A stretch of DNA of 38,498 bases, from positions 1 to 38,498 of the IMG/VR virus record IMGVR_UViG_3300045996_000907; one strand, given 5' to 3'. Made by a program: the position numbers and the translations under genes. This document shows positions 1-38,498 of this stretch, one piece after another (positions within the stretch are counted from its first letter, which is position 1; each line of letters opens with the position of its first letter). This DNA is from a virus. The notes below the pieces were generated by a model. That model was not told the DNA's origin, made no database searches, and saw nothing but the letters and a program-made list of their open reading frames with translations.

Positions 1-127
1 TGCGAGGAAGGGCGGCTGTGTCCGCGCCGGCAGCTGCACCGGGTCCCATACAACACGGGCCGCGTCCAGATCGGCCTGGCCTACATCCCGAAGCCTGCGC
101 CGCTGACGGCCGACCAGGAGGGCATCC
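1..127. repeat. Terminal direct repeat, left copy (circular contig overlap)
   Basis: These 127 bases are identical to the last 127 bases of the window (38372-38498). An exact repeat at both contig ends, of a length often used as an assembly k-mer, is best read as the overlap left when a circular or circularly permuted genome is assembled. It falls inside a coding gene that reads through it without interruption. A real physical terminal repeat, as in T7, is less likely because the position has no regulatory or packaging features. Confidence 0.9.
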
Positions 128-210
128 AGGCGGCGCTGCTGGAGCCGCGCACGGCGCATCCGCAATCGGCGCTCCAGCGCCTGCTGGGGAGGGTTGTCGC
201 ATGGCTGTGA
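1..210 (+). CDS. Small Cys-rich phage protein (3' part; 5' part at 38348)
   Basis: This is the 3' portion of a gene cut by the artificial contig ends. Joined with the ATG at 38348 it encodes 77 residues, starting MTACCTHDCEEG and continuing with LCPRRQLHRVPY. The clustered Cys and His residues (C4, C5, H7, C9, C15) suggest a small metal-binding fold, but no family was recognised. It ends at TGA 208-210, and the next gene's ATG (201) lies inside its last codons, so the two are probably translationally coupled. It belongs to the rightward early operon that begins at 37645. Confidence 0.7.
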   Translation, partial: CEEGRLCPRRQLHRVPYNTGRVQIGLAYIPKPAPLTADQEGIQAALLEPRTAHPQSALQRLLGRVVAWL

Positions 211-494
211 CCTCCAACCTCCCACGCGAGCTGCAGGCCGCGGACCTGGCCATCGAGATCGCCGACGAATACGCGCGCGCCGACATCGAGTGCAAGGCGA
301 TGCGCGTGCCGAGCAACCACCCGCTGCCGGTCTATGACACGAGCGAGCTGGAGGGCTGGCCCGCCGATCTGGAGATCCAGCAGGCGCACCAGCAGGATGT
401 GGCGCGTGCGGTGCGCTACCTGGACTTGCGCGGCCTGCTCGTGCGGCCGTTCAAGGACAGCCCGCAGCTGGTCGGATTCCAGGAGGCGGCGTGA
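201..494 (+). CDS. Conserved small phage protein, 97 aa
   Basis: The ATG at 201 follows a strong ribosome-binding sequence (GGGGAGGG) and overlaps the end of the preceding gene; an earlier in-frame start at 18 would run much further into it. The product begins MAVTSNLPRELQAADLAIEI and is predicted to be mostly helical, acidic in the first half and without membrane segments. No catalytic motif is visible and the family is not recognised. Its place between a Cys-rich microprotein and the exonuclease suggests an early accessory role in replication, recombination or host takeover. The stop overlaps the next ATG as TGATG. Confidence 0.7.
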   Translation: MAVTSNLPRELQAADLAIEIADEYARADIECKAMRVPSNHPLPVYDTSELEGWPADLEIQQAHQQDVARAVRYLDLRGLLVRPFKDSPQLVGFQEAA

Positions 495-589
495 TGTCCG
501 AGTCCATCCCCTCCCTCTACCGCTGGCACCGCAAGCTGGGCTTCGGTCGCTGGAAGGCGCTGCGCCGCGCGCTCTGGTGCTGGTGGTGA
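494..589 (+). CDS. 31-aa basic, Trp-rich microprotein
   Basis: The ATG at 494 overlaps the previous stop (TGATG) and is preceded by AGGAGG, so translation is well supported although the product has only 31 residues. It starts MSESIPSLYRWHRKLGFG and ends ALWCWW, is strongly basic and has five tryptophans. It could form one amphipathic helix that binds a membrane or nucleic acid; that is inference. It sits two bases before the exonuclease gene. Confidence 0.5.
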   Translation: MSESIPSLYRWHRKLGFGRWKALRRALWCWW

Positions 590-591
590 CC

Positions 592-1488
592 ATGAGCACG
601 ACCCGCCCCATGGGCCTGATCAAGGACATGCCCTTCGAAGACTACCTGAAGGTCGACGCCTTCAGCAATTCGGACATGAAGCTGCTGGCGCGCTCGGCCT
701 GGCACTGGAAGAACCGCATCGAGCCGGTGAAGCAGACGCGGCCGATGCTGCGCGGATCGCTCGCCCACTGCGCCCAGCTGGAGCCGCACGCGCTGCACGA
801 CCGCTACGTGTTCGTGCCCGAGGATGCGCCGCGTCGGCCGACGGACGCGCAGTGGAATGCAGCGAAGTCGAATGAGAGCAGCGCGGCCGCAAAGGCGTGG
901 TGGGCGAAGTTCACCGACGACCTGCGCGGGCGCGAGATCGTCACGGCCGCCGAGTTCGCCGTCACGCGGATGCAGCTTGCCGCGCTGGCGGCCGAGCCCA
1001 CGCTGGCCACCTTCCTCGCCACCGGCTTCAGCGAGTGCTCGATCTTCTGGGTCGACCGCGAAACCGGCATCTACTGCAAGGCGCGGCCGGACCACGTCTA
1101 TCCCGAGGACGAGCGCACCGTCACGCTGCTGGACCTGAAAAGCACGGTGGACGAGTCGCCCGATGGCTTCGGCCGCACCGCCGCGCGCATGGGCTATCAC
1201 CGCCAGGCTGCGCACTACACCGAGGGGTTCCGCCGCGCGACCGGCCTGCGCGTCGAGAAGTTCGTCTTCGGCGCCGTCACCAGCGCGCCGCCGGTGCTGG
1301 CCGTGCCCTACGTCCTCACCGACGAGATCTTCGAGCAGGCGAAGGACGAGCGCCGGGAACTGCTCGAACTGTACGCGCGCTGCAAGCGCGATGACCGCTG
1401 GCCCACCTACGGCACCGGCTTGCAGCTGCTCGATTTCCCTGCCTACGCCAAACGATCCAACGAAGTGGAGGTGTCCTTTGCCGACTGA
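592..1488 (+). CDS. RecE/exonuclease VIII-like PD-(D/E)XK nuclease (DUF3799 type)
   Basis: A 298-residue protein of the family annotated as PDDEXK-like DUF3799 or putative exodeoxyribonuclease 8. Such enzymes resect double-stranded DNA ends to give 3' single strands for phage recombination. Visible core residues are D167 in ARPDH, the D181-x-K183 pair in LLDLKST and Q205 in GYHRQAAHY, in the order expected for a RecB-like nuclease fold. RGSLAHC near residue 54 matches the family's N-terminal motif. The ATG at 592 is chosen over an upstream in-frame start because it follows the 31-aa gene directly. The end overlaps the next gene by 11 bases. A recombination module with its downstream partners is likely. 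Confidence 0.85.
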   Translation: MSTTRPMGLIKDMPFEDYLKVDAFSNSDMKLLARSAWHWKNRIEPVKQTRPMLRGSLAHCAQLEPHALHDRYVFVPEDAPRRPTDAQWNAAKSNESSAAAKAWWAKFTDDLRGREIVTAAEFAVTRMQLAALAAEPTLATFLATGFSECSIFWVDRETGIYCKARPDHVYPEDERTVTLLDLKSTVDESPDGFGRTAARMGYHRQAAHYTEGFRRATGLRVEKFVFGAVTSAPPVLAVPYVLTDEIFEQAKDERRELLELYARCKRDDRWPTYGTGLQLLDFPAYAKRSNEVEVSFAD

Positions 1489-2266
1489 CATTCAAGACCT
1501 GCGCAGCACGATCATCCCGCGCAGCGACCAGCTCAACTCCGAGCAGCTGCTCGGCGGGCCGATGATCATCACCGTGTCCGACGTGCGCCTGGGCAGCGGC
1601 GAGGAGCAGCCGGTGTCCGTCTTTTATGACGCGGACCCCGGCCGGCCGTTCAAGCCTTGCAAGACGATGCGCAAGGTGCTGATCCTGGCCTGGGGCCCGG
1701 ACGGCACCCAGTGGATCGGCAAGTCGATGGAGCTGTACTGCGATCCGTCCGTCAAGTTCGGCGGCGAGGTGGTGGGCGGCATCCGTATCTCGCGCCTTTC
1801 CGACATCCCGCGCGACATCAAGGTGTCGCTCACGGCGACGAAGGGCCGCAAGGCGATGCACGAGATCCGGCCGCTGACCGCGTCGCCGGAGCTCACGAAG
1901 GTGCTGGTGGCGATCACCGCGGCCACGAACGGCGAGAGCATGAAGAAGGCCCGCGCGCTGGCGGAGTCGACGCTGGTAGCGGACGCCGACATCGGCGCGG
2001 CGGCCGCTGCGTACAAGAAGAAGGCCGCCGAGCTCAAGGCGCGTGGCGCCGCACCGCCGCCGGCTGCAGCAGCGTTCGATGCCGTCGACGACGACTCCGG
2101 CGAGATCACCTTCACCGCCGACCAGGTCGAGCAGAACATCCGCACGGCTGCCACCACCGACATCCTGGACATGGCGCGCGAGCAGATCGCCGGCGTGAAG
2201 GACGAGGCCGCGCGCCTGCGCCTGACCGAGCTGGCCGACAAGCGCGACGCGGAGCTGCGCGAGTAA
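1478..2266 (+). CDS. Conserved phage protein beside the exonuclease, 262 aa (TTG start)
   Basis: The only good ribosome-binding site, GGAGGTG, lies before a TTG at 1478 inside the end of the exonuclease gene; the first internal ATG is at 1562. The central part (SEQLLGGPMIITVSDVR, then KPCKTMRKVLILAWG, then GGIRISRLSDI) belongs to a protein type that I recall beside phage recombination nucleases but that has no assigned function. Alternating beta-strands suggest an OB-like or annealase-like DNA-binding core, followed by a helical, Ala-rich C-terminal half. By position it could be the single-strand annealing or binding partner of the nuclease. That is inference; RecT, Erf and Redbeta signatures are not evident. 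Confidence 0.75.
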   Translation: MPTDIQDLRSTIIPRSDQLNSEQLLGGPMIITVSDVRLGSGEEQPVSVFYDADPGRPFKPCKTMRKVLILAWGPDGTQWIGKSMELYCDPSVKFGGEVVGGIRISRLSDIPRDIKVSLTATKGRKAMHEIRPLTASPELTKVLVAITAATNGESMKKARALAESTLVADADIGAAAAAYKKKAAELKARGAAPPPAAAAFDAVDDDSGEITFTADQVEQNIRTAATTDILDMAREQIAGVKDEAARLRLTELADKRDAELRE

Positions 2267-2355
2267 CGAATACGGGCTGGCCTAGCCCTGCCGCGCAAGC
2301 GGTCCCGTCCCCGGGAGCGAAAGCCGGTCCACCAATCCCCACACCCGGAGCACCC

Positions 2356-3018
2356 ATGCCCTTTCAACTGCCCGAAGTCACCAAGGTCACGATCACCAAC
2401 GCGAACCCGCGGCGCGAGCTGCACGGCGAGGAGCGCGTCCGCGCCATCGACCTGTCCTGCAGGCTCACCGGCGAGAACACGCTGCTGGACCTGATCCGGC
2501 CGGGGCTGCGCGAGCACCACTACTGGAACAAGGCGATGACGGCCGGCCAGGAGACGCTGCCCGACGTCGTCATCCCGCTGCCCAACCTGCGCTTCCCGCA
2601 GCTGCCGCTGTCGTACACCTTCGCCAAGGGCGAGAAGTGGCGCGGCTACCGCCTGGTGCGCGACTACGGCCTTGAGGAGGAGCACTTCGACTTCACCGAT
2701 GTGGTGCTGGCGAACCTGCATTACGAGATCGCCGAGGGCGGCAGCGTCACGATCATGTGGACGATCCAGTACAACGGCGACGAGCTGGCCGACAACGACC
2801 TGTACGGCATGCTGTCCGGGCTCGCCAGCGAAGGCGACATCCACATCAAGCTCCTGGCGCCGGCGGAACTGGTGAGCGCGAAGAAGGGCTACCGCGCGGG
2901 CAAGCCGGACACGCCGCCGCCGGCCGGTGATCCCGCGCAGCAGCAGCTGGGCGACGACGAGGGCGACGAGCTCGACCCGGAATCGCCCGAGGGCAAGCTG
3001 GCCGCCACGGTGTCCTGA
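2356..3018 (+). CDS. Conserved phage protein, possible ssDNA-binding role, 220 aa
   Basis: The ATG at 2356 has CCGGAG seven bases upstream. The product begins MPFQLPEVTKVTITNANPRR, and its beta-rich core is of a type conserved in Pseudomonas and Burkholderia phages next to recombination genes. After residue 190 it becomes low-complexity and acidic (QQQLGDDEGDELDPES), a layout that recalls SSB proteins with a core and an acidic tail. It lacks the usual hydrophobic SSB tip, and the last residues are KLAATVS. A role in coating or handling single strands made by the exonuclease is inferred only from position and layout. Its stop overlaps the methyltransferase start (TGATG). Confidence 0.75.
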   Translation: MPFQLPEVTKVTITNANPRRELHGEERVRAIDLSCRLTGENTLLDLIRPGLREHHYWNKAMTAGQETLPDVVIPLPNLRFPQLPLSYTFAKGEKWRGYRLVRDYGLEEEHFDFTDVVLANLHYEIAEGGSVTIMWTIQYNGDELADNDLYGMLSGLASEGDIHIKLLAPAELVSAKKGYRAGKPDTPPPAGDPAQQQLGDDEGDELDPESPEGKLAATVS

Positions 3019-4565
3019 TGCTCACCCCCCAATTCCTGCTGCCGATCCACCGCGAGCTGGTGATCGACCTGTTCGCCGGGGGAGGCGGCGCCAGCACCGG
3101 CATCGAGAAGGCCATCGGCCGGCCGGTGGACATCGCCATCAACCACGATCCCGAGGCGGTCGCGCTGCACCAGGCGAACCACCCCCAGACGTTGCACTAC
3201 GTGAGCGACGTCTTCGAGGTGGACCCGGCGGCTGTCGTCGACGGCCGGCCGGTGGGCCTGCTCTGGGCCAGCCCGGACTGCAAGCACTTCAGCAAGGCCA
3301 AGGGCGGCAAGCCGGTGAGCAAGAAGATCCGCGGCCTGGCGTGGGTGGTGATCAAGTGGGCGAAGCTGGTGCGGCCGCGCGTGATCTTCCTGGAGAACGT
3401 CGAGGAGTTCCAGACTTGGGGGCCGCTCGGCCCGGACGACCGGCCGTGCCCGCAGCGCAAGGGCCGCACGTTCCAGCGGTGGAAGAAGTCGCTGGAGAAC
3501 CTGGGCTACCGGGTCGACTTCCGGGAGGACCGCGCATGCGACCTGGGCGCGCCGACGATCCGCAAGCGGCTGTTCCTGGTGGCGCGGTGCGATGGCCAGC
3601 CGATTGTCTTCCCCGCCCAGACCCACGGCGCGCCGGACAGCCTGCCGGTCCGTCAGAGGAAGCTCAAGCCCTGGCGCACGGCGGCGGAGTGCATCGACTG
3701 GAGCATCCCCTGCCCCAGCATCTTCGAGCGGAAGAAGGATCTGGCAGAGGCAACTCTGCGCCGGATCGCCAAGGGTGTCACGCGATACGTGGTGGAAGCC
3801 GCTGAGCCGTACATCGTGCGCATCGGCCACACTGGGCACGGCGACAGCGGCAAGGTGCGATCCATCCATGACCCGCTGAGCACGATCACCAGCAAGGCGG
3901 AGCACCTGCTCCTGACGCCGACGATCATCAGCATGGGCCACAGCGAAAAGCCCGGCCAGGCGCCGCGCGTCCCGGGCATCGAAAAGCCGCTCGGCACCAT
4001 CACCGCGCAGGGCCGGCACCACGGGTTGGTGTCCGCCTTCCTGGCGAAGCACTACGGCGGCGTGGTCGGCAGCGAGTTGCCCAAGCCGATCGGCACCGTC
4101 ACCAGCGTGGACCACCACAGCCTGGTGGCCAGCAGCCTGGTGAAGCTGCGCGGCACCAGCAAGGACGGCCAGCCGGTCGATCAGCCGCTCCACACGATCA
4201 GCGCCCAGGGCATGCACCACGCGGAGGTGCGCGCCTTCCTGATCAAGTACTACGGCACCGATCAGGATCCGCAGCTGCTGGAGCCCCTGCACACCGTGAC
4301 CACGAAGCACCGGTTCGGCCTGGTCATGGTCGCCGGCGAGCCCTACGCGATCGTCGACATCGGCATGCGCATGCTGTCGCCGCGCGAGCTGTACCGCGCC
4401 CAGGGCTTCCCAGAGAGCTACCAGATCGATCGCGGCGGCGACGGCCGCGTGCTGACGAAGACGGCCCAGGTGCGCATGTGCGGCAACAGCGTCTGCCCGC
4501 CGATGGCCGAGGCTTACGTCCGGGCGAACTACAGCGAACACGTTGTCCTTGAGGAGGCCGCTTGA
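3018..4565 (+). CDS. C5 cytosine DNA methyltransferase with repeat-bearing TRD
   Basis: A 515-residue Dcm-type enzyme that would transfer a methyl group from AdoMet to C5 of cytosine. Motif I is DLFAGGGGAS (17-26), motif IV SPDCKHFS (85-92, catalytic C88), motif VI ENVEEF (126-131), motif VIII around IRKRLFLVAR (181-190), and the C-terminal motifs are RMLSPRELYRAQGFP (451-465) and CGNSVCPP (488-495). Motif IV has PDC rather than the common PPC. Between motifs VIII and IX, five units of the form PLxTITSxxHHxLV recur every 33-38 residues (285, 323, 356, 389, 422), filling the target-recognition region. With no partner endonuclease nearby, it is probably an orphan that shields phage DNA from restriction or changes host methylation. 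Confidence 0.93.
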   Translation: MLTPQFLLPIHRELVIDLFAGGGGASTGIEKAIGRPVDIAINHDPEAVALHQANHPQTLHYVSDVFEVDPAAVVDGRPVGLLWASPDCKHFSKAKGGKPVSKKIRGLAWVVIKWAKLVRPRVIFLENVEEFQTWGPLGPDDRPCPQRKGRTFQRWKKSLENLGYRVDFREDRACDLGAPTIRKRLFLVARCDGQPIVFPAQTHGAPDSLPVRQRKLKPWRTAAECIDWSIPCPSIFERKKDLAEATLRRIAKGVTRYVVEAAEPYIVRIGHTGHGDSGKVRSIHDPLSTITSKAEHLLLTPTIISMGHSEKPGQAPRVPGIEKPLGTITAQGRHHGLVSAFLAKHYGGVVGSELPKPIGTVTSVDHHSLVASSLVKLRGTSKDGQPVDQPLHTISAQGMHHAEVRAFLIKYYGTDQDPQLLEPLHTVTTKHRFGLVMVAGEPYAIVDIGMRMLSPRELYRAQGFPESYQIDRGGDGRVLTKTAQVRMCGNSVCPPMAEAYVRANYSEHVVLEEAA

Positions 4566-5083
4566 TGCTGCACGAATCCGTCATCTGGCAACCGGTCGCG
4601 CCGGACAACATGCCCGACGCCGACCTGGTGGTGAACGTCGCCATCGAGGGCGGCGAGGAACCGATCTGGCTCGGGTCGTGGGACGGCGAGTGCTGGCGCG
4701 ACACCGAGGGCATGGAGATCCGCGTCACGCACTGGGCGGACATGCTGCAGGGGCCGAGCGCCGCTGGCGTGAGGGTGCTGGCCGCGCCTCTGCCGCGCGC
4801 CTCAGACGAGCAGGTGCTGGAGTGGGCCAAGCGGCACGATCTGCCCCGCTGGGACAACATCACCGACTGCCGCGCCGCGTTTGAAGACGCGCAGACGCTT
4901 CACCTTGCCGCTGGCGTGGACTTACCTGCCCCGGCCCAGCCGGTGGGCTGGCTGGACAGCTTCGGAGAACTGCACAAGCGGCGCGAGGACGCATGGGATG
5001 GCGACCCCGACAGCACGCCGCCGCGTCCAGTTTACGAGCAGCCTGCCGCTGGCGTGAAGGGCGGGGAGGCTCAGGAGGAATGA
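4565..5083 (+). CDS. DUF551-like protein, 172 aa
   Basis: The start at 4565 overlaps the methyltransferase stop (TTGATG) and follows GAGGAGG at good spacing. The first 60 residues (SVIWQPVAPDNMPDADLVV, then WLGSWDGECWRD, then VTHWADML) fit the DUF551 pattern: a small beta domain, common in phages and prophages, that ends in a VTHW motif. The function of DUF551 is unknown. The remainder is hydrophilic and Pro-rich with no clear domain. Its location between the methyltransferase and the AlpA-like gene suggests an accessory early function. Confidence 0.75.
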   Translation: MLHESVIWQPVAPDNMPDADLVVNVAIEGGEEPIWLGSWDGECWRDTEGMEIRVTHWADMLQGPSAAGVRVLAAPLPRASDEQVLEWAKRHDLPRWDNITDCRAAFEDAQTLHLAAGVDLPAPAQPVGWLDSFGELHKRREDAWDGDPDSTPPRPVYEQPAAGVKGGEAQEE

Positions 5084-5343
5084 TGGACGACAAGCTGTAC
5101 GAGAAGGACGAGCTGCCGGCGGTCACGAAGCTGTCGGCTCGCACTATCGAGGAAGAGATCCGCCAGGGCCGATTCCCGAAGCCGCGCCTGGCCTCCACGC
5201 GCCGCGTGGTGTGGCTGGCCAGCGAGATCGGCGCCTGGATGCGCTCCCTGCCGGTGGCCGACCTGCCGCCTCCGCCGAACACGGGCGCTAGGAAGCCGCG
5301 TGCTGCAGCGCCAGCTCCTCAAGCTTCGCGTCAAGCCGCGTGA
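5083..5343 (+). CDS. AlpA-family DNA-binding protein, probable excisionase/regulator
   Basis: An 86-residue protein whose core KLSARTIEEEIRQGRFPKPR, followed by RRVVWLASEIGAWM, is the winged helix-turn-helix typical of phage AlpA proteins and excisionases (MerR-like fold). Two adjacent in-frame ATGs (5080, 5083) follow AGGAGG. The start at 5083 is given because it shares bases with the previous stop at 5081-5083. It is the last gene of the rightward operon and overlaps the integrase 3' end tail-to-tail by 56 bases, so a directionality factor for integrase is the natural reading. Regulation of the integrase or another promoter, as for E. coli AlpA, is possible. Confidence 0.8.
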   Translation: MDDKLYEKDELPAVTKLSARTIEEEIRQGRFPKPRLASTRRVVWLASEIGAWMRSLPVADLPPPPNTGARKPRAAAPAPQASRQAA

Positions 5344-6607
5344 GCCAGTCCAGCCGCTCGGCGTCGTAGCTGTGGCGGTTGTAGACGCCCACGATGCCCG
5401 TGAGCATGTGACCCAGCACCGACTCGGCCACCTCGCCAGGACAGCCCATGCTGGCCAGCAGCGTCCGCACCGACCGGCGCAGGTCGTGCGGCGACCAGTA
5501 AGTGATGGTCAACCGCGGCGGGTTCTTGCCGTAGCGCGCCTTGCTGTACGGCTGCATCGCATAGACCGTGGCCGAGACGGTCTTCTGCTCCACGTAGCCC
5601 ACCTTCCCGTTCGGTGAGGGGAACAGGTAGCCCGGCGATTCCGGGTCTTCCTTGAGCGCCAGCTGGGCCTGCTCCAGGCGCCGCAGCACCACCGTCTTGG
5701 CTCGGCCGATCAGCGGCACGCGCAGATCCGTCGCGTTGTCGCGGCGCAGGTTCTTGGTCTTGTGCTTCGGGATGGTCCACCACCAGCCGGTCGGCTCCTG
5801 CGCGACCTCGGGCACCTGGATCTGCAGGATCTCCGTGCCGCGCGTGCCGGTCCACAGGTACATCGTCAGCGCGTCGGCCACCATCTTGCTGAAGTTCGGC
5901 AGCCAGTTGATCAGCTGCCCGATCTCCTGCTCGCTCAGCACCCGCTTGGCCGGGCCCACGCGCTCGCCCTGGATCATCTTGCCCTTGCTGCGCGGCATCT
6001 TGCCCCGCATGATCTGGCGCCACCAGTTGGGCGTGTTCTCCGGCAACCGGCCGGCGTCCAGGCCGTAGTCGTACGCAGCGCCCATTTCCTGCCGCACCTG
6101 GCCGGCGAGCACCGGCCGGTCGACCAGCCCCTGCAGCAGGTCGTAGGCCTGGCTGCGCAGAAGCAGCGCCGCGGGCGTGTCCGCGATCGGCGCGGTGTTC
6201 TGCGTGAGCAGCCGGCGCACCTCCGCGCGGCCCTTGGGCTTGCGGTTCTTGTCGATGTGGCCGGCCAGGTAGTCCTCGACCAGCTGCGCCACGGTGTACG
6301 GCCCCACGCGAGTGGCGACCGCCGCTTCCTGATCGAGCTGCCGCGCCAGCTTCTTCTGCAGCGACAGGTCCGTGCCGCTGTCCCGGTCGGCGCGCCGCTT
6401 CTCCCACTCGACGGCCGCGTTCGGGTACGACATCGCCGGCCACTCGCCCAGCTTGACCTGTCGCATGCCGCCGTCCACGGGCGACTTGTAGCGGTAGATC
6501 CAGGCCCGGCGCGTGGCCGAGGCGGCGAGTCGCAGGCCCGGGTGCTCGGGCAGAATGATGTGCTCGCCAGGCTGTAACAGCTTCGCGGCACGTGCGTCGA
6601 ACGGCAT
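5288..6607 (-). CDS. int: Tyrosine-family phage integrase
   Basis: A 439-residue tyrosine recombinase that would integrate and excise the phage. The N-terminal 80 residues have the P4-integrase-like arm-binding layout (GLRLAASATRRAWIYRYKS, then LGEWPAMS). The catalytic domain shows R256 in TGTRGTE, lysines in PKHKTKN (281, 283), H374 and R377 in PHDLRR, H400 in LGHM and the nucleophile Y409 in GVYNRH. The ATG at 6607 is preferred to a TTG at 6634. The gene reads leftward, away from the repeat-rich attP-like region, and converges on the AlpA gene with a 56-base overlap. It is the last gene of the leftward side, so late read-through could also reach it. Confidence 0.95.
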   Translation of the reverse strand: MPFDARAAKLLQPGEHIILPEHPGLRLAASATRRAWIYRYKSPVDGGMRQVKLGEWPAMSYPNAAVEWEKRRADRDSGTDLSLQKKLARQLDQEAAVATRVGPYTVAQLVEDYLAGHIDKNRKPKGRAEVRRLLTQNTAPIADTPAALLLRSQAYDLLQGLVDRPVLAGQVRQEMGAAYDYGLDAGRLPENTPNWWRQIMRGKMPRSKGKMIQGERVGPAKRVLSEQEIGQLINWLPNFSKMVADALTMYLWTGTRGTEILQIQVPEVAQEPTGWWWTIPKHKTKNLRRDNATDLRVPLIGRAKTVVLRRLEQAQLALKEDPESPGYLFPSPNGKVGYVEQKTVSATVYAMQPYSKARYGKNPPRLTITYWSPHDLRRSVRTLLASMGCPGEVAESVLGHMLTGIVGVYNRHSYDAERLDWLTRLDAKLEELALQHAAS

Positions 6608-6942
6608 AGCTACTCTCGCTTCATGGGTGGGCAAGCGTAGGTTTTCGGCGGTGGCGGCGTAACTTTCAAGGTCAGCCGGCGTAAGTTCCTGCGAGGTGAG
6701 CCGAAAAGCTACGCCTTGAAGTGGAGTGTAGCGGGTGTCTGTTGCCGCGTCGTTGCGCCTGTCTGCCGGTGCTGGATGAGCAGGAACGCTAGAGGAATCA
6801 ACGGGTTACGGATGGCTGCTCAGGAAAATCAAGCACTTGCGCGGGCTTCGGCTCCCGGCGTTACACCCATGATGGCGGGGTGCGCTCCCCTATGAAAGAT
6901 GCCGCTCAGCCAGCAATGTGACGCCGGAAGTTACGCCGCTTT
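6608..6942. other. Gene-free repeat-rich region, probable attP with integrase arm sites
   Basis: 335 bases without a credible gene, directly upstream of the integrase. They hold a cluster of GGCGTAACTT-like 10-mers: exact at 6656-6665 and, inverted, at 6928-6937. Variants lie at 6678-6687 (GGCGTAAGTT), 6706-6715 inverted (GGCGTAGCTT) and 6857-6866 (GGCGTTACAC). The first and second copies are 22 bases apart, two helical turns. Such spaced, both-orientation repeats beside int are typical of arm-type binding sites. No tRNA-like core was recognised, so the crossover site itself is unassigned. Confidence 0.6.
6635..6714. repeat. 15-bp inverted repeat in the attP-like region
   Basis: GCGTAGGTTTTCGGC at 6635-6649 is matched in inverted orientation by GCCGAAAAGCTACGC at 6700-6714, 14 of 15 positions, with a 50-base interval. 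The outer ends repeat the GCGTA element found elsewhere in this region. It could bind integrase or the AlpA-like protein, or control the integrase promoter; it begins 28 bases upstream of the integrase start. Confidence 0.6.
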
Positions 6943-7326
6943 TCAGACGCCTGGGTCCGGCTTGAACCACGACAGCGGCATGAAGGTAGCCTCGCCGTTC
7001 AGGTCTTCCACCAGCGCCTCGTCGTCGAAGGCCGAGCGCACCCAGCAGCCGCGGGCCTGGGTGCGCCCCTCGGACGTCATCAGGTACACGCGCGCCGGCG
7101 GGACGCCCTCTTCCTCGAGCCGGTCGCCGAGGGCCTTGAAGCGGCACGGGGCGTCCCGCAGGATCATCGTCACGGTGCCCTGCTTGTAGACCAGGTCCGG
7201 CTCCCGTTCGCCCTGCAGCTCCTGCACCACCGCGGCCGGCGGCTCGCGGTAGGCGAACACCAGCGGACCCACCACGGCAGCCAGCGCCAGGGCGGCGGTG
7301 GCGATCAGGACGACGAACGCGCGCAT
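6943..7326 (-). CDS. Exported phage protein of unknown function, 127 aa
   Basis: The ATG at 7326 follows a GGGGG ribosome-binding sequence. The first 26 residues (MRAFVVLIATAALALAAVVG, then PLVFAY) form a signal peptide or single membrane anchor, so the remainder should lie in the periplasm. Two cysteines (in DAPC and ARGCW) could form a disulfide. The end, EATFMPLSWFKPDPGV, resembles a common type of small prophage protein without known role. It is the last gene of the late block, 14 bases after the tail fibre stop, and could be expressed late or as a conversion gene next to the integration site. Confidence 0.7.
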   Translation of the reverse strand: MRAFVVLIATAALALAAVVGPLVFAYREPPAAVVQELQGEREPDLVYKQGTVTMILRDAPCRFKALGDRLEEEGVPPARVYLMTSEGRTQARGCWVRSAFDDEALVEDLNGEATFMPLSWFKPDPGV

Positions 7327-7340
7327 GGTGCCCCCAGTGG

Positions 7341-8570
7341 TTAACCCTTGACCCCGACGCAGCCGGTCCCGATCTGGGCGGTGACTGCGCTGGTGGCGAC
7401 TTCCGAGCGAAACTCCACGGTCACGGTGGCGACGCCGCTGGTGCCGTTGTTCTTCACGCAGACCTGATAGCTGCCGCCGTTGTTGCCGGCCGTGGAGGCA
7501 GTGCCCAGGATCTCCAGCAGAGCGCTGGCGTTGGCCGCCACGTCGAACTTGTCGGCGTCATAGAGCTGGGTTGCCGCCGCGGCGTTGGCAATCGCCACCT
7601 GCAGCATGGCCGAGCCCACCACGTTGCCGCCGGCGCCGTTGGCCTGGGCGACCCGCACGCCGATGGCGAAGCCGGTCGTGGTCGCCGCCGCGGTGCAGAC
7701 CACCTGGCCGTTCAGGAGCAGCGACTGGCCGGGCGTGAGCGTGAAGGTGTGGCCGGTTAGCACGGCTGGCGTCACGGTGCTGTTCGCCTGGGTGGAGGTG
7801 AGGAAGGCGGAGACGAGGGAGGCGCCGCCACCGCCGCCGGCTGGCACGTCGCCCGAGCCGAGCAGGGACACCCCGCCCACCGTCTTGATGTTCGTGCCGG
7901 ACACCAGCGTGGCCTGCTTGCCGTCCAGCGCGGTCTGCAACCCCGTGGTGTCGCTGATCGCGTGGCCGTGGCCGGTGGCTGACTTCGCATCCAGCGCCGT
8001 CTGCAGGCCGGTGACGGTGGAGATCGCCTGCGCCCCGGTGTGGGTGGCGCGGTCGCGCAGGTTCGCGTCGGTGGCGTTGGCGGTTGCTCCGGTGGCCACG
8101 CCGTCCAGCTTCGACTTGTCGGCGACCGACATGAAGCCCGCCGCGCCGGTGGTGGCCGCGCTGTGCGTGTGGCCGGAGTCGGACTTGCCGGCCAGCGCTG
8201 CATCCAGCCCGGTGACGTTGGCGGTCGTGTGGGTGTGGGAGCTCGCCGCCTTGGCGTCCAGCGCAGCCTGGAGGCCGGAGGTGTCGCTGATGCTGTGACC
8301 ATGGGACGCCGCAGCTTTGCCGGCCAGCGCGGTCGTGACGCTGTCCATCGCGTCGCCCAGCTCGGTGACGCTGGCCTTGGCGTTCAGCGCAGCCTGCAGC
8401 CCTGTGACTTCGGAGATCGCATGGACATGCGGCCCACCTCCGCCGGATGCATCGAGCGCAGCCTGCAACCCGGTGACCTGCGAGATCGTGTGGGTGTGGA
8501 CGCCGGGAGCCGCCATCCCCCATTTCTGCATCACGCGGGCGACTTGGGCGGCTTCGGCTTTCGTGACCAT
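7341..8570 (-). CDS. Tail fibre with HxH / GLQxALDAK repeats
   Basis: 409 residues from the ATG at 8570, two bases after the DUF1353 stop. The first half is built of repeats of the type HTHTISQVTGLQAALDA, with HxH pairs (HTH, HVH, HGH, HTH, HTH, HGH) alternating with GLQxALDAK heptad-like helices. This is the layout of trimeric phage fibres in which HxH pairs bind metal ions, as at the tip of T4 gp37. After a Gly-rich hinge (PAGGGGGAS) comes a beta-rich C-terminal domain that probably carries receptor binding. It is the second receptor-binding candidate beside the tailspike, and unusually lies beyond the lysis genes near the integrase. Confidence 0.85.
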   Translation of the reverse strand: MVTKAEAAQVARVMQKWGMAAPGVHTHTISQVTGLQAALDASGGGGPHVHAISEVTGLQAALNAKASVTELGDAMDSVTTALAGKAAASHGHSISDTSGLQAALDAKAASSHTHTTANVTGLDAALAGKSDSGHTHSAATTGAAGFMSVADKSKLDGVATGATANATDANLRDRATHTGAQAISTVTGLQTALDAKSATGHGHAISDTTGLQTALDGKQATLVSGTNIKTVGGVSLLGSGDVPAGGGGGASLVSAFLTSTQANSTVTPAVLTGHTFTLTPGQSLLLNGQVVCTAAATTTGFAIGVRVAQANGAGGNVVGSAMLQVAIANAAAATQLYDADKFDVAANASALLEILGTASTAGNNGGSYQVCVKNNGTSGVATVTVEFRSEVATSAVTAQIGTGCVGVKG

Positions 8571-8572
8571 GG

Positions 8573-8995
8573 CTACACCGGCGCGCCGATCTGCGCCCTG
8601 ATCTCCGGCGGCTGGAGGATGTTGGTGGTGTCCTCCCAGGACGACTGCCCGAACCAGCGGACGCCTCGGTGCATGGTGTGGGCCAGGCCGGCGGGGATCA
8701 GCGGGTTGAGCAGGAGGGCTTCGAGGAATACGTCGTCGGCCTGCTCGCGGGTCAGGCTGTGCACCGTGTAGAGCCAGTCGTGCAGCGCCGCCTCCTTGTA
8801 GGACCGCTCGCCCGCCAGCCAGAACACGAACGGCGCGCGCGGCACCGAGGCGTAGTTCGTGCGGAACGTCACCGGCACCACGATGTCGCCGTACTGGTCG
8901 GACTCGAACCAGAGGGGGCGCTGCAGCTCCCACACCGCCCTGCCGCTGGCGTCGTGCCCGGCTTCTTCCACCAGCAGGAGGGTGCGCCAGGTCAC
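8573..8995 (-). CDS. DUF1353 family protein
   Basis: 140 residues from a GTG at 8995 that overlaps the lipoprotein stop (GTGA). The sequence VPVTFRTNYASVPRAPF, then KEAALHDWLYT and DDVFLEALLL, matches DUF1353: a small phage protein with conserved His/Asp (HDW) and Tyr-Ala-Ser-Val-Pro motifs. Its biochemical role is not known. Homologues often sit beside lysis or tail-fibre genes, as here, which suggests a cell-wall or virion-associated function. A peptidase-like metal site around the HDW motif has been suggested only on pattern grounds. Confidence 0.85.
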   Translation of the reverse strand: MTWRTLLLVEEAGHDASGRAVWELQRPLWFESDQYGDIVVPVTFRTNYASVPRAPFVFWLAGERSYKEAALHDWLYTVHSLTREQADDVFLEALLLNPLIPAGLAHTMHRGVRWFGQSSWEDTTNILQPPEIRAQIGAPV

Positions 8996-9117
8996 GGCAG
9001 GCGCTTGCCCGCAGGAACGTCGCTGCGGTAGGTGATTGCGGCGTCGAAGTTCACGGACAGTCCGGCGCAGCCGCTCAGCATGGCCAGCATGACAAGACAG
9101 GTCAGGTATCGGGTCAT
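8992..9117 (-). CDS. 41-aa lipoprotein, possible outer-membrane spanin
   Basis: The ATG at 9117 has GAGGTG just upstream. The product starts MTRYLTCLVMLAMLSGCAG, a lipoprotein signal with lipobox LSGC; cleavage before the Cys would leave about 25 residues. The stop overlaps the DUF1353 start (GTGA). A tiny lipoprotein in a lysis cassette suggests an Rz1-like outer-membrane spanin. It is not Pro-rich, however, and no inner-membrane Rz partner is evident, so this stays tentative. Confidence 0.65.
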   Translation of the reverse strand: MTRYLTCLVMLAMLSGCAGLSVNFDAAITYRSDVPAGKRLP

Positions 9118-9124
9118 AGTCACC

Positions 9125-9265
9125 TCACATGAAGTCGTCGCTGTAGTCGTCGTCCTCGTACACCGGAGGGATGTACGGAACCTTGATCGGCTCGTCGTCC
9201 GTGTCGGTCGGCCAGCTGCAGTCCTTGACCGTGTGGTCGGGGCAACCGCAGCGGGCGCAGGTCAT
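9125..9265 (-). CDS. 46-aa CCHC zinc-knuckle protein
   Basis: The ATG at 9265 overlaps the endolysin stop (ATGA). The N-terminal half, CARCGCPDHTVKDC, is a canonical C-x2-C-x4-H-x4-C zinc knuckle. The C-terminal half is Pro/Tyr-rich and strongly acidic (VYEDDDYSDDFM). Zinc knuckles bind single-stranded nucleic acid or proteins; which applies here is unknown. Its place inside the lysis cassette is unexpected for a nucleic-acid-binding protein. Translational coupling and the intact motif make it a credible gene. Confidence 0.7.
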   Translation of the reverse strand: MTCARCGCPDHTVKDCSWPTDTDDEPIKVPYIPPVYEDDDYSDDFM

Positions 9266-9837
9266 GCCGGCTCCAACACCCGGCTGCGCAGCCAGCCGTA
9301 CATGAAGGACTCCTGGCTTTCGTTGCCCTCCGCGATGTCGAAGTAGCGCGAGCCTTGCAGCACGTTCAGCGCGCAGACCATGACGCGGACACCCTCGTCG
9401 CCGCGGTAGCGCAGGTACTTGCGCAGGGCTTCCAAGGTCACTGTGCCGAGCTGGCCGTCCACGAACAGGTCGGCGTAGCGGCTGCCCTGCTGGTTGAAGG
9501 CGTTCAGGGCGCGCTGCAGCATCTCTGCGGCCCGGGTCGGTCCCATGTTCACGCCCGTGTCGATCAGCTCGTCCCCGATGGGGGCGCTGACCAGCCACAC
9601 CCGGTCGAAGCCGGGGCGGACGATGTAGCGCTTGCGGTAGATCTCGCGCGCCAGGCTCAGAGGCAGGTCGCGCATGTCGCCGTCGTAGCCGTTGGCCCGC
9701 GCCACCGCCTCGGTGATGCCGTACTTCGTGGGGCCGCCGCGGTCGTCAGCGTGATCCACGTAGCCGCCCGCCAGATCAGTGCGCCACCCAGGCGCTTCCT
9801 TGTCCAGAACCTTGTCGACGGCGGGCTCGAAGTCCAT
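9262..9837 (-). CDS. GH108-type endolysin (N-acetylmuramidase)
   Basis: 191 residues. The region GGYVDHADDRGGPTKYGIT (24-42) is the family signature of glycoside hydrolase 108, which cuts the glycan strand of peptidoglycan. The C-terminal half (GVNMGPTRAAEMLQRALN, then VDGQLGTVTLEAL) is a PG_binding_3-like domain. In most members the acid Glu directly precedes GGY. Here that position is Ala23, and a Glu (E14, in LDKEAPG) lies nine residues earlier, as if a short loop had been inserted. There is no signal peptide, so release would need the upstream holin, four bases away. Confidence 0.85.
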   Translation of the reverse strand: MDFEPAVDKVLDKEAPGWRTDLAGGYVDHADDRGGPTKYGITEAVARANGYDGDMRDLPLSLAREIYRKRYIVRPGFDRVWLVSAPIGDELIDTGVNMGPTRAAEMLQRALNAFNQQGSRYADLFVDGQLGTVTLEALRKYLRYRGDEGVRVMVCALNVLQGSRYFDIAEGNESQESFMYGWLRSRVLEPA

Positions 9838-9840
9838 GCC

Positions 9841-10197
9841 CTACCCCTTGACCAGGCTGGCCCACAGCGCCTTGGCGAACGACAGCCCGCCGATGCTGTA
9901 GGCCACCAGCACGAACACGCCGATCAGCGCCGCCTTCTTCAGCACCGCGCTGATGCCGCCGAGAACGAAGCGGCCGGTGCGCTCCGTGGCCTGCTCCTGC
10001 AGCACCACGAACACTTTGGCCCACATCTTCTCGTTGGTCAGCACGGCCTCGATGCCCTCGGCCACCGCGATCCGCATCTCGCCGCGCAGCATGGAGGCCA
10101 GCAGGAGCCGGGATTCCTCCGTCAGCGCCTGCTGGCTTTCGTTGATGGCTTTACTCGCACGCAAGGCTGCCGCGGCTTGATCTTCAGAGGTGGTCAT
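9841..10197 (-). CDS. Putative holin, 118 aa
   Basis: A long polar N-terminal part (residues 1-70, helical, rich in Ala, Glu and Arg) is followed by a hydrophobic segment AALIGVFVLVAYSIGGLSF near residues 88-106 and a short C-terminal tail ending SLVKG. There is one clear membrane helix, with a second weak one just before it. Its position directly upstream of the endolysin in a lysis cassette makes a holin the best call. No family signature is sharp enough to name it, and a tail-linked or antiholin role is possible. Confidence 0.65.
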   Translation of the reverse strand: MTTSEDQAAAALRASKAINESQQALTEESRLLLASMLRGEMRIAVAEGIEAVLTNEKMWAKVFVVLQEQATERTGRFVLGGISAVLKKAALIGVFVLVAYSIGGLSFAKALWASLVKG

Positions 10198-10218
10198 AGG
10201 CGCGGTCCTTTCGTCGCG

Positions 10219-12399
10219 TCAGGCAAGAACTTCGAGGGCGATCCAGCTGTTGTTGCCGGCCGTGATGTCGAGATCGCCGCCGGATGTCTGCGTGACGGAA
10301 ATCGTGAAGTAGTCGCCCGGCACCACGTCGATGGGCGCCGTCGAGACGTTCACCGCGTTGCCGCCGGACGAGGAGGCGTTCGCACGCACGAACGGAGCGC
10401 CCGGCTCGGTCGTGTTGTTCCTGCGCAGGTTCAGCGTCCGAATGCCGGTCGTGTTGGCCGCCCACTGCAGATTGGTCGTGATCCGCACCCGCTTGGCGTA
10501 GTCCGGCACCACGATGCGCGCATCGGTGACGGCGCCGTCATCGTCCAGCGTCGCCCCGGCCGCCCCCGTGCTGCCCACGGTCGTGAACGACACGAAGGTG
10601 GCCGTGTTGTGCGGGATCAGGTTGGTGGCAGTGAGGAAGATGGTCGTCGGCGTGCCGCCCGCGTACCCGCCGCGGTAGCGGATCGAGTTGGGGTCCGTCG
10701 AGTTGTTGATGTACTGCAGCGTCGACGTCGTATCCATCAGGTTGTCGAACACCGCGGTGTTGTAGACGTCCGCCCCGACGTGGATGCCGCGGGTGAAGGT
10801 GCTCTCGCGGATCTGGTTGCCGAAGACGATGTTGTCGCCGCGGCCGTCCAGGTGGATGGCGATCTTCGTCGTGGGCGTCGTGCCGGTCTTCGCCGTCATC
10901 ACGTTGCCGTTGATGACCCACTGCCGCGACGTGCCGGTCATGTAGATGCACTTGTAGATCGTCTCGTCGACGTCGTTGCGCTCGTAGAACAGGCAGCCCG
11001 AAATGATCCCCTGCGCGCGGTTGTCGGCCCAGATGCCGTAGCGGGACACGTTCAGGTGGCAGCTCTTGACATCCAAGCCGGGGTTCGTTTCAGAGGTGTC
11101 CGGCGCATCGACGTGGATGCCGTCCTGCACGCCCACGGCCACGCAATTGACCAGGCTCGGACCCTCCGAGGTGCCCGTCACCAGGAAGGCCGTCTGGAAG
11201 CGGTAGCAGTGGATGTTCATCGCACGGGAACCCGTGGAGTCCTCCCACTTGATGCCGAAGCACGTCTCGCTGGTGTTCAGCGGAATCGCGCCCGTGAGGT
11301 ACAGGTTCGACAGCTGCGCCTGCCAGCAGTTGACCAGGTGGATGCCGTTCTTGAAGCGCTTGTTGGTGGTGCTGTTGCCCTTCTTGCCGCCCACCGTCAC
11401 GGAGTCGATCGACAGGGTCAGGGAGGGGTTGCCGCCGGACACTGTGCCCGTGGTGAACTTCAGCGCGGTGCCGGCCCAGGTCGAGTTGTCCGAGTCCTTC
11501 AGGATCGAGAAGCCGTAGAAGGCGGTCGTGCCACCCAGGACATCAGTGCGGGCCGGCGCGTACAGGTCGAGGCCGACAGCCCCGCCCTCGAAGATCAGTT
11601 GGCTCAGCTCCTGCCCTTCCCCGCGCACGGAGAAGTTCGTCGTGCCCACGATGGTGATCTGCTCCGTGATGCGGTACGCCCCATCGGGGATGAACAGGCA
11701 CCGGCTGTTGTTCATCACGTAGGTGAGGGCCGCCCGCAGCGCCGCGGTGTCGTCGGTGACTCCATCGCCCACGGCGCCGAAGTCCGTCAGGGCCACCAGG
11801 TCGCGCATCTTGTTCTGCGCGGTGCGGGAGACGGCGCCGGTGCCGGCCTGGATGAAGGCCAGTGCGTCCAGCGTGGATGCGGCGCCGCCCAGGTAGGCCG
11901 CCGCGATGGCGCTTTGCACCTGCGTCATCGTGAACGACGACATCTCCGGTGCGCCCGTGGTCGGATCGAACGCGAGCAGCCGATCCAGTCGGGAAGCGAC
12001 AGCCGGCAGCTCGTCGGCATCTTCCGGATACGGCAGACGGATGGAGCCCTGCTGGCCGGCGCTGAGTGCCTGCAGCGCCATCCAGATCAGGTTGAAGTCC
12101 TTGTTGACCGTGGCGGCCGGGAACGGGCCGTTGGTGGTGTACTCGATGGAGCGAGACAGCGGCACCTGCCGCTCGATCACCACCACGGCATCGGCTGCCG
12201 GAGCATCGTCGAAGGTGACGTCGCCGCCTGCCTGGTCGCCCACGCCCGAAAGGGTGTAGTCGCTGTCCGGGATGAGCTCGTCGTCCACGGACACCACCAG
12301 GTGGCTGGCCTCCAGCACCTGGAACTCGTACGGAAAGACGGTGGTCGCCCCGTTGGCGGTGTACTCGTTGAAGGGAGTCTGGACGGTTACGGAAGGCAT
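10219..12399 (-). CDS. Tailspike with T7-fibre-like N-terminus and pectate-lyase-type beta-helix
   Basis: 726 residues from the ATG at 12399; GAGGTG precedes it, while a GTG six bases earlier has no such site. Residues 12-77 (DSDYTLSGVGDQAGGDVTF within it) form the beta-domain by which T7-like fibres attach to the tail. Residues 201-226 carry TDFGAVGDGVTDDTAAL, the start of a pectate-lyase-3 type right-handed beta-helix. The helix continues to about residue 560, with many N-G/N-N turns. The C-terminal 150 residues form a separate beta domain that probably trimerises or binds sugar. It should bind and perhaps depolymerise a host surface polysaccharide. A repeated 16-base motif lies about 100 bases upstream. 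Confidence 0.9.
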   Translation of the reverse strand: MPSVTVQTPFNEYTANGATTVFPYEFQVLEASHLVVSVDDELIPDSDYTLSGVGDQAGGDVTFDDAPAADAVVVIERQVPLSRSIEYTTNGPFPAATVNKDFNLIWMALQALSAGQQGSIRLPYPEDADELPAVASRLDRLLAFDPTTGAPEMSSFTMTQVQSAIAAAYLGGAASTLDALAFIQAGTGAVSRTAQNKMRDLVALTDFGAVGDGVTDDTAALRAALTYVMNNSRCLFIPDGAYRITEQITIVGTTNFSVRGEGQELSQLIFEGGAVGLDLYAPARTDVLGGTTAFYGFSILKDSDNSTWAGTALKFTTGTVSGGNPSLTLSIDSVTVGGKKGNSTTNKRFKNGIHLVNCWQAQLSNLYLTGAIPLNTSETCFGIKWEDSTGSRAMNIHCYRFQTAFLVTGTSEGPSLVNCVAVGVQDGIHVDAPDTSETNPGLDVKSCHLNVSRYGIWADNRAQGIISGCLFYERNDVDETIYKCIYMTGTSRQWVINGNVMTAKTGTTPTTKIAIHLDGRGDNIVFGNQIRESTFTRGIHVGADVYNTAVFDNLMDTTSTLQYINNSTDPNSIRYRGGYAGGTPTTIFLTATNLIPHNTATFVSFTTVGSTGAAGATLDDDGAVTDARIVVPDYAKRVRITTNLQWAANTTGIRTLNLRRNNTTEPGAPFVRANASSSGGNAVNVSTAPIDVVPGDYFTISVTQTSGGDLDITAGNNSWIALEVLA

Positions 12400-12438
12400 T
12401 GGCACCTCGGCAGAAGCGAGGCGCGGCCAGCCCTCGCG

Positions 12439-14085
12439 CTAGTCTTCCAGCGACACCTCGTAGACGCCGCCGGCTGAGTGCCAATGGTCTGCGCGGGAGG
12501 GGTCTACGTTCCTGACCAATTTGCCCACCTTCACGGGCTGGTCGGTCACGGCGCCGGCACCTGCGTCCAGCAGGTCGTCAGCCTGGTCCGTCACCCCAGG
12601 GTTCCACCCCTTCATCTGGTCCCACAACGGCCCCTCCAGCACGTCGACGTGCGCCCACAGCATCCCGCTGCCGATCAGGGGCTCCAGCGCTTCCAGAATC
12701 CGCTTGTTCTTGTTCGTGACGGCCTGCACCTCGGTGATGCCGCAGGCCAGGCGCCGCTGCTTGAGGGCCATGCGCAGGAAGGACGCCGCGAAGCCGCCGA
12801 TGCCGTTGGATTCCAGCACCACGCGCGGGACCTGGAATTGCTCCACGATGTCGCACAGCTGCATGACCTGGCCGCCGATGATGGTCTTGCCGTCCTTGCT
12901 GGTCTCGGCGATCTCGCCGGTCAGGCCGACCACGCGGTGCCAGTAGTGGCGGCCGATCGCGTCCTGCAGGTCCAGCACCACGGCGGACACGTCGGAGTTG
13001 AGCTTGCCGCTGGAGGGGTCCCAGCGCAGGCTGCAGCTCTCGATCTTCGCGGCGCCCAGCCACATGGACAGCACGCGGTTGGACATCTGCAGCGTGGGCT
13101 CGCAGGCGTAGGGCACCACGCGCGCCGGGTCCAGGCGGATGTCGGTCAGCGGCTTGGCCTCCAGCCCGTACTGGCTGTCCCAGGCGTTCAGCGTGGGCGT
13201 CTCGCGCCGGCGGCGCTCGACCTCCTCGCGAGTGAAGCGCTCCGGCCAGGCGCAGCCGGCGTAGATGTCCAGCAGCTGCCCGGGCGGCTTGGCGAACACC
13301 ACCGCCCGCCCCTCCACCAGGTAGTCGCGGCCCTCCTGCAGCAGCCGGGCCGGCTTGCCGATCCCGACGAACACGTAGAGGCCATCGGCCGCGGGCGTGA
13401 AGGAGAACGGGAACCGCGTCAGGCTGCTGGCCTTGTCGGCGGAGTAGCGGTCGTGGTGTTCGAACAGGGGAATCTTCAGCACGGCGGCCCCTCCGGCGAT
13501 GCGCTCCGGGTAGATGGAGTCGTGGGTGTGCGGCGTGCCGATGTAGGTTTTCTGGGCGCCCGGCACGGCGATGTGGGTCGATTCGCTGATGCGCTGGCGC
13601 AGCTTCTTGCGGGCCTCGGCGGTCTCGATGTTGCCCGGCACCTCGATGTCGTCGAAGTCGACGTCGTCCGCGCGGGCGCCGGTGGCGTTGGAGGAGACTC
13701 CCACGGCGCGCATGCTGGCGTTGCGAGCGTCGCGGGCGCCGGTCACCCAGAAGCGCTTGGCTCCCGGCTTGGTGGGCAGCATGCCGCGGCACAGCGGGTG
13801 GTTGCGCAGCACGTTGATGGTGTCCGCGGTCAGCATGCCGGCGGTCTCGTTGTCGGCCGACCAGACCAGCGACCGGCGGTTGCGGTCTCGGTACAGCTTC
13901 CACGCCTTGTAGACCGCGTAGATCGTCGACTTGGCGGCGCCGCGGAAGATCATCAGCACGCGCTCCGGCTCGGTGCAGGTCTCCAGCCAGTGGCAGATCC
14001 GCACGTGCAGGCGCGGCACGACCCACCCCTGCATCCTGGCCCACATCAGGAAGAAGGCGAGGAAGCTAACCGGCCGTGCGTCCAT
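12439..14085 (-). CDS. terL: Terminase large subunit (T7 gp19-like), with internal beta-domain insert
   Basis: 548 residues. The ATPase has a variant Walker A, FRGAAKST (47-54), and a Walker B region around DDVDFDDIE (140-148). The C-terminal nuclease half includes SAVVLDLQDAIG, VVLESNGIGG and the late acidic stretch QADDLLDAGAG. It would pack concatemeric DNA into the procapsid through the portal. Between the two domains, at residues 211-277, lies a segment (LLQEGRDYLVEGRAVVF, then PPGQLLDIY) whose pattern matches the beta-domain of this phage's tailspike and tail tube protein. The gene overlaps terS by 20 bases and follows GGAAGG. Confidence 0.9.
   Translation of the reverse strand: MDARPVSFLAFFLMWARMQGWVVPRLHVRICHWLETCTEPERVLMIFRGAAKSTIYAVYKAWKLYRDRNRRSLVWSADNETAGMLTADTINVLRNHPLCRGMLPTKPGAKRFWVTGARDARNASMRAVGVSSNATGARADDVDFDDIEVPGNIETAEARKKLRQRISESTHIAVPGAQKTYIGTPHTHDSIYPERIAGGAAVLKIPLFEHHDRYSADKASSLTRFPFSFTPAADGLYVFVGIGKPARLLQEGRDYLVEGRAVVFAKPPGQLLDIYAGCAWPERFTREEVERRRRETPTLNAWDSQYGLEAKPLTDIRLDPARVVPYACEPTLQMSNRVLSMWLGAAKIESCSLRWDPSSGKLNSDVSAVVLDLQDAIGRHYWHRVVGLTGEIAETSKDGKTIIGGQVMQLCDIVEQFQVPRVVLESNGIGGFAASFLRMALKQRRLACGITEVQAVTNKNKRILEALEPLIGSGMLWAHVDVLEGPLWDQMKGWNPGVTDQADDLLDAGAGAVTDQPVKVGKLVRNVDPSRADHWHSAGGVYEVSLED
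12502..12517 (-). promoter_or_regulatory. Repeated 16-base motif, copy 1 (upstream of tailspike)
   Basis: On the minus strand this reads GGTCAGGAACGTAGAC, identical to the copy at 26221-26236 and close to 31274-31289. It lies inside the last codons of terL, about 100 bases before the tailspike start, and is preceded by an A/T-rich AAATT. Candidate late promoter, regulator-binding site or module-boundary sequence. Confidence 0.5.
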
Positions 14086-14455
14086 GCACCTTCCGGTCGA
14101 AAACGGTCTTGCGGGCGCCGTCCTGCATGTCCTTCAGCAGCTTGGCGGCCTCCTTCTCGTAGCCCTGCACCTCGGCGTCCAGGTGGTCCTGCTCGCCGCC
14201 TTCCGCCGGCTTCTCCGGCGTGGTGCCGGCGCCGCGCAGCTGCACCTGGCCGATGGTGACGGCGACGCGCTGCATCAGCGACAGCGTGGCCACCGCGTTC
14301 TTCTTCACCCAGTAACGGTCGCCCCGGGTCTTTTGGTCCATGGCGCCGGGGTCGATCCCGTGCCCGGGCCACTTCGCCGGCTCGGCCTCGCCGATGAAGA
14401 CGTCGGCCAGCTTTTCCTCGAGCTGCTGCAGCTTTTCGAATTGGTCCTGTCGCAT
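14066..14455 (-). CDS. terS: Terminase small subunit-like protein, 129 aa
   Basis: Start (14455) and upstream stop overlap as TGATG, and the end overlaps terL by 20 bases. The first 25 residues (MRQDQFEKLQQLEEKLADVF) form a coiled coil, followed by a polar region with KTRGDRYWVKKNAVATLSLM and a second helix, AEVQGYEKEAAKLLKDM. Small, helical, charged and directly before terL, it is best read as the DNA-recognition subunit of the packaging motor, analogous to T7 gp18. The call rests on context more than on sequence identity. Confidence 0.7.
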   Translation of the reverse strand: MRQDQFEKLQQLEEKLADVFIGEAEPAKWPGHGIDPGAMDQKTRGDRYWVKKNAVATLSLMQRVAVTIGQVQLRGAGTTPEKPAEGGEQDHLDAEVQGYEKEAAKLLKDMQDGARKTVFDRKVHGRTAG

Positions 14456-16932
14456 CACTTTCCTCCGATCGCTGAAAGGTCCGGCGCGCGATCCGGCGCG
14501 GCGTCGCCCGGCTCCCACCAGTAGCCCTGCCCCCAGTCCTTCGCCGCCCTCTGCCGCTGGCGCGCGAGGTAGCCGGGGCTCAGGTTCTCCTGGACGCCGT
14601 GCAGCAGCATGTGGTCGAGCGCGGCGCGGCCGTACCACAGGTTGATCAGCGGCAGGTGCGAGCGTCCAAAGCGCAGCGCCTCCGCGCCCATGTGGGTGTC
14701 CTTGCCGGCCAGCGCCTCGTCGGCGTTGCCCTTGGTGAGCTCGTACAGGTCGGCTAGGCTGCCAAAGGTCGGGCCCAGTGCCAGCTTGCCCAGGTTGTCC
14801 AGCGGGCTGCGGCTGTCGGTGGTGTCGCCCAGCAGGATGTCGCCCACGAACCCGGCGCCGCCGCCCTGGGCCGACGCGCGCACCCAGAATTTCGGCTTGG
14901 TCATGTCCACCGGGTCCTTGCCCTGCAGCATCTGCTTGACCTGGAAGACGATGGCGCCCAGCGCGGTGGTGCTGATGATCATGGCCGCCGAATAGGCCAG
15001 CTTGTTGCCCAGCACCGGCGCGCCCTCGACCTGCGGCGCATCCAGCATCCGGCGCCAGTGCCGCGAGATCATCGCGATGGGGAAGGACTTGAACTGCATC
15101 ACCGCGCGCGCGAGCTCGCCCTTGATCGTGCCGGTCTGCTCGCCGCCCCAGCTCTGGATCGCCTTGGTGGCCATGTCCGGATTGATCACCGCGTACTCGG
15201 ACTCGTCGGTGATGAAGCCCAGCACCTTGGCGGTCACCTCGTTGGCGCGCGGGTGGCCGCTGGCGGCGATGGCCTCCGGCGTGAGGAACTGGCTGCCGTT
15301 GTACGGGGTGAGCTGGGCGGCGTTGACCACCTCCCAGTCCACCTCCTCGATGCCCTTGCGCTGCAGGTGCGTGCGGTCCCACTCGGTCAGGTCCGCCCAC
15401 TTCTTGCCCGCCAGCCGGCCGAGCCCCTGCTGCATGGTCATGCTGAAGCCGCGGCGCAGGGTATCCGTCCAGGCGTTCATCAGCGACAGGCGCATGGTGC
15501 TGTTGGCCAGCCTGCCGCTCCAGTCGTTCCTGATGTTCTCGCCGGCCCAGCGGTTCAGGTCGTTGATCATGGACTCGGCGATCAGGCCGTGCGCCGCGGC
15601 GAACTCCTTGCCCTCCTTGGTGCCGCCCTTGATCGTGTTGCGCAGCAGGTCCCAGTACGGCAGCTTGTTGTAGCCGGTGGTGACCATGATGCTGCCCAGG
15701 TCCGTGAGGCTGGAGATCACCGCGCCGGCCAGCTTGCCGAAGGTCTGGATGTTGCGGGTGGTCTGCCCCACCAGGGCGATGCGCGCCGACTCGGGCGTGC
15801 TGGTGACGCCGGTGAGGATGTCCCAGTACGCCTCCGCCTTGTTCCCGAACACCCGCTTGCCGCCCTGGTCGGCCTGCGCGGCGATGTCGTTCTGCAGGCG
15901 GAACTGCTGGTTTGGGTTGGGGCCGTAGCGCTCGATCAGGGCGATGTCGCGGGCCATGCCGCCCACGTGCGCCACCATGGCGTCGTACATGCTGCCCAGG
16001 CCGTAGGCGCGGTTGTACTGCAGGAAGCTCTCGCCGTCCTTGAAGTGCAGCACCCGGCTGTCCATGCCGCGGTTCGCGCGCGCGCCGGAACCCTTGAAGG
16101 CGCCCGGCACCTGCTTGGACAGGCCGTCCGAGGCCAGCGTCTCATGCGCCGCGGTCAGCAGCTGCAGCACCTCGCCGTCGTTCATGCGGGAGCCGTCCTC
16201 GCGCACGTAGCGCCGGCGATCCAGCAGCCCCAGCGTCTGCGCGGCCCACTTCTGCGCGCCGGCCTGGCGGATGCGCGCGCTGTCGTGCGCCTGCGGCAGG
16301 TAGCCGTAGGCCAGCTTGCCCACGTCCCCGCCGGCGGCATTGAACCGGGTGCGCATGCCCTCGATGGTCTTCAGCCATGCCTCGGCGCCGGCGCGCGCGA
16401 TGGCGTTGCCGGTGCCCGCCTTGCCGTTGCCGAAGATCTCCGCCACCAGGTCGCGGGTCATGTCCGGGTTCTGGGCGTCGAACAGGAACTGCAGCACCTT
16501 GCGGCCGATGGTGGCGCCCTGCGTGCTGGTGGCGGCGTCCACCAGGTCCATCAGCTCGGACACGGCGGCGCGCTTGACGCCCTCCACGTACAGCTGGGTG
16601 TTCTCGATGTCGGCGACCAGGGCATGCGAGGCGCCACGGTCGGCATGCTGGGCGGCCAGGTTGGCGATGCGCTGCTGCGTGGCGGCCGTCGCGACCACCT
16701 GCCGCTGGGCGTTCGCCAGCTTCCGGGCGGCGGCGGCCTGCAGGTCCTGCATCGCGGCGGTGGCGGCCTCGGACACGCGCTGGTCGATGGCCTTGCCGCG
16801 CCAGCCTTCCGGGTCGGCCTGCGCCAGCCGGCGCATGGTGGCGTCCATCCGGTCGTCGATCGCCTTGACCTCGGCGTCGGAAAGGGCACGGCCTGCCGCT
16901 CGCGACACTGCCCTGATACATTCGGGTTTCAC
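14455..16932 (-). CDS. Large internal virion / DNA-ejection protein, 825 aa
   Basis: The start is a GTG at 16932 (VKPECIRAVSRAAGRALSDA) with AGGAAGGA about ten bases upstream. The N-terminal third is helical and Ala-rich. The middle contains hydrophobic stretches, and near residue 660 a segment (LAYSAAMIISTTALGAIVF) could cross a membrane. This fits the T7 gp15/gp16 type of core protein that is ejected with DNA and forms a channel through the cell envelope. It lacks a visible lytic transglycosylase motif. It lies between two other core-type genes and the terminase genes, in T7-like order. Its GTG abuts, back to back, the GTG of a plus-strand gene. Confidence 0.75.
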   Translation of the reverse strand: MKPECIRAVSRAAGRALSDAEVKAIDDRMDATMRRLAQADPEGWRGKAIDQRVSEAATAAMQDLQAAAARKLANAQRQVVATAATQQRIANLAAQHADRGASHALVADIENTQLYVEGVKRAAVSELMDLVDAATSTQGATIGRKVLQFLFDAQNPDMTRDLVAEIFGNGKAGTGNAIARAGAEAWLKTIEGMRTRFNAAGGDVGKLAYGYLPQAHDSARIRQAGAQKWAAQTLGLLDRRRYVREDGSRMNDGEVLQLLTAAHETLASDGLSKQVPGAFKGSGARANRGMDSRVLHFKDGESFLQYNRAYGLGSMYDAMVAHVGGMARDIALIERYGPNPNQQFRLQNDIAAQADQGGKRVFGNKAEAYWDILTGVTSTPESARIALVGQTTRNIQTFGKLAGAVISSLTDLGSIMVTTGYNKLPYWDLLRNTIKGGTKEGKEFAAAHGLIAESMINDLNRWAGENIRNDWSGRLANSTMRLSLMNAWTDTLRRGFSMTMQQGLGRLAGKKWADLTEWDRTHLQRKGIEEVDWEVVNAAQLTPYNGSQFLTPEAIAASGHPRANEVTAKVLGFITDESEYAVINPDMATKAIQSWGGEQTGTIKGELARAVMQFKSFPIAMISRHWRRMLDAPQVEGAPVLGNKLAYSAAMIISTTALGAIVFQVKQMLQGKDPVDMTKPKFWVRASAQGGGAGFVGDILLGDTTDSRSPLDNLGKLALGPTFGSLADLYELTKGNADEALAGKDTHMGAEALRFGRSHLPLINLWYGRAALDHMLLHGVQENLSPGYLARQRQRAAKDWGQGYWWEPGDAAPDRAPDLSAIGGK

Positions 16933-17130
16933 GTGGAATCCTTCCTCACCGCCCTGAAGACGGCCGGCGTCATCGCGCTGCTGGTGGTGGTGTTCGTGGG
17001 CGGCCCGATCCTGGCCATGACCGGCTCGCTGGCGCACGCCTGGCACGCGGTCAAGTCGTACAGCAAGGTCATGGGCGTGCTGGTCGCGATCGGGGCCGGG
17101 CTCGGGCTCATCGCGGCGTTCACAGGGTAG
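16933..17130 (+). CDS. 65-aa two-helix membrane protein encoded opposite to the late operon
   Basis: This plus-strand frame exactly fills the gap between two minus-strand core genes. From a GTG at 16933 it reads VESFLTALKTAGVIALLVVV, then GGPILAM, a short polar loop, and SYSKVMGVLVAIGAGLGLIA: two membrane helices. Almost every codon ends in G or C, as in the real genes here, whereas a random opposite-strand frame would not be expected to encode a clean two-helix protein. The start has no good ribosome-binding site; TACATT at 16917-16922 could be a -10 element, giving a leaderless message. The end overlaps the neighbouring gene by 11 bases. A holin-like or exclusion role is possible but unproven. 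Confidence 0.55.
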   Translation: MESFLTALKTAGVIALLVVVFVGGPILAMTGSLAHAWHAVKSYSKVMGVLVAIGAGLGLIAAFTG

Positions 17131-18511
17131 CCAGGAAGCACTCGGCCGCGGCCTGCACCAGCGGCACCTCGCGCAGGTCCTGCTCCAGCTCCTGGCGCAG
17201 GGAGGCCATCAGGTCGGCCGCGCGCACCGGCTTGTCCATCCCCTCCAGCTGCACCATCAGGTCGGGCGTGGCCTGCTCGATGGCGGTGGCACGGGCGTCG
17301 AGGGCGGGGTCTTCCACCGGGATGCCGTGGGGCTCGGCGGACTTGGCGGCCGGCGCAGCGGCGTCGGGCGTGCTTGCCGTGACTTGGGCATCGTCGACGG
17401 CGGCCAGCGGCGGCGCTTCCTGCACCACCCGCCCCAGCGCCGCATCCTGCTCGTCCATCGCCGCCTTGATCTCGGCCAGCCGCGGCGACAGCTCCCCGAC
17501 GATGCGCTCGCCCGCCGGCGCCACCTCCGCGACATCCACCCGGCGGCCGGCGGCCAGCTGGTCGATGGCCTGCTCGTAGGCGCGCTCGTGGGCAGCGGCG
17601 CCGGTGAAGTCCTCGGCTGGCACCGGGCGCGTGACGGTGACGTTCTCGGTGAGCAGCGCCGTGCGCGCGGCGTCCACCACCTCCGGCGCCGGTGCATGCG
17701 TGGTGCGTGCCGCGCGCATGGCGATGGCGCCGAAGCCGAAGGGCAGCACGGTCGACAGGGTCAGCCCCACCGGGTCGAAGGGGTCGTATTGCTCGGACAG
17801 CCGGGTGTAGTCGGCCTCGGCCAGGATGTGCCGCGTCGCGGCCTGCTGGGCGACATAGGCCGTGGGCCCGCCGGCGAGCGCCAGCCCGATGGTCTGCCCC
17901 CAGGTCTTGCCCGCCACCGGGAGCGCGAAGCTGCCGGCCTGCACCGCCGCGGTGACGGCGCCGACGGCGCTGCGGGTCTCCAGGTCCACGCCCTGCTGCG
18001 CCAGCTTGTCGGAGGCGGTGAAGCCCTCCTCCGCGCCGGAGACGACAGCGCCGGCCACCGGGCCCATCACGGCCGCCGCGGCGATGGCCTTGGTGCCGAC
18101 CCGGAACAGCTCGCCCACCGCCTGCTCCGCGGCGTGCGCGGTGGCCGGGTCCGGCATGTAGTCCCTCGACGCGTTGCGGAAGGACCGGCCGCCCTCGGAC
18201 ATGAAGTCCAGCCCCTCGGTGCGCATCTTCTCGGTGGCGGCGGCGTTTTCCTTGCGCTCCTTCGGGGTGGGCAGGGAGAACATGCCGCCGGCGCTGGGCT
18301 CGGTGGTGGCCAGCGCCTGGCCGAAGGCGCCGAGCAGGTCGGCGGTGGAGCCGGCCGCGTCGGCCGCGCCGGCCGCCATGCCCTTGGGCGCTGCCGTCAG
18401 CGTGCCCCAGATGGAGAAGCGCGGCGACTCCTTGCGCGGCGCCTGCGGGCGCTGCACCAGGTCCGTGGAGGCCGCCTGCAGGTCGCCCTCGTGGGCGTCG
18501 ATGATCGGCAT
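17120..18511 (-). CDS. Internal virion protein, Ala/Gly-rich, 463 aa
   Basis: Start 18511 shares a base with the upstream stop (TGATG). The product begins MPIIDAHEGDLQAASTDLVQ. It has small-residue hydrophobic stretches at about 135-165 (TKAIAAAAVMGPVAGAVV) and 185-240 (SFALPVAGKTWGQTIGLALA) that could insert into membranes after ejection. The C-terminal half is helical and acidic, with coiled-coil character. Position and composition fit one of the T7-like inner-core proteins ejected ahead of DNA. No enzymatic motif was recognised. Confidence 0.7.
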   Translation of the reverse strand: MPIIDAHEGDLQAASTDLVQRPQAPRKESPRFSIWGTLTAAPKGMAAGAADAAGSTADLLGAFGQALATTEPSAGGMFSLPTPKERKENAAATEKMRTEGLDFMSEGGRSFRNASRDYMPDPATAHAAEQAVGELFRVGTKAIAAAAVMGPVAGAVVSGAEEGFTASDKLAQQGVDLETRSAVGAVTAAVQAGSFALPVAGKTWGQTIGLALAGGPTAYVAQQAATRHILAEADYTRLSEQYDPFDPVGLTLSTVLPFGFGAIAMRAARTTHAPAPEVVDAARTALLTENVTVTRPVPAEDFTGAAAHERAYEQAIDQLAAGRRVDVAEVAPAGERIVGELSPRLAEIKAAMDEQDAALGRVVQEAPPLAAVDDAQVTASTPDAAAPAAKSAEPHGIPVEDPALDARATAIEQATPDLMVQLEGMDKPVRAADLMASLRQELEQDLREVPLVQAAAECFLATL

Positions 18512-20532
18512 CAGCGCACCTCCAGCGTCACCGGGCGGCCATCCTTGTCGGTGGCCAGCGAGCGGCCGGCGCGCACCTGGTAGCGGCCGTCGCCCACGGT
18601 CACCAGCGCGGCGTCGGGCACCTTCTTCATGAACTCGGCCGCCGGCATCGGCTTGCCGTCGATGTAGACCTCCGGCACCTTGATGGCGTCCGGCGTCAGC
18701 GCGCGCAGCTTGCGGTCGAAGTCGGCCTCCGGCAGCCCGTACGGCAGCAGCACCTTGCGCCCGCCGCGCTCGGTGACGCCGCCGGTGGCCAGCCGCACGG
18801 CCCGGCCCAGGTCGGCGTCGCCTTCCGAGCCCATGCCGTAGTAGGTCAGCACGGACGCCTCGATCAGCTGCTCGCGCGCCTCGCCCGCCACCGCGTCACC
18901 GATCTGCGCCGCCACCTGGGCGCGCACGCCGGTCAGCGCCGCGTTGTCCTCCTTCACCGCCCGGTCCTTCAGCGCCTGCGCGCCGCGCAGCACCAGCTCG
19001 GAGGCGTGCCGGCCGGAGGTGGTCTTGCTGCCGCCCATCGCGATGGCCAGCCCCAGCGCCTTGTCCTTGCTGGCGATCTGCCGGCCGATGGCGGAGGCCA
19101 TGCGCGGGCCGGCGGCCTGCGACAGTTCGGCGATGGCGGTGCTGCGCTGCTCCACCGGCAGCGCGGCGATCAGCTTGGAGACCTGCTCGGCCTCGGCGCG
19201 CAGCAGCGGCGAGACCGGCGCGCCCACGCGGGTGGACACGACCTGCGCCTGCTCGACGCGCGCGGCCAGGCCGGCGGTGGCGGCCCCGATAGAGCGGACG
19301 TCCAGCGGCGCGATCTGGGCCAGGATGCCGCGCTCCAGCGCCGCCGGCAGCGGGTCCTCGGAATAGTCCCGGCGCGCCGCGTCGCGGATCTGCTCGAGCT
19401 CCCGGAGCTGCTTTTCGGTCTTCGGGTCGGTGCCTGCGGAGTTGAGCTGGGCGCGCAGGCCGTTGATCGTGGAATCCATGACCGCGACCGGCTGGCTGCC
19501 GAAGGCGGCGTTCGTGCCGGCGGACTTCACCAGCTGCCCGAAGGCGGCGGCGTACGGCGTGCCGGCCATCTTCGCCATGGCGGAGGACACCCACTCCTGG
19601 CTGGGCATCTTGCCTTCCATCACCAGTGTGCGGCCGGCGTTGAATTCGGCCTCGGCGTTGCGCAGGGTGCGCTCGGCGTGGGCCTCCGCCCGGCGCGCCG
19701 CCGCTTCCGCCGCGGTGATGTTGGAGACGCGGAAGCCTTCGACCTGCGCCAGCAGCGTGGTGCGGCGCTGCGGATCCAGGTCGGCGAACTCGTCGCCGTT
19801 CAGGCGCGCGGCCACCGCGTCCAGCGCCTTGTTGTCCCGGCGGGCGCCGTTGACCAGCGTGCTGGCCATGTTGAACCGGGTCGATTCCTTCCACCTCTGG
19901 CCGGCCGCGCGGATCTGCTCCGTGGTCAGCCCGGCGGCCGGGCCGAGGTTGTTCAGCACCTCGTCGGTCAGCTTCTGCGCTCCGGCCGGATCCTTCAGGT
20001 AGGCGCGGCTGGTCTGCTCCAGCGTGCCGTTCAGGCTGGACAGGGTCTCGGTCTGGTCGCGCGCCACCACCGCCTTGCGCACGCCGCGCGAGAGGTTGCG
20101 CACCTTGTCCTGTAGCGCCGTCTGCACGGACGGCCGGTGCTCGTCCGGAACGTCCTCCATGGCGGAGCCCAGCAGCTCGGTGCTCTGGCGCTGCCACTCG
20201 GCGTCCACCTGGTCCTTCGGCACGCGGCCGGCCTTCACGTTCTCGGTGAAGTCGTCGTGCAGCGCCTGCAGGTTGTCGGCGCCGGCCAGCTGCTTGTTCA
20301 GCGCGGCCGCGCGCTCGGACGCCTTGCGCTGCGCCAGCGCCTCGCGCTCCTCCTGGCGCTTTTCGATGGCCAGCCGGCGCTCCTCGGCCTCGGCCTTGGC
20401 CAGCATGTTGTCGCCCACGACGGCGACCGCCTGGCTGACCGTCTCGCCGAAGGCACCGCGAGGCGCGCTCACCGCGCGCTGCGGCTCCGCGACGACGTTG
20501 CCGAACTGCTCACCGGCTGGGATTTTCGCCAT
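18511..20532 (-). CDS. Internal virion protein, long coiled coil, 673 aa
   Basis: After a short leader, residues 45-85 form a highly charged helix (AEAEERRLAIEKRQEEREAL), and most of the chain is predicted helical with Ala-rich heptads. The last 100 residues are mixed and end RSLATDKDGRPVTLEVR. This matches the large, helical inner-core proteins of T7-like phages (gp15 analogue). It lies three bases after the gp14-like gene and overlaps the next core gene by one base, so the three core proteins are produced together. Confidence 0.75.
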   Translation of the reverse strand: MAKIPAGEQFGNVVAEPQRAVSAPRGAFGETVSQAVAVVGDNMLAKAEAEERRLAIEKRQEEREALAQRKASERAAALNKQLAGADNLQALHDDFTENVKAGRVPKDQVDAEWQRQSTELLGSAMEDVPDEHRPSVQTALQDKVRNLSRGVRKAVVARDQTETLSSLNGTLEQTSRAYLKDPAGAQKLTDEVLNNLGPAAGLTTEQIRAAGQRWKESTRFNMASTLVNGARRDNKALDAVAARLNGDEFADLDPQRRTTLLAQVEGFRVSNITAAEAAARRAEAHAERTLRNAEAEFNAGRTLVMEGKMPSQEWVSSAMAKMAGTPYAAAFGQLVKSAGTNAAFGSQPVAVMDSTINGLRAQLNSAGTDPKTEKQLRELEQIRDAARRDYSEDPLPAALERGILAQIAPLDVRSIGAATAGLAARVEQAQVVSTRVGAPVSPLLRAEAEQVSKLIAALPVEQRSTAIAELSQAAGPRMASAIGRQIASKDKALGLAIAMGGSKTTSGRHASELVLRGAQALKDRAVKEDNAALTGVRAQVAAQIGDAVAGEAREQLIEASVLTYYGMGSEGDADLGRAVRLATGGVTERGGRKVLLPYGLPEADFDRKLRALTPDAIKVPEVYIDGKPMPAAEFMKKVPDAALVTVGDGRYQVRAGRSLATDKDGRPVTLEVR

Positions 20533-20535
20533 CGC

Positions 20536-21018
20536 TCAATCCCCCAGGCTGCGGTTGGAGTGGTACAGGTCGTCCATGGCGCCGTAGTCCACCGGCTCCT
20601 TGGCGCCCTTCCAGCCGTCGTACAGCGAGCTGCCGCCGCTGACCAGGCTGCCCAGGAAGGCGTTGCGCCCGGCAGAGGCTTTCAGCGACGCCTTGGTCTC
20701 CAGCGAGCGCGCGCGCCGCGCGCCGGTGAGAGTCGCCATCGCCGCGTCCATCTCGCCGCGCAGCTGGATGTCCTCCTCGTTGATCAGGGCGAACTCGTCC
20801 AGGGCGGTACCGCTGGCCGTCAGCGCTGCCCGCGCGGCCCCGCGTTCCTTGCGGGTGGCGCGCAGAATGCGCTCGGCCTGCGCCTGCGCCGCGTCGCGCT
20901 CGCCGGCGGCTTCCATGCGCAGCTGGCCGGCCTCCATGTTGGCAGCGCTCATCTCGCCGTAGCCCTGCAGCATGGTGCCGCCGGCCTTCATGGCGGTCAT
21001 CGTCGAAAGGGTGCACAT
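20536..21018 (-). CDS. Internal virion protein, T7 gp14-like, 160 aa
   Basis: Begins MCTLSTMTAMKAGGTMLQGY, followed by a long helical hairpin rich in Ala, Glu and Arg (AGERDAAQAQAERILRATRK) and a Ser/Gly-rich stretch FLGSLVSGGSSLYDGW. In T7-like phages gp14 has this size and make-up and forms the outer-membrane part of the ejection channel. The N-terminus MCT...MTAMKAG resembles that of the small protein at 30582-30851. Starts two bases after the GNAT-like gene's stop. Confidence 0.7.
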   Translation of the reverse strand: MCTLSTMTAMKAGGTMLQGYGEMSAANMEAGQLRMEAAGERDAAQAQAERILRATRKERGAARAALTASGTALDEFALINEEDIQLRGEMDAAMATLTGARRARSLETKASLKASAGRNAFLGSLVSGGSSLYDGWKGAKEPVDYGAMDDLYHSNRSLGD

Positions 21019-21020
21019 CG

Positions 21021-21464
21021 TCAGGACTCCGCGGTGTGGATGGTTCCGAACCGGGGGAACCCGATGCGGTCGAAAAGGCTGGCGGTGCGATCGGCGTCCA
21101 CGCCGGTGCTCACGCCCAGGTCGATCAGCTTGGCGCCGCGCTCGCGGGCCCACAGGCGGTACTGCTTGGCCAGCCGCACCACGTCCAGGCCGCCGCGTTC
21201 GCTCGGATCGAAGAACATGCCCAGGTCCGCCGCCACCAGGTCGGGGCTGCACCAGTGCCGCATGCACATGGCCGCCAGCCCGCCGGTGATGCGATCGGCG
21301 CCAGCCACCCAGAGGAAACCCATGTCGGAGCCGATCAAGGAGCCGAGCGTTTCGACCACCATGGTGCGATCGAAGGCCAGCACGCGGTAGCGGCTTTCGG
21401 CGTGCATGCGCTCGCCCAGCACCAGCAGCTGCGGCAGATCGTCGAGGGTGGCGGGGCGGATCAT
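21021..21464 (-). CDS. GNAT acetyltransferase-fold protein, T7 gp13-like
   Basis: 147 residues, start at 21464 overlapping the tail tube B stop (ATGA). MIRPATLDDLPQLLVLGERM, then GFLWVAGADRITGGLAAMCM and a final GFPRFG fit the Gcn5-related acetyltransferase fold. The acetyl-CoA loop is degenerate: the usual R/Q-x-x-G-x-G/A is only weakly seen. GNAT-like genes at this position, between tail tube B and the core genes, are known in T7-like phages, where gp13 is needed for assembly. A structural or assembly role is therefore more likely than enzyme activity. Confidence 0.75.
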   Translation of the reverse strand: MIRPATLDDLPQLLVLGERMHAESRYRVLAFDRTMVVETLGSLIGSDMGFLWVAGADRITGGLAAMCMRHWCSPDLVAADLGMFFDPSERGGLDVVRLAKQYRLWARERGAKLIDLGVSTGVDADRTASLFDRIGFPRFGTIHTAES

Positions 21465-23887
21465 CCTGCGTTCACCGTCATGCTGCGGATCACCGCCAGC
21501 ACCGTCCACGGATACGGGTCGGGCTGGCTGATCTCCAGCGGCGCGGTGCCATCGTTCGACCAGCCGTGCGAGCTGACCTGGATGTCGCCCGTGAACAGCG
21601 GCGCCTCGCCGTCCAGCGGCCCATCGCCGAACTGCTCGAAGGCCAGCTGCTCGTCGCCGACCGTGCAGCCGTAGGTCTCGTAGACCCGCACGGTGACCTG
21701 GTGCACGCTCATGGTCTGGCCCTGGGCCGTGCCCGAGCCGGTGCCGACTTCCACGTCCTGCAGCGTGCCGCGCGGCACGTAGGCCAGCCCGCCGATCACC
21801 TCCACGGCGTCGGCGTCGGTCGTCACCTCGCCGCCGACCACGGTCTGCGTGCCGGCCGCGATGCCGTCCACCAGCAGGGTGATCTGCTCGCCCTCGAGGT
21901 GGTCGAAGCCGCCCCAGGTCGTCGGGCCGCCGGTGCCCACGGCGCGGCTGTCCATGCCCGGGTTCACATTCCAGTTGAAGCGCTCCATGTACCGGTGCGT
22001 GGTGCCGTCGATGGTACGGCGCACGATGGCGTAGGTCATCTCCGCCGACCCCTCCGGCACCGTGCACATGCTCTCCACGTGCCCCGGCGCGCCGGCCGTG
22101 CCCGTGCTGCCGGGCGCCAGCGCGATCAGGTTCTGCTCGGTGCTGTAGCTGATCGCCACGAAGTCGCCGGAGTCCAGGTGCGCCCAGGCCACGCTCTCCG
22201 GGGTCTGCTGGAAGGTGATGCCGGCCACGCCATCCTGCACCAGGTGCTCCGAGAACACGCTGATGTCGCGGGCGGTGAAGCCGTCGATCTCCAGCGGCGT
22301 CAGCGCGCGGATCACCTTGCCGCCGCGCTGCACGAACAGCACGTTATCCCCAACATCCTCGGGCTTCACCGCCGCGCAGCCCCAGCCGGACTGCTTGGTG
22401 ATGCTGGCATTCGTCTGGGTGACCGGCTTTTCCACGCCGCCACGGACGTCGAACTCGGCCGGGTCGGTCAGCGCCACCAGCGTGCGGTCGCTGTGCAGGT
22501 AGCGGATCGGGTTGGCGCGCCGGCTGTCCATCGTCTTGTAGACGGCGTGGTCGTCGTCGGTGCCGGGCGTGAAGTCGAAGAACAGGCCGGAGCGGCTGCC
22601 CCAGAAAGACTGCGGGTACTTCGCGGTGTTCGCCGCGTAGAGGCGCTGCTGGAAGAACGCCACCGCCGAGGGGTAGCCGTCCACCGCGTTCCACAGGTCG
22701 GTCTTGATGACCCAGGCGTCCTCCGGCGCCGCGGTGACGCTGGTGAGCTCCTGCACGATCACGGCCCCGGCGGTGTTCGGGGAGCCGGCGGCGCGGCTGA
22801 TCACCACGTTCCCGGGCGCCGTCGCCGGGGGCGCGAGGGTGATGAAGTTCACCCGGCCGCCCGCCGGGTTGCCCACGTTCGTCAGCTCGTAGTCGGTCAG
22901 GTACGCCTTGGGGACGCCGTCGACCGTCACGGTCAGCTCGGTGGGCGACAGCAGCTGGAAGGTGTAGTCGAAGGTGGTCGTGAAGCCGTCGCCGTCGTAG
23001 GTGTCGGAGTCGGCCGCGATGCTGCCCAGGGAGGTGATCTTGCACAGCCCGCCGTTGATCTGGACGTAGGAGCCGATGTCGGAGGTGCGGAAGGCCGACA
23101 CCGCGGCCACCAGGTTGGTGCTGGCGCCCACCGGGTCCTTGTCTCCCGGCACCAGGATGCACAGCGGCGAGCCCTCCAGCAGCCACGTGTTGCCGGCCAT
23201 CACGGTGGCGGCGAAGGCGGTTGTGATCTCCACGGTGACCTGCGTGGTGCTGGTGTAGGCGGTGACCTCCGCGACGCCCAGGCCGCAGGTGAAGGTGCGG
23301 CCGACGTCTGCCTCACGGAAGAAGTTGGACGCCGCCGTCAGGGTGCGGCTGCCCACCGTGACCGCCGACAGCGTCATCTGGATGTTGGCGCGCGCGCCCA
23401 CCTCGCCGATCGGGCCCGGCGCCAGCGGCGCGGCGTCGAACACCCAGCTGGCGTCGGCGAACCGGCGCAGGCGCTTCATCGGCACGTCCGGGTGCACCAT
23501 GATCAGGGTGTCGCCGGAGTGCACGTAGTCGAACTCGCGGTTCTGCGCCGCCGTGTACGGGTTGGTCACCGTGTAGGGCACGCCGGGGGAGGATTCCACC
23601 AGCGCGCCGTCCTTCCAGAAACGGATCTGCGACGGCCCGAACTCGATCACGTAGGCGTCGTCGTTCGCGTAGATGAAGGGCACCAGCCGCGCCTGCGCGC
23701 TCTCGTCGTGGATCGGCCCGAGGTAGTCCAGCGCCGGGCGGGCCGTGATGCCGCCGTGCTTGAGCACCACGATGTTCTCGCCGTCGCGCAGGGAGCTGTT
23801 GTACTTCTCCAGGTCGACGCGGCCGCGCAGCTTCGGACTCCAGACGCCCGCGGTGAAGTTCGTGGCGATGACCTGCAGCTTGGGCAT
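21461..23887 (-). CDS. Tail tubular protein B (T7 gp12-like) with inserted beta-domain
   Basis: 808 residues forming the nozzle of the short tail. The start MPKLQVIATNFTAGVWSPKL, then YNSSLRDGENIVVLKHGG and RPALDYLG, is characteristic of the family. QRLYAANTAKYPQSFWGSRS and the VKPEDVGDNVLFVQRGGKVI region are typical of the nozzle beta-propeller. Residues 296-365 hold a separate beta-domain (FTTTFDYTFQLLSPTEL, then TDYELTNVGNPAGG) that aligns with the tailspike N-terminus. Together with the inserted strands before it, this may explain the length. It starts on the last base of the tail tube A stop (TGATG). Confidence 0.92.
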   Translation of the reverse strand: MPKLQVIATNFTAGVWSPKLRGRVDLEKYNSSLRDGENIVVLKHGGITARPALDYLGPIHDESAQARLVPFIYANDDAYVIEFGPSQIRFWKDGALVESSPGVPYTVTNPYTAAQNREFDYVHSGDTLIMVHPDVPMKRLRRFADASWVFDAAPLAPGPIGEVGARANIQMTLSAVTVGSRTLTAASNFFREADVGRTFTCGLGVAEVTAYTSTTQVTVEITTAFAATVMAGNTWLLEGSPLCILVPGDKDPVGASTNLVAAVSAFRTSDIGSYVQINGGLCKITSLGSIAADSDTYDGDGFTTTFDYTFQLLSPTELTVTVDGVPKAYLTDYELTNVGNPAGGRVNFITLAPPATAPGNVVISRAAGSPNTAGAVIVQELTSVTAAPEDAWVIKTDLWNAVDGYPSAVAFFQQRLYAANTAKYPQSFWGSRSGLFFDFTPGTDDDHAVYKTMDSRRANPIRYLHSDRTLVALTDPAEFDVRGGVEKPVTQTNASITKQSGWGCAAVKPEDVGDNVLFVQRGGKVIRALTPLEIDGFTARDISVFSEHLVQDGVAGITFQQTPESVAWAHLDSGDFVAISYSTEQNLIALAPGSTGTAGAPGHVESMCTVPEGSAEMTYAIVRRTIDGTTHRYMERFNWNVNPGMDSRAVGTGGPTTWGGFDHLEGEQITLLVDGIAAGTQTVVGGEVTTDADAVEVIGGLAYVPRGTLQDVEVGTGSGTAQGQTMSVHQVTVRVYETYGCTVGDEQLAFEQFGDGPLDGEAPLFTGDIQVSSHGWSNDGTAPLEISQPDPYPWTVLAVIRSMTVNAG

Positions 23888-24450
23888 CAGTACCTCACCG
23901 AGATCAGCGGGCTGTCGCCCCAGTCTTCCGGCGGGTTCTCCTGGCCGTCCACCGACTTGGCCTGCTGCATGGCCTGGGCCAGCTTCTTCTCGCGCAGCTC
24001 CACCATGCTGGCGCTTTTGGTGATCGGGTAGGCGAGATCGGCGGCCATGCGCTTGGTGAGCACGTCCACCAGGTGGGCATCCCAGTTGCCCTCCGACTTG
24101 TTGGCCAGGTAGCGCAGGTAGAGGGTGGCGCTGTTGGCGAAGATCTTGCGGCCCTCCATGACGTAGTCCTCGGGGACGCCGTCCTCCTCGCCCACGTTCA
24201 GGGTGCGGAGCCAGTCGCCGGGCAGGTTGAAGACGTAACCCCAGCCGCCGGGCGCGGTGTCCGTGGTGGGCGCCAGCGTCGCGCGCGTGACCAGGCAGTT
24301 CCACGGGTGGGCGCGCAGGATGTCGGCCCTGGCCTGCGTGTAGAGGCTGTTGCACAGGGTGGCCCGCGAGGTGTTCTCCGACAGCGAGGCGATCACCTTG
24401 TCGCCCAGCAGCTGGAGTGCCGCATTGCAGATCGAGACGTCAGAAGCCAT
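23887..24450 (-). CDS. Tail tubular protein A (T7 gp11-like)
   Basis: 187 residues. SICNAALQLLGDKVIASLSE, then ARADILRAHPWNCLVTRATL and YVFNLPGDWLRTL are the standard motifs of phage tail tubular protein A, which forms the ring below the portal and joins the tail nozzle to it. The C-terminal LISVRY is also typical. It is the first gene of the tail block, 81 bases after the head block, with a predicted terminator in the gap upstream; GAGGTGG lies before the start. Confidence 0.92.
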   Translation of the reverse strand: MASDVSICNAALQLLGDKVIASLSENTSRATLCNSLYTQARADILRAHPWNCLVTRATLAPTTDTAPGGWGYVFNLPGDWLRTLNVGEEDGVPEDYVMEGRKIFANSATLYLRYLANKSEGNWDAHLVDVLTKRMAADLAYPITKSASMVELREKKLAQAMQQAKSVDGQENPPEDWGDSPLISVRY

Positions 24451-24463
24451 GCAACCACCTCAA

Positions 24464-24495
24464 CGAAAAACGGGGGCACGCAAGCGGCCCCCGTT
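24464..24495 (-). terminator. Rho-independent terminator between head and tail genes
   Basis: A perfect 9-bp stem, 24487-24495 paired with 24469-24477 (AACGGGGGC read on the minus strand), encloses a nine-base loop. On the minus strand it is followed by TTTTT (24470-24466). It would attenuate leftward transcription after the head genes and lower tail gene output relative to capsid. Confidence 0.75.
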
Positions 24496-24531
24496 GAAAG
24501 CCCGCGAAGGGCGACCCATGAAGAAACCGAT

Positions 24532-25131
24532 TCAGCTCGGGAACAGGAACGGGACCTCGATGCGGATTTGCGCGTTCGCGGTCGGCGTGCCGCCGGCCAG
24601 CGTGGCGTACATGTAGCAGTCCGCGGTCGTCACGTACTCCACGCCATCCGCCACCAGGGCGCCGTCATTGAGCGCAGCGCGAGCCGCGGCGGTGGCCACG
24701 TCGAGCGCCGAGTGGATGCCGTCGGCGTCGATGGCCACGCCAGCGACGGTGCGCAGGCCCACGTCCAGGGTGATCGAGGTGCCCATGTCCGCATGCGAGG
24801 CGAAGCCGCCGCACAGCGGGCGCGAGCCCTTCGGGATCAGCACCGGGCTGGCGATGGTGTCGCCGTTCGCCCAGGTCACCGTGTCCGGCGAGGTGATCAC
24901 CACGTAGGTGGGCTTGCCGATGTCCGCGCCGGTCAGCTTGGTGCCGGCAGCGACCTTGGCCGCTTGCTTGGACACCTGCTCCGCCATCAGCACCAGGCCG
25001 CTGCGCTGCATGTGGGCGAAGGTCGCCTCGTGCAGCTTGTGGCCCAGCTCCTTGACGGTGGCCGGGGAGATCAGCGCGACCAGGAAGGCCAGCGCCAGGA
25101 CGATCATCATGATCAGGGTGAGCGATTTCAT
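24532..25131 (-). CDS. Head-associated protein with N-terminal membrane segment, 199 aa
   Basis: The N-terminus MKSLTLIMMIVLALAFLVAL is a strong signal-anchor or signal peptide, followed by a helix to about residue 65 and then a beta-rich domain (GDTIASPVLIPKGSRPL, then TVAGVAIDADGIHSALD and a terminal IRIEVPFLFPS) of head-decoration or head-fibre type. Directly downstream of the major capsid gene, a decoration role is expected, but a membrane segment on such a protein is unusual. Codon use is uniform throughout, so the segment is real coding sequence. The start has GGAGC upstream. Function is inferred from position only. Confidence 0.7.
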   Translation of the reverse strand: MKSLTLIMMIVLALAFLVALISPATVKELGHKLHEATFAHMQRSGLVLMAEQVSKQAAKVAAGTKLTGADIGKPTYVVITSPDTVTWANGDTIASPVLIPKGSRPLCGGFASHADMGTSITLDVGLRTVAGVAIDADGIHSALDVATAAARAALNDGALVADGVEYVTTADCYMYATLAGGTPTANAQIRIEVPFLFPS

Positions 25132-25167
25132 TTCGTGCTCCAGTTGGTGATCTGTGGTGGCGGTCGC

Positions 25168-26043
25168 TTACTGGTAAGCGATCTCGACGACCTTCTTGGC
25201 CTGCTGGCGGCCCGCGCCGTAGCTGGCCGCGAGCGACACCTGCGTCAGGTTCTTCTTGTCGCGGCGCGGACCCACGTCGCCTTCCTCGAAGCCCTTGCCC
25301 AGGTGGATGCCGGACTTCGCCCAGGCCACCGTGTAGTAGGTGGAGCTGGACACCGGGTCGATGCCTTCGAACGGCACCCAGTTGAAGCCCATCCACTTGC
25401 CGTCGATGGCGCCGGACTGCAGCATCCGCACCGCCATGAAGTCGGCGCTGGTCAGCGTGGTGTCGGACAGGATGTCCTCGAGCATGTCGGCCGTGTACAT
25501 GATGTACAGCTCCTCGCCGTTGTGCTCGTCGCACTCGTTGGCGCGGAAGATCTTGCGCGCGGTGATCAGCTTGGCCTTGGTGAAGCCGGTGCTGGAGTGC
25601 GCGATCTTCTGCGTGGAGGGCAGCACTTCGGAGGTGCCGTCCTTTTTCAGCTGGCTGTCGCGCGCGGCGCGGTAGATCAGGTAGTCCACCGTGCGGTTGC
25701 GCTTGGCGACCATCTTGGCCATGTAGTCGCCGCCGGTGACCGGGTTGTTGATCATCTTGGGGATGTCGTTCCGGTCCAGGGGCTTGGCGTCGAAGTAGTC
25801 CTTCATCGTCACCACCGCAGTGATGAAGATGTCGTCGGACCACTGGGTGTCGCCGTGGCGGACGGTGTTGAGCGGCAGGATGCTGCCGTCGTCGTCCAAG
25901 TTGGTGATGGTGAACGACTCGCCGACGATGGTGCCGCGGTCGGTGACCGCCTTCATCAGGCGGGATTCTTTCTGGGCGAGCTCCGCGCGCAGGGAGGTGT
26001 CCCACTGCTGCACGAAGGCTTGCGTGATGGTGGTGCCGGACAT
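25168..26043 (-). CDS. Major capsid protein
   Basis: 291 residues of the phage capsid type found in BPP-1-like podophages (HK97 fold expected). It begins MSGTTITQAFVQQWDTSLRA, contains DYFDAKPLDRNDIPKMINNP and LIYRAARDSQLKKDG, and ends with the typical stretch HLGKGFEEGDVGPRRDKKNL followed by a C-terminal strand. There is no sign of a cleaved prodomain. It follows the scaffold gene after a 198-base gap that holds a repeated regulatory motif, so it probably has extra transcription. CCTGAGAG-type spacing with AGGAG upstream of the ATG supports the start. Confidence 0.9.
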   Translation of the reverse strand: MSGTTITQAFVQQWDTSLRAELAQKESRLMKAVTDRGTIVGESFTITNLDDDGSILPLNTVRHGDTQWSDDIFITAVVTMKDYFDAKPLDRNDIPKMINNPVTGGDYMAKMVAKRNRTVDYLIYRAARDSQLKKDGTSEVLPSTQKIAHSSTGFTKAKLITARKIFRANECDEHNGEELYIMYTADMLEDILSDTTLTSADFMAVRMLQSGAIDGKWMGFNWVPFEGIDPVSSSTYYTVAWAKSGIHLGKGFEEGDVGPRRDKKNLTQVSLAASYGAGRQQAKKVVEIAYQ

Positions 26044-26241
26044 TTCGAGAACTCCTGAGAGGTTGAACGGGTTCAGCCTTGGGTTCAGGGTGTCCGGCGA
26101 GCCGGGCCTGCGCTACGGCGGTTGCGACCGGCTTATCACGTCGCTCCGCTCGGGCTTGCTGCAGGGTGTCCGGCTGCCACGCACGGGCCTGCTATGGGCC
26201 CGAAGTGTCAAGGGGTGTGCGTCTACGTTCCTGACCGAATT
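26044..26241. promoter_or_regulatory. Gap upstream of the capsid gene with repeats and a 16-base motif
   Basis: 198 bases without a gene between scaffold and capsid. On the minus strand it begins with the motif GGTCAGGAACGTAGAC (26236-26221) immediately after the scaffold stop, then an exact TTGACA (26211-26206) without a good -10 at 16-18 bases. A 13-base direct repeat, CAGGGTGTCCGGC, lies at 26086-26098 and 26162-26174, 76 bases apart and each followed by GGGCCTG. The simplest reading is a control region that boosts capsid transcription. Confidence 0.5.
26221..26236 (-). promoter_or_regulatory. Repeated 16-base motif, copy 2 (upstream of capsid)
   Basis: GGTCAGGAACGTAGAC on the minus strand, identical in all 16 positions to 12502-12517. 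It lies in non-coding sequence about 178 bases before the capsid start and five bases after the scaffold stop codon, with AAATTC just upstream. This copy is not constrained by a reading frame, which supports a DNA- or RNA-level function. Confidence 0.55.
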
Positions 26242-27108
26242 TCAGCGCAGCACCGGCTGGTTGCCGAACTTCGCCTCGAAGTGCGACTTCACCTTGGCGC
26301 TGACGCTGGCGTGGTCCTTGTGCTTCGGATCGCGGTACGCCTCCGACGACACCAGCGAGCCGATGTCCTCCACCGTCTGCGTGGTGGCGTTGCTCGGGGT
26401 GGTGTCCTCGCGCATCTCCTTGCCGAAGGCAGCCATGATCTGGATGAAGTCCGGGTCGCGGCCGAACTTCTCGAAGGCGGCATCCCGCGCGCCCTCCGGC
26501 GCGGCAGCCAGCGCGCGGTTCGCCGCAGCTACCCCGGCGTCAAGCTCGGCCGGGGACTTCCACACTTCGGACAGAGCTGCCTTCGCTTCGGCAGCGGTGT
26601 GGCTGGCCGCAGCGTTGAGCACCTGGGGCACCAGGGTGAAGTACTCGCCCATGACGAATTCGAACTGCTGCTGGTTGAGTCCGGCCTTGTGCGCCCGCTC
26701 ACGAAAGGACTTGCTCAGGCCCTCGTCGAGGGGGATGTCCTTGAACTGCTCGGGCGGCGTGAAAACGTAGGCGTCCGGCGTCTCCGGCGCAGCTTCGCCT
26801 GTGCCCAGCTTCTTCGACAGGTTGCCGTAGCCCTCGCCCAGCTTCTTGCTGGAGGCAGCGAGATCGAGCTTGCCGTCGGCGTCCATCACGCGGTACTTCT
26901 CCGGCAGCCAGGCCAGCTCGTCGGTGGTCGTCGTGGCGGCCTTGTCGTCGGCCTTGGCGCCCGGCTTGGCCAGCAGGCTTTCGGTCGTGGCGGTGTCGAC
27001 GGTCGTGGTGGTGGCCGTGGTCGCCTTGGTGTCGGCGGCGCCCTTGGTGTCCGCCGTGGTCGTAGCGGCGGTGTCAGCGGTTTCGGTGGTGGTCGCGGTT
27101 TCGCTCAT
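26242..27108 (-). CDS. Capsid scaffolding protein, Thr-rich N-terminus, 288 aa
   Basis: The N-terminal 65 residues are a low-complexity run of Thr, Ala, Asp and Lys. The helical body contains EKYRVMDADGKLDLAASSKK, a motif typical of T7-like and BPP-1-like scaffolds, and the C-terminus is basic (HASVSAKVKSHFEAKFG), as needed for binding coat protein. It would direct procapsid assembly around the portal and then leave. It lies between the Bbp19-like gene (4-base overlap) and the capsid gene. The Thr-rich tract has no obvious counterpart in T7 gp9. Confidence 0.85.
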   Translation of the reverse strand: MSETATTTETADTAATTTADTKGAADTKATTATTTTVDTATTESLLAKPGAKADDKAATTTTDELAWLPEKYRVMDADGKLDLAASSKKLGEGYGNLSKKLGTGEAAPETPDAYVFTPPEQFKDIPLDEGLSKSFRERAHKAGLNQQQFEFVMGEYFTLVPQVLNAAASHTAAEAKAALSEVWKSPAELDAGVAAANRALAAAPEGARDAAFEKFGRDPDFIQIMAAFGKEMREDTTPSNATTQTVEDIGSLVSSEAYRDPKHKDHASVSAKVKSHFEAKFGNQPVLR

Positions 27109-27365
27109 GGCATGTCTCCATCGGGTTGGTCGGATTCTTCTTCCACGCCGTCCGCCCGGTTGATCTGGCGGACGATGTACTCGACGACCTCGCGCTGGTG
27201 GGTGCGCACGAAGCCGCGCAGCATGCCCTCCTGCGTGAAGTCGTCCGGGTTCGGGCGGCGGCAGAAGCGCGCCTGCAGGTCCGCCAGCAGCACCTGGCCG
27301 CGGGCGTCGTCCTCGAAGATGGCCTTGTAGAGGGCGGGGAGGCGGTCGGCGTCGAGCGTCGTCAT
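27105..27365 (-). CDS. Bbp19-like small phage protein, 86 aa
   Basis: Start at 27365 (MTTLDADRLPALYKAIFEDD); longer forms would run into the opposite gene's promoter region. The pattern LYKAIFEDDARGQVLLADL, then a hydrophilic stretch and GFVRTHQREVVEYIVRQI, matches the small protein known from Bordetella phage BPP-1 as Bbp19, which sits between portal and scaffold genes in related phages. Role unknown, presumably in head assembly. Overlaps the scaffold start by four bases. Confidence 0.75.
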   Translation of the reverse strand: MTTLDADRLPALYKAIFEDDARGQVLLADLQARFCRRPNPDDFTQEGMLRGFVRTHQREVVEYIVRQINRADGVEEESDQPDGDMP

Positions 27366-27407
27366 GCTTCTGTTGATAATGGTCACGAAATTGCCCGGAG
27401 CGGAACG

Positions 27408-27617
27408 ATGCAGCGCGCTTTCGACATATATCGGCACAACGTCGCGGAAATCACAAGGCTTTTACAGACCTTCGCGCCGCGAATTAAGCACTCAATCAGC
27501 GGAGCACCACGAACGCTCCAGGTCGTCACCGTAGAGGGCGACGAGCCATATTTCTCAGCAGCCATCCACGAGCTGACCATCCTCATGCAACGCCAGCAGG
27601 CCGACGACTCTTGGTGA
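27408..27617 (+). CDS. 69-aa moron-like protein on the opposite strand
   Basis: A plus-strand gene inside the minus-strand late block. The ATG at 27408 follows CGGAGCGGA, and a GATAAT (27375-27380) could serve as -10. The product starts MQRAFDIYRHNVAEITRLLQ and ends MQRQQADDSW: soluble, helical and not recognised. Its codons are much less G/C-rich at third positions than the neighbouring genes, a sign of recent acquisition. It ends three bases from the esterase stop, tail-to-tail. Independent expression, lower GC and position between structural genes are the usual marks of a moron, a gene expressed from the prophage for host benefit or superinfection immunity. Confidence 0.55.
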   Translation: MQRAFDIYRHNVAEITRLLQTFAPRIKHSISGAPRTLQVVTVEGDEPYFSAAIHELTILMQRQQADDSW

Positions 27618-27620
27618 GGC

Positions 27621-28829
27621 TCATGCTTCGCCAAAGAGCGGCGTCTTCAGCTGCGCCCACAGGTACGCACCGATAGCGGCCGATCCAATGCCGCTCGGGT
27701 GAACGCGACTTCCAGCGACGCGCTCGGTTGCTTTGATGTTGGTGTCGCTCGCCGGAGTTGCGTGCAGCGCCCAGGCTTGGGACTGATCGACGTAGAACAC
27801 GTTATTCGCGGCCCCGCCGTAGCTTGCGTTATTCGCTACGTCAGAGATCCACGTGCGGATCGTCGGCAGGTTGGTGGTTCTGCTCGTTTCGTCGGAGCTG
27901 GAGGGTGAGAGAAAGACCACCCGGACGTCCTTGCCCGGGTAGAGCCGGTCGCGTCGATCAATCCACCCCTTGGCCGCTTCCTTGAACTTCGCTTCGGTTG
28001 GGAACTTGCTCGTCACCGCGTCATTCATCCCGTAGCTGACGAACCAGGTTTTCGCGTTGTGGAAGTATTTGCCGGAAGCGAGGTTGTAATACCCCTCCAG
28101 CATCGTCCGGCCATCCTCGGCCATGTTGCATACGATCTGAGCATCGACGCCAGCGGCCCGCGCTGCGTCAACGAAAACGCGCGACCAGTGCCAGTTTCCT
28201 AGGTACGCGCGAGCATCGGCGTCGTTGCCCATGTTGGGGCCGCCCCATGCCGTGCTGTCGCCGAACACGGCAATCGTCTCATCTCCATCGAGGTTCGTTT
28301 CGTCGTCCACCTCGTAGCCAGACGCGAGGAACGCGACATTCCTGCCATCGGTCGTCGGACTCTTGTACTTCAGCGTGAAGCTCGAGTTTTCTCCGATCAC
28401 GTAGCCTGCAGGCACGTCAATGGGGACGGACCCGCCACCAGAGCCGAACACCGCAGACAGCGTGGCGAAGTACGCCATGCCGCTACTGGTGACACCGAGC
28501 CACGTGTACCAGGCGGAGTTGTCGGGGGTCTGGTCGGCCTGGACGAGGCAGGCGCCGTCAGCAGACAGGGTGAGGCCCGTCAGGAAAAAACGCTTCCCCG
28601 GATAGACGAAAAAGCCGATGTTGGCAGAGACTGTGGCGCCAGCCGTTACTGCGGAGGGGGATGCGGCCCAGTTGGTCCCGGAGTAGACCCGGGGCCTTGC
28701 GCGCCCCGAAAGGATTGCGCGTTGCAGGAAGCTCTCGTTGGCAATCCCGACTGCTGATCGGCCGGTGACGGACGCCGCGTCCCCGCTGACCTCGTAGCCA
28801 TTGCTGCCAAGCACGGCATTCACACCCAT
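27621..28829 (-). CDS. SGNH/GDSL-type esterase with N-terminal beta-domain
   Basis: 402 residues. The C-terminal half is an SGNH hydrolase: block I VFGDST (nucleophile S192), block II Gly240 in MAEDGRT, block III GMND (267-270) and block V SRVHPSG with H377. The usual Asp three residues before the His is Ser374, so the site may work as a Ser-His dyad. Residues 1-180 form a beta-rich domain that may bind the virion or sugar. Such enzymes on phages remove acetyl groups from O-antigen or capsule. It lies between portal and Bbp19-like genes, where T7 has none. Its lower third-position GC suggests acquisition with the adjacent moron-like gene. Confidence 0.8.
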   Translation of the reverse strand: MGVNAVLGSNGYEVSGDAASVTGRSAVGIANESFLQRAILSGRARPRVYSGTNWAASPSAVTAGATVSANIGFFVYPGKRFFLTGLTLSADGACLVQADQTPDNSAWYTWLGVTSSGMAYFATLSAVFGSGGGSVPIDVPAGYVIGENSSFTLKYKSPTTDGRNVAFLASGYEVDDETNLDGDETIAVFGDSTAWGGPNMGNDADARAYLGNWHWSRVFVDAARAAGVDAQIVCNMAEDGRTMLEGYYNLASGKYFHNAKTWFVSYGMNDAVTSKFPTEAKFKEAAKGWIDRRDRLYPGKDVRVVFLSPSSSDETSRTTNLPTIRTWISDVANNASYGGAANNVFYVDQSQAWALHATPASDTNIKATERVAGSRVHPSGIGSAAIGAYLWAQLKTPLFGEA

Positions 28830-28838
28830 TTCGTTCTC

Positions 28839-30461
28839 CTATGTTCCCGTCGCCATGCGCTTGGCCATCGCAGCGCCGGCTTCCATCCCAACCTGCTGTT
28901 GCGCTTGCTGCTCCTGCGCCGCGGCCTGGGCCTGCTGGCGCATCTGCCGCACCTTGGCGACGGTCTTCTCGTCGCGCACCAGCTTCTGCGGCACGCCCAG
29001 CAGCTTGGCCTTGGTGCGCTTGCCTTCTTCCATGTCGTACACGTCGAGCACGGAGGGGTCCTGCGTTCCCTGCGCCGTGGCGAGCAGGTCGCCTTCGAAG
29101 CGGTCCATGCTGGCCACATCCTCCAGCTGCTGCGCCTTGGCCAGCGGCGAGAGGTAGCGCACCGTGAAGTTGCGCCCGCGCAGCGACTCCGGCGGCCGGC
29201 CCATGAGCGCGTAGCCGCTGGCCTCGTTGGCGCGCCAGGCAATCCCGAAGGTGCGCTCCACCAGCGGCTGCAGGAACTCCGCCTGCCTGCGCCCGAACAT
29301 CGGGCCGAGGATCTTGCGCAGGGTCTGCACGCGCACCGACCACTCGTAGGCCGTCTTCACCGGGCCATCCGCCGGCGGCAACTGGTCGGCCATCAGCACC
29401 TTGCGCACCGCGGCCTGCAGCTGCTCGATCTTCAGCGCGCCGTACTGCACGTTGGCGCCGGTGATCAGTGGCTTGATGCTGTCGACGCTGTTGGCCACGA
29501 TGACCTTGCGCGCGCCGATCTTGATGTTCTTGGTGTTCAGGACGCCGTCGTCCTCGGCGATCAGCGGCGGGGCCAGCGTGGTCTCCGCGCCCATCAGGTC
29601 CCACTTGACCACCTCGTTGAGCGTCTTCACGTCCGGCAGCGCGCGGGACATTGGGCCGGTGGCGTAGGCGCTGTTCGGCAGGCGCATCCAGCGCGGCACC
29701 ATGCACGGGAACTCGTGGTAGCCGCCCTCGCGCAGGACGTGGCTGGTGTCGACCTCCATGTGGCAGGACGCCACCGGCAGGTTCTTCGCCAGCTTGCCGC
29801 CCACCACGTACATCTCGCGCGGCTCGATCGCGTGCACGACCATGACCTTGGTCGCCAGCTTGCCCGCGGTGAAGTCCTGCCGGACCTTGTCGGACACGTT
29901 GTCGATGCCGTAGGTGGCGACCACCTGCGACACGTTCATCTCGACTTCGCGGTAGACCGTGTCCACCTTGCCGCCGACCTTGCGGCTGGCGATGTAGCAC
30001 TGCCCCAGCGGCCAGTTCTCGAAGTGGTAGCCGCCGCCCGGACCTTCCTCGCAGTACAGCACCGCCCAGCCGGCCACGAACTCGTCGGTGGTCTGGTCGA
30101 ACACCTCGGCGTCGAAGTTGCTGTTGTGGATGTTCTCCCAGATGAACTGCGAGCTGCCGTCCAGCCAGGTCGACTCCTCGTCGCTTTCGGTGCCCACGTC
30201 GATGCCGAACCAGCGGGCGTTCGCGGGGACGGTGCCGTCGACCATCGTCGCGGCGCCGACCTGCACGGAGTCGCCGGCGGTGGAGTCGAGGATGTTCGCC
30301 TTGCGCCGCTGAGCGTCGTTGGCGTCCGTGACCGTGGTCATGAAGCCGGAGCCGCGCTCGGGGTAGGACCAGTCGTAGCAGTCCTTCCAGACCTGCTCGT
30401 GCCGCTGGCGCTCGGCCTTCATGTCGGCCAGGGTGCGCTTGATGCGGGTCGGGTCAGCCAC
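28839..30461 (-). CDS. Portal (head-to-tail connecting) protein
   Basis: 540 residues from a GTG at 30461 (VADPTRIKRTLADMKAERQR) with GGAGC eight bases upstream; an ATG at 30509 in frame has no ribosome site and would lie deep in the preceding microgene. WKDCYDWSYPERGSGF, DSTAGDSVQVGAATMVDGTV and ANARWFGIDVG are hallmarks of the T7-like head-tail connector family (PF12236 type). The end is a Gln/Ala-rich coiled coil. Twelve copies would form the DNA channel used by the terminase. Overlaps the 42-aa gene by eight bases. Confidence 0.92.
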   Translation of the reverse strand: MADPTRIKRTLADMKAERQRHEQVWKDCYDWSYPERGSGFMTTVTDANDAQRRKANILDSTAGDSVQVGAATMVDGTVPANARWFGIDVGTESDEESTWLDGSSQFIWENIHNSNFDAEVFDQTTDEFVAGWAVLYCEEGPGGGYHFENWPLGQCYIASRKVGGKVDTVYREVEMNVSQVVATYGIDNVSDKVRQDFTAGKLATKVMVVHAIEPREMYVVGGKLAKNLPVASCHMEVDTSHVLREGGYHEFPCMVPRWMRLPNSAYATGPMSRALPDVKTLNEVVKWDLMGAETTLAPPLIAEDDGVLNTKNIKIGARKVIVANSVDSIKPLITGANVQYGALKIEQLQAAVRKVLMADQLPPADGPVKTAYEWSVRVQTLRKILGPMFGRRQAEFLQPLVERTFGIAWRANEASGYALMGRPPESLRGRNFTVRYLSPLAKAQQLEDVASMDRFEGDLLATAQGTQDPSVLDVYDMEEGKRTKAKLLGVPQKLVRDEKTVAKVRQMRQQAQAAAQEQQAQQQVGMEAGAAMAKRMATGT

Positions 30462-30582
30462 GGCGGATGCTCCGGATCTGGCCGCCAGCACCGCGGAAGG
30501 CGCGCGCACTCATCGCGGGGCGGATGGTGACGAAGCCGCGGCACACGCGGGCGGTGGCGAGGGCGATCAGCGACAGCTGCAT
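30454..30582 (-). CDS. 42-aa basic microprotein before the portal gene
   Basis: The ATG at 30582 shares a base with the preceding stop (TGATG), follows GGGGGTG and overlaps the portal start by eight bases, so it is tightly coupled on both sides. The product is MQLSLIALATARVCRGFVTI followed by a basic tail with RAFRGAGGQIRSIRRG. No family recognised. Virion or assembly role by position. Confidence 0.5.
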   Translation of the reverse strand: MQLSLIALATARVCRGFVTIRPAMSARAFRGAGGQIRSIRRG

Positions 30583-30851
30583 CACACCCCCAGCGTCTTG
30601 CGCCCGCCGCCAGCAGCAGCAGCGGTAGCCGGGGCACCGAGCGTGCCGCCACCGCCGCCGGTCAGCAGCGAGTTGTCGCGCATCGCCTTGCGGGTCATGC
30701 TGATCTTCGCGTTAGCGTTGCGGGTCGCCTCGGCTTCGGCCTTGGCGCGCTCCTCGGCCGGGTCCGGTCCCTTCTTGTCCGAAGCGGCGACGGCCTGCAT
30801 GGTGCTGGCACCAGCGGCCATCACAGCCATGAATTCCGCGCCGGTGCACAT
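30582..30851 (-). CDS. Small virion-type protein, 89 aa
   Basis: MCTGAEFMAVMAAGASTMQA, a charged helical centre (PAEERAKAEAEATRNANAK) and a Gly-rich end (LLTGGGGGTLGAP, then GGRKTLGV) follow the layout of a small protein conserved before the portal gene in many podophages, with the closing T-L-G motif. The N-terminus resembles that of the gp14-like protein (20536-21018). It may be a minor virion component. Function unknown. Confidence 0.65.
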   Translation of the reverse strand: MCTGAEFMAVMAAGASTMQAVAASDKKGPDPAEERAKAEAEATRNANAKISMTRKAMRDNSLLTGGGGGTLGAPATAAAAGGGRKTLGV

Positions 30852-30856
30852 GGCCG

Positions 30857-31219
30857 TCAGTCCTTCTTCGCCTGCTCGCCCATGCCGGGCGGGCAGTAGT
30901 AGCCCTCGGGCGTCAGCACGGAGGTGCGCTTGTGCGGCGGCAGCGCGGCCTGCTGGGCGATGGCGTCGGCCATGGAGACCTCGGGCGGGCCCTTGCGCGG
31001 CGCGGCGACCGGGGGCTTCGGCACGGCCCTGGCCTGGGCGGCCATGCGGGCGGCGACGCGGCGCTCGACCTCAGCGTCCAGGTCCGGCGGGAGCTCGTCA
31101 GCTTCGGCCTGCTCGGCGCCGCCGGCTGCAGCGTCAGGCTCCGCACCGTGCTCGGTCTCGGATTCCGTGGTCTGCGACTGGGCGCCGGGGGTTTGCGGCT
31201 GGAGCTTTTTCGTTGCCAT
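30857..31219 (-). CDS. Hydrophilic phage protein, 120 aa, first of the structural block
   Basis: ATG at 31219 (MATKKLQPQTPGAQ) with AAGGAA six bases upstream. The first half is Glu/Ala-rich and disordered, the middle a charged helix (DAEVERRVAARMAAQARA), and the end SVLTPEGYYCPPGMGEQAKK has conserved-looking aromatic and Cys residues. Not recognised. A copy of the repeated 16-base motif lies 55 bases upstream, so this gene may start a late transcription unit with the virion genes that follow. Confidence 0.65.
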   Translation of the reverse strand: MATKKLQPQTPGAQSQTTESETEHGAEPDAAAGGAEQAEADELPPDLDAEVERRVAARMAAQARAVPKPPVAAPRKGPPEVSMADAIAQQAALPPHKRTSVLTPEGYYCPPGMGEQAKKD

Positions 31220-31535
31220 TGCGTTCCTTGGGTGGGATGGATGGGGAAGCCGGGGCAGTGTCCGGGCGTGGGCGTGCACGTTCCTGACCTTTCTCGGCGG
31301 GGTGGTGCTGCACCTCGACGCTGGCCCGGTCCTTGCCGGTGACCTGCGACCACAGCCCGAGCAGCATCAGGCCGTCGTGGAACCGCGGCTCGGTGCCGGG
31401 GATGTTCTTCAGGTTGGAGACCCAGCCCTTGCTGCGCTCGACAGCCACGGCGATGCGCTCCAAGGACCAGCGGGCCCGCTCCAGGTCCACGATCACGCGG
31501 AACCAGTCGATGCGGCGGACCTTGGGGTAGGTCAT
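31134..31535 (-). CDS. Helix-turn-helix-like small phage protein, 133 aa
   Basis: The start at 31535 overlaps the previous stop (ATGA). Residues 1-65 (WFRVIVDLERARWSLERIAV, then ERSKGWVSNLKN and EPRFHDGLMLLGLW) form a compact helix-turn-helix resembling the DNA-binding domain of small terminases or regulators. The remainder is low-complexity and overlaps the next gene by 86 bases in another frame, carrying motif copy 3. The C-terminal half may simply be read-through of the regulatory sequence. It could be a late regulator or an accessory packaging protein. Confidence 0.65.
   Translation of the reverse strand: MTYPKVRRIDWFRVIVDLERARWSLERIAVAVERSKGWVSNLKNIPGTEPRFHDGLMLLGLWSQVTGKDRASVEVQHHPAEKGQERARPRPDTAPASPSIPPKERNGNEKAPAANPRRPVADHGIRDRARCGA
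31274..31289 (-). promoter_or_regulatory. Repeated 16-base motif, copy 3 (upstream of first structural gene)
   Basis: On the minus strand GGTCAGGAACGTGCAC, 14 of 16 identical to the copies at 12502 and 26221, with an A-rich GAGAAA just upstream. It lies within the end of the HTH gene and 55 bases before the start at 31219. Confidence 0.5.
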
Positions 31536-31687
31536 GCCTTGCTGTCCCAGAGCAGCCAGTGGGCGAAGATCCACACGGAAGCTGCGACCATGCAGAACGC
31601 GAAGCCGACATCGGGCTGGTCGAAGCCGAGGCCGCTCAAGGTTCCAATCGCCAGCGCGCCGGCTTGAAGTCCGAGGAAGTTCTTCAC
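31532..31687 (-). CDS. 51-aa membrane protein
   Basis: GTG start at 31687 overlapping the upstream stop (GTGA), and its own stop overlapping the next ATG. VKNFLGLQAGALAIGTLSGL, a short polar turn (FDQPD) and VGFAFCMVAASVWIFAHWLL give two membrane helices. Not recognised. It could be a small holin-like or exclusion protein, but it sits among early leftward genes. Confidence 0.6.
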   Translation of the reverse strand: MKNFLGLQAGALAIGTLSGLGFDQPDVGFAFCMVAASVWIFAHWLLWDSKA

Positions 31688-31836
31688 GCCGCCACCTTCG
31701 CGATCCGGAACTCCTGCCCCCCGAGCAGCATGCGCTGGCCCACGCGCACCAGCAGCGGACAGGCGCGCGCACCCTCCACCCGCAGGATGATCGGGGTCCA
31801 GTTGCCGCGGCCTGGTGGGCGGAGGGTGAGGGTCAT
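31684..31836 (-). CDS. 50-aa beta-rich phage microprotein
   Basis: ATG at 31836, coupled by 4-base overlaps on both sides. MTLTLRPPGRGNWTPIILRV, then RVGQRMLLGGQEFRIAKVAA, is a small all-beta protein of a type I recall from phage operons near replication genes; role unknown. Confidence 0.6.
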   Translation of the reverse strand: MTLTLRPPGRGNWTPIILRVEGARACPLLVRVGQRMLLGGQEFRIAKVAA

Positions 31837-32159
31837 GCGAACAGGTCCGTGGTCTTGGCCGCCGCCTTGCGCGTCGCGTAGGCCGTTTCCGCGTGGTGCT
31901 TGCCGTCGTACACGAGGTGGCAGCGCTGGCACCAGTGCCGCAGGTTCTCCAGCTCGCAGTGCTCCGGCACGTGGTCAAGGTGGCCGGTAGTCAGCACCAC
32001 CTTGCTGCCGGTGACCGGGTGTGGCTGGCCGTTCGGAGCGCGGCAGTCCGGGAAGGCTGGCGAACCCTCGCAGCAGTCGCCAGAGCGCTCGCGCACCTTG
32101 GCCACGATCTGCGGCCAATCCTTCGGGTAACGCGCGCGGTTCTCGGGCTTGATTGGCAT
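31833..32159 (-). CDS. HNH-family endonuclease-like protein, 108 aa
   Basis: The pattern CCEGSPAFPDC, then HLDHVPEHCELENLRHWCQR and CHLVYDGKHH, is an HNH nuclease motif with two zinc-ligand Cys pairs; HLDH carries the general-base His and ENLRH the Asn. Small HNH proteins next to phage replication or terminase genes nick DNA in packaging or recombination; here it follows RusA (TGATG overlap). A homing function is unlikely because it is embedded in a tightly packed operon and not inserted into a gene. Confidence 0.8.
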   Translation of the reverse strand: MPIKPENRARYPKDWPQIVAKVRERSGDCCEGSPAFPDCRAPNGQPHPVTGSKVVLTTGHLDHVPEHCELENLRHWCQRCHLVYDGKHHAETAYATRKAAAKTTDLFA

Positions 32160-32623
32160 CAGGTCGTCTCCAGCAATTCCGCCTGCGGACTCGCCGCCAT
32201 CACCAGCGGCGTGATCGTCACCACCACGCGCGCTTCGCCGTCCGGCTCCATGCGCCGGCTGTACAGCTCGCGCACCCACTTGTCGTCGTCGATGGCTATG
32301 CCCTTCAGCGCGTCCAGCAGCACCTTGTTGGCGTTGTCCAGGTCGATGCAGCGCACGTCATCGTCCCAGGTGAGCGGCGCGCGGGCGGCGCGCTTGGCCC
32401 AGTCCTGCGGGCGATGCGGGTACAGCTCGATGTCCAGCCGCACGCGGCCCGTGATCGGCTGGCCGATGCGAGCCAGCACCGCGGCTTGCATCACGGCGGC
32501 CTTGTACGCCTTGGCCTCCGGGCTGGGCGCCTGCATCATCCGCGCCGCCTTGCCCTTGCCGAGCACGAACTGCACCCAGTAGCGGTTCGCGCTGATCGGG
32601 TACGGGAGGGTGAGCTGGATCAT
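32159..32623 (-). CDS. rusA: RusA-family Holliday junction resolvase
   Basis: 154 residues starting MIQLTLPYPISANRYWVQFV. The family core RCIDLDNANKVLLDALKGIA followed by IDDDKWVRELYSRR is clear, with the acidic metal-binding residues of RusA in IDLDN and IDDD. It would cut branched DNA formed in replication and recombination before packaging. The start overlaps the upstream stop (ATGA) and it pairs naturally with the HNH gene downstream. Confidence 0.92.
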   Translation of the reverse strand: MIQLTLPYPISANRYWVQFVLGKGKAARMMQAPSPEAKAYKAAVMQAAVLARIGQPITGRVRLDIELYPHRPQDWAKRAARAPLTWDDDVRCIDLDNANKVLLDALKGIAIDDDKWVRELYSRRMEPDGEARVVVTITPLVMAASPQAELLETT

Positions 32624-33072
32624 GCCGACGCCCTCCACCAGTCCGTGTGCCGCTTCAGCTGCAGCACCTGGTGCGGCTCGAACACCGCCACGCCGTCGAC
32701 GATCTGCATGCCCGTCACCAGCAGCTTGCCCTCCCACTCCAGCGCGCGAAACTGCGGCGGCACCAGGTCGTTGCGCTTGCCCTGCGTCGCGGCCTCCACA
32801 CGCGCGTCGTACGCGGCCACCGCAGGATCGCGCTGCTCCGGCCGACCATCGCCCAGCCGCCACAGCAGCATCACGCCGTGGGGCCTCGCAACCTTGCGGG
32901 TTGCCAGCGCGCCGTGCTTGCGCGCGTTCACCAGACACGGCGCCACCGCGTCCATGTCGAAGTCCATCGCCGCGGCAATCTCCGCGGTGCTGCACTCGAA
33001 GCCGTCCGGTTTGCGGCGCAGCCACTCCACCACGCGGTGCGGGAAGGTGCCGGGCTGGGTTGCGTAGGCCAT
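32620..33072 (-). CDS. Winged-helix-like phage protein, 150 aa
   Basis: Residues 1-70 (FPHRVVEWLRRKPDGFECST, then AEIAAAMDFDMDAVAPCL and HGVMLLWRL) look like a winged helix-turn-helix of the kind that reads chromatin or promoter DNA. The C-terminal part (GMQIVDGVAVFEPHQVLQLK) is less clear. Similar proteins occur in phage early operons without known function. Overlaps RusA by four bases; its own start overlaps the next gene upstream by one base. Confidence 0.65.
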   Translation of the reverse strand: MAYATQPGTFPHRVVEWLRRKPDGFECSTAEIAAAMDFDMDAVAPCLVNARKHGALATRKVARPHGVMLLWRLGDGRPEQRDPAVAAYDARVEAATQGKRNDLVPPQFRALEWEGKLLVTGMQIVDGVAVFEPHQVLQLKRHTDWWRASA

Positions 33073-33338
33073 CAGGCGTGCTCCGGTTGCTTCGGCGCGT
33101 ACAGCTCGCCCACTTCCTCTTCGGTGATGCCGCCGGGGCGAATCGGGCGGAGGAATTCGTCCTCGATCACCTCGAGCGGGCCCCACCGCGGAACGACCAG
33201 GCGCGGGCCTTCGTACTCCCAGCACGGCTCGCCATCGAACACAGCGCGCGTCACGCGCAGCACCTTGCCCACGATGCACGCCGTCAGCGGGCCAGCGCCC
33301 TTCACGACGATCGCGAGCTCTCCCGGCTTGCAGTTCAT
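33072..33338 (-). CDS. Small SH3-like phage protein, 88 aa
   Basis: MNCKPGELAIVVKGAGPLTA, CIVGKVLRVTRA and EGPRLVVPRWG suggest a small beta-barrel followed by an acidic tail (GGITEEEVGELYAPK). Proteins of this pattern are frequent in phage early operons, with no assigned role. Coupled to its neighbours by ATGA and TGATG overlaps. Confidence 0.65.
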   Translation of the reverse strand: MNCKPGELAIVVKGAGPLTACIVGKVLRVTRAVFDGEPCWEYEGPRLVVPRWGPLEVIEDEFLRPIRPGGITEEEVGELYAPKQPEHA

Positions 33339-33553
33339 GGCCTGGCTCCCTCGGCAAATGCGCGCACGCGCGCGTGGTGGCGGATCAGGCCGAGTCGCAC
33401 CCCCACCCTCACCTCCTCGTCGCTCAGCGCGGTTTCGGTGGGCTCGGGTTGGCGCAGAGGCAGGCCGTAGCCGGAGATCGCGCCGCGGATGCGGTTGCGC
33501 ACGGCGGTGGAGGCTTGGCGGCGGATCTGGGCGGGGGACAGCGCGCGGTTCAT
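33335..33553 (-). CDS. 72-aa basic helical phage protein
   Basis: MNRALSPAQIRRQASTAVRN, then IRGAISGYGLPLRQ and ALSDEEVRVGVRLGLI. Basic and helical with no recognised domain. Four-base overlaps on both sides make translation likely; function unknown. Confidence 0.6.
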   Translation of the reverse strand: MNRALSPAQIRRQASTAVRNRIRGAISGYGLPLRQPEPTETALSDEEVRVGVRLGLIRHHARVRAFAEGARP

Positions 33554-34038
33554 GCGGCCGCCCTCTGCCGGATCGACAGGACTTCGACCACCCGGGCGCC
33601 GAGGAACTGGTCCAGGCGCTTGGCCCAGTCGCCGTAGCCCTCGCGGAATGGGCGCTCGACGCCCTTGCTGGTGCGGATGTTCCCGGGCTGCAGCTGCGCC
33701 TCCCATCCGGGCACCAGGGGCTGCAGGCGCTCCCAGGCGTTGCGGAAGGCGATGTCGATCGCACCCGGGTCCGTGGCCAGCTCCCCCGTCAGGACGCGGC
33801 GCGCCTCGTTGGCCTCGTAGCTGACGCACTGCCAGTCCAGCAGCACGCGCGTCACCTTCGGGATGTCGCTCGACACGACGCCGTAGTGCCAGGCGCAGGT
33901 GGGGCTGCCGGCGCCGCTGGGCGTGATGGTGCCGGGCATGGGGCACTGCTCGGCGAAGCAGCGGTAGGCGCGGCGCGTAGGGGTGTGGGGGATCGCGTCG
34001 GCGATGGATTCGCCATCGGGGAAGGAGGTGCGAGCCAT
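33550..34038 (-). CDS. Conserved phage protein with possible zinc site, 162 aa
   Basis: ATG at 34038 with GGAGA upstream, three bases from the replication gene stop. The N-terminal part has Cys and His in a spacing that could hold a metal (YRCFAEQCPMPG, then TCAWHYG). The remainder is helical (AIDIAFRNAWERLQPLVPGW) and ends in FLGARVVEVLSIRQRAA. Its location directly after the DUF1376 gene suggests a helper in replication, for example helicase loading, but no motif proves this. Confidence 0.65.
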   Translation of the reverse strand: MARTSFPDGESIADAIPHTPTRRAYRCFAEQCPMPGTITPSGAGSPTCAWHYGVVSSDIPKVTRVLLDWQCVSYEANEARRVLTGELATDPGAIDIAFRNAWERLQPLVPGWEAQLQPGNIRTSKGVERPFREGYGDWAKRLDQFLGARVVEVLSIRQRAAA

Positions 34039-34041
34039 GGG

Positions 34042-34926
34042 TCAGGTCTCCGGGTGGTACTTGCCCTCGATGCACTGCACGAAGTTCTCCGGCGAGAGAA
34101 CCCACGGCAGCTCGGCGAGGAAGGGGGGGCGGCTGGGCTCGCGCGACGGCACGCGGCCGGTGAGGAACTTCGACTTCGCGAGGTAGCGGAAGAACCGGGC
34201 GAACCAGGCCAGCGCCTCGTCGCGGTTGTGCACCTTGCCCTCGGCGAACAGCTCGCGCCACCGGGCCTGCAGGTGCTTGCGGCGGGTGTCGGTCCACTTC
34301 ACGGGCTGCGGGTTCGTGGGCATGTGCTCCCGCCACAGGGCGAGCACGGCCTGGTGGTCGCAGGGTGGGAGTGCGGGCCCAGGCGGGTCTTCGCCGAGCA
34401 GCGGCGGCAACCCGTCGCCGGACGGCGATGGGCTACTGGCACTACCTATCCCAGATGTCATCCCCGAAGGGGATATGGAGTCTGGTGTCTGGAGTCTGGA
34501 GTCTGGAGTCTGGCTAGGTTCACGCTCCCCACTAAACACTGGTGAACGATTCGTGCTCGGGTCGTGCAACGATTCGTTGAACGATTCGTGCTCCCGTCGT
34601 GCTCGCTTTTTGGCCTCGCGTTCTTCCGCGATCAGACGATTCGTTTCCGCCTGGGCGTTCGCCTTCGTCAGCTCGGCGTCGCAGCGCTTGTTGTGCCAGC
34701 CGTCCTCGCGCAGGTCGAAGAACTCGTCCAGCATGGAGGCGACGGCCTCCTTTTCCTCGCGCGTGCGTGCGGCAACCAGGCGCTGCACCGCCTTCAGGTC
34801 GGCGGGCAGCGGGCGCTCGTCGGCGTAGTACTTGCGGATCAGGCGGCTGTATGCCGCGTCCTCTACGAACGACAGGTGCGCCGTGGCCTGGGCGTAGTCG
34901 CCGATGTGGTGCTTGTAGAAGTTCAC
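34042..34926 (-). CDS. DUF1376 phage replication protein with internal repeats
   Basis: 294 residues from a GTG at 34926 with GGAGGG upstream, overlapping the previous stop. VNFYKHHIGDYAQATAHLSF, EDAAYSRLIRKYYADERPLP and a following charged helix are the DUF1376 domain, found at the N-terminus of phage replication initiators or DnaT-like loaders. The middle (about residues 115-190) is disordered and encoded by a 7-base tandem repeat and a cluster of ACGATTCGT elements. The C-terminal domain (RKHLQARWRELF, then FARFFRYLAKSKFLTG) resembles the DNA-binding end of such proteins. By analogy with lambda O, the origin may lie inside this gene. Confidence 0.8.
   Translation of the reverse strand: MNFYKHHIGDYAQATAHLSFVEDAAYSRLIRKYYADERPLPADLKAVQRLVAARTREEKEAVASMLDEFFDLREDGWHNKRCDAELTKANAQAETNRLIAEEREAKKRARREHESFNESLHDPSTNRSPVFSGEREPSQTPDSRLQTPDSISPSGMTSGIGSASSPSPSGDGLPPLLGEDPPGPALPPCDHQAVLALWREHMPTNPQPVKWTDTRRKHLQARWRELFAEGKVHNRDEALAWFARFFRYLAKSKFLTGRVPSREPSRPPFLAELPWVLSPENFVQCIEGKYHPET
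34476..34513 (+). repeat. 7-bp tandem repeat (TGGAGTC) inside the replication gene
   Basis: Five units of TGGAGTC, the second with one change (TGGTGTC), plus a partial sixth. On the coding strand this gives an SQTPDSRLQTPDS segment. A 7-base unit is not a multiple of three, so gain or loss of a unit would shift the frame of the replication protein. Confidence 0.85.
34546..34644. repeat. Four ACGATTCGT elements, candidate iterons / origin
   Basis: ACGATTCGT occurs at 34546-34554, 34569-34577, 34581-34589 and 34636-34644. The first and third are part of a longer repeat, GAACGATTCGTGCTC, followed by GTCGTGC. The copies fall in different reading frames of the gene, so protein sequence does not explain them. 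Candidate initiator-binding sites. Confidence 0.6.
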
Positions 34927-35051
34927 CGCGGCAGCCCTCCGGCACGGCTGTGTCTGCCTTCGCCTACGGGAGATTCCGCGCCGCGCTGACGCAGATGGTC
35001 GGGACACGCGGCGAAATTGCAGGCAACCGGCTGGGAGTGCGCGCTGGTCAT
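34923..35051 (-). CDS. 42-aa microprotein with Cys pair
   Basis: ATG at 35051 and stop at 34923 overlap both neighbouring genes by four bases (ATGA and GTGA). MTSAHSQPVACNFAACPDHL has a C-x4-C followed by His and could bind a metal; the rest is basic and Gly-rich. Not recognised. Confidence 0.55.
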   Translation of the reverse strand: MTSAHSQPVACNFAACPDHLRQRGAESPVGEGRHSRAGGLPR

Positions 35052-35374
35052 ACGGGGTGGTGCTCCACGTGCTGGGCCAGTGCAGCGTCGAGGGTCAGGA
35101 CCCGCAGTCCCATGCCTTCGGCCAGATGGAACTCCACGCGCGCGCCCTTCGATGCCTCCCACCCGGGCAGCAGCACCACGGCGTCGCACGTCGCGACCTG
35201 GGCCACGGCCATGCGCATGTAGGCCAGCCAGGATCCGCACGGCGGCGTCGGGTTCTCGGCGGGGTTCTCCACCTCGTAGCCCAGCGAGCGGAGCTTGGCG
35301 GCCGCGGCGTGGAAGGCAGGGAAGTTGAATTCCGGCAGGCCCGTCATGGGGCCGGCGACGTAGATGCGGGTCAC
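35048..35374 (-). CDS. DUF4406 / nucleoside 2-deoxyribosyltransferase-like protein
   Basis: 108 residues from a GTG at 35374. VTRIYVAGPMTGLPEFNFPA, then VATCDAVVLLPGWEASKGAR and VEFHLAEGMGLRV, is the DUF4406 signature, related to nucleoside 2-deoxyribosyltransferases: the AGPM loop, the DAVVLLPGW strand and the E in VEFHLA match the usual substrate and catalytic positions. It may act on nucleotide pools or on a modified nucleoside; the substrate is unknown. Coupled to its neighbours by GTGA and ATGA overlaps. Confidence 0.85.
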   Translation of the reverse strand: MTRIYVAGPMTGLPEFNFPAFHAAAAKLRSLGYEVENPAENPTPPCGSWLAYMRMAVAQVATCDAVVLLPGWEASKGARVEFHLAEGMGLRVLTLDAALAQHVEHHPV

Positions 35375-35481
35375 GATCTCTCGTCCTCCGCCACCTGGGC
35401 CAGGTCGCGCTCGGCGCGCCGCATGGCGAGGGCGGCCACCAGCACGATGCTGGGGACCAGCCAGAGGAGGAGGATGGTCAC
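35371..35481 (-). CDS. 36-aa single-helix membrane microprotein
   Basis: GTG at 35481 overlapping the upstream stop (GTGA); its stop overlaps the DUF4406 GTG. VTILLLWLVPSIVLVAALAM is one membrane helix, followed by a charged tail (RRAERDLAQVAEDERS). Small membrane proteins of this kind are common in phage early operons; function unknown. Confidence 0.55.
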   Translation of the reverse strand: MTILLLWLVPSIVLVAALAMRRAERDLAQVAEDERS

Positions 35482-35867
35482 GGCGCACCCCCTTGCAGCA
35501 CGCGGCGCAGCGCCAGGTTTTCTTCGCGCGCCAGGCGCAGCTGCTGCTCGAGCTCCGACTCCCGCCGGCGCATGGCGTGCAGGTCGTAGCCCCGGTCGTA
35601 GTTCATCCACAGCAGGGGCGCGTCGTTGCCGCACACATCCATCAGGCCGCAGAACTTGTCCCACTTGATGCCCTCGCCGCCCTGCTTCCAGCGTGTGAGC
35701 TGGGTCGCATCGACCTTGACGCCGTGCTTGGCCAGCGCGGCCTCCAATTCCTTGTCGTAGGAGTAGCCGGCGAGCTCGGCGCAGTATTCGATCGCGCGGC
35801 CCAGGGTGGGCTTGCGCATCACTTCCGAGAGGGGAACCTCCACGGACAACAGGGTCGGTTGAGTCAT
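35478..35867 (-). CDS. CII-like / HTH early regulator, 129 aa
   Basis: ATG at 35867 with GGAGGG ten bases upstream. The core TLGRAIEYCAELAGYSYDKE, VDATQLTRWKQGGEGIKWDK and FCGLMDVCGNDAPLLWMNYD has the helix-turn-helix layout of phage regulators related to CII, in which a helix reading TQLTRWKQG contacts DNA. The end is a coiled coil (RRRESELEQQLRLAREENLA). Second gene of the leftward operon after the Cro-like gene, as cII is after cro in lambda, so control of lysogeny or of late genes is plausible. Its target promoter was not identified. Confidence 0.65.
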   Translation of the reverse strand: MTQPTLLSVEVPLSEVMRKPTLGRAIEYCAELAGYSYDKELEAALAKHGVKVDATQLTRWKQGGEGIKWDKFCGLMDVCGNDAPLLWMNYDRGYDLHAMRRRESELEQQLRLAREENLALRRVLQGGAP

Positions 35868-35939
35868 GGTGCGCAACCCTCCGCAGCAAGATTGCGTGGC
35901 GTTGCGAGGCTCAGCAGGGCAAATTGACGAGCCATGACA

Positions 35940-36227
35940 TCACGCCGCTTTCTTCTCTGCCGCCGCCGGGACCTCCGGGGCGCCGTCCGTGCCGATCAAC
36001 ATCGGCCAGATGCGATGCCAGTCGTCGGGGCGCAGCTCCCACACCGGCACGCCGGTCGCTTCGGCCACCGCTGGGGCGTAGGGCGCCGGCACCCTGCCCT
36101 CGCGCACCCACGACTGCACGCTTTGGTAGCGCTCCACACCGAGCCGGCGGGCCGCGTTGACCGAGCCGTCCAGGATGCGGACGGCCCGCGCTACTGCTGA
36201 TTCAGGGGTGTTGCCTTGCTGGTCCAT
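35940..36227 (-). CDS. Cro/YdaS-like repressor, 95 aa
   Basis: ILDGSVNAARRLGVERYQSV, then QSWVREGRVPAPYAPAVAEA and GVPVWELRPDDWHRIWP, is the YdaS/Cro-like helix-turn-helix with its closing L-R-P-D motif. Divergent from the repressor gene at 36309 and first in the leftward operon, it has the place of Cro. The predicted promoter at 36255-36283 lies on top of the operator pair. The C-terminus is a short Ala/Lys tail. It is expected to lower repressor expression during lytic growth. Confidence 0.85.
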   Translation of the reverse strand: MDQQGNTPESAVARAVRILDGSVNAARRLGVERYQSVQSWVREGRVPAPYAPAVAEATGVPVWELRPDDWHRIWPMLIGTDGAPEVPAAAEKKAA

Positions 36228-36239
36228 TCCGCGCCTTTA

Positions 36240-36270
36240 CTAGATTCTCTAGCAATACTAGGCGATCTTG
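36240..36270. promoter_or_regulatory. Left operator pair (two 13-bp inverted repeats, linker CAATA)
   Basis: Site 1 is CTAG-ATTCT-CTAG (36240-36252), a perfect inverted repeat; then CAATA; site 2 is CTAG-GCGAT-CTTG (36258-36270). Centre spacing is 18 bases. The right pair at 37578-37608 has the same site-linker-site layout and the same CAATA. The pair covers the predicted -10 of the leftward promoter and abuts the possible repressor promoter. Confidence 0.75.
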
Positions 36271-36283
36271 CATTGGACTGCAA
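36255..36283 (-). promoter_or_regulatory. Predicted leftward early promoter
   Basis: On the minus strand TTGCAG (36283-36278), a 17-base spacer and TAGTAT (36260-36255). The -10 lies in the operator linker, so bound repressor would block it. Transcription would begin near 36248 and read the Cro-like gene first. The hexamers are only moderate matches to the sigma-70 consensus. Confidence 0.5.
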
Positions 36284-36308
36284 TGGGCTGCATGAAAAAC
36301 TTGCACCC

Positions 36309-36809
36309 ATGGATGACATCCACCAGCAGATCAAGGCGGCCCGGGAGCAGAAGGGCTGGTCCATGGCGCGGCTGGCCGCCGAGGTCAGCAAGGCGGAAGG
36401 TCGTCCGGAAGGGCAATACCTGAACTGGCAGACGGTCCAGCAATGGGAAAAGGGGACGTCGGCCCCGAAGCGCACCCGCATGGAACTGGTGCGCCAGCTG
36501 CTCGAGCTGGACCCGCCGTCAACGAAGGGCGAGGTGTTCCACCGCGTGAACGACGACGAGTGGACGATGCTGCAGAACTATCGGCGTCTGCTGGACAAGG
36601 ACCGCAAGGCGTTCGATGCCGAGATCGCGGCCCGCGCGGCCGAACGCCAGGCCGAGGCTGACGAGATCTTCGCCCGCTACGGCGTGGCCCAGGCGGCCGA
36701 GCGCGCCAACGCGCGGCGCCAGGACACCAGCACCATCACAGTGGACCCGGCAGACCCGCGGTTGCGCCAGGAAAGCCTGTTCGATCCGGGCGAGGAACCG
36801 GAGGCATGA
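36309..36809 (+). CDS. CI-like phage repressor (HTH, no peptidase domain)
   Basis: 166 residues. The N-terminus MDDIHQQIKAAREQKGWSMA, RLAAEVSKAEGR and WQTVQQWEKGTSAPK form an XRE-type helix-turn-helix. The remainder (DDEWTMLQNYRRLLDKDRKA onward) is a helical oligomerisation region. There is no S24 peptidase domain, so induction would not use RecA-triggered self-cleavage. The end carries QESLFDPG, close to the QL(S/D)LF pattern that binds the sliding clamp. The ATG at 36309 has no ribosome-binding sequence; a TTGGAC at 36273-36278 could start a leaderless message there. Operators lie just upstream and at 37578. It should hold both early promoters silent in the lysogen. Confidence 0.8.
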   Translation: MDDIHQQIKAAREQKGWSMARLAAEVSKAEGRPEGQYLNWQTVQQWEKGTSAPKRTRMELVRQLLELDPPSTKGEVFHRVNDDEWTMLQNYRRLLDKDRKAFDAEIAARAAERQAEADEIFARYGVAQAAERANARRQDTSTITVDPADPRLRQESLFDPGEEPEA

Positions 36810-37069
36810 TCGCGGCGCGGCGCTGGGGAGCCGCCGCATGGTGGGCGCCGGCGTGGCTGGGGCTCGCCCTCCTGCACTCGCTCACCGGCGACAGCAGCGT
36901 GACACACTGGGCGCAGCTCTGGTCCGGCTCCTTCGGTTGGCTGGCCTTCCCTTTTTGGGCGGGCTGGTTCGCGCCCAGCATGGTGGATCGAGCGGCGCCG
37001 CCCTACTCCCGCGTCGCGGCGGCCGCTGTCGCCTGCCTGCTATGGCAGCTGGCCCTGCGTGGTCTATGA
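36806..37069 (+). CDS. Membrane protein co-expressed with the repressor (possible exclusion protein)
   Basis: 87 residues, start overlapping the repressor stop (ATGA). Hydrophobic Trp-rich segments at about 8-27 (WGAAAWWAPAWLGLALLHSL), 42-57 (GSFGWLAFPFWAGWFA) and 68-86 (SRVAAAAVACLLWQLALRGL) suggest three membrane helices. A membrane protein made together with the lysogeny repressor is a classic place for superinfection exclusion or a lysogenic conversion factor. The function is inferred from context; no family was recognised. Ends six bases inside the opposite HTH gene. Confidence 0.65.
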   Translation: MIAARRWGAAAWWAPAWLGLALLHSLTGDSSVTHWAQLWSGSFGWLAFPFWAGWFAPSMVDRAAPPYSRVAAAAVACLLWQLALRGL

Positions 37070-37342
37070 GCTGGGCGCGCTGCGGCCGGCGCGGGAGAAG
37101 ATGGCCCTGAGATCCTGCGGCACCATGTGCGTGCCGAACAGGATGTAGTCCGAAGACACGCCATAGGCCAGGCACAGGTCCTGCAGCCGGACTGCCCCCA
37201 CTTCCCGCGTCCCCGCCTCCACCGCGTAGATCGTCTTGGCGGAACACTTCGCCTCGACGCCGGCCTCTGCGGGGCTCAGCTTCGCAGCGAGCCTGCACTC
37301 GCGCAGACGGGAGCCAATTTCGATGAGCCTCACCTTGGTCAT
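37064..37342 (-). CDS. XRE-family HTH regulator, 92 aa
   Basis: IGSRLRECRLAAKLSPAEAG, then KCSAKTIYAVEAGTREVGAV and LQDLCLAYGVSSDYILFG, is a standard XRE helix-turn-helix domain with the typical closing Y-G-V-x-x-D-Y-I-L-x-G. It reads towards the repressor operon and overlaps its last gene by six bases. A 15-base inverted repeat, TCTACACAGCGTAGA, sits 14 bases upstream of the start as a likely autoregulatory operator. It may be a second switch protein or a host-gene regulator. A different operator sequence from that of the 36309 repressor suggests a separate circuit. Confidence 0.85.
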   Translation of the reverse strand: MTKVRLIEIGSRLRECRLAAKLSPAEAGVEAKCSAKTIYAVEAGTREVGAVRLQDLCLAYGVSSDYILFGTHMVPQDLRAIFSRAGRSAPSS

Positions 37343-37355
37343 ACCGTTCTAGTTT

Positions 37356-37370
37356 TCTACACAGCGTAGA
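37356..37370. promoter_or_regulatory. Inverted repeat operator of the XRE-family gene
   Basis: TCTAC-ACAGC-GTAGA: a perfect 5-base inverted repeat with a 5-base centre, 14 bases upstream of the 37342 start. It differs from the CTAG/CTTG operators of the repressor but has the same 5-5 geometry plus one outer base. Confidence 0.55.
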
Positions 37371-37577
37371 CAGCCTGCACCCCCTTCTTGCGAGTGATTT
37401 CCCGGAAGTGAGAAGTTCTCAACGCGTGCGAAACGGCGCCCGTGTAGCCCTACAGATGCACTTGTACACAGTGGCTTGGCCTTTTGCTACGGCTGAGCAG
37501 GGTTCTGGCCCGAAAGGGTTAGGGCCATGGCTGAGCCTACGTACCCACGTAAGTAATCGCAGCCTTCCCGACCGCTA

Positions 37578-37608
37578 CAAGTTTCTCTTGCAATACTAGT
37601 TTCTCTTG
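37578..37608. promoter_or_regulatory. Right operator pair (same layout as left pair)
   Basis: Site 3 is CAAG-TTTCT-CTTG (37578-37590), then CAATA, then site 4 CTAG-TTTCT-CTTG (37596-37608); centre spacing 18 bases. The 10-base GTTTCTCTTG is repeated exactly. The pair overlaps the -35 and spacer of the predicted rightward promoter. Confidence 0.75.
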
Positions 37609-37616
37609 TGCATACT
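37588..37616 (+). promoter_or_regulatory. Predicted rightward early promoter
   Basis: TTGCAA (37588-37593), 17-base spacer, CATACT (37611-37616). Transcription would begin near 37623 and enter the early operon at 37645. The -35 and spacer coincide with the operator pair, so repressor binding would exclude RNA polymerase. Confidence 0.65.
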
Positions 37617-37644
37617 GCATCCCATCAACCCGATGGAGACGCAG

Positions 37645-38028
37645 ATGTCGATCAGCACCCTCGAATCCACCGCCAGCGTCCGCGCCCTGGACGCGATGGG
37701 CCACGAAGAGGCGCAGCGCGCAGCGGGAGTGGCACAGCTGGAGCGGGCCTACGTCGCGGCGGTGAAGTGCGGCCGGGCTGATGTGCTGGCTCTGTTCGCG
37801 CCGCGCAAGGTGCACCGCGTTGGCACCGACGGCAAGACCACGCCGACGGTTGCCGAGGTGCTGTTCGAGTCCTTCGACCGGAACGCCCGCGACGGTTTCA
37901 TGCAGGCCGCGATGCAGATCATCCTGGACTGCGCGAACGGCCACGCCACGGACATCCAGAGCGCGGCGCAGGAACTGCTGCAGGACGCTGGCGCGAAGTG
38001 GGCGGACAACGAGGCGGACTTCCTGTGA
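37645..38028 (+). CDS. First gene of the rightward operon, unknown, 127 aa
   Basis: ATG at 37645 with GGAGAC six bases upstream; an ATG at 37633 lacks a site. The product, MSISTLESTASVRALDAMGH onward, is acidic and helical, with VARLF-like patches and a central basic segment (APRKVHRVGTDGKTTPTVAE). No family recognised. As first gene after the repressed early promoter it would be made immediately on induction or infection, which suits a host-takeover, anti-defence or antitermination function; none of these can be shown from sequence. Confidence 0.7.
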   Translation: MSISTLESTASVRALDAMGHEEAQRAAGVAQLERAYVAAVKCGRADVLALFAPRKVHRVGTDGKTTPTVAEVLFESFDRNARDGFMQAAMQIILDCANGHATDIQSAAQELLQDAGAKWADNEADFL

Positions 38029-38351
38029 GCGCCGCGAAGCACACGCCGGGGCCGTGGAAGTTCGGCCACCATGGTGTCGAGGCCCTGTGGATTGGGCCCG
38101 ATTACAACCGCGCACCAGTCGCCCTCGTGCCGCATGACACCGAGGCGGCCCGCGAAACGAGCCGAGACGATGCCCGGCTGATGGCTGCGGCGCCGGACCT
38201 GCTGGAGGCGCTTGACAAGCTGGCGCACTACGCCGAATGCCAAGTAGCCGCGTTCACCAGTGGCCGACCGCACCTGGATATGACGCTGTTCCCCAGCTTG
38301 TGCAAGGAGGCCCGCGCCGCCATCGCCAAGGCCACCGGGAGCGCCGTATGA
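38025..38351 (+). CDS. Phage protein of the HTPGPW...RLMAAAPDLLEAL type, 108 aa
   Basis: GTG at 38025 overlapping the upstream stop (GTGA), with GAGG upstream. KHTPGPWKFGHHGVEALWIG and DDARLMAAAPDLLEALDKLA are two motifs of a small protein that is very common in phage early operons. The first half is a beta domain, the second a helix pair. Its biochemical role is unknown. The stop overlaps the next gene's ATG. Confidence 0.8.
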   Translation: MSAAKHTPGPWKFGHHGVEALWIGPDYNRAPVALVPHDTEAARETSRDDARLMAAAPDLLEALDKLAHYAECQVAAFTSGRPHLDMTLFPSLCKEARAAIAKATGSAV

Positions 38352-38498
38352 CCGCCTGCTGCACCCACGATTGCGAGGAAGGGCGGCTGTGTCCGCGCCG
38401 GCAGCTGCACCGGGTCCCATACAACACGGGCCGCGTCCAGATCGGCCTGGCCTACATCCCGAAGCCTGCGCCGCTGACGGCCGACCAGGAGGGCATCC
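38348..38498 (+). CDS. Small Cys-rich phage protein (5' part; continues at 1)
   Basis: The ATG overlaps the preceding stop (ATGA). The reading frame runs off the right end and, because the last 127 bases equal the first 127, continues from position 1 to the TGA at 208-210, for 77 residues in all. The N-terminus MTACCTHDCEEGRLCPRR holds five of the Cys/His residues. Confidence 0.7.
   Translation, partial: MTACCTHDCEEGRLCPRRQLHRVPYNTGRVQIGLAYIPKPAPLTADQEGI
38372..38498. repeat. Terminal direct repeat, right copy
   Basis: Exact copy of bases 1-127. Removing one copy gives a circle of 38371 bp in which the reading frame across the join is intact. Confidence 0.9.

Follow-up and report, generated by a model that had tools for sequence, protein, structure and literature searches.

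At the middle promoters of bacteriophage T4, the MotA box is centred at −30 and replaces the −35 element of sigma70, while the −10 element is kept (PMC2988021). A small dimeric activator, the protein C of phage Mu, turns on the late promoters lys, I, P and mom, which are used by the host polymerase and show non-consensus −10 and −35 elements (PMC4461284), and the site of Mor lies at −43.5 (PMC4390567). Salmonella phage epsilon15 and phage phiV10 carry dyads of 16-17 bp before their terS, portal, tail-fibre and lysis genes (those before the lysis genes were seen in this analysis). These dyads (ATTACC-N3-GGTAAT), annotated as sites of the lysogeny repressor, are found in the immunity region as well. 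The promoters of T7-like single-subunit RNA polymerases, for their part, are a genome-specific motif that occurs in several copies, in one orientation and before blocks of genes.

The locus described here resembles the T4 case in that a phage-specific element takes the −35 place and several promoters would be read by one phage factor. It departs from it in that the MotA box lacks dyad symmetry and is read by MotA, a double-wing protein that works with AsiA and serves middle genes, whereas we find a dyad, an XRE-like helix-turn-helix (HTH) protein, for which an AsiA-like partner is not known, and late genes; the predicted fold of this protein is a four-helix XRE-like one and not a MotA-type double wing, although the mechanism may still be similar. 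With Mu C it would share the use of one small phage activator for several late promoters. The protein family, however, is a different one (no Mor match of the HTH protein in Pfam or NCBIfam, which places it outside the Mor/C family), the sites have a sequence of their own in each lineage, and the dyad lies at a shorter distance from the start than does the Mor site. Epsilon15 and phiV10 are alike in morphology, in gene order (capsid, portal) and in the dyads before late units, but those dyads extend to the immunity region and are unrelated in sequence to the ones reported here; moreover, in neither phage does a gene name point to a homologue of the HTH protein. Promoters of the T7 type differ from ours, which have a sigma70-type −10 at fixed spacing, and no phage RNA polymerase was matched among the approximately 35 open reading frames of the window that were scanned. 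From the sequence evidence, we regard it as quite probable that our phage has a late regulon in which a phage HTH activator replaces −35 recognition at three late promoters of the host sigma70 polymerase.

As a separate observation, the dyads of epsilon15 (L265; positions 12-27, 2931-2947 and 19895-19911) and phiV10 (L266; upstream of the portal, tail-fibre and lysis genes) appear by eye at the −35 position with AT-rich −10s, and a second repeated element, ATATGTGGTT, follows them by about 50 bases. It may be that they are late promoters and not just sites for a repressor.

Organization of the window

The window, i.e., the whole stretch of 38,498 nucleotides that was analysed, is a circularly closed virus contig (38.5 kb, 68.7% GC, with a 127-bp terminal repeat) of a podophage whose late genes occupy the minus strand: the HTH gene, portal, scaffold, capsid, tail proteins, terminase and tailspike. 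The features relevant to this work are as follows.

12502-12517, minus strand: site A, dyad (putative operator) GGTCAGGAACGTAGAC, inside the 3′ coding end of TerL; equivalent site in relatives
12484-12489, minus strand: predicted −10 hexamer of site A, GACCAT; spacing as in the family norm
12439-14085, minus strand: TerL (terminase large subunit) gene, which carries site A; PHROG 38, E 4e-66
10219-12399, minus strand: tailspike/tail fibre gene downstream of site A; ATG at 12399
26221-26236, minus strand: site B, dyad (putative operator) GGTCAGGAACGTAGAC, non-coding, after the scaffold gene; position conserved in relatives
26204-26209, minus strand: predicted −10 hexamer of site B, GACACT; spacing 1 bp below the family norm; predicted start near 26197
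26046-26197, minus strand: predicted leader (5′ UTR) of the capsid mRNA, containing two RNA hairpins (26162-26191 and 26086-26110) that are conserved
25168-26043, minus strand: major capsid protein gene downstream of site B; ATG at 26043; 45-66% identity to the capsids of L001, L026 and others
31274-31289, minus strand: site C, dyad (putative operator) GGTCAGGAACGTGCAC, in the 3′ end of the HTH gene, preceding the portal/structural operon
31257-31262, minus strand: predicted −10 hexamer of site C, GACACT; spacing 1 bp below the family norm
31134-31535, minus strand: single-domain XRE-like HTH protein of 133 aa, proposed late regulator; conserved upstream of portal
ATG at 31219, minus strand: first structural gene downstream of site C
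28839-30509, minus strand: portal (head-tail adaptor) gene, in the operon downstream of site C; PHROG 332, E 3e-134

A scan of the window gave no convincing additional site for terS or lysis genes. Three observations on other genes are recorded here. Between portal and scaffold lies a 402-aa gene (27621-28829, minus strand) with no PHROG match, whose GDS motif (VFGDST) would possibly make it an SGNH hydrolase cargo gene. The tail-fibre gene at 7915-8499 contains repeats of about 66 bases (HTH[T/A]IS.VTGLQAALDAK) of the usual fibre type. Finally, the homologue of the virion protein gene at 14455-17046 is interrupted near residue 595 in five relatives (L017, L018, L022, L024 and L025), at the same place and by about 650-900 bases, which is possibly an intein, an intron or a homing element.

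The repeated motif

An earlier note on this DNA had drawn attention to a 16-base motif repeated before late genes, and its description of the three copies is accurate: sites A and B are exact and site C agrees at 14/16 positions, all on the minus strand, the distances it gave to the next late gene fit the starts of the tailspike, capsid and first structural genes, and two copies do lie in gene ends, namely the 3′ ends of TerL and of the HTH gene. Its argument that an exact 16-base repeat is not expected in 38 kb was mistaken, since first-order Markov simulations at this GC content give a mean of 1.8 such repeats, with at least one in 75% of the runs, and the window itself contains about a dozen unrelated exact 16-base repeats. 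Exact 16-mers being common in a window so rich in GC, we rejected any significance drawn from repetition alone. For this motif in particular, four matches were observed at three or fewer mismatches against 0.22 expected per shuffle, which is suggestive, and the fourth of them (34159, plus strand) looks like chance. The motif is thus considered functional because it is conserved in relatives and not because it is repeated.

Translation passes through the two coding copies in different frames (KLVRNVD versus KGQERAR), so the motif is one of DNA and not of protein. Site A makes use of rare codons, with AGG accounting for 10/315 Arg codons and GTA for 3/390 Val codons in the late genes. The change of frame in the HTH gene together with these rare codons led us to discard a protein-level explanation of the TerL copy. 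Conserved TerL codons (DDW/EDW) account in part for the sequence of the A sites, which is a point against the promoter model proposed below.

Counterpart sites in relatives

Relatives were taken as contigs sharing the late proteins (25 viral and three bacterial contigs), and no close relative at the DNA level was found among named phages. The conservation of the motif at these positions, on which the earlier note had made its reading depend, holds for the positions, for the dyad and for its spacing to the −10, and fails for the literal sequence: apart from one TerL-end site in L019, the literal motif gave only chance matches in relatives. About 20 related podophages have instead, at the equivalent places, copies of another motif that is particular to each genome; the places are the end of the TerL gene, the gap between scaffold and capsid, and the end of the small HTH gene before the portal operon, where the counterpart of site C was found. 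Examples are CAAACAGCCGGGAAACCTGAC, present twice in L004, GCGCAGAGATTTCTGCGG, present twice in L020, and AAAAGTCGGGAAACCGACC in the genome of L010. The best ungapped match between the TerL-end and the scaffold-capsid regions has a median score of 15 within genomes versus a mean of 9.3 between genomes, and only 1% of the between-genome pairs reach that median. A search over all the sequence fetched from each genome gave two or three copies at these places, depending on the completeness of the contig, and only weak matches elsewhere. The copies in relatives are all in the sense orientation, and with every site in sense, a reading as operators of free orientation was dropped.

Relatives derived from isolates extend this picture. 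A prophage of E. coli B379 (L264; HTH protein WP_001619027.1, C promoter at 19490-19550) carries five sites, each with one mismatch or none, in sense and with the −10 in register; they precede the portal unit, the capsid, terS, the lysis unit and, from inside TerL, the tail fibre. Yersinia phage YeP4 (L143) has the equivalent five sites with one or two mismatches and the −10 in register. No copy of the dyad was seen near the repressor genes or the immunity region of either the E. coli prophage or YeP4, so that they do not show the epsilon15-type arrangement, in which the same dyad lies in the immunity region. Where an additional module separates the HTH gene from portal, each unit comes with a site of its own. 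On a broader scale, when 2.9 million viral contigs of IMG/VR were scanned for the dyad plus the −10, 63 of the 79 stretches listed encode this phage family and, among the matches listed, 76/76 sites are on the strand of the family's genes; at least 585 relatives by portal are present in IMG/VR. The family dyad was not found in BPP-1 or Piluca, which is weak evidence, as the same scan also missed the YeP4 sites.

Anatomy of the sites

An ungapped alignment on the invariant GA gives the family site as GTCGG-GAWN-CCGAC, with an A/T tract just upstream. In derived lineages the dyad is kept with changed arms (GGGCAG/CTGCCC, GACGG/CCGTC, GCAGA/TCTGC), and in the window's own clade its right half is degenerate or weak. 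The arms co-vary between genomes, their complementarity exceeding that of shuffled arms (p=1e-4).

Downstream of the dyad, an A at +23 accompanied by a T at +27 is found in 80/84 ungapped capsid-upstream (B) and portal-upstream (C) sites, which come from 42 deduplicated genomes and include one mis-called site of L066; any other offset reaches at most 6/84. Among the TerL-end (A) sites the −10 agrees in 15/18. An A and a T at these positions are the two key positions of the sigma70 −10 element, and a sigma70-type promoter that depends on an activator is expected to show A(−11) and T(−7) in its −10 at a constant distance from the activator's site, as is the case here. Phages rich in GC have GACACT as the hexamer, and AACAAT or CATTAT is found in those richer in AT. 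The window shows a real deviation from the family norm, the −10s of sites B and C being one base closer and site A normal; this and the degenerate right half of the dyad in its clade are points against the promoter model proposed below. From the fixed −10 distance it follows that the dyad would span approximately −39 to −26, with its centre at about −32.5, where a −35 box would be. The hexamer at the −35 position is GGGAWN and not TTGACA, so that the site lies near or over the −35 region of promoters with no consensus −35.

This arrangement bears on two readings that the earlier note had proposed besides a promoter or activator site. At the RNA level the element would be a hairpin, its 5-bp stem capped by a GAWN loop, that serves in processing, antitermination or protein binding, and the asymmetric centre of the dyad, its constant transcription in sense and its hairpin-like arms are what such a reading would draw on. 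Nevertheless, the −10 at fixed distance puts the motif upstream of the start site, so the predicted transcripts begin downstream of it, the loops (GATT, GAAC, GATC) are not a tetraloop class, and the arms track a DNA-recognition helix (see below); we consider an RNA element very improbable. The motif could also be a module-boundary sequence maintained by recombination or used in it, as its copies are identical within a genome and sit at module edges. We give this almost no credence, given that the positions and the −10 spacing are conserved across very diverged phages, that the arms co-vary, that new transcription units bring their own copy, and that recombination has no need of a −10.

The HTH protein as the candidate factor

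A gene for a small HTH protein is conserved just upstream of site C and portal in nearly all relatives, and site C often overlaps its stop codon. In the lytic transcription unit the gene follows those of the Cro-like protein and the primase and comes just before the late genes. The AF2 model shows a four-helix core (residues 11-20, 25-31, 36-44 and 52-66) with pLDDT >90, and the best Foldseek matches are SinR, C-proteins and lambda cI (probabilities of 0.95-1.0, E 0.04-0.3). The modelled protein thus fits an XRE/Cro-CI-type fold, which has four to five helices, with Foldseek E-values that are only modest. Profile matches were obtained with PHROG 17493 and PHROG 16553, and no Pfam or NCBIfam family came above the cut-off.

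The recognition helix is helix 3. Across 45 genomes, and with portal divergence controlled for, its sequence follows the arms of the motif (partial r 0.41, p=2e-4), and the remaining helices contribute nothing further when helix 3 is taken into account. Because an automated caller had misplaced the sites of the window, L066, L070, L099 and L102, those of the window and of L070 were set by hand for this test, and L066, L099 and L102 left out. When both portal and the other helices are controlled for, r is 0.45-0.49 (p≤2e-4) in sets of 33, 27 or 20 non-redundant genomes; the other helices of the protein, given helix 3, show r of about −0.05 (p about 0.7). Helices such as ...VSNLKN, VDNLKN and VWNLKN go with TCAGG, and ...TLLGWKQ with GTCGG. 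The XRE-like HTH protein encoded upstream of the late operon is therefore likely to be the cognate factor of the sites. The dyads might still be operators of a CI/LexA-like immunity repressor or of a Cro-like protein, as the immunity-repressor dyads of the late genes of epsilon15 and phiV10 would suggest, with the HTH correlation reflecting linkage by descent. Linkage alone, however, would not leave helix 3 as the only correlated part after control for portal and the rest of the protein, and there are no sites in the immunity regions checked, so we find this improbable.

A closer competitor keeps the same promoters and the same HTH protein, but makes it a repressor that covers the −35 region, so that the late promoters would be silent in lysogeny or early infection. 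PHROG 16553 is in fact labelled 'transcriptional repressor', and in epsilon15 the annotation assigns to the repressor the dyads that precede terS, portal and tail-fibre genes. On the other hand, with no usable −35 hexamer under the dyad and a weak −10, the bare promoter should be nearly dead, the HTH gene is in a lytic unit just before the late genes, a position like that of lambda Q, and the immunity regions of the E. coli prophage and YeP4 have no copy, unlike that of epsilon15. Repression is accordingly judged unlikely, and activation is favoured because there is no −35 hexamer, the −10s are weak and the HTH gene closes the lytic unit before the late genes. Altogether, of the functions first suggested for the motif, a late promoter or activator site is the one strongly supported, by the fixed distance to the −10, the sense orientation, the location before late units and the covariation with the HTH recognition helix.

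RNA hairpins in the predicted capsid leader

A separate feature is the pair of conserved hairpins (window 26086-26191, minus strand) in the predicted leader of the capsid mRNA, a leader that has equivalents in L026, L049, L073, L142 and other relatives. The hairpins follow the form NNGG-C-CCG-loop-CGG-A(C/T)A(A/C)-CCNN, with compensatory changes in the outer and inner stems across relatives, and no Rfam match was obtained for this RNA. We consider them a candidate for a new translational operator or a put-like antiterminator. In gamma-proteobacterial relatives the second of the capsid-leader hairpins, GCCGGGAAACCGAY (L264:23086, L143:21462), resembles the promoter dyad; the one at L264:23086 has no −10 in register.

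A proposed model for late-gene activation

From the features computed in the genomes (conserved positions, orientation, the dyad, fixed −10 spacing, within-genome identity and helix-3/motif covariation) we infer binding, dimerisation, activation rather than repression, and timing along the following lines. Sites A, B and C would be the upstream halves of three late promoters for the host sigma70 RNA polymerase, each made of a weak −10 (GACACT or GACCAT) and a dyad near −32.5 instead of a −35 box. The HTH protein, encoded by the last gene before the late operon, would be made earlier in the lytic cycle and would bind the dyads, as a dimer in most relatives. Once bound, it would recruit or reposition the polymerase and switch on the portal, capsid and tailspike units jointly. 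With one factor reading all the sites, factor and sites would have to change together, and each phage lineage would therefore have its private motif. The HTH protein is in this way probably the switch that turns on the virus assembly genes.

A wider proposal, put forward tentatively and with more doubt than confidence, is that a large and mostly uncultured group of podophages uses a late-gene switch of a new class, in which an HTH protein of about 80-130 aa replaces sigma region 4 at −35 with no partner protein, giving many orthogonal factor/promoter pairs whose code may be readable from helix 3. The searchable literature, which is thin in subscription papers, holds no account that we could find of late-gene control in this widespread phage group, and the motif strings matched only unrelated primers there. 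In this regard, the present analysis names a factor, its sites and a regulon (portal, capsid, terminase, tail and lysis) that can be tested in laboratory E. coli. The dyad plus −10 offers a simple route to promoters and unit boundaries in uncultured phages, and the factor/promoter pairs are candidate orthogonal expression parts. As a natural series of matched activators and promoters, these lineage-specific pairs would moreover be useful for learning how the specificity of HTH proteins evolves.

Follow-up and report, generated by a model that had tools for sequence, protein, structure and literature searches.

Genes and paired sites of the locus

The window analysed here is the complete stretch of a virus record of 38,498 bases. 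The gene at 36309..36809 (plus strand) encodes a protein of 166 aa with an XRE helix-turn-helix (HTH) domain (HTH_3, 1.2e-5), a recognition helix WQTVQQWE and a long helix at residues 82-124; this is the putative prophage repressor, i.e. the CI analogue. The first gene of the leftward early operon (35940..36227, minus strand) codes for a YdaS-type Cro analogue of 95 aa (Pfam PF15943, 8e-10; PHROG 35, transcriptional repressor, 4.5e-11). The rightward early operon starts with a gene for a protein of 131 aa (37633..38028, plus strand), a homologue of which is found beside OL in the related locus L009.

Further genes surround these elements. A second XRE protein of 92 aa is encoded between repressor and OL (37064-37342, minus strand), and the palindrome TCTAC-ACAGC-GTAGA (37356-37370) just upstream of its start looks like an own, different operator; this palindrome was not found in locus L007, despite the presence of a homologue of the XRE protein there. 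Encoded at the position of CII (35478-35876, minus strand) is a protein of 132 aa with very good conservation in L007 and L009. It gave no Pfam match and a weak PHROG match to a transcriptional regulator, and is possibly a CII analogue. In the position of lambda rex, a small hydrophobic protein (36806-37069, plus strand) without a family match in Pfam or PHROG overlaps the repressor stop codon.

Two pairs of palindromic sites, both non-coding, are located at 36240-36270 and 37578-37608. The left pair comprises O_R1 (36240..36252, CTAGATTCTCTAG) and O_R2 (36258..36270, CTAGGCGATCTTG), the right pair O_L1 (37578..37590, CAAGTTTCTCTTG) and O_L2 (37596..37608, CTAGTTTCTCTTG). All four sites fit CWAG-N5-CTWG and both pairs have a centre spacing of 18 bp, exactly as given in a preliminary description of this DNA. 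The sole further exact match in the window, CTAGCAATACTAG (36249-36261), is interleaved with the left pair, since self-complementary CTAG half-sites make this operator readable in a third register too. In 300 first-order Markov simulations the mean number of exact single sites was 0.74 (observed: 5) and that of exact pairs 0.00 (observed: 2). Because the motif was picked after inspection of the sequence, not these simulations but the relatives provide the real test, and there the motif holds.

Recurrence of the layout in related prophages

For the main test, loci were collected by alignment of the repressor HTH alone, without the motif. The HTH alignment was needed to find relatives, as the full-length protein used as query against viral contigs gave no match. 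Of the resulting 105 loci (1.0 Mb), 80 come from viral contigs and 25 from genomes, nearly all of the latter belonging to Burkholderiales and related beta-proteobacteria. With <=1 mismatch allowed, we found 109 pairs with inner spacing 5 and linker 5 in 79 of the 105 loci and 39 pairs with linker 4 in 33 loci; linkers of 6 and 7 accounted for 9 and 3 pairs, respectively, and inner spacings other than 5 gave 0-1 matches at equal stringency. The OR pair begins 71-75 bp ahead of the repressor ATG or match (the site homologous to O_R1 lying at -71 to -75), and the OL pair is found 0.5-4.7 kb downstream of the repressor. Both pairs are present in 66 loci; some of these are one prophage seen in two collections, so that the count of 43 distinct loci is the safer one. 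At <=1 mismatch several loci with the repressor HTH, e.g. L023, L024, L029 and L074, had no standard pair. OL consists of three tandem sites with 18-bp pitch, not two, in L031 (+638) and L116 (+656).

A scan of viral contigs that started from the motif, i.e. from the layout with the exact CAATA linker, yielded eight contigs. Six of them carry a second four-box array with a different linker nearby, and in all eight an HTH of the 36309 type was either located beside the array or found later in the contig, the match in L010 being weak. The 31-base layout, for which a search of related prophages had been proposed, was found in dozens of relatives beside this repressor family.

As a search pattern the bare layout has its limits. 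The OL-type pattern, used in a reverse search, matched 91 viral contigs, 48 of them with multiple hits, and all matches in the latter fell into open triplet-repeat (collagen-like) reading frames without a repressor. Among the 43 single-hit contigs, 13 contained the repressor within the DNA examined. A decoy with inner spacing 6 gave no matches in this search; it is not a control for coding repeats of 9 bp. Collagen-like triplet-repeat genes, as in the multi-hit contigs L118-L205, mimic operators of four boxes with a 9-bp period and are a trap for motif searches, and we therefore rejected the layout as sufficient evidence of an operator. That the similarity of the two pairs might be a product of chance or of repetitive sequence finds its one argument in these repeats, which produce the bare 9-bp-period layout as well. 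The pairs described here, however, are non-coding, occur twice and at fixed positions beside one repressor family across Burkholderiales, and the spacing controls were close to zero, so that this explanation has practically no probability left. As judged from the sequences of the relatives, a chance origin of the paired layout is excluded, and it is well supported that the paired motifs represent real binding-site clusters of a lambda-style switch common to many Burkholderiales prophages.

A third OR site and the predicted promoters

The preliminary description assumed a fixed geometry of two sites and overlooked a third OR site, which was detected in 72 of 78 loci scored. In the window, O_R3 (36291..36303, CATGAAAAACTTG) is placed just upstream of the repressor start and has one mismatch to CWAG in its CATG half. 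The centres of O1 and O2 are 18 bp apart, and O3 follows after a further 33 bp. O3 lies 8 bp past O2 in 60 loci, whose HTH has no insertion, and 20 bp past O2 in 11 loci including the window, all of which belong to a subclade with an insertion of about 7 residues ahead of the recognition helix. As far as the aligned sequences tell, the spacing of O3 follows this insertion. No third site was detected at <=1 mismatch in L109, another locus with the insertion. A dependence of the O3 spacing on loss of the S24 peptidase domain was rejected, because L031, L032, L033, L035 and L103 combine long C-terminal domains with the long spacing.

Promoters were predicted by a register scan with consensus calls, covering all positions on both strands with spacers of 16-18 bp. 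PL, PR and, in most relatives, PRM were placed over the sites with 17-bp spacers; for the window's clade the scan gave no placement of PRM. The predicted PL (plus strand) has the -35 TTGCAA at 37588..37593 (O1+10) and the -10 CATACT at 37611..37616 (O1+33), with O_L2 inside the 17-bp spacer. The relatives show the same pattern, with a TTGCAT-like -35 at O1+10, OL2 inside the 17-bp spacer and the -10 at O1+33; this register ranked first in both OL groups with linker 5 and second in the group with linker 4. For PR, the majority of relatives have the -35 within the linker, a spacer containing O1 and a -10 similar to TAGAAT; their PRM (NTGACA) contains O3 within its spacer. PR is shifted in the window's clade: O1+43 is the position of TTGnnn and O1+20 that of the -10, either TAGCAT or TAGTAT, and the spacer includes O2. 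The best register of this clade corresponds in the window to the -35 TTGCAG (36278..36283, minus strand) and the -10 TAGTAT (36255..36260, minus strand), separated by a 17-bp spacer that includes O_R2; the -10 overlaps the linker and O_R2, and O_R1 covers the predicted start region. Both predicted promoters are of the sigma-70 type; CATACT of PL and TTGCAG of PR are imperfect matches to the consensus. Scan and relatives together bear out the earlier proposal that both pairs lie on predicted promoters facing away from the repressor gene.

The linker and the extended half-site

In the window both pairs share the linker CAATA (36253..36257 on the left, 37591..37595 on the right), which had been regarded as a conserved element that might itself be read. 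The relatives speak against this idea: their linkers vary in length (4-6 bp) and sequence (CAATG, CATTA, CATG and others), and those of OR and OL are identical in 6 of the 43 distinct loci, compared with 2.4 expected from re-pairing. The identity in the window is therefore not a feature of the family, and CAATA as a conserved element was rejected.

The linker can be explained by the flanks of the sites. At OR, the dinucleotide on the outer side of each site is pyrimidine-purine in 69 of 69 and 69 of 69 cases, and at OL the outer flanks follow this rule in 85 of 88 and 81 of 88 (position counts). The linkers fit YR..YR at both ends in 40 of 43 loci for OR and in 36 of 43 for OL, which indicates that the site is better written as YRCWAG-N5-CTWGYR (17 bp). 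Read in this way, the five-base linker YR-N-YR is composed of two half-site edges and one free base, and the four-base linker, mostly CATG, corresponds to YR-YR. CAATA in the window would thus provide the outer bases of the two abutting half-sites and at the same time part of a promoter hexamer: on the right, CAA is half of the PL -35, and on the left the linker contributes to the PR -10. The suggestion that it serves as a -10 on the left holds for this phage and the relatives nearest to it (TAGTAT).

One might also read each region as four equally spaced half-sites with a 9-bp period that can be occupied in several registers, instead of two fixed 13-bp palindromes. The left operator reads CTAG-N5-CTAG-N5-CTAG-N5-CTTG with an exact match in the central register as well (36249-36261), and the operators of CP-933P contain mixed inverted and direct repeats (PMC8630535). 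Yet the linker varies from 4 to 6 whereas the inner spacing never does, which marks two dimer units, and at OL the inner halves, CTTG followed by CTAG, spoil the central register. We regard this reading as very improbable and retain two palindromes per pair, each of which would be bound by one dimer.

The repressor and its YdaS-type partner

No S24 peptidase domain was found in the 36309 protein; it is present in 34 of 58 relatives. An AlphaFold2 model (pLDDT 80, pTM 0.44) consists of the HTH and the long helix 82-124, and its fold matches concern the HTH only (SinR, P22 c2, 434; all E >0.001), the fold of controllers of the C.Esp1396I type being among them. A sequence search of the PDB gave no match, and positions 14000-38498 did not match any phage by megablast. 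Of 69 loci with an OR pair, 15 encode a repressor of less than 185 aa, taken as proxy for the absence of S24, so that the operator layout does not depend on the peptidase domain. Lack of the domain also suggests that induction probably does not proceed via RecA-stimulated self-cleavage, and SOS self-cleavage of this repressor appears unlikely.

A divergent YdaS-type gene was present in 95 of 97 loci tested, and a search starting from YdaS led back to this system, as 34 of its 35 contigs also carry the repressor. The recognition helix of YdaS (YQxVQxW) resembles WQTVQQW of the repressor, which fits sites shared by both proteins. YdaS genes are thus associated with the boxes no less tightly than the repressor, their recognition helix matches, and in phiKO2 Cro and repressor differ in the sites bound (PMC4997575); it could be argued that the sites are mainly Cro operators and that the 36309 protein binds elsewhere or secondarily. 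But the position of OL, downstream of the repressor, is that expected of an early promoter under repressor control, both proteins bind the same region in CP-933P (PMC8630535), and the register of O3 differs by repressor subclade (20 in the 11 loci with, 8 in the 60 without insertion). This alternative is improbable in our view, and sites shared by repressor and YdaS are more likely than exclusive ones.

We therefore return to an immunity switch under control of the 36309 repressor. As in lambdoid phages, the repressor gene is divergent from a Cro-type gene with the operators in between, there are three OR sites (O3 of the window with one mismatch), and OL, 1.3 kb from OR on the far side of the repressor gene, covers a predicted early promoter directed outward. 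In the mechanism we propose, repressor dimers would bind to neighbouring 17-bp palindromes, O1 with O2 and OL1 with OL2, and silence PR and PL by blocking access of RNA polymerase. Occupancy of O3 would tune expression of the repressor itself, and YdaS would compete for the same sites and favour lytic growth. We put at roughly 0.88 the probability that a lambda/434-like immunity switch works in this way here, with the two regions as its OR and OL operators in mirror orientation; the OL/OR-like immunity region postulated in the preliminary description is supported by the same layout, place and repressor family in dozens of relatives.

Comparison with known switches

The half-site of 434 is ACAAG, which resembles RCAAG of the family described here; the HTH of the family member L012 is about 42% identical to that of the 434 repressor, and the logic of OR and OL with PR, PRM and PL is alike. 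Lambda sites are about 23-24 bp apart, in contrast to the abutting pitch of 17-18 bp here. Looping of OR to OL by CI oligomers is a trait of the lambda type; in the window, 1.3 kb separate the two operators. Lambda and 434 further differ in having three OL sites rather than two and a Cro that is not of the YdaS type, and the self-cleaving CI proteins of lambda, 434 and P22 carry an S24/LexA-like C-terminal peptidase that is absent from the 36309 repressor. In restriction-modification controllers of the C.Esp1396I type, XRE dimers sit side by side on two adjacent palindromes overlapping a promoter, an arrangement resembling the binding presumed here; unlike the present system, these autoregulate a restriction-modification operon and have neither an OL/OR pair nor a Cro partner.

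Among known switches, those of N15/phiKO2 and CP-933P come closest. The immB region of N15 and phiKO2 is similar in having an OR of three sites between repressor and cro, an OL of two sites and early promoters overlapping the sites, and its CB repressor is non-cleavable and lacks the self-cleavage residues (PMC4997575). It differs in its 16-bp operators of the form T-A-N10-T-A and in an OL that controls repA of a plasmid prophage. In the PaaR2/YdaS-YdaT switch of CP-933P (E. coli O157:H7), the PRM/PR region with its 18-bp palindromes at equal spacing is footprinted by PaaR2 and YdaS, and PL933P is under the same control (PMC8630535). This system and RacR/YdaS of Rac resemble ours in the divergence of a CI-type regulator from a YdaS-type Cro and in the equal spacing of the palindromes, and CP-933P also in a PL with similar operators. 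Both have more repeats per region than the window. The operator code of PaaR2 is GTTTAGTAA, not YRCWAG-N5-CTWGYR, and the CP-933P switch is coupled to a toxin-antitoxin operon. RacR binds GCCTAA/TTAGGC repeats (PMC5700373), again unlike the code found here.

Named relatives include phages of Bordetella avium, lysogens of which were reported to lack superinfection immunity (PMC10269795). One of them, vB_BaM-IFTN2 (L012), has the family repressor as well as OR and OL pairs of the usual form. Loss of operators as cause of the missing immunity in IFTN2 was thus not supported, and loss of sites is an unlikely explanation there. In IFTN2 the repressor is annotated to start at 3923, upstream of O1, which is probably too early; the homologous position is near 4001.

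Significance for prophages of the Burkholderiales

The kind of switch is already known. The literature searched, which leaves out most subscription journals, contained no description of this operator code or of its distribution in Burkholderiales. Somewhat doubtful as a whole, and offered tentatively, is a wider picture of one switch family widespread in Burkholderiales with a single operator code. The pitch of its abutting dimers would be fixed because the edges of the half-sites overlap promoter hexamers, and the operators would have been retained despite loss or replacement of the C-terminal peptidase of the repressor. Lysogeny would then depend on contacts between neighbouring dimers and induction on a signal other than SOS; in one subclade the HTH insertion would be accompanied by a displacement of O3 and of PR, the latter by 23 bp.

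For a large bacterial order, the analysis describes prophage immunity by an operator code and a gene layout that can be tested. Prophages sharing this code can be predicted from it, and switches stand out in which the repressor would be unable to cleave itself and would need another way of induction.
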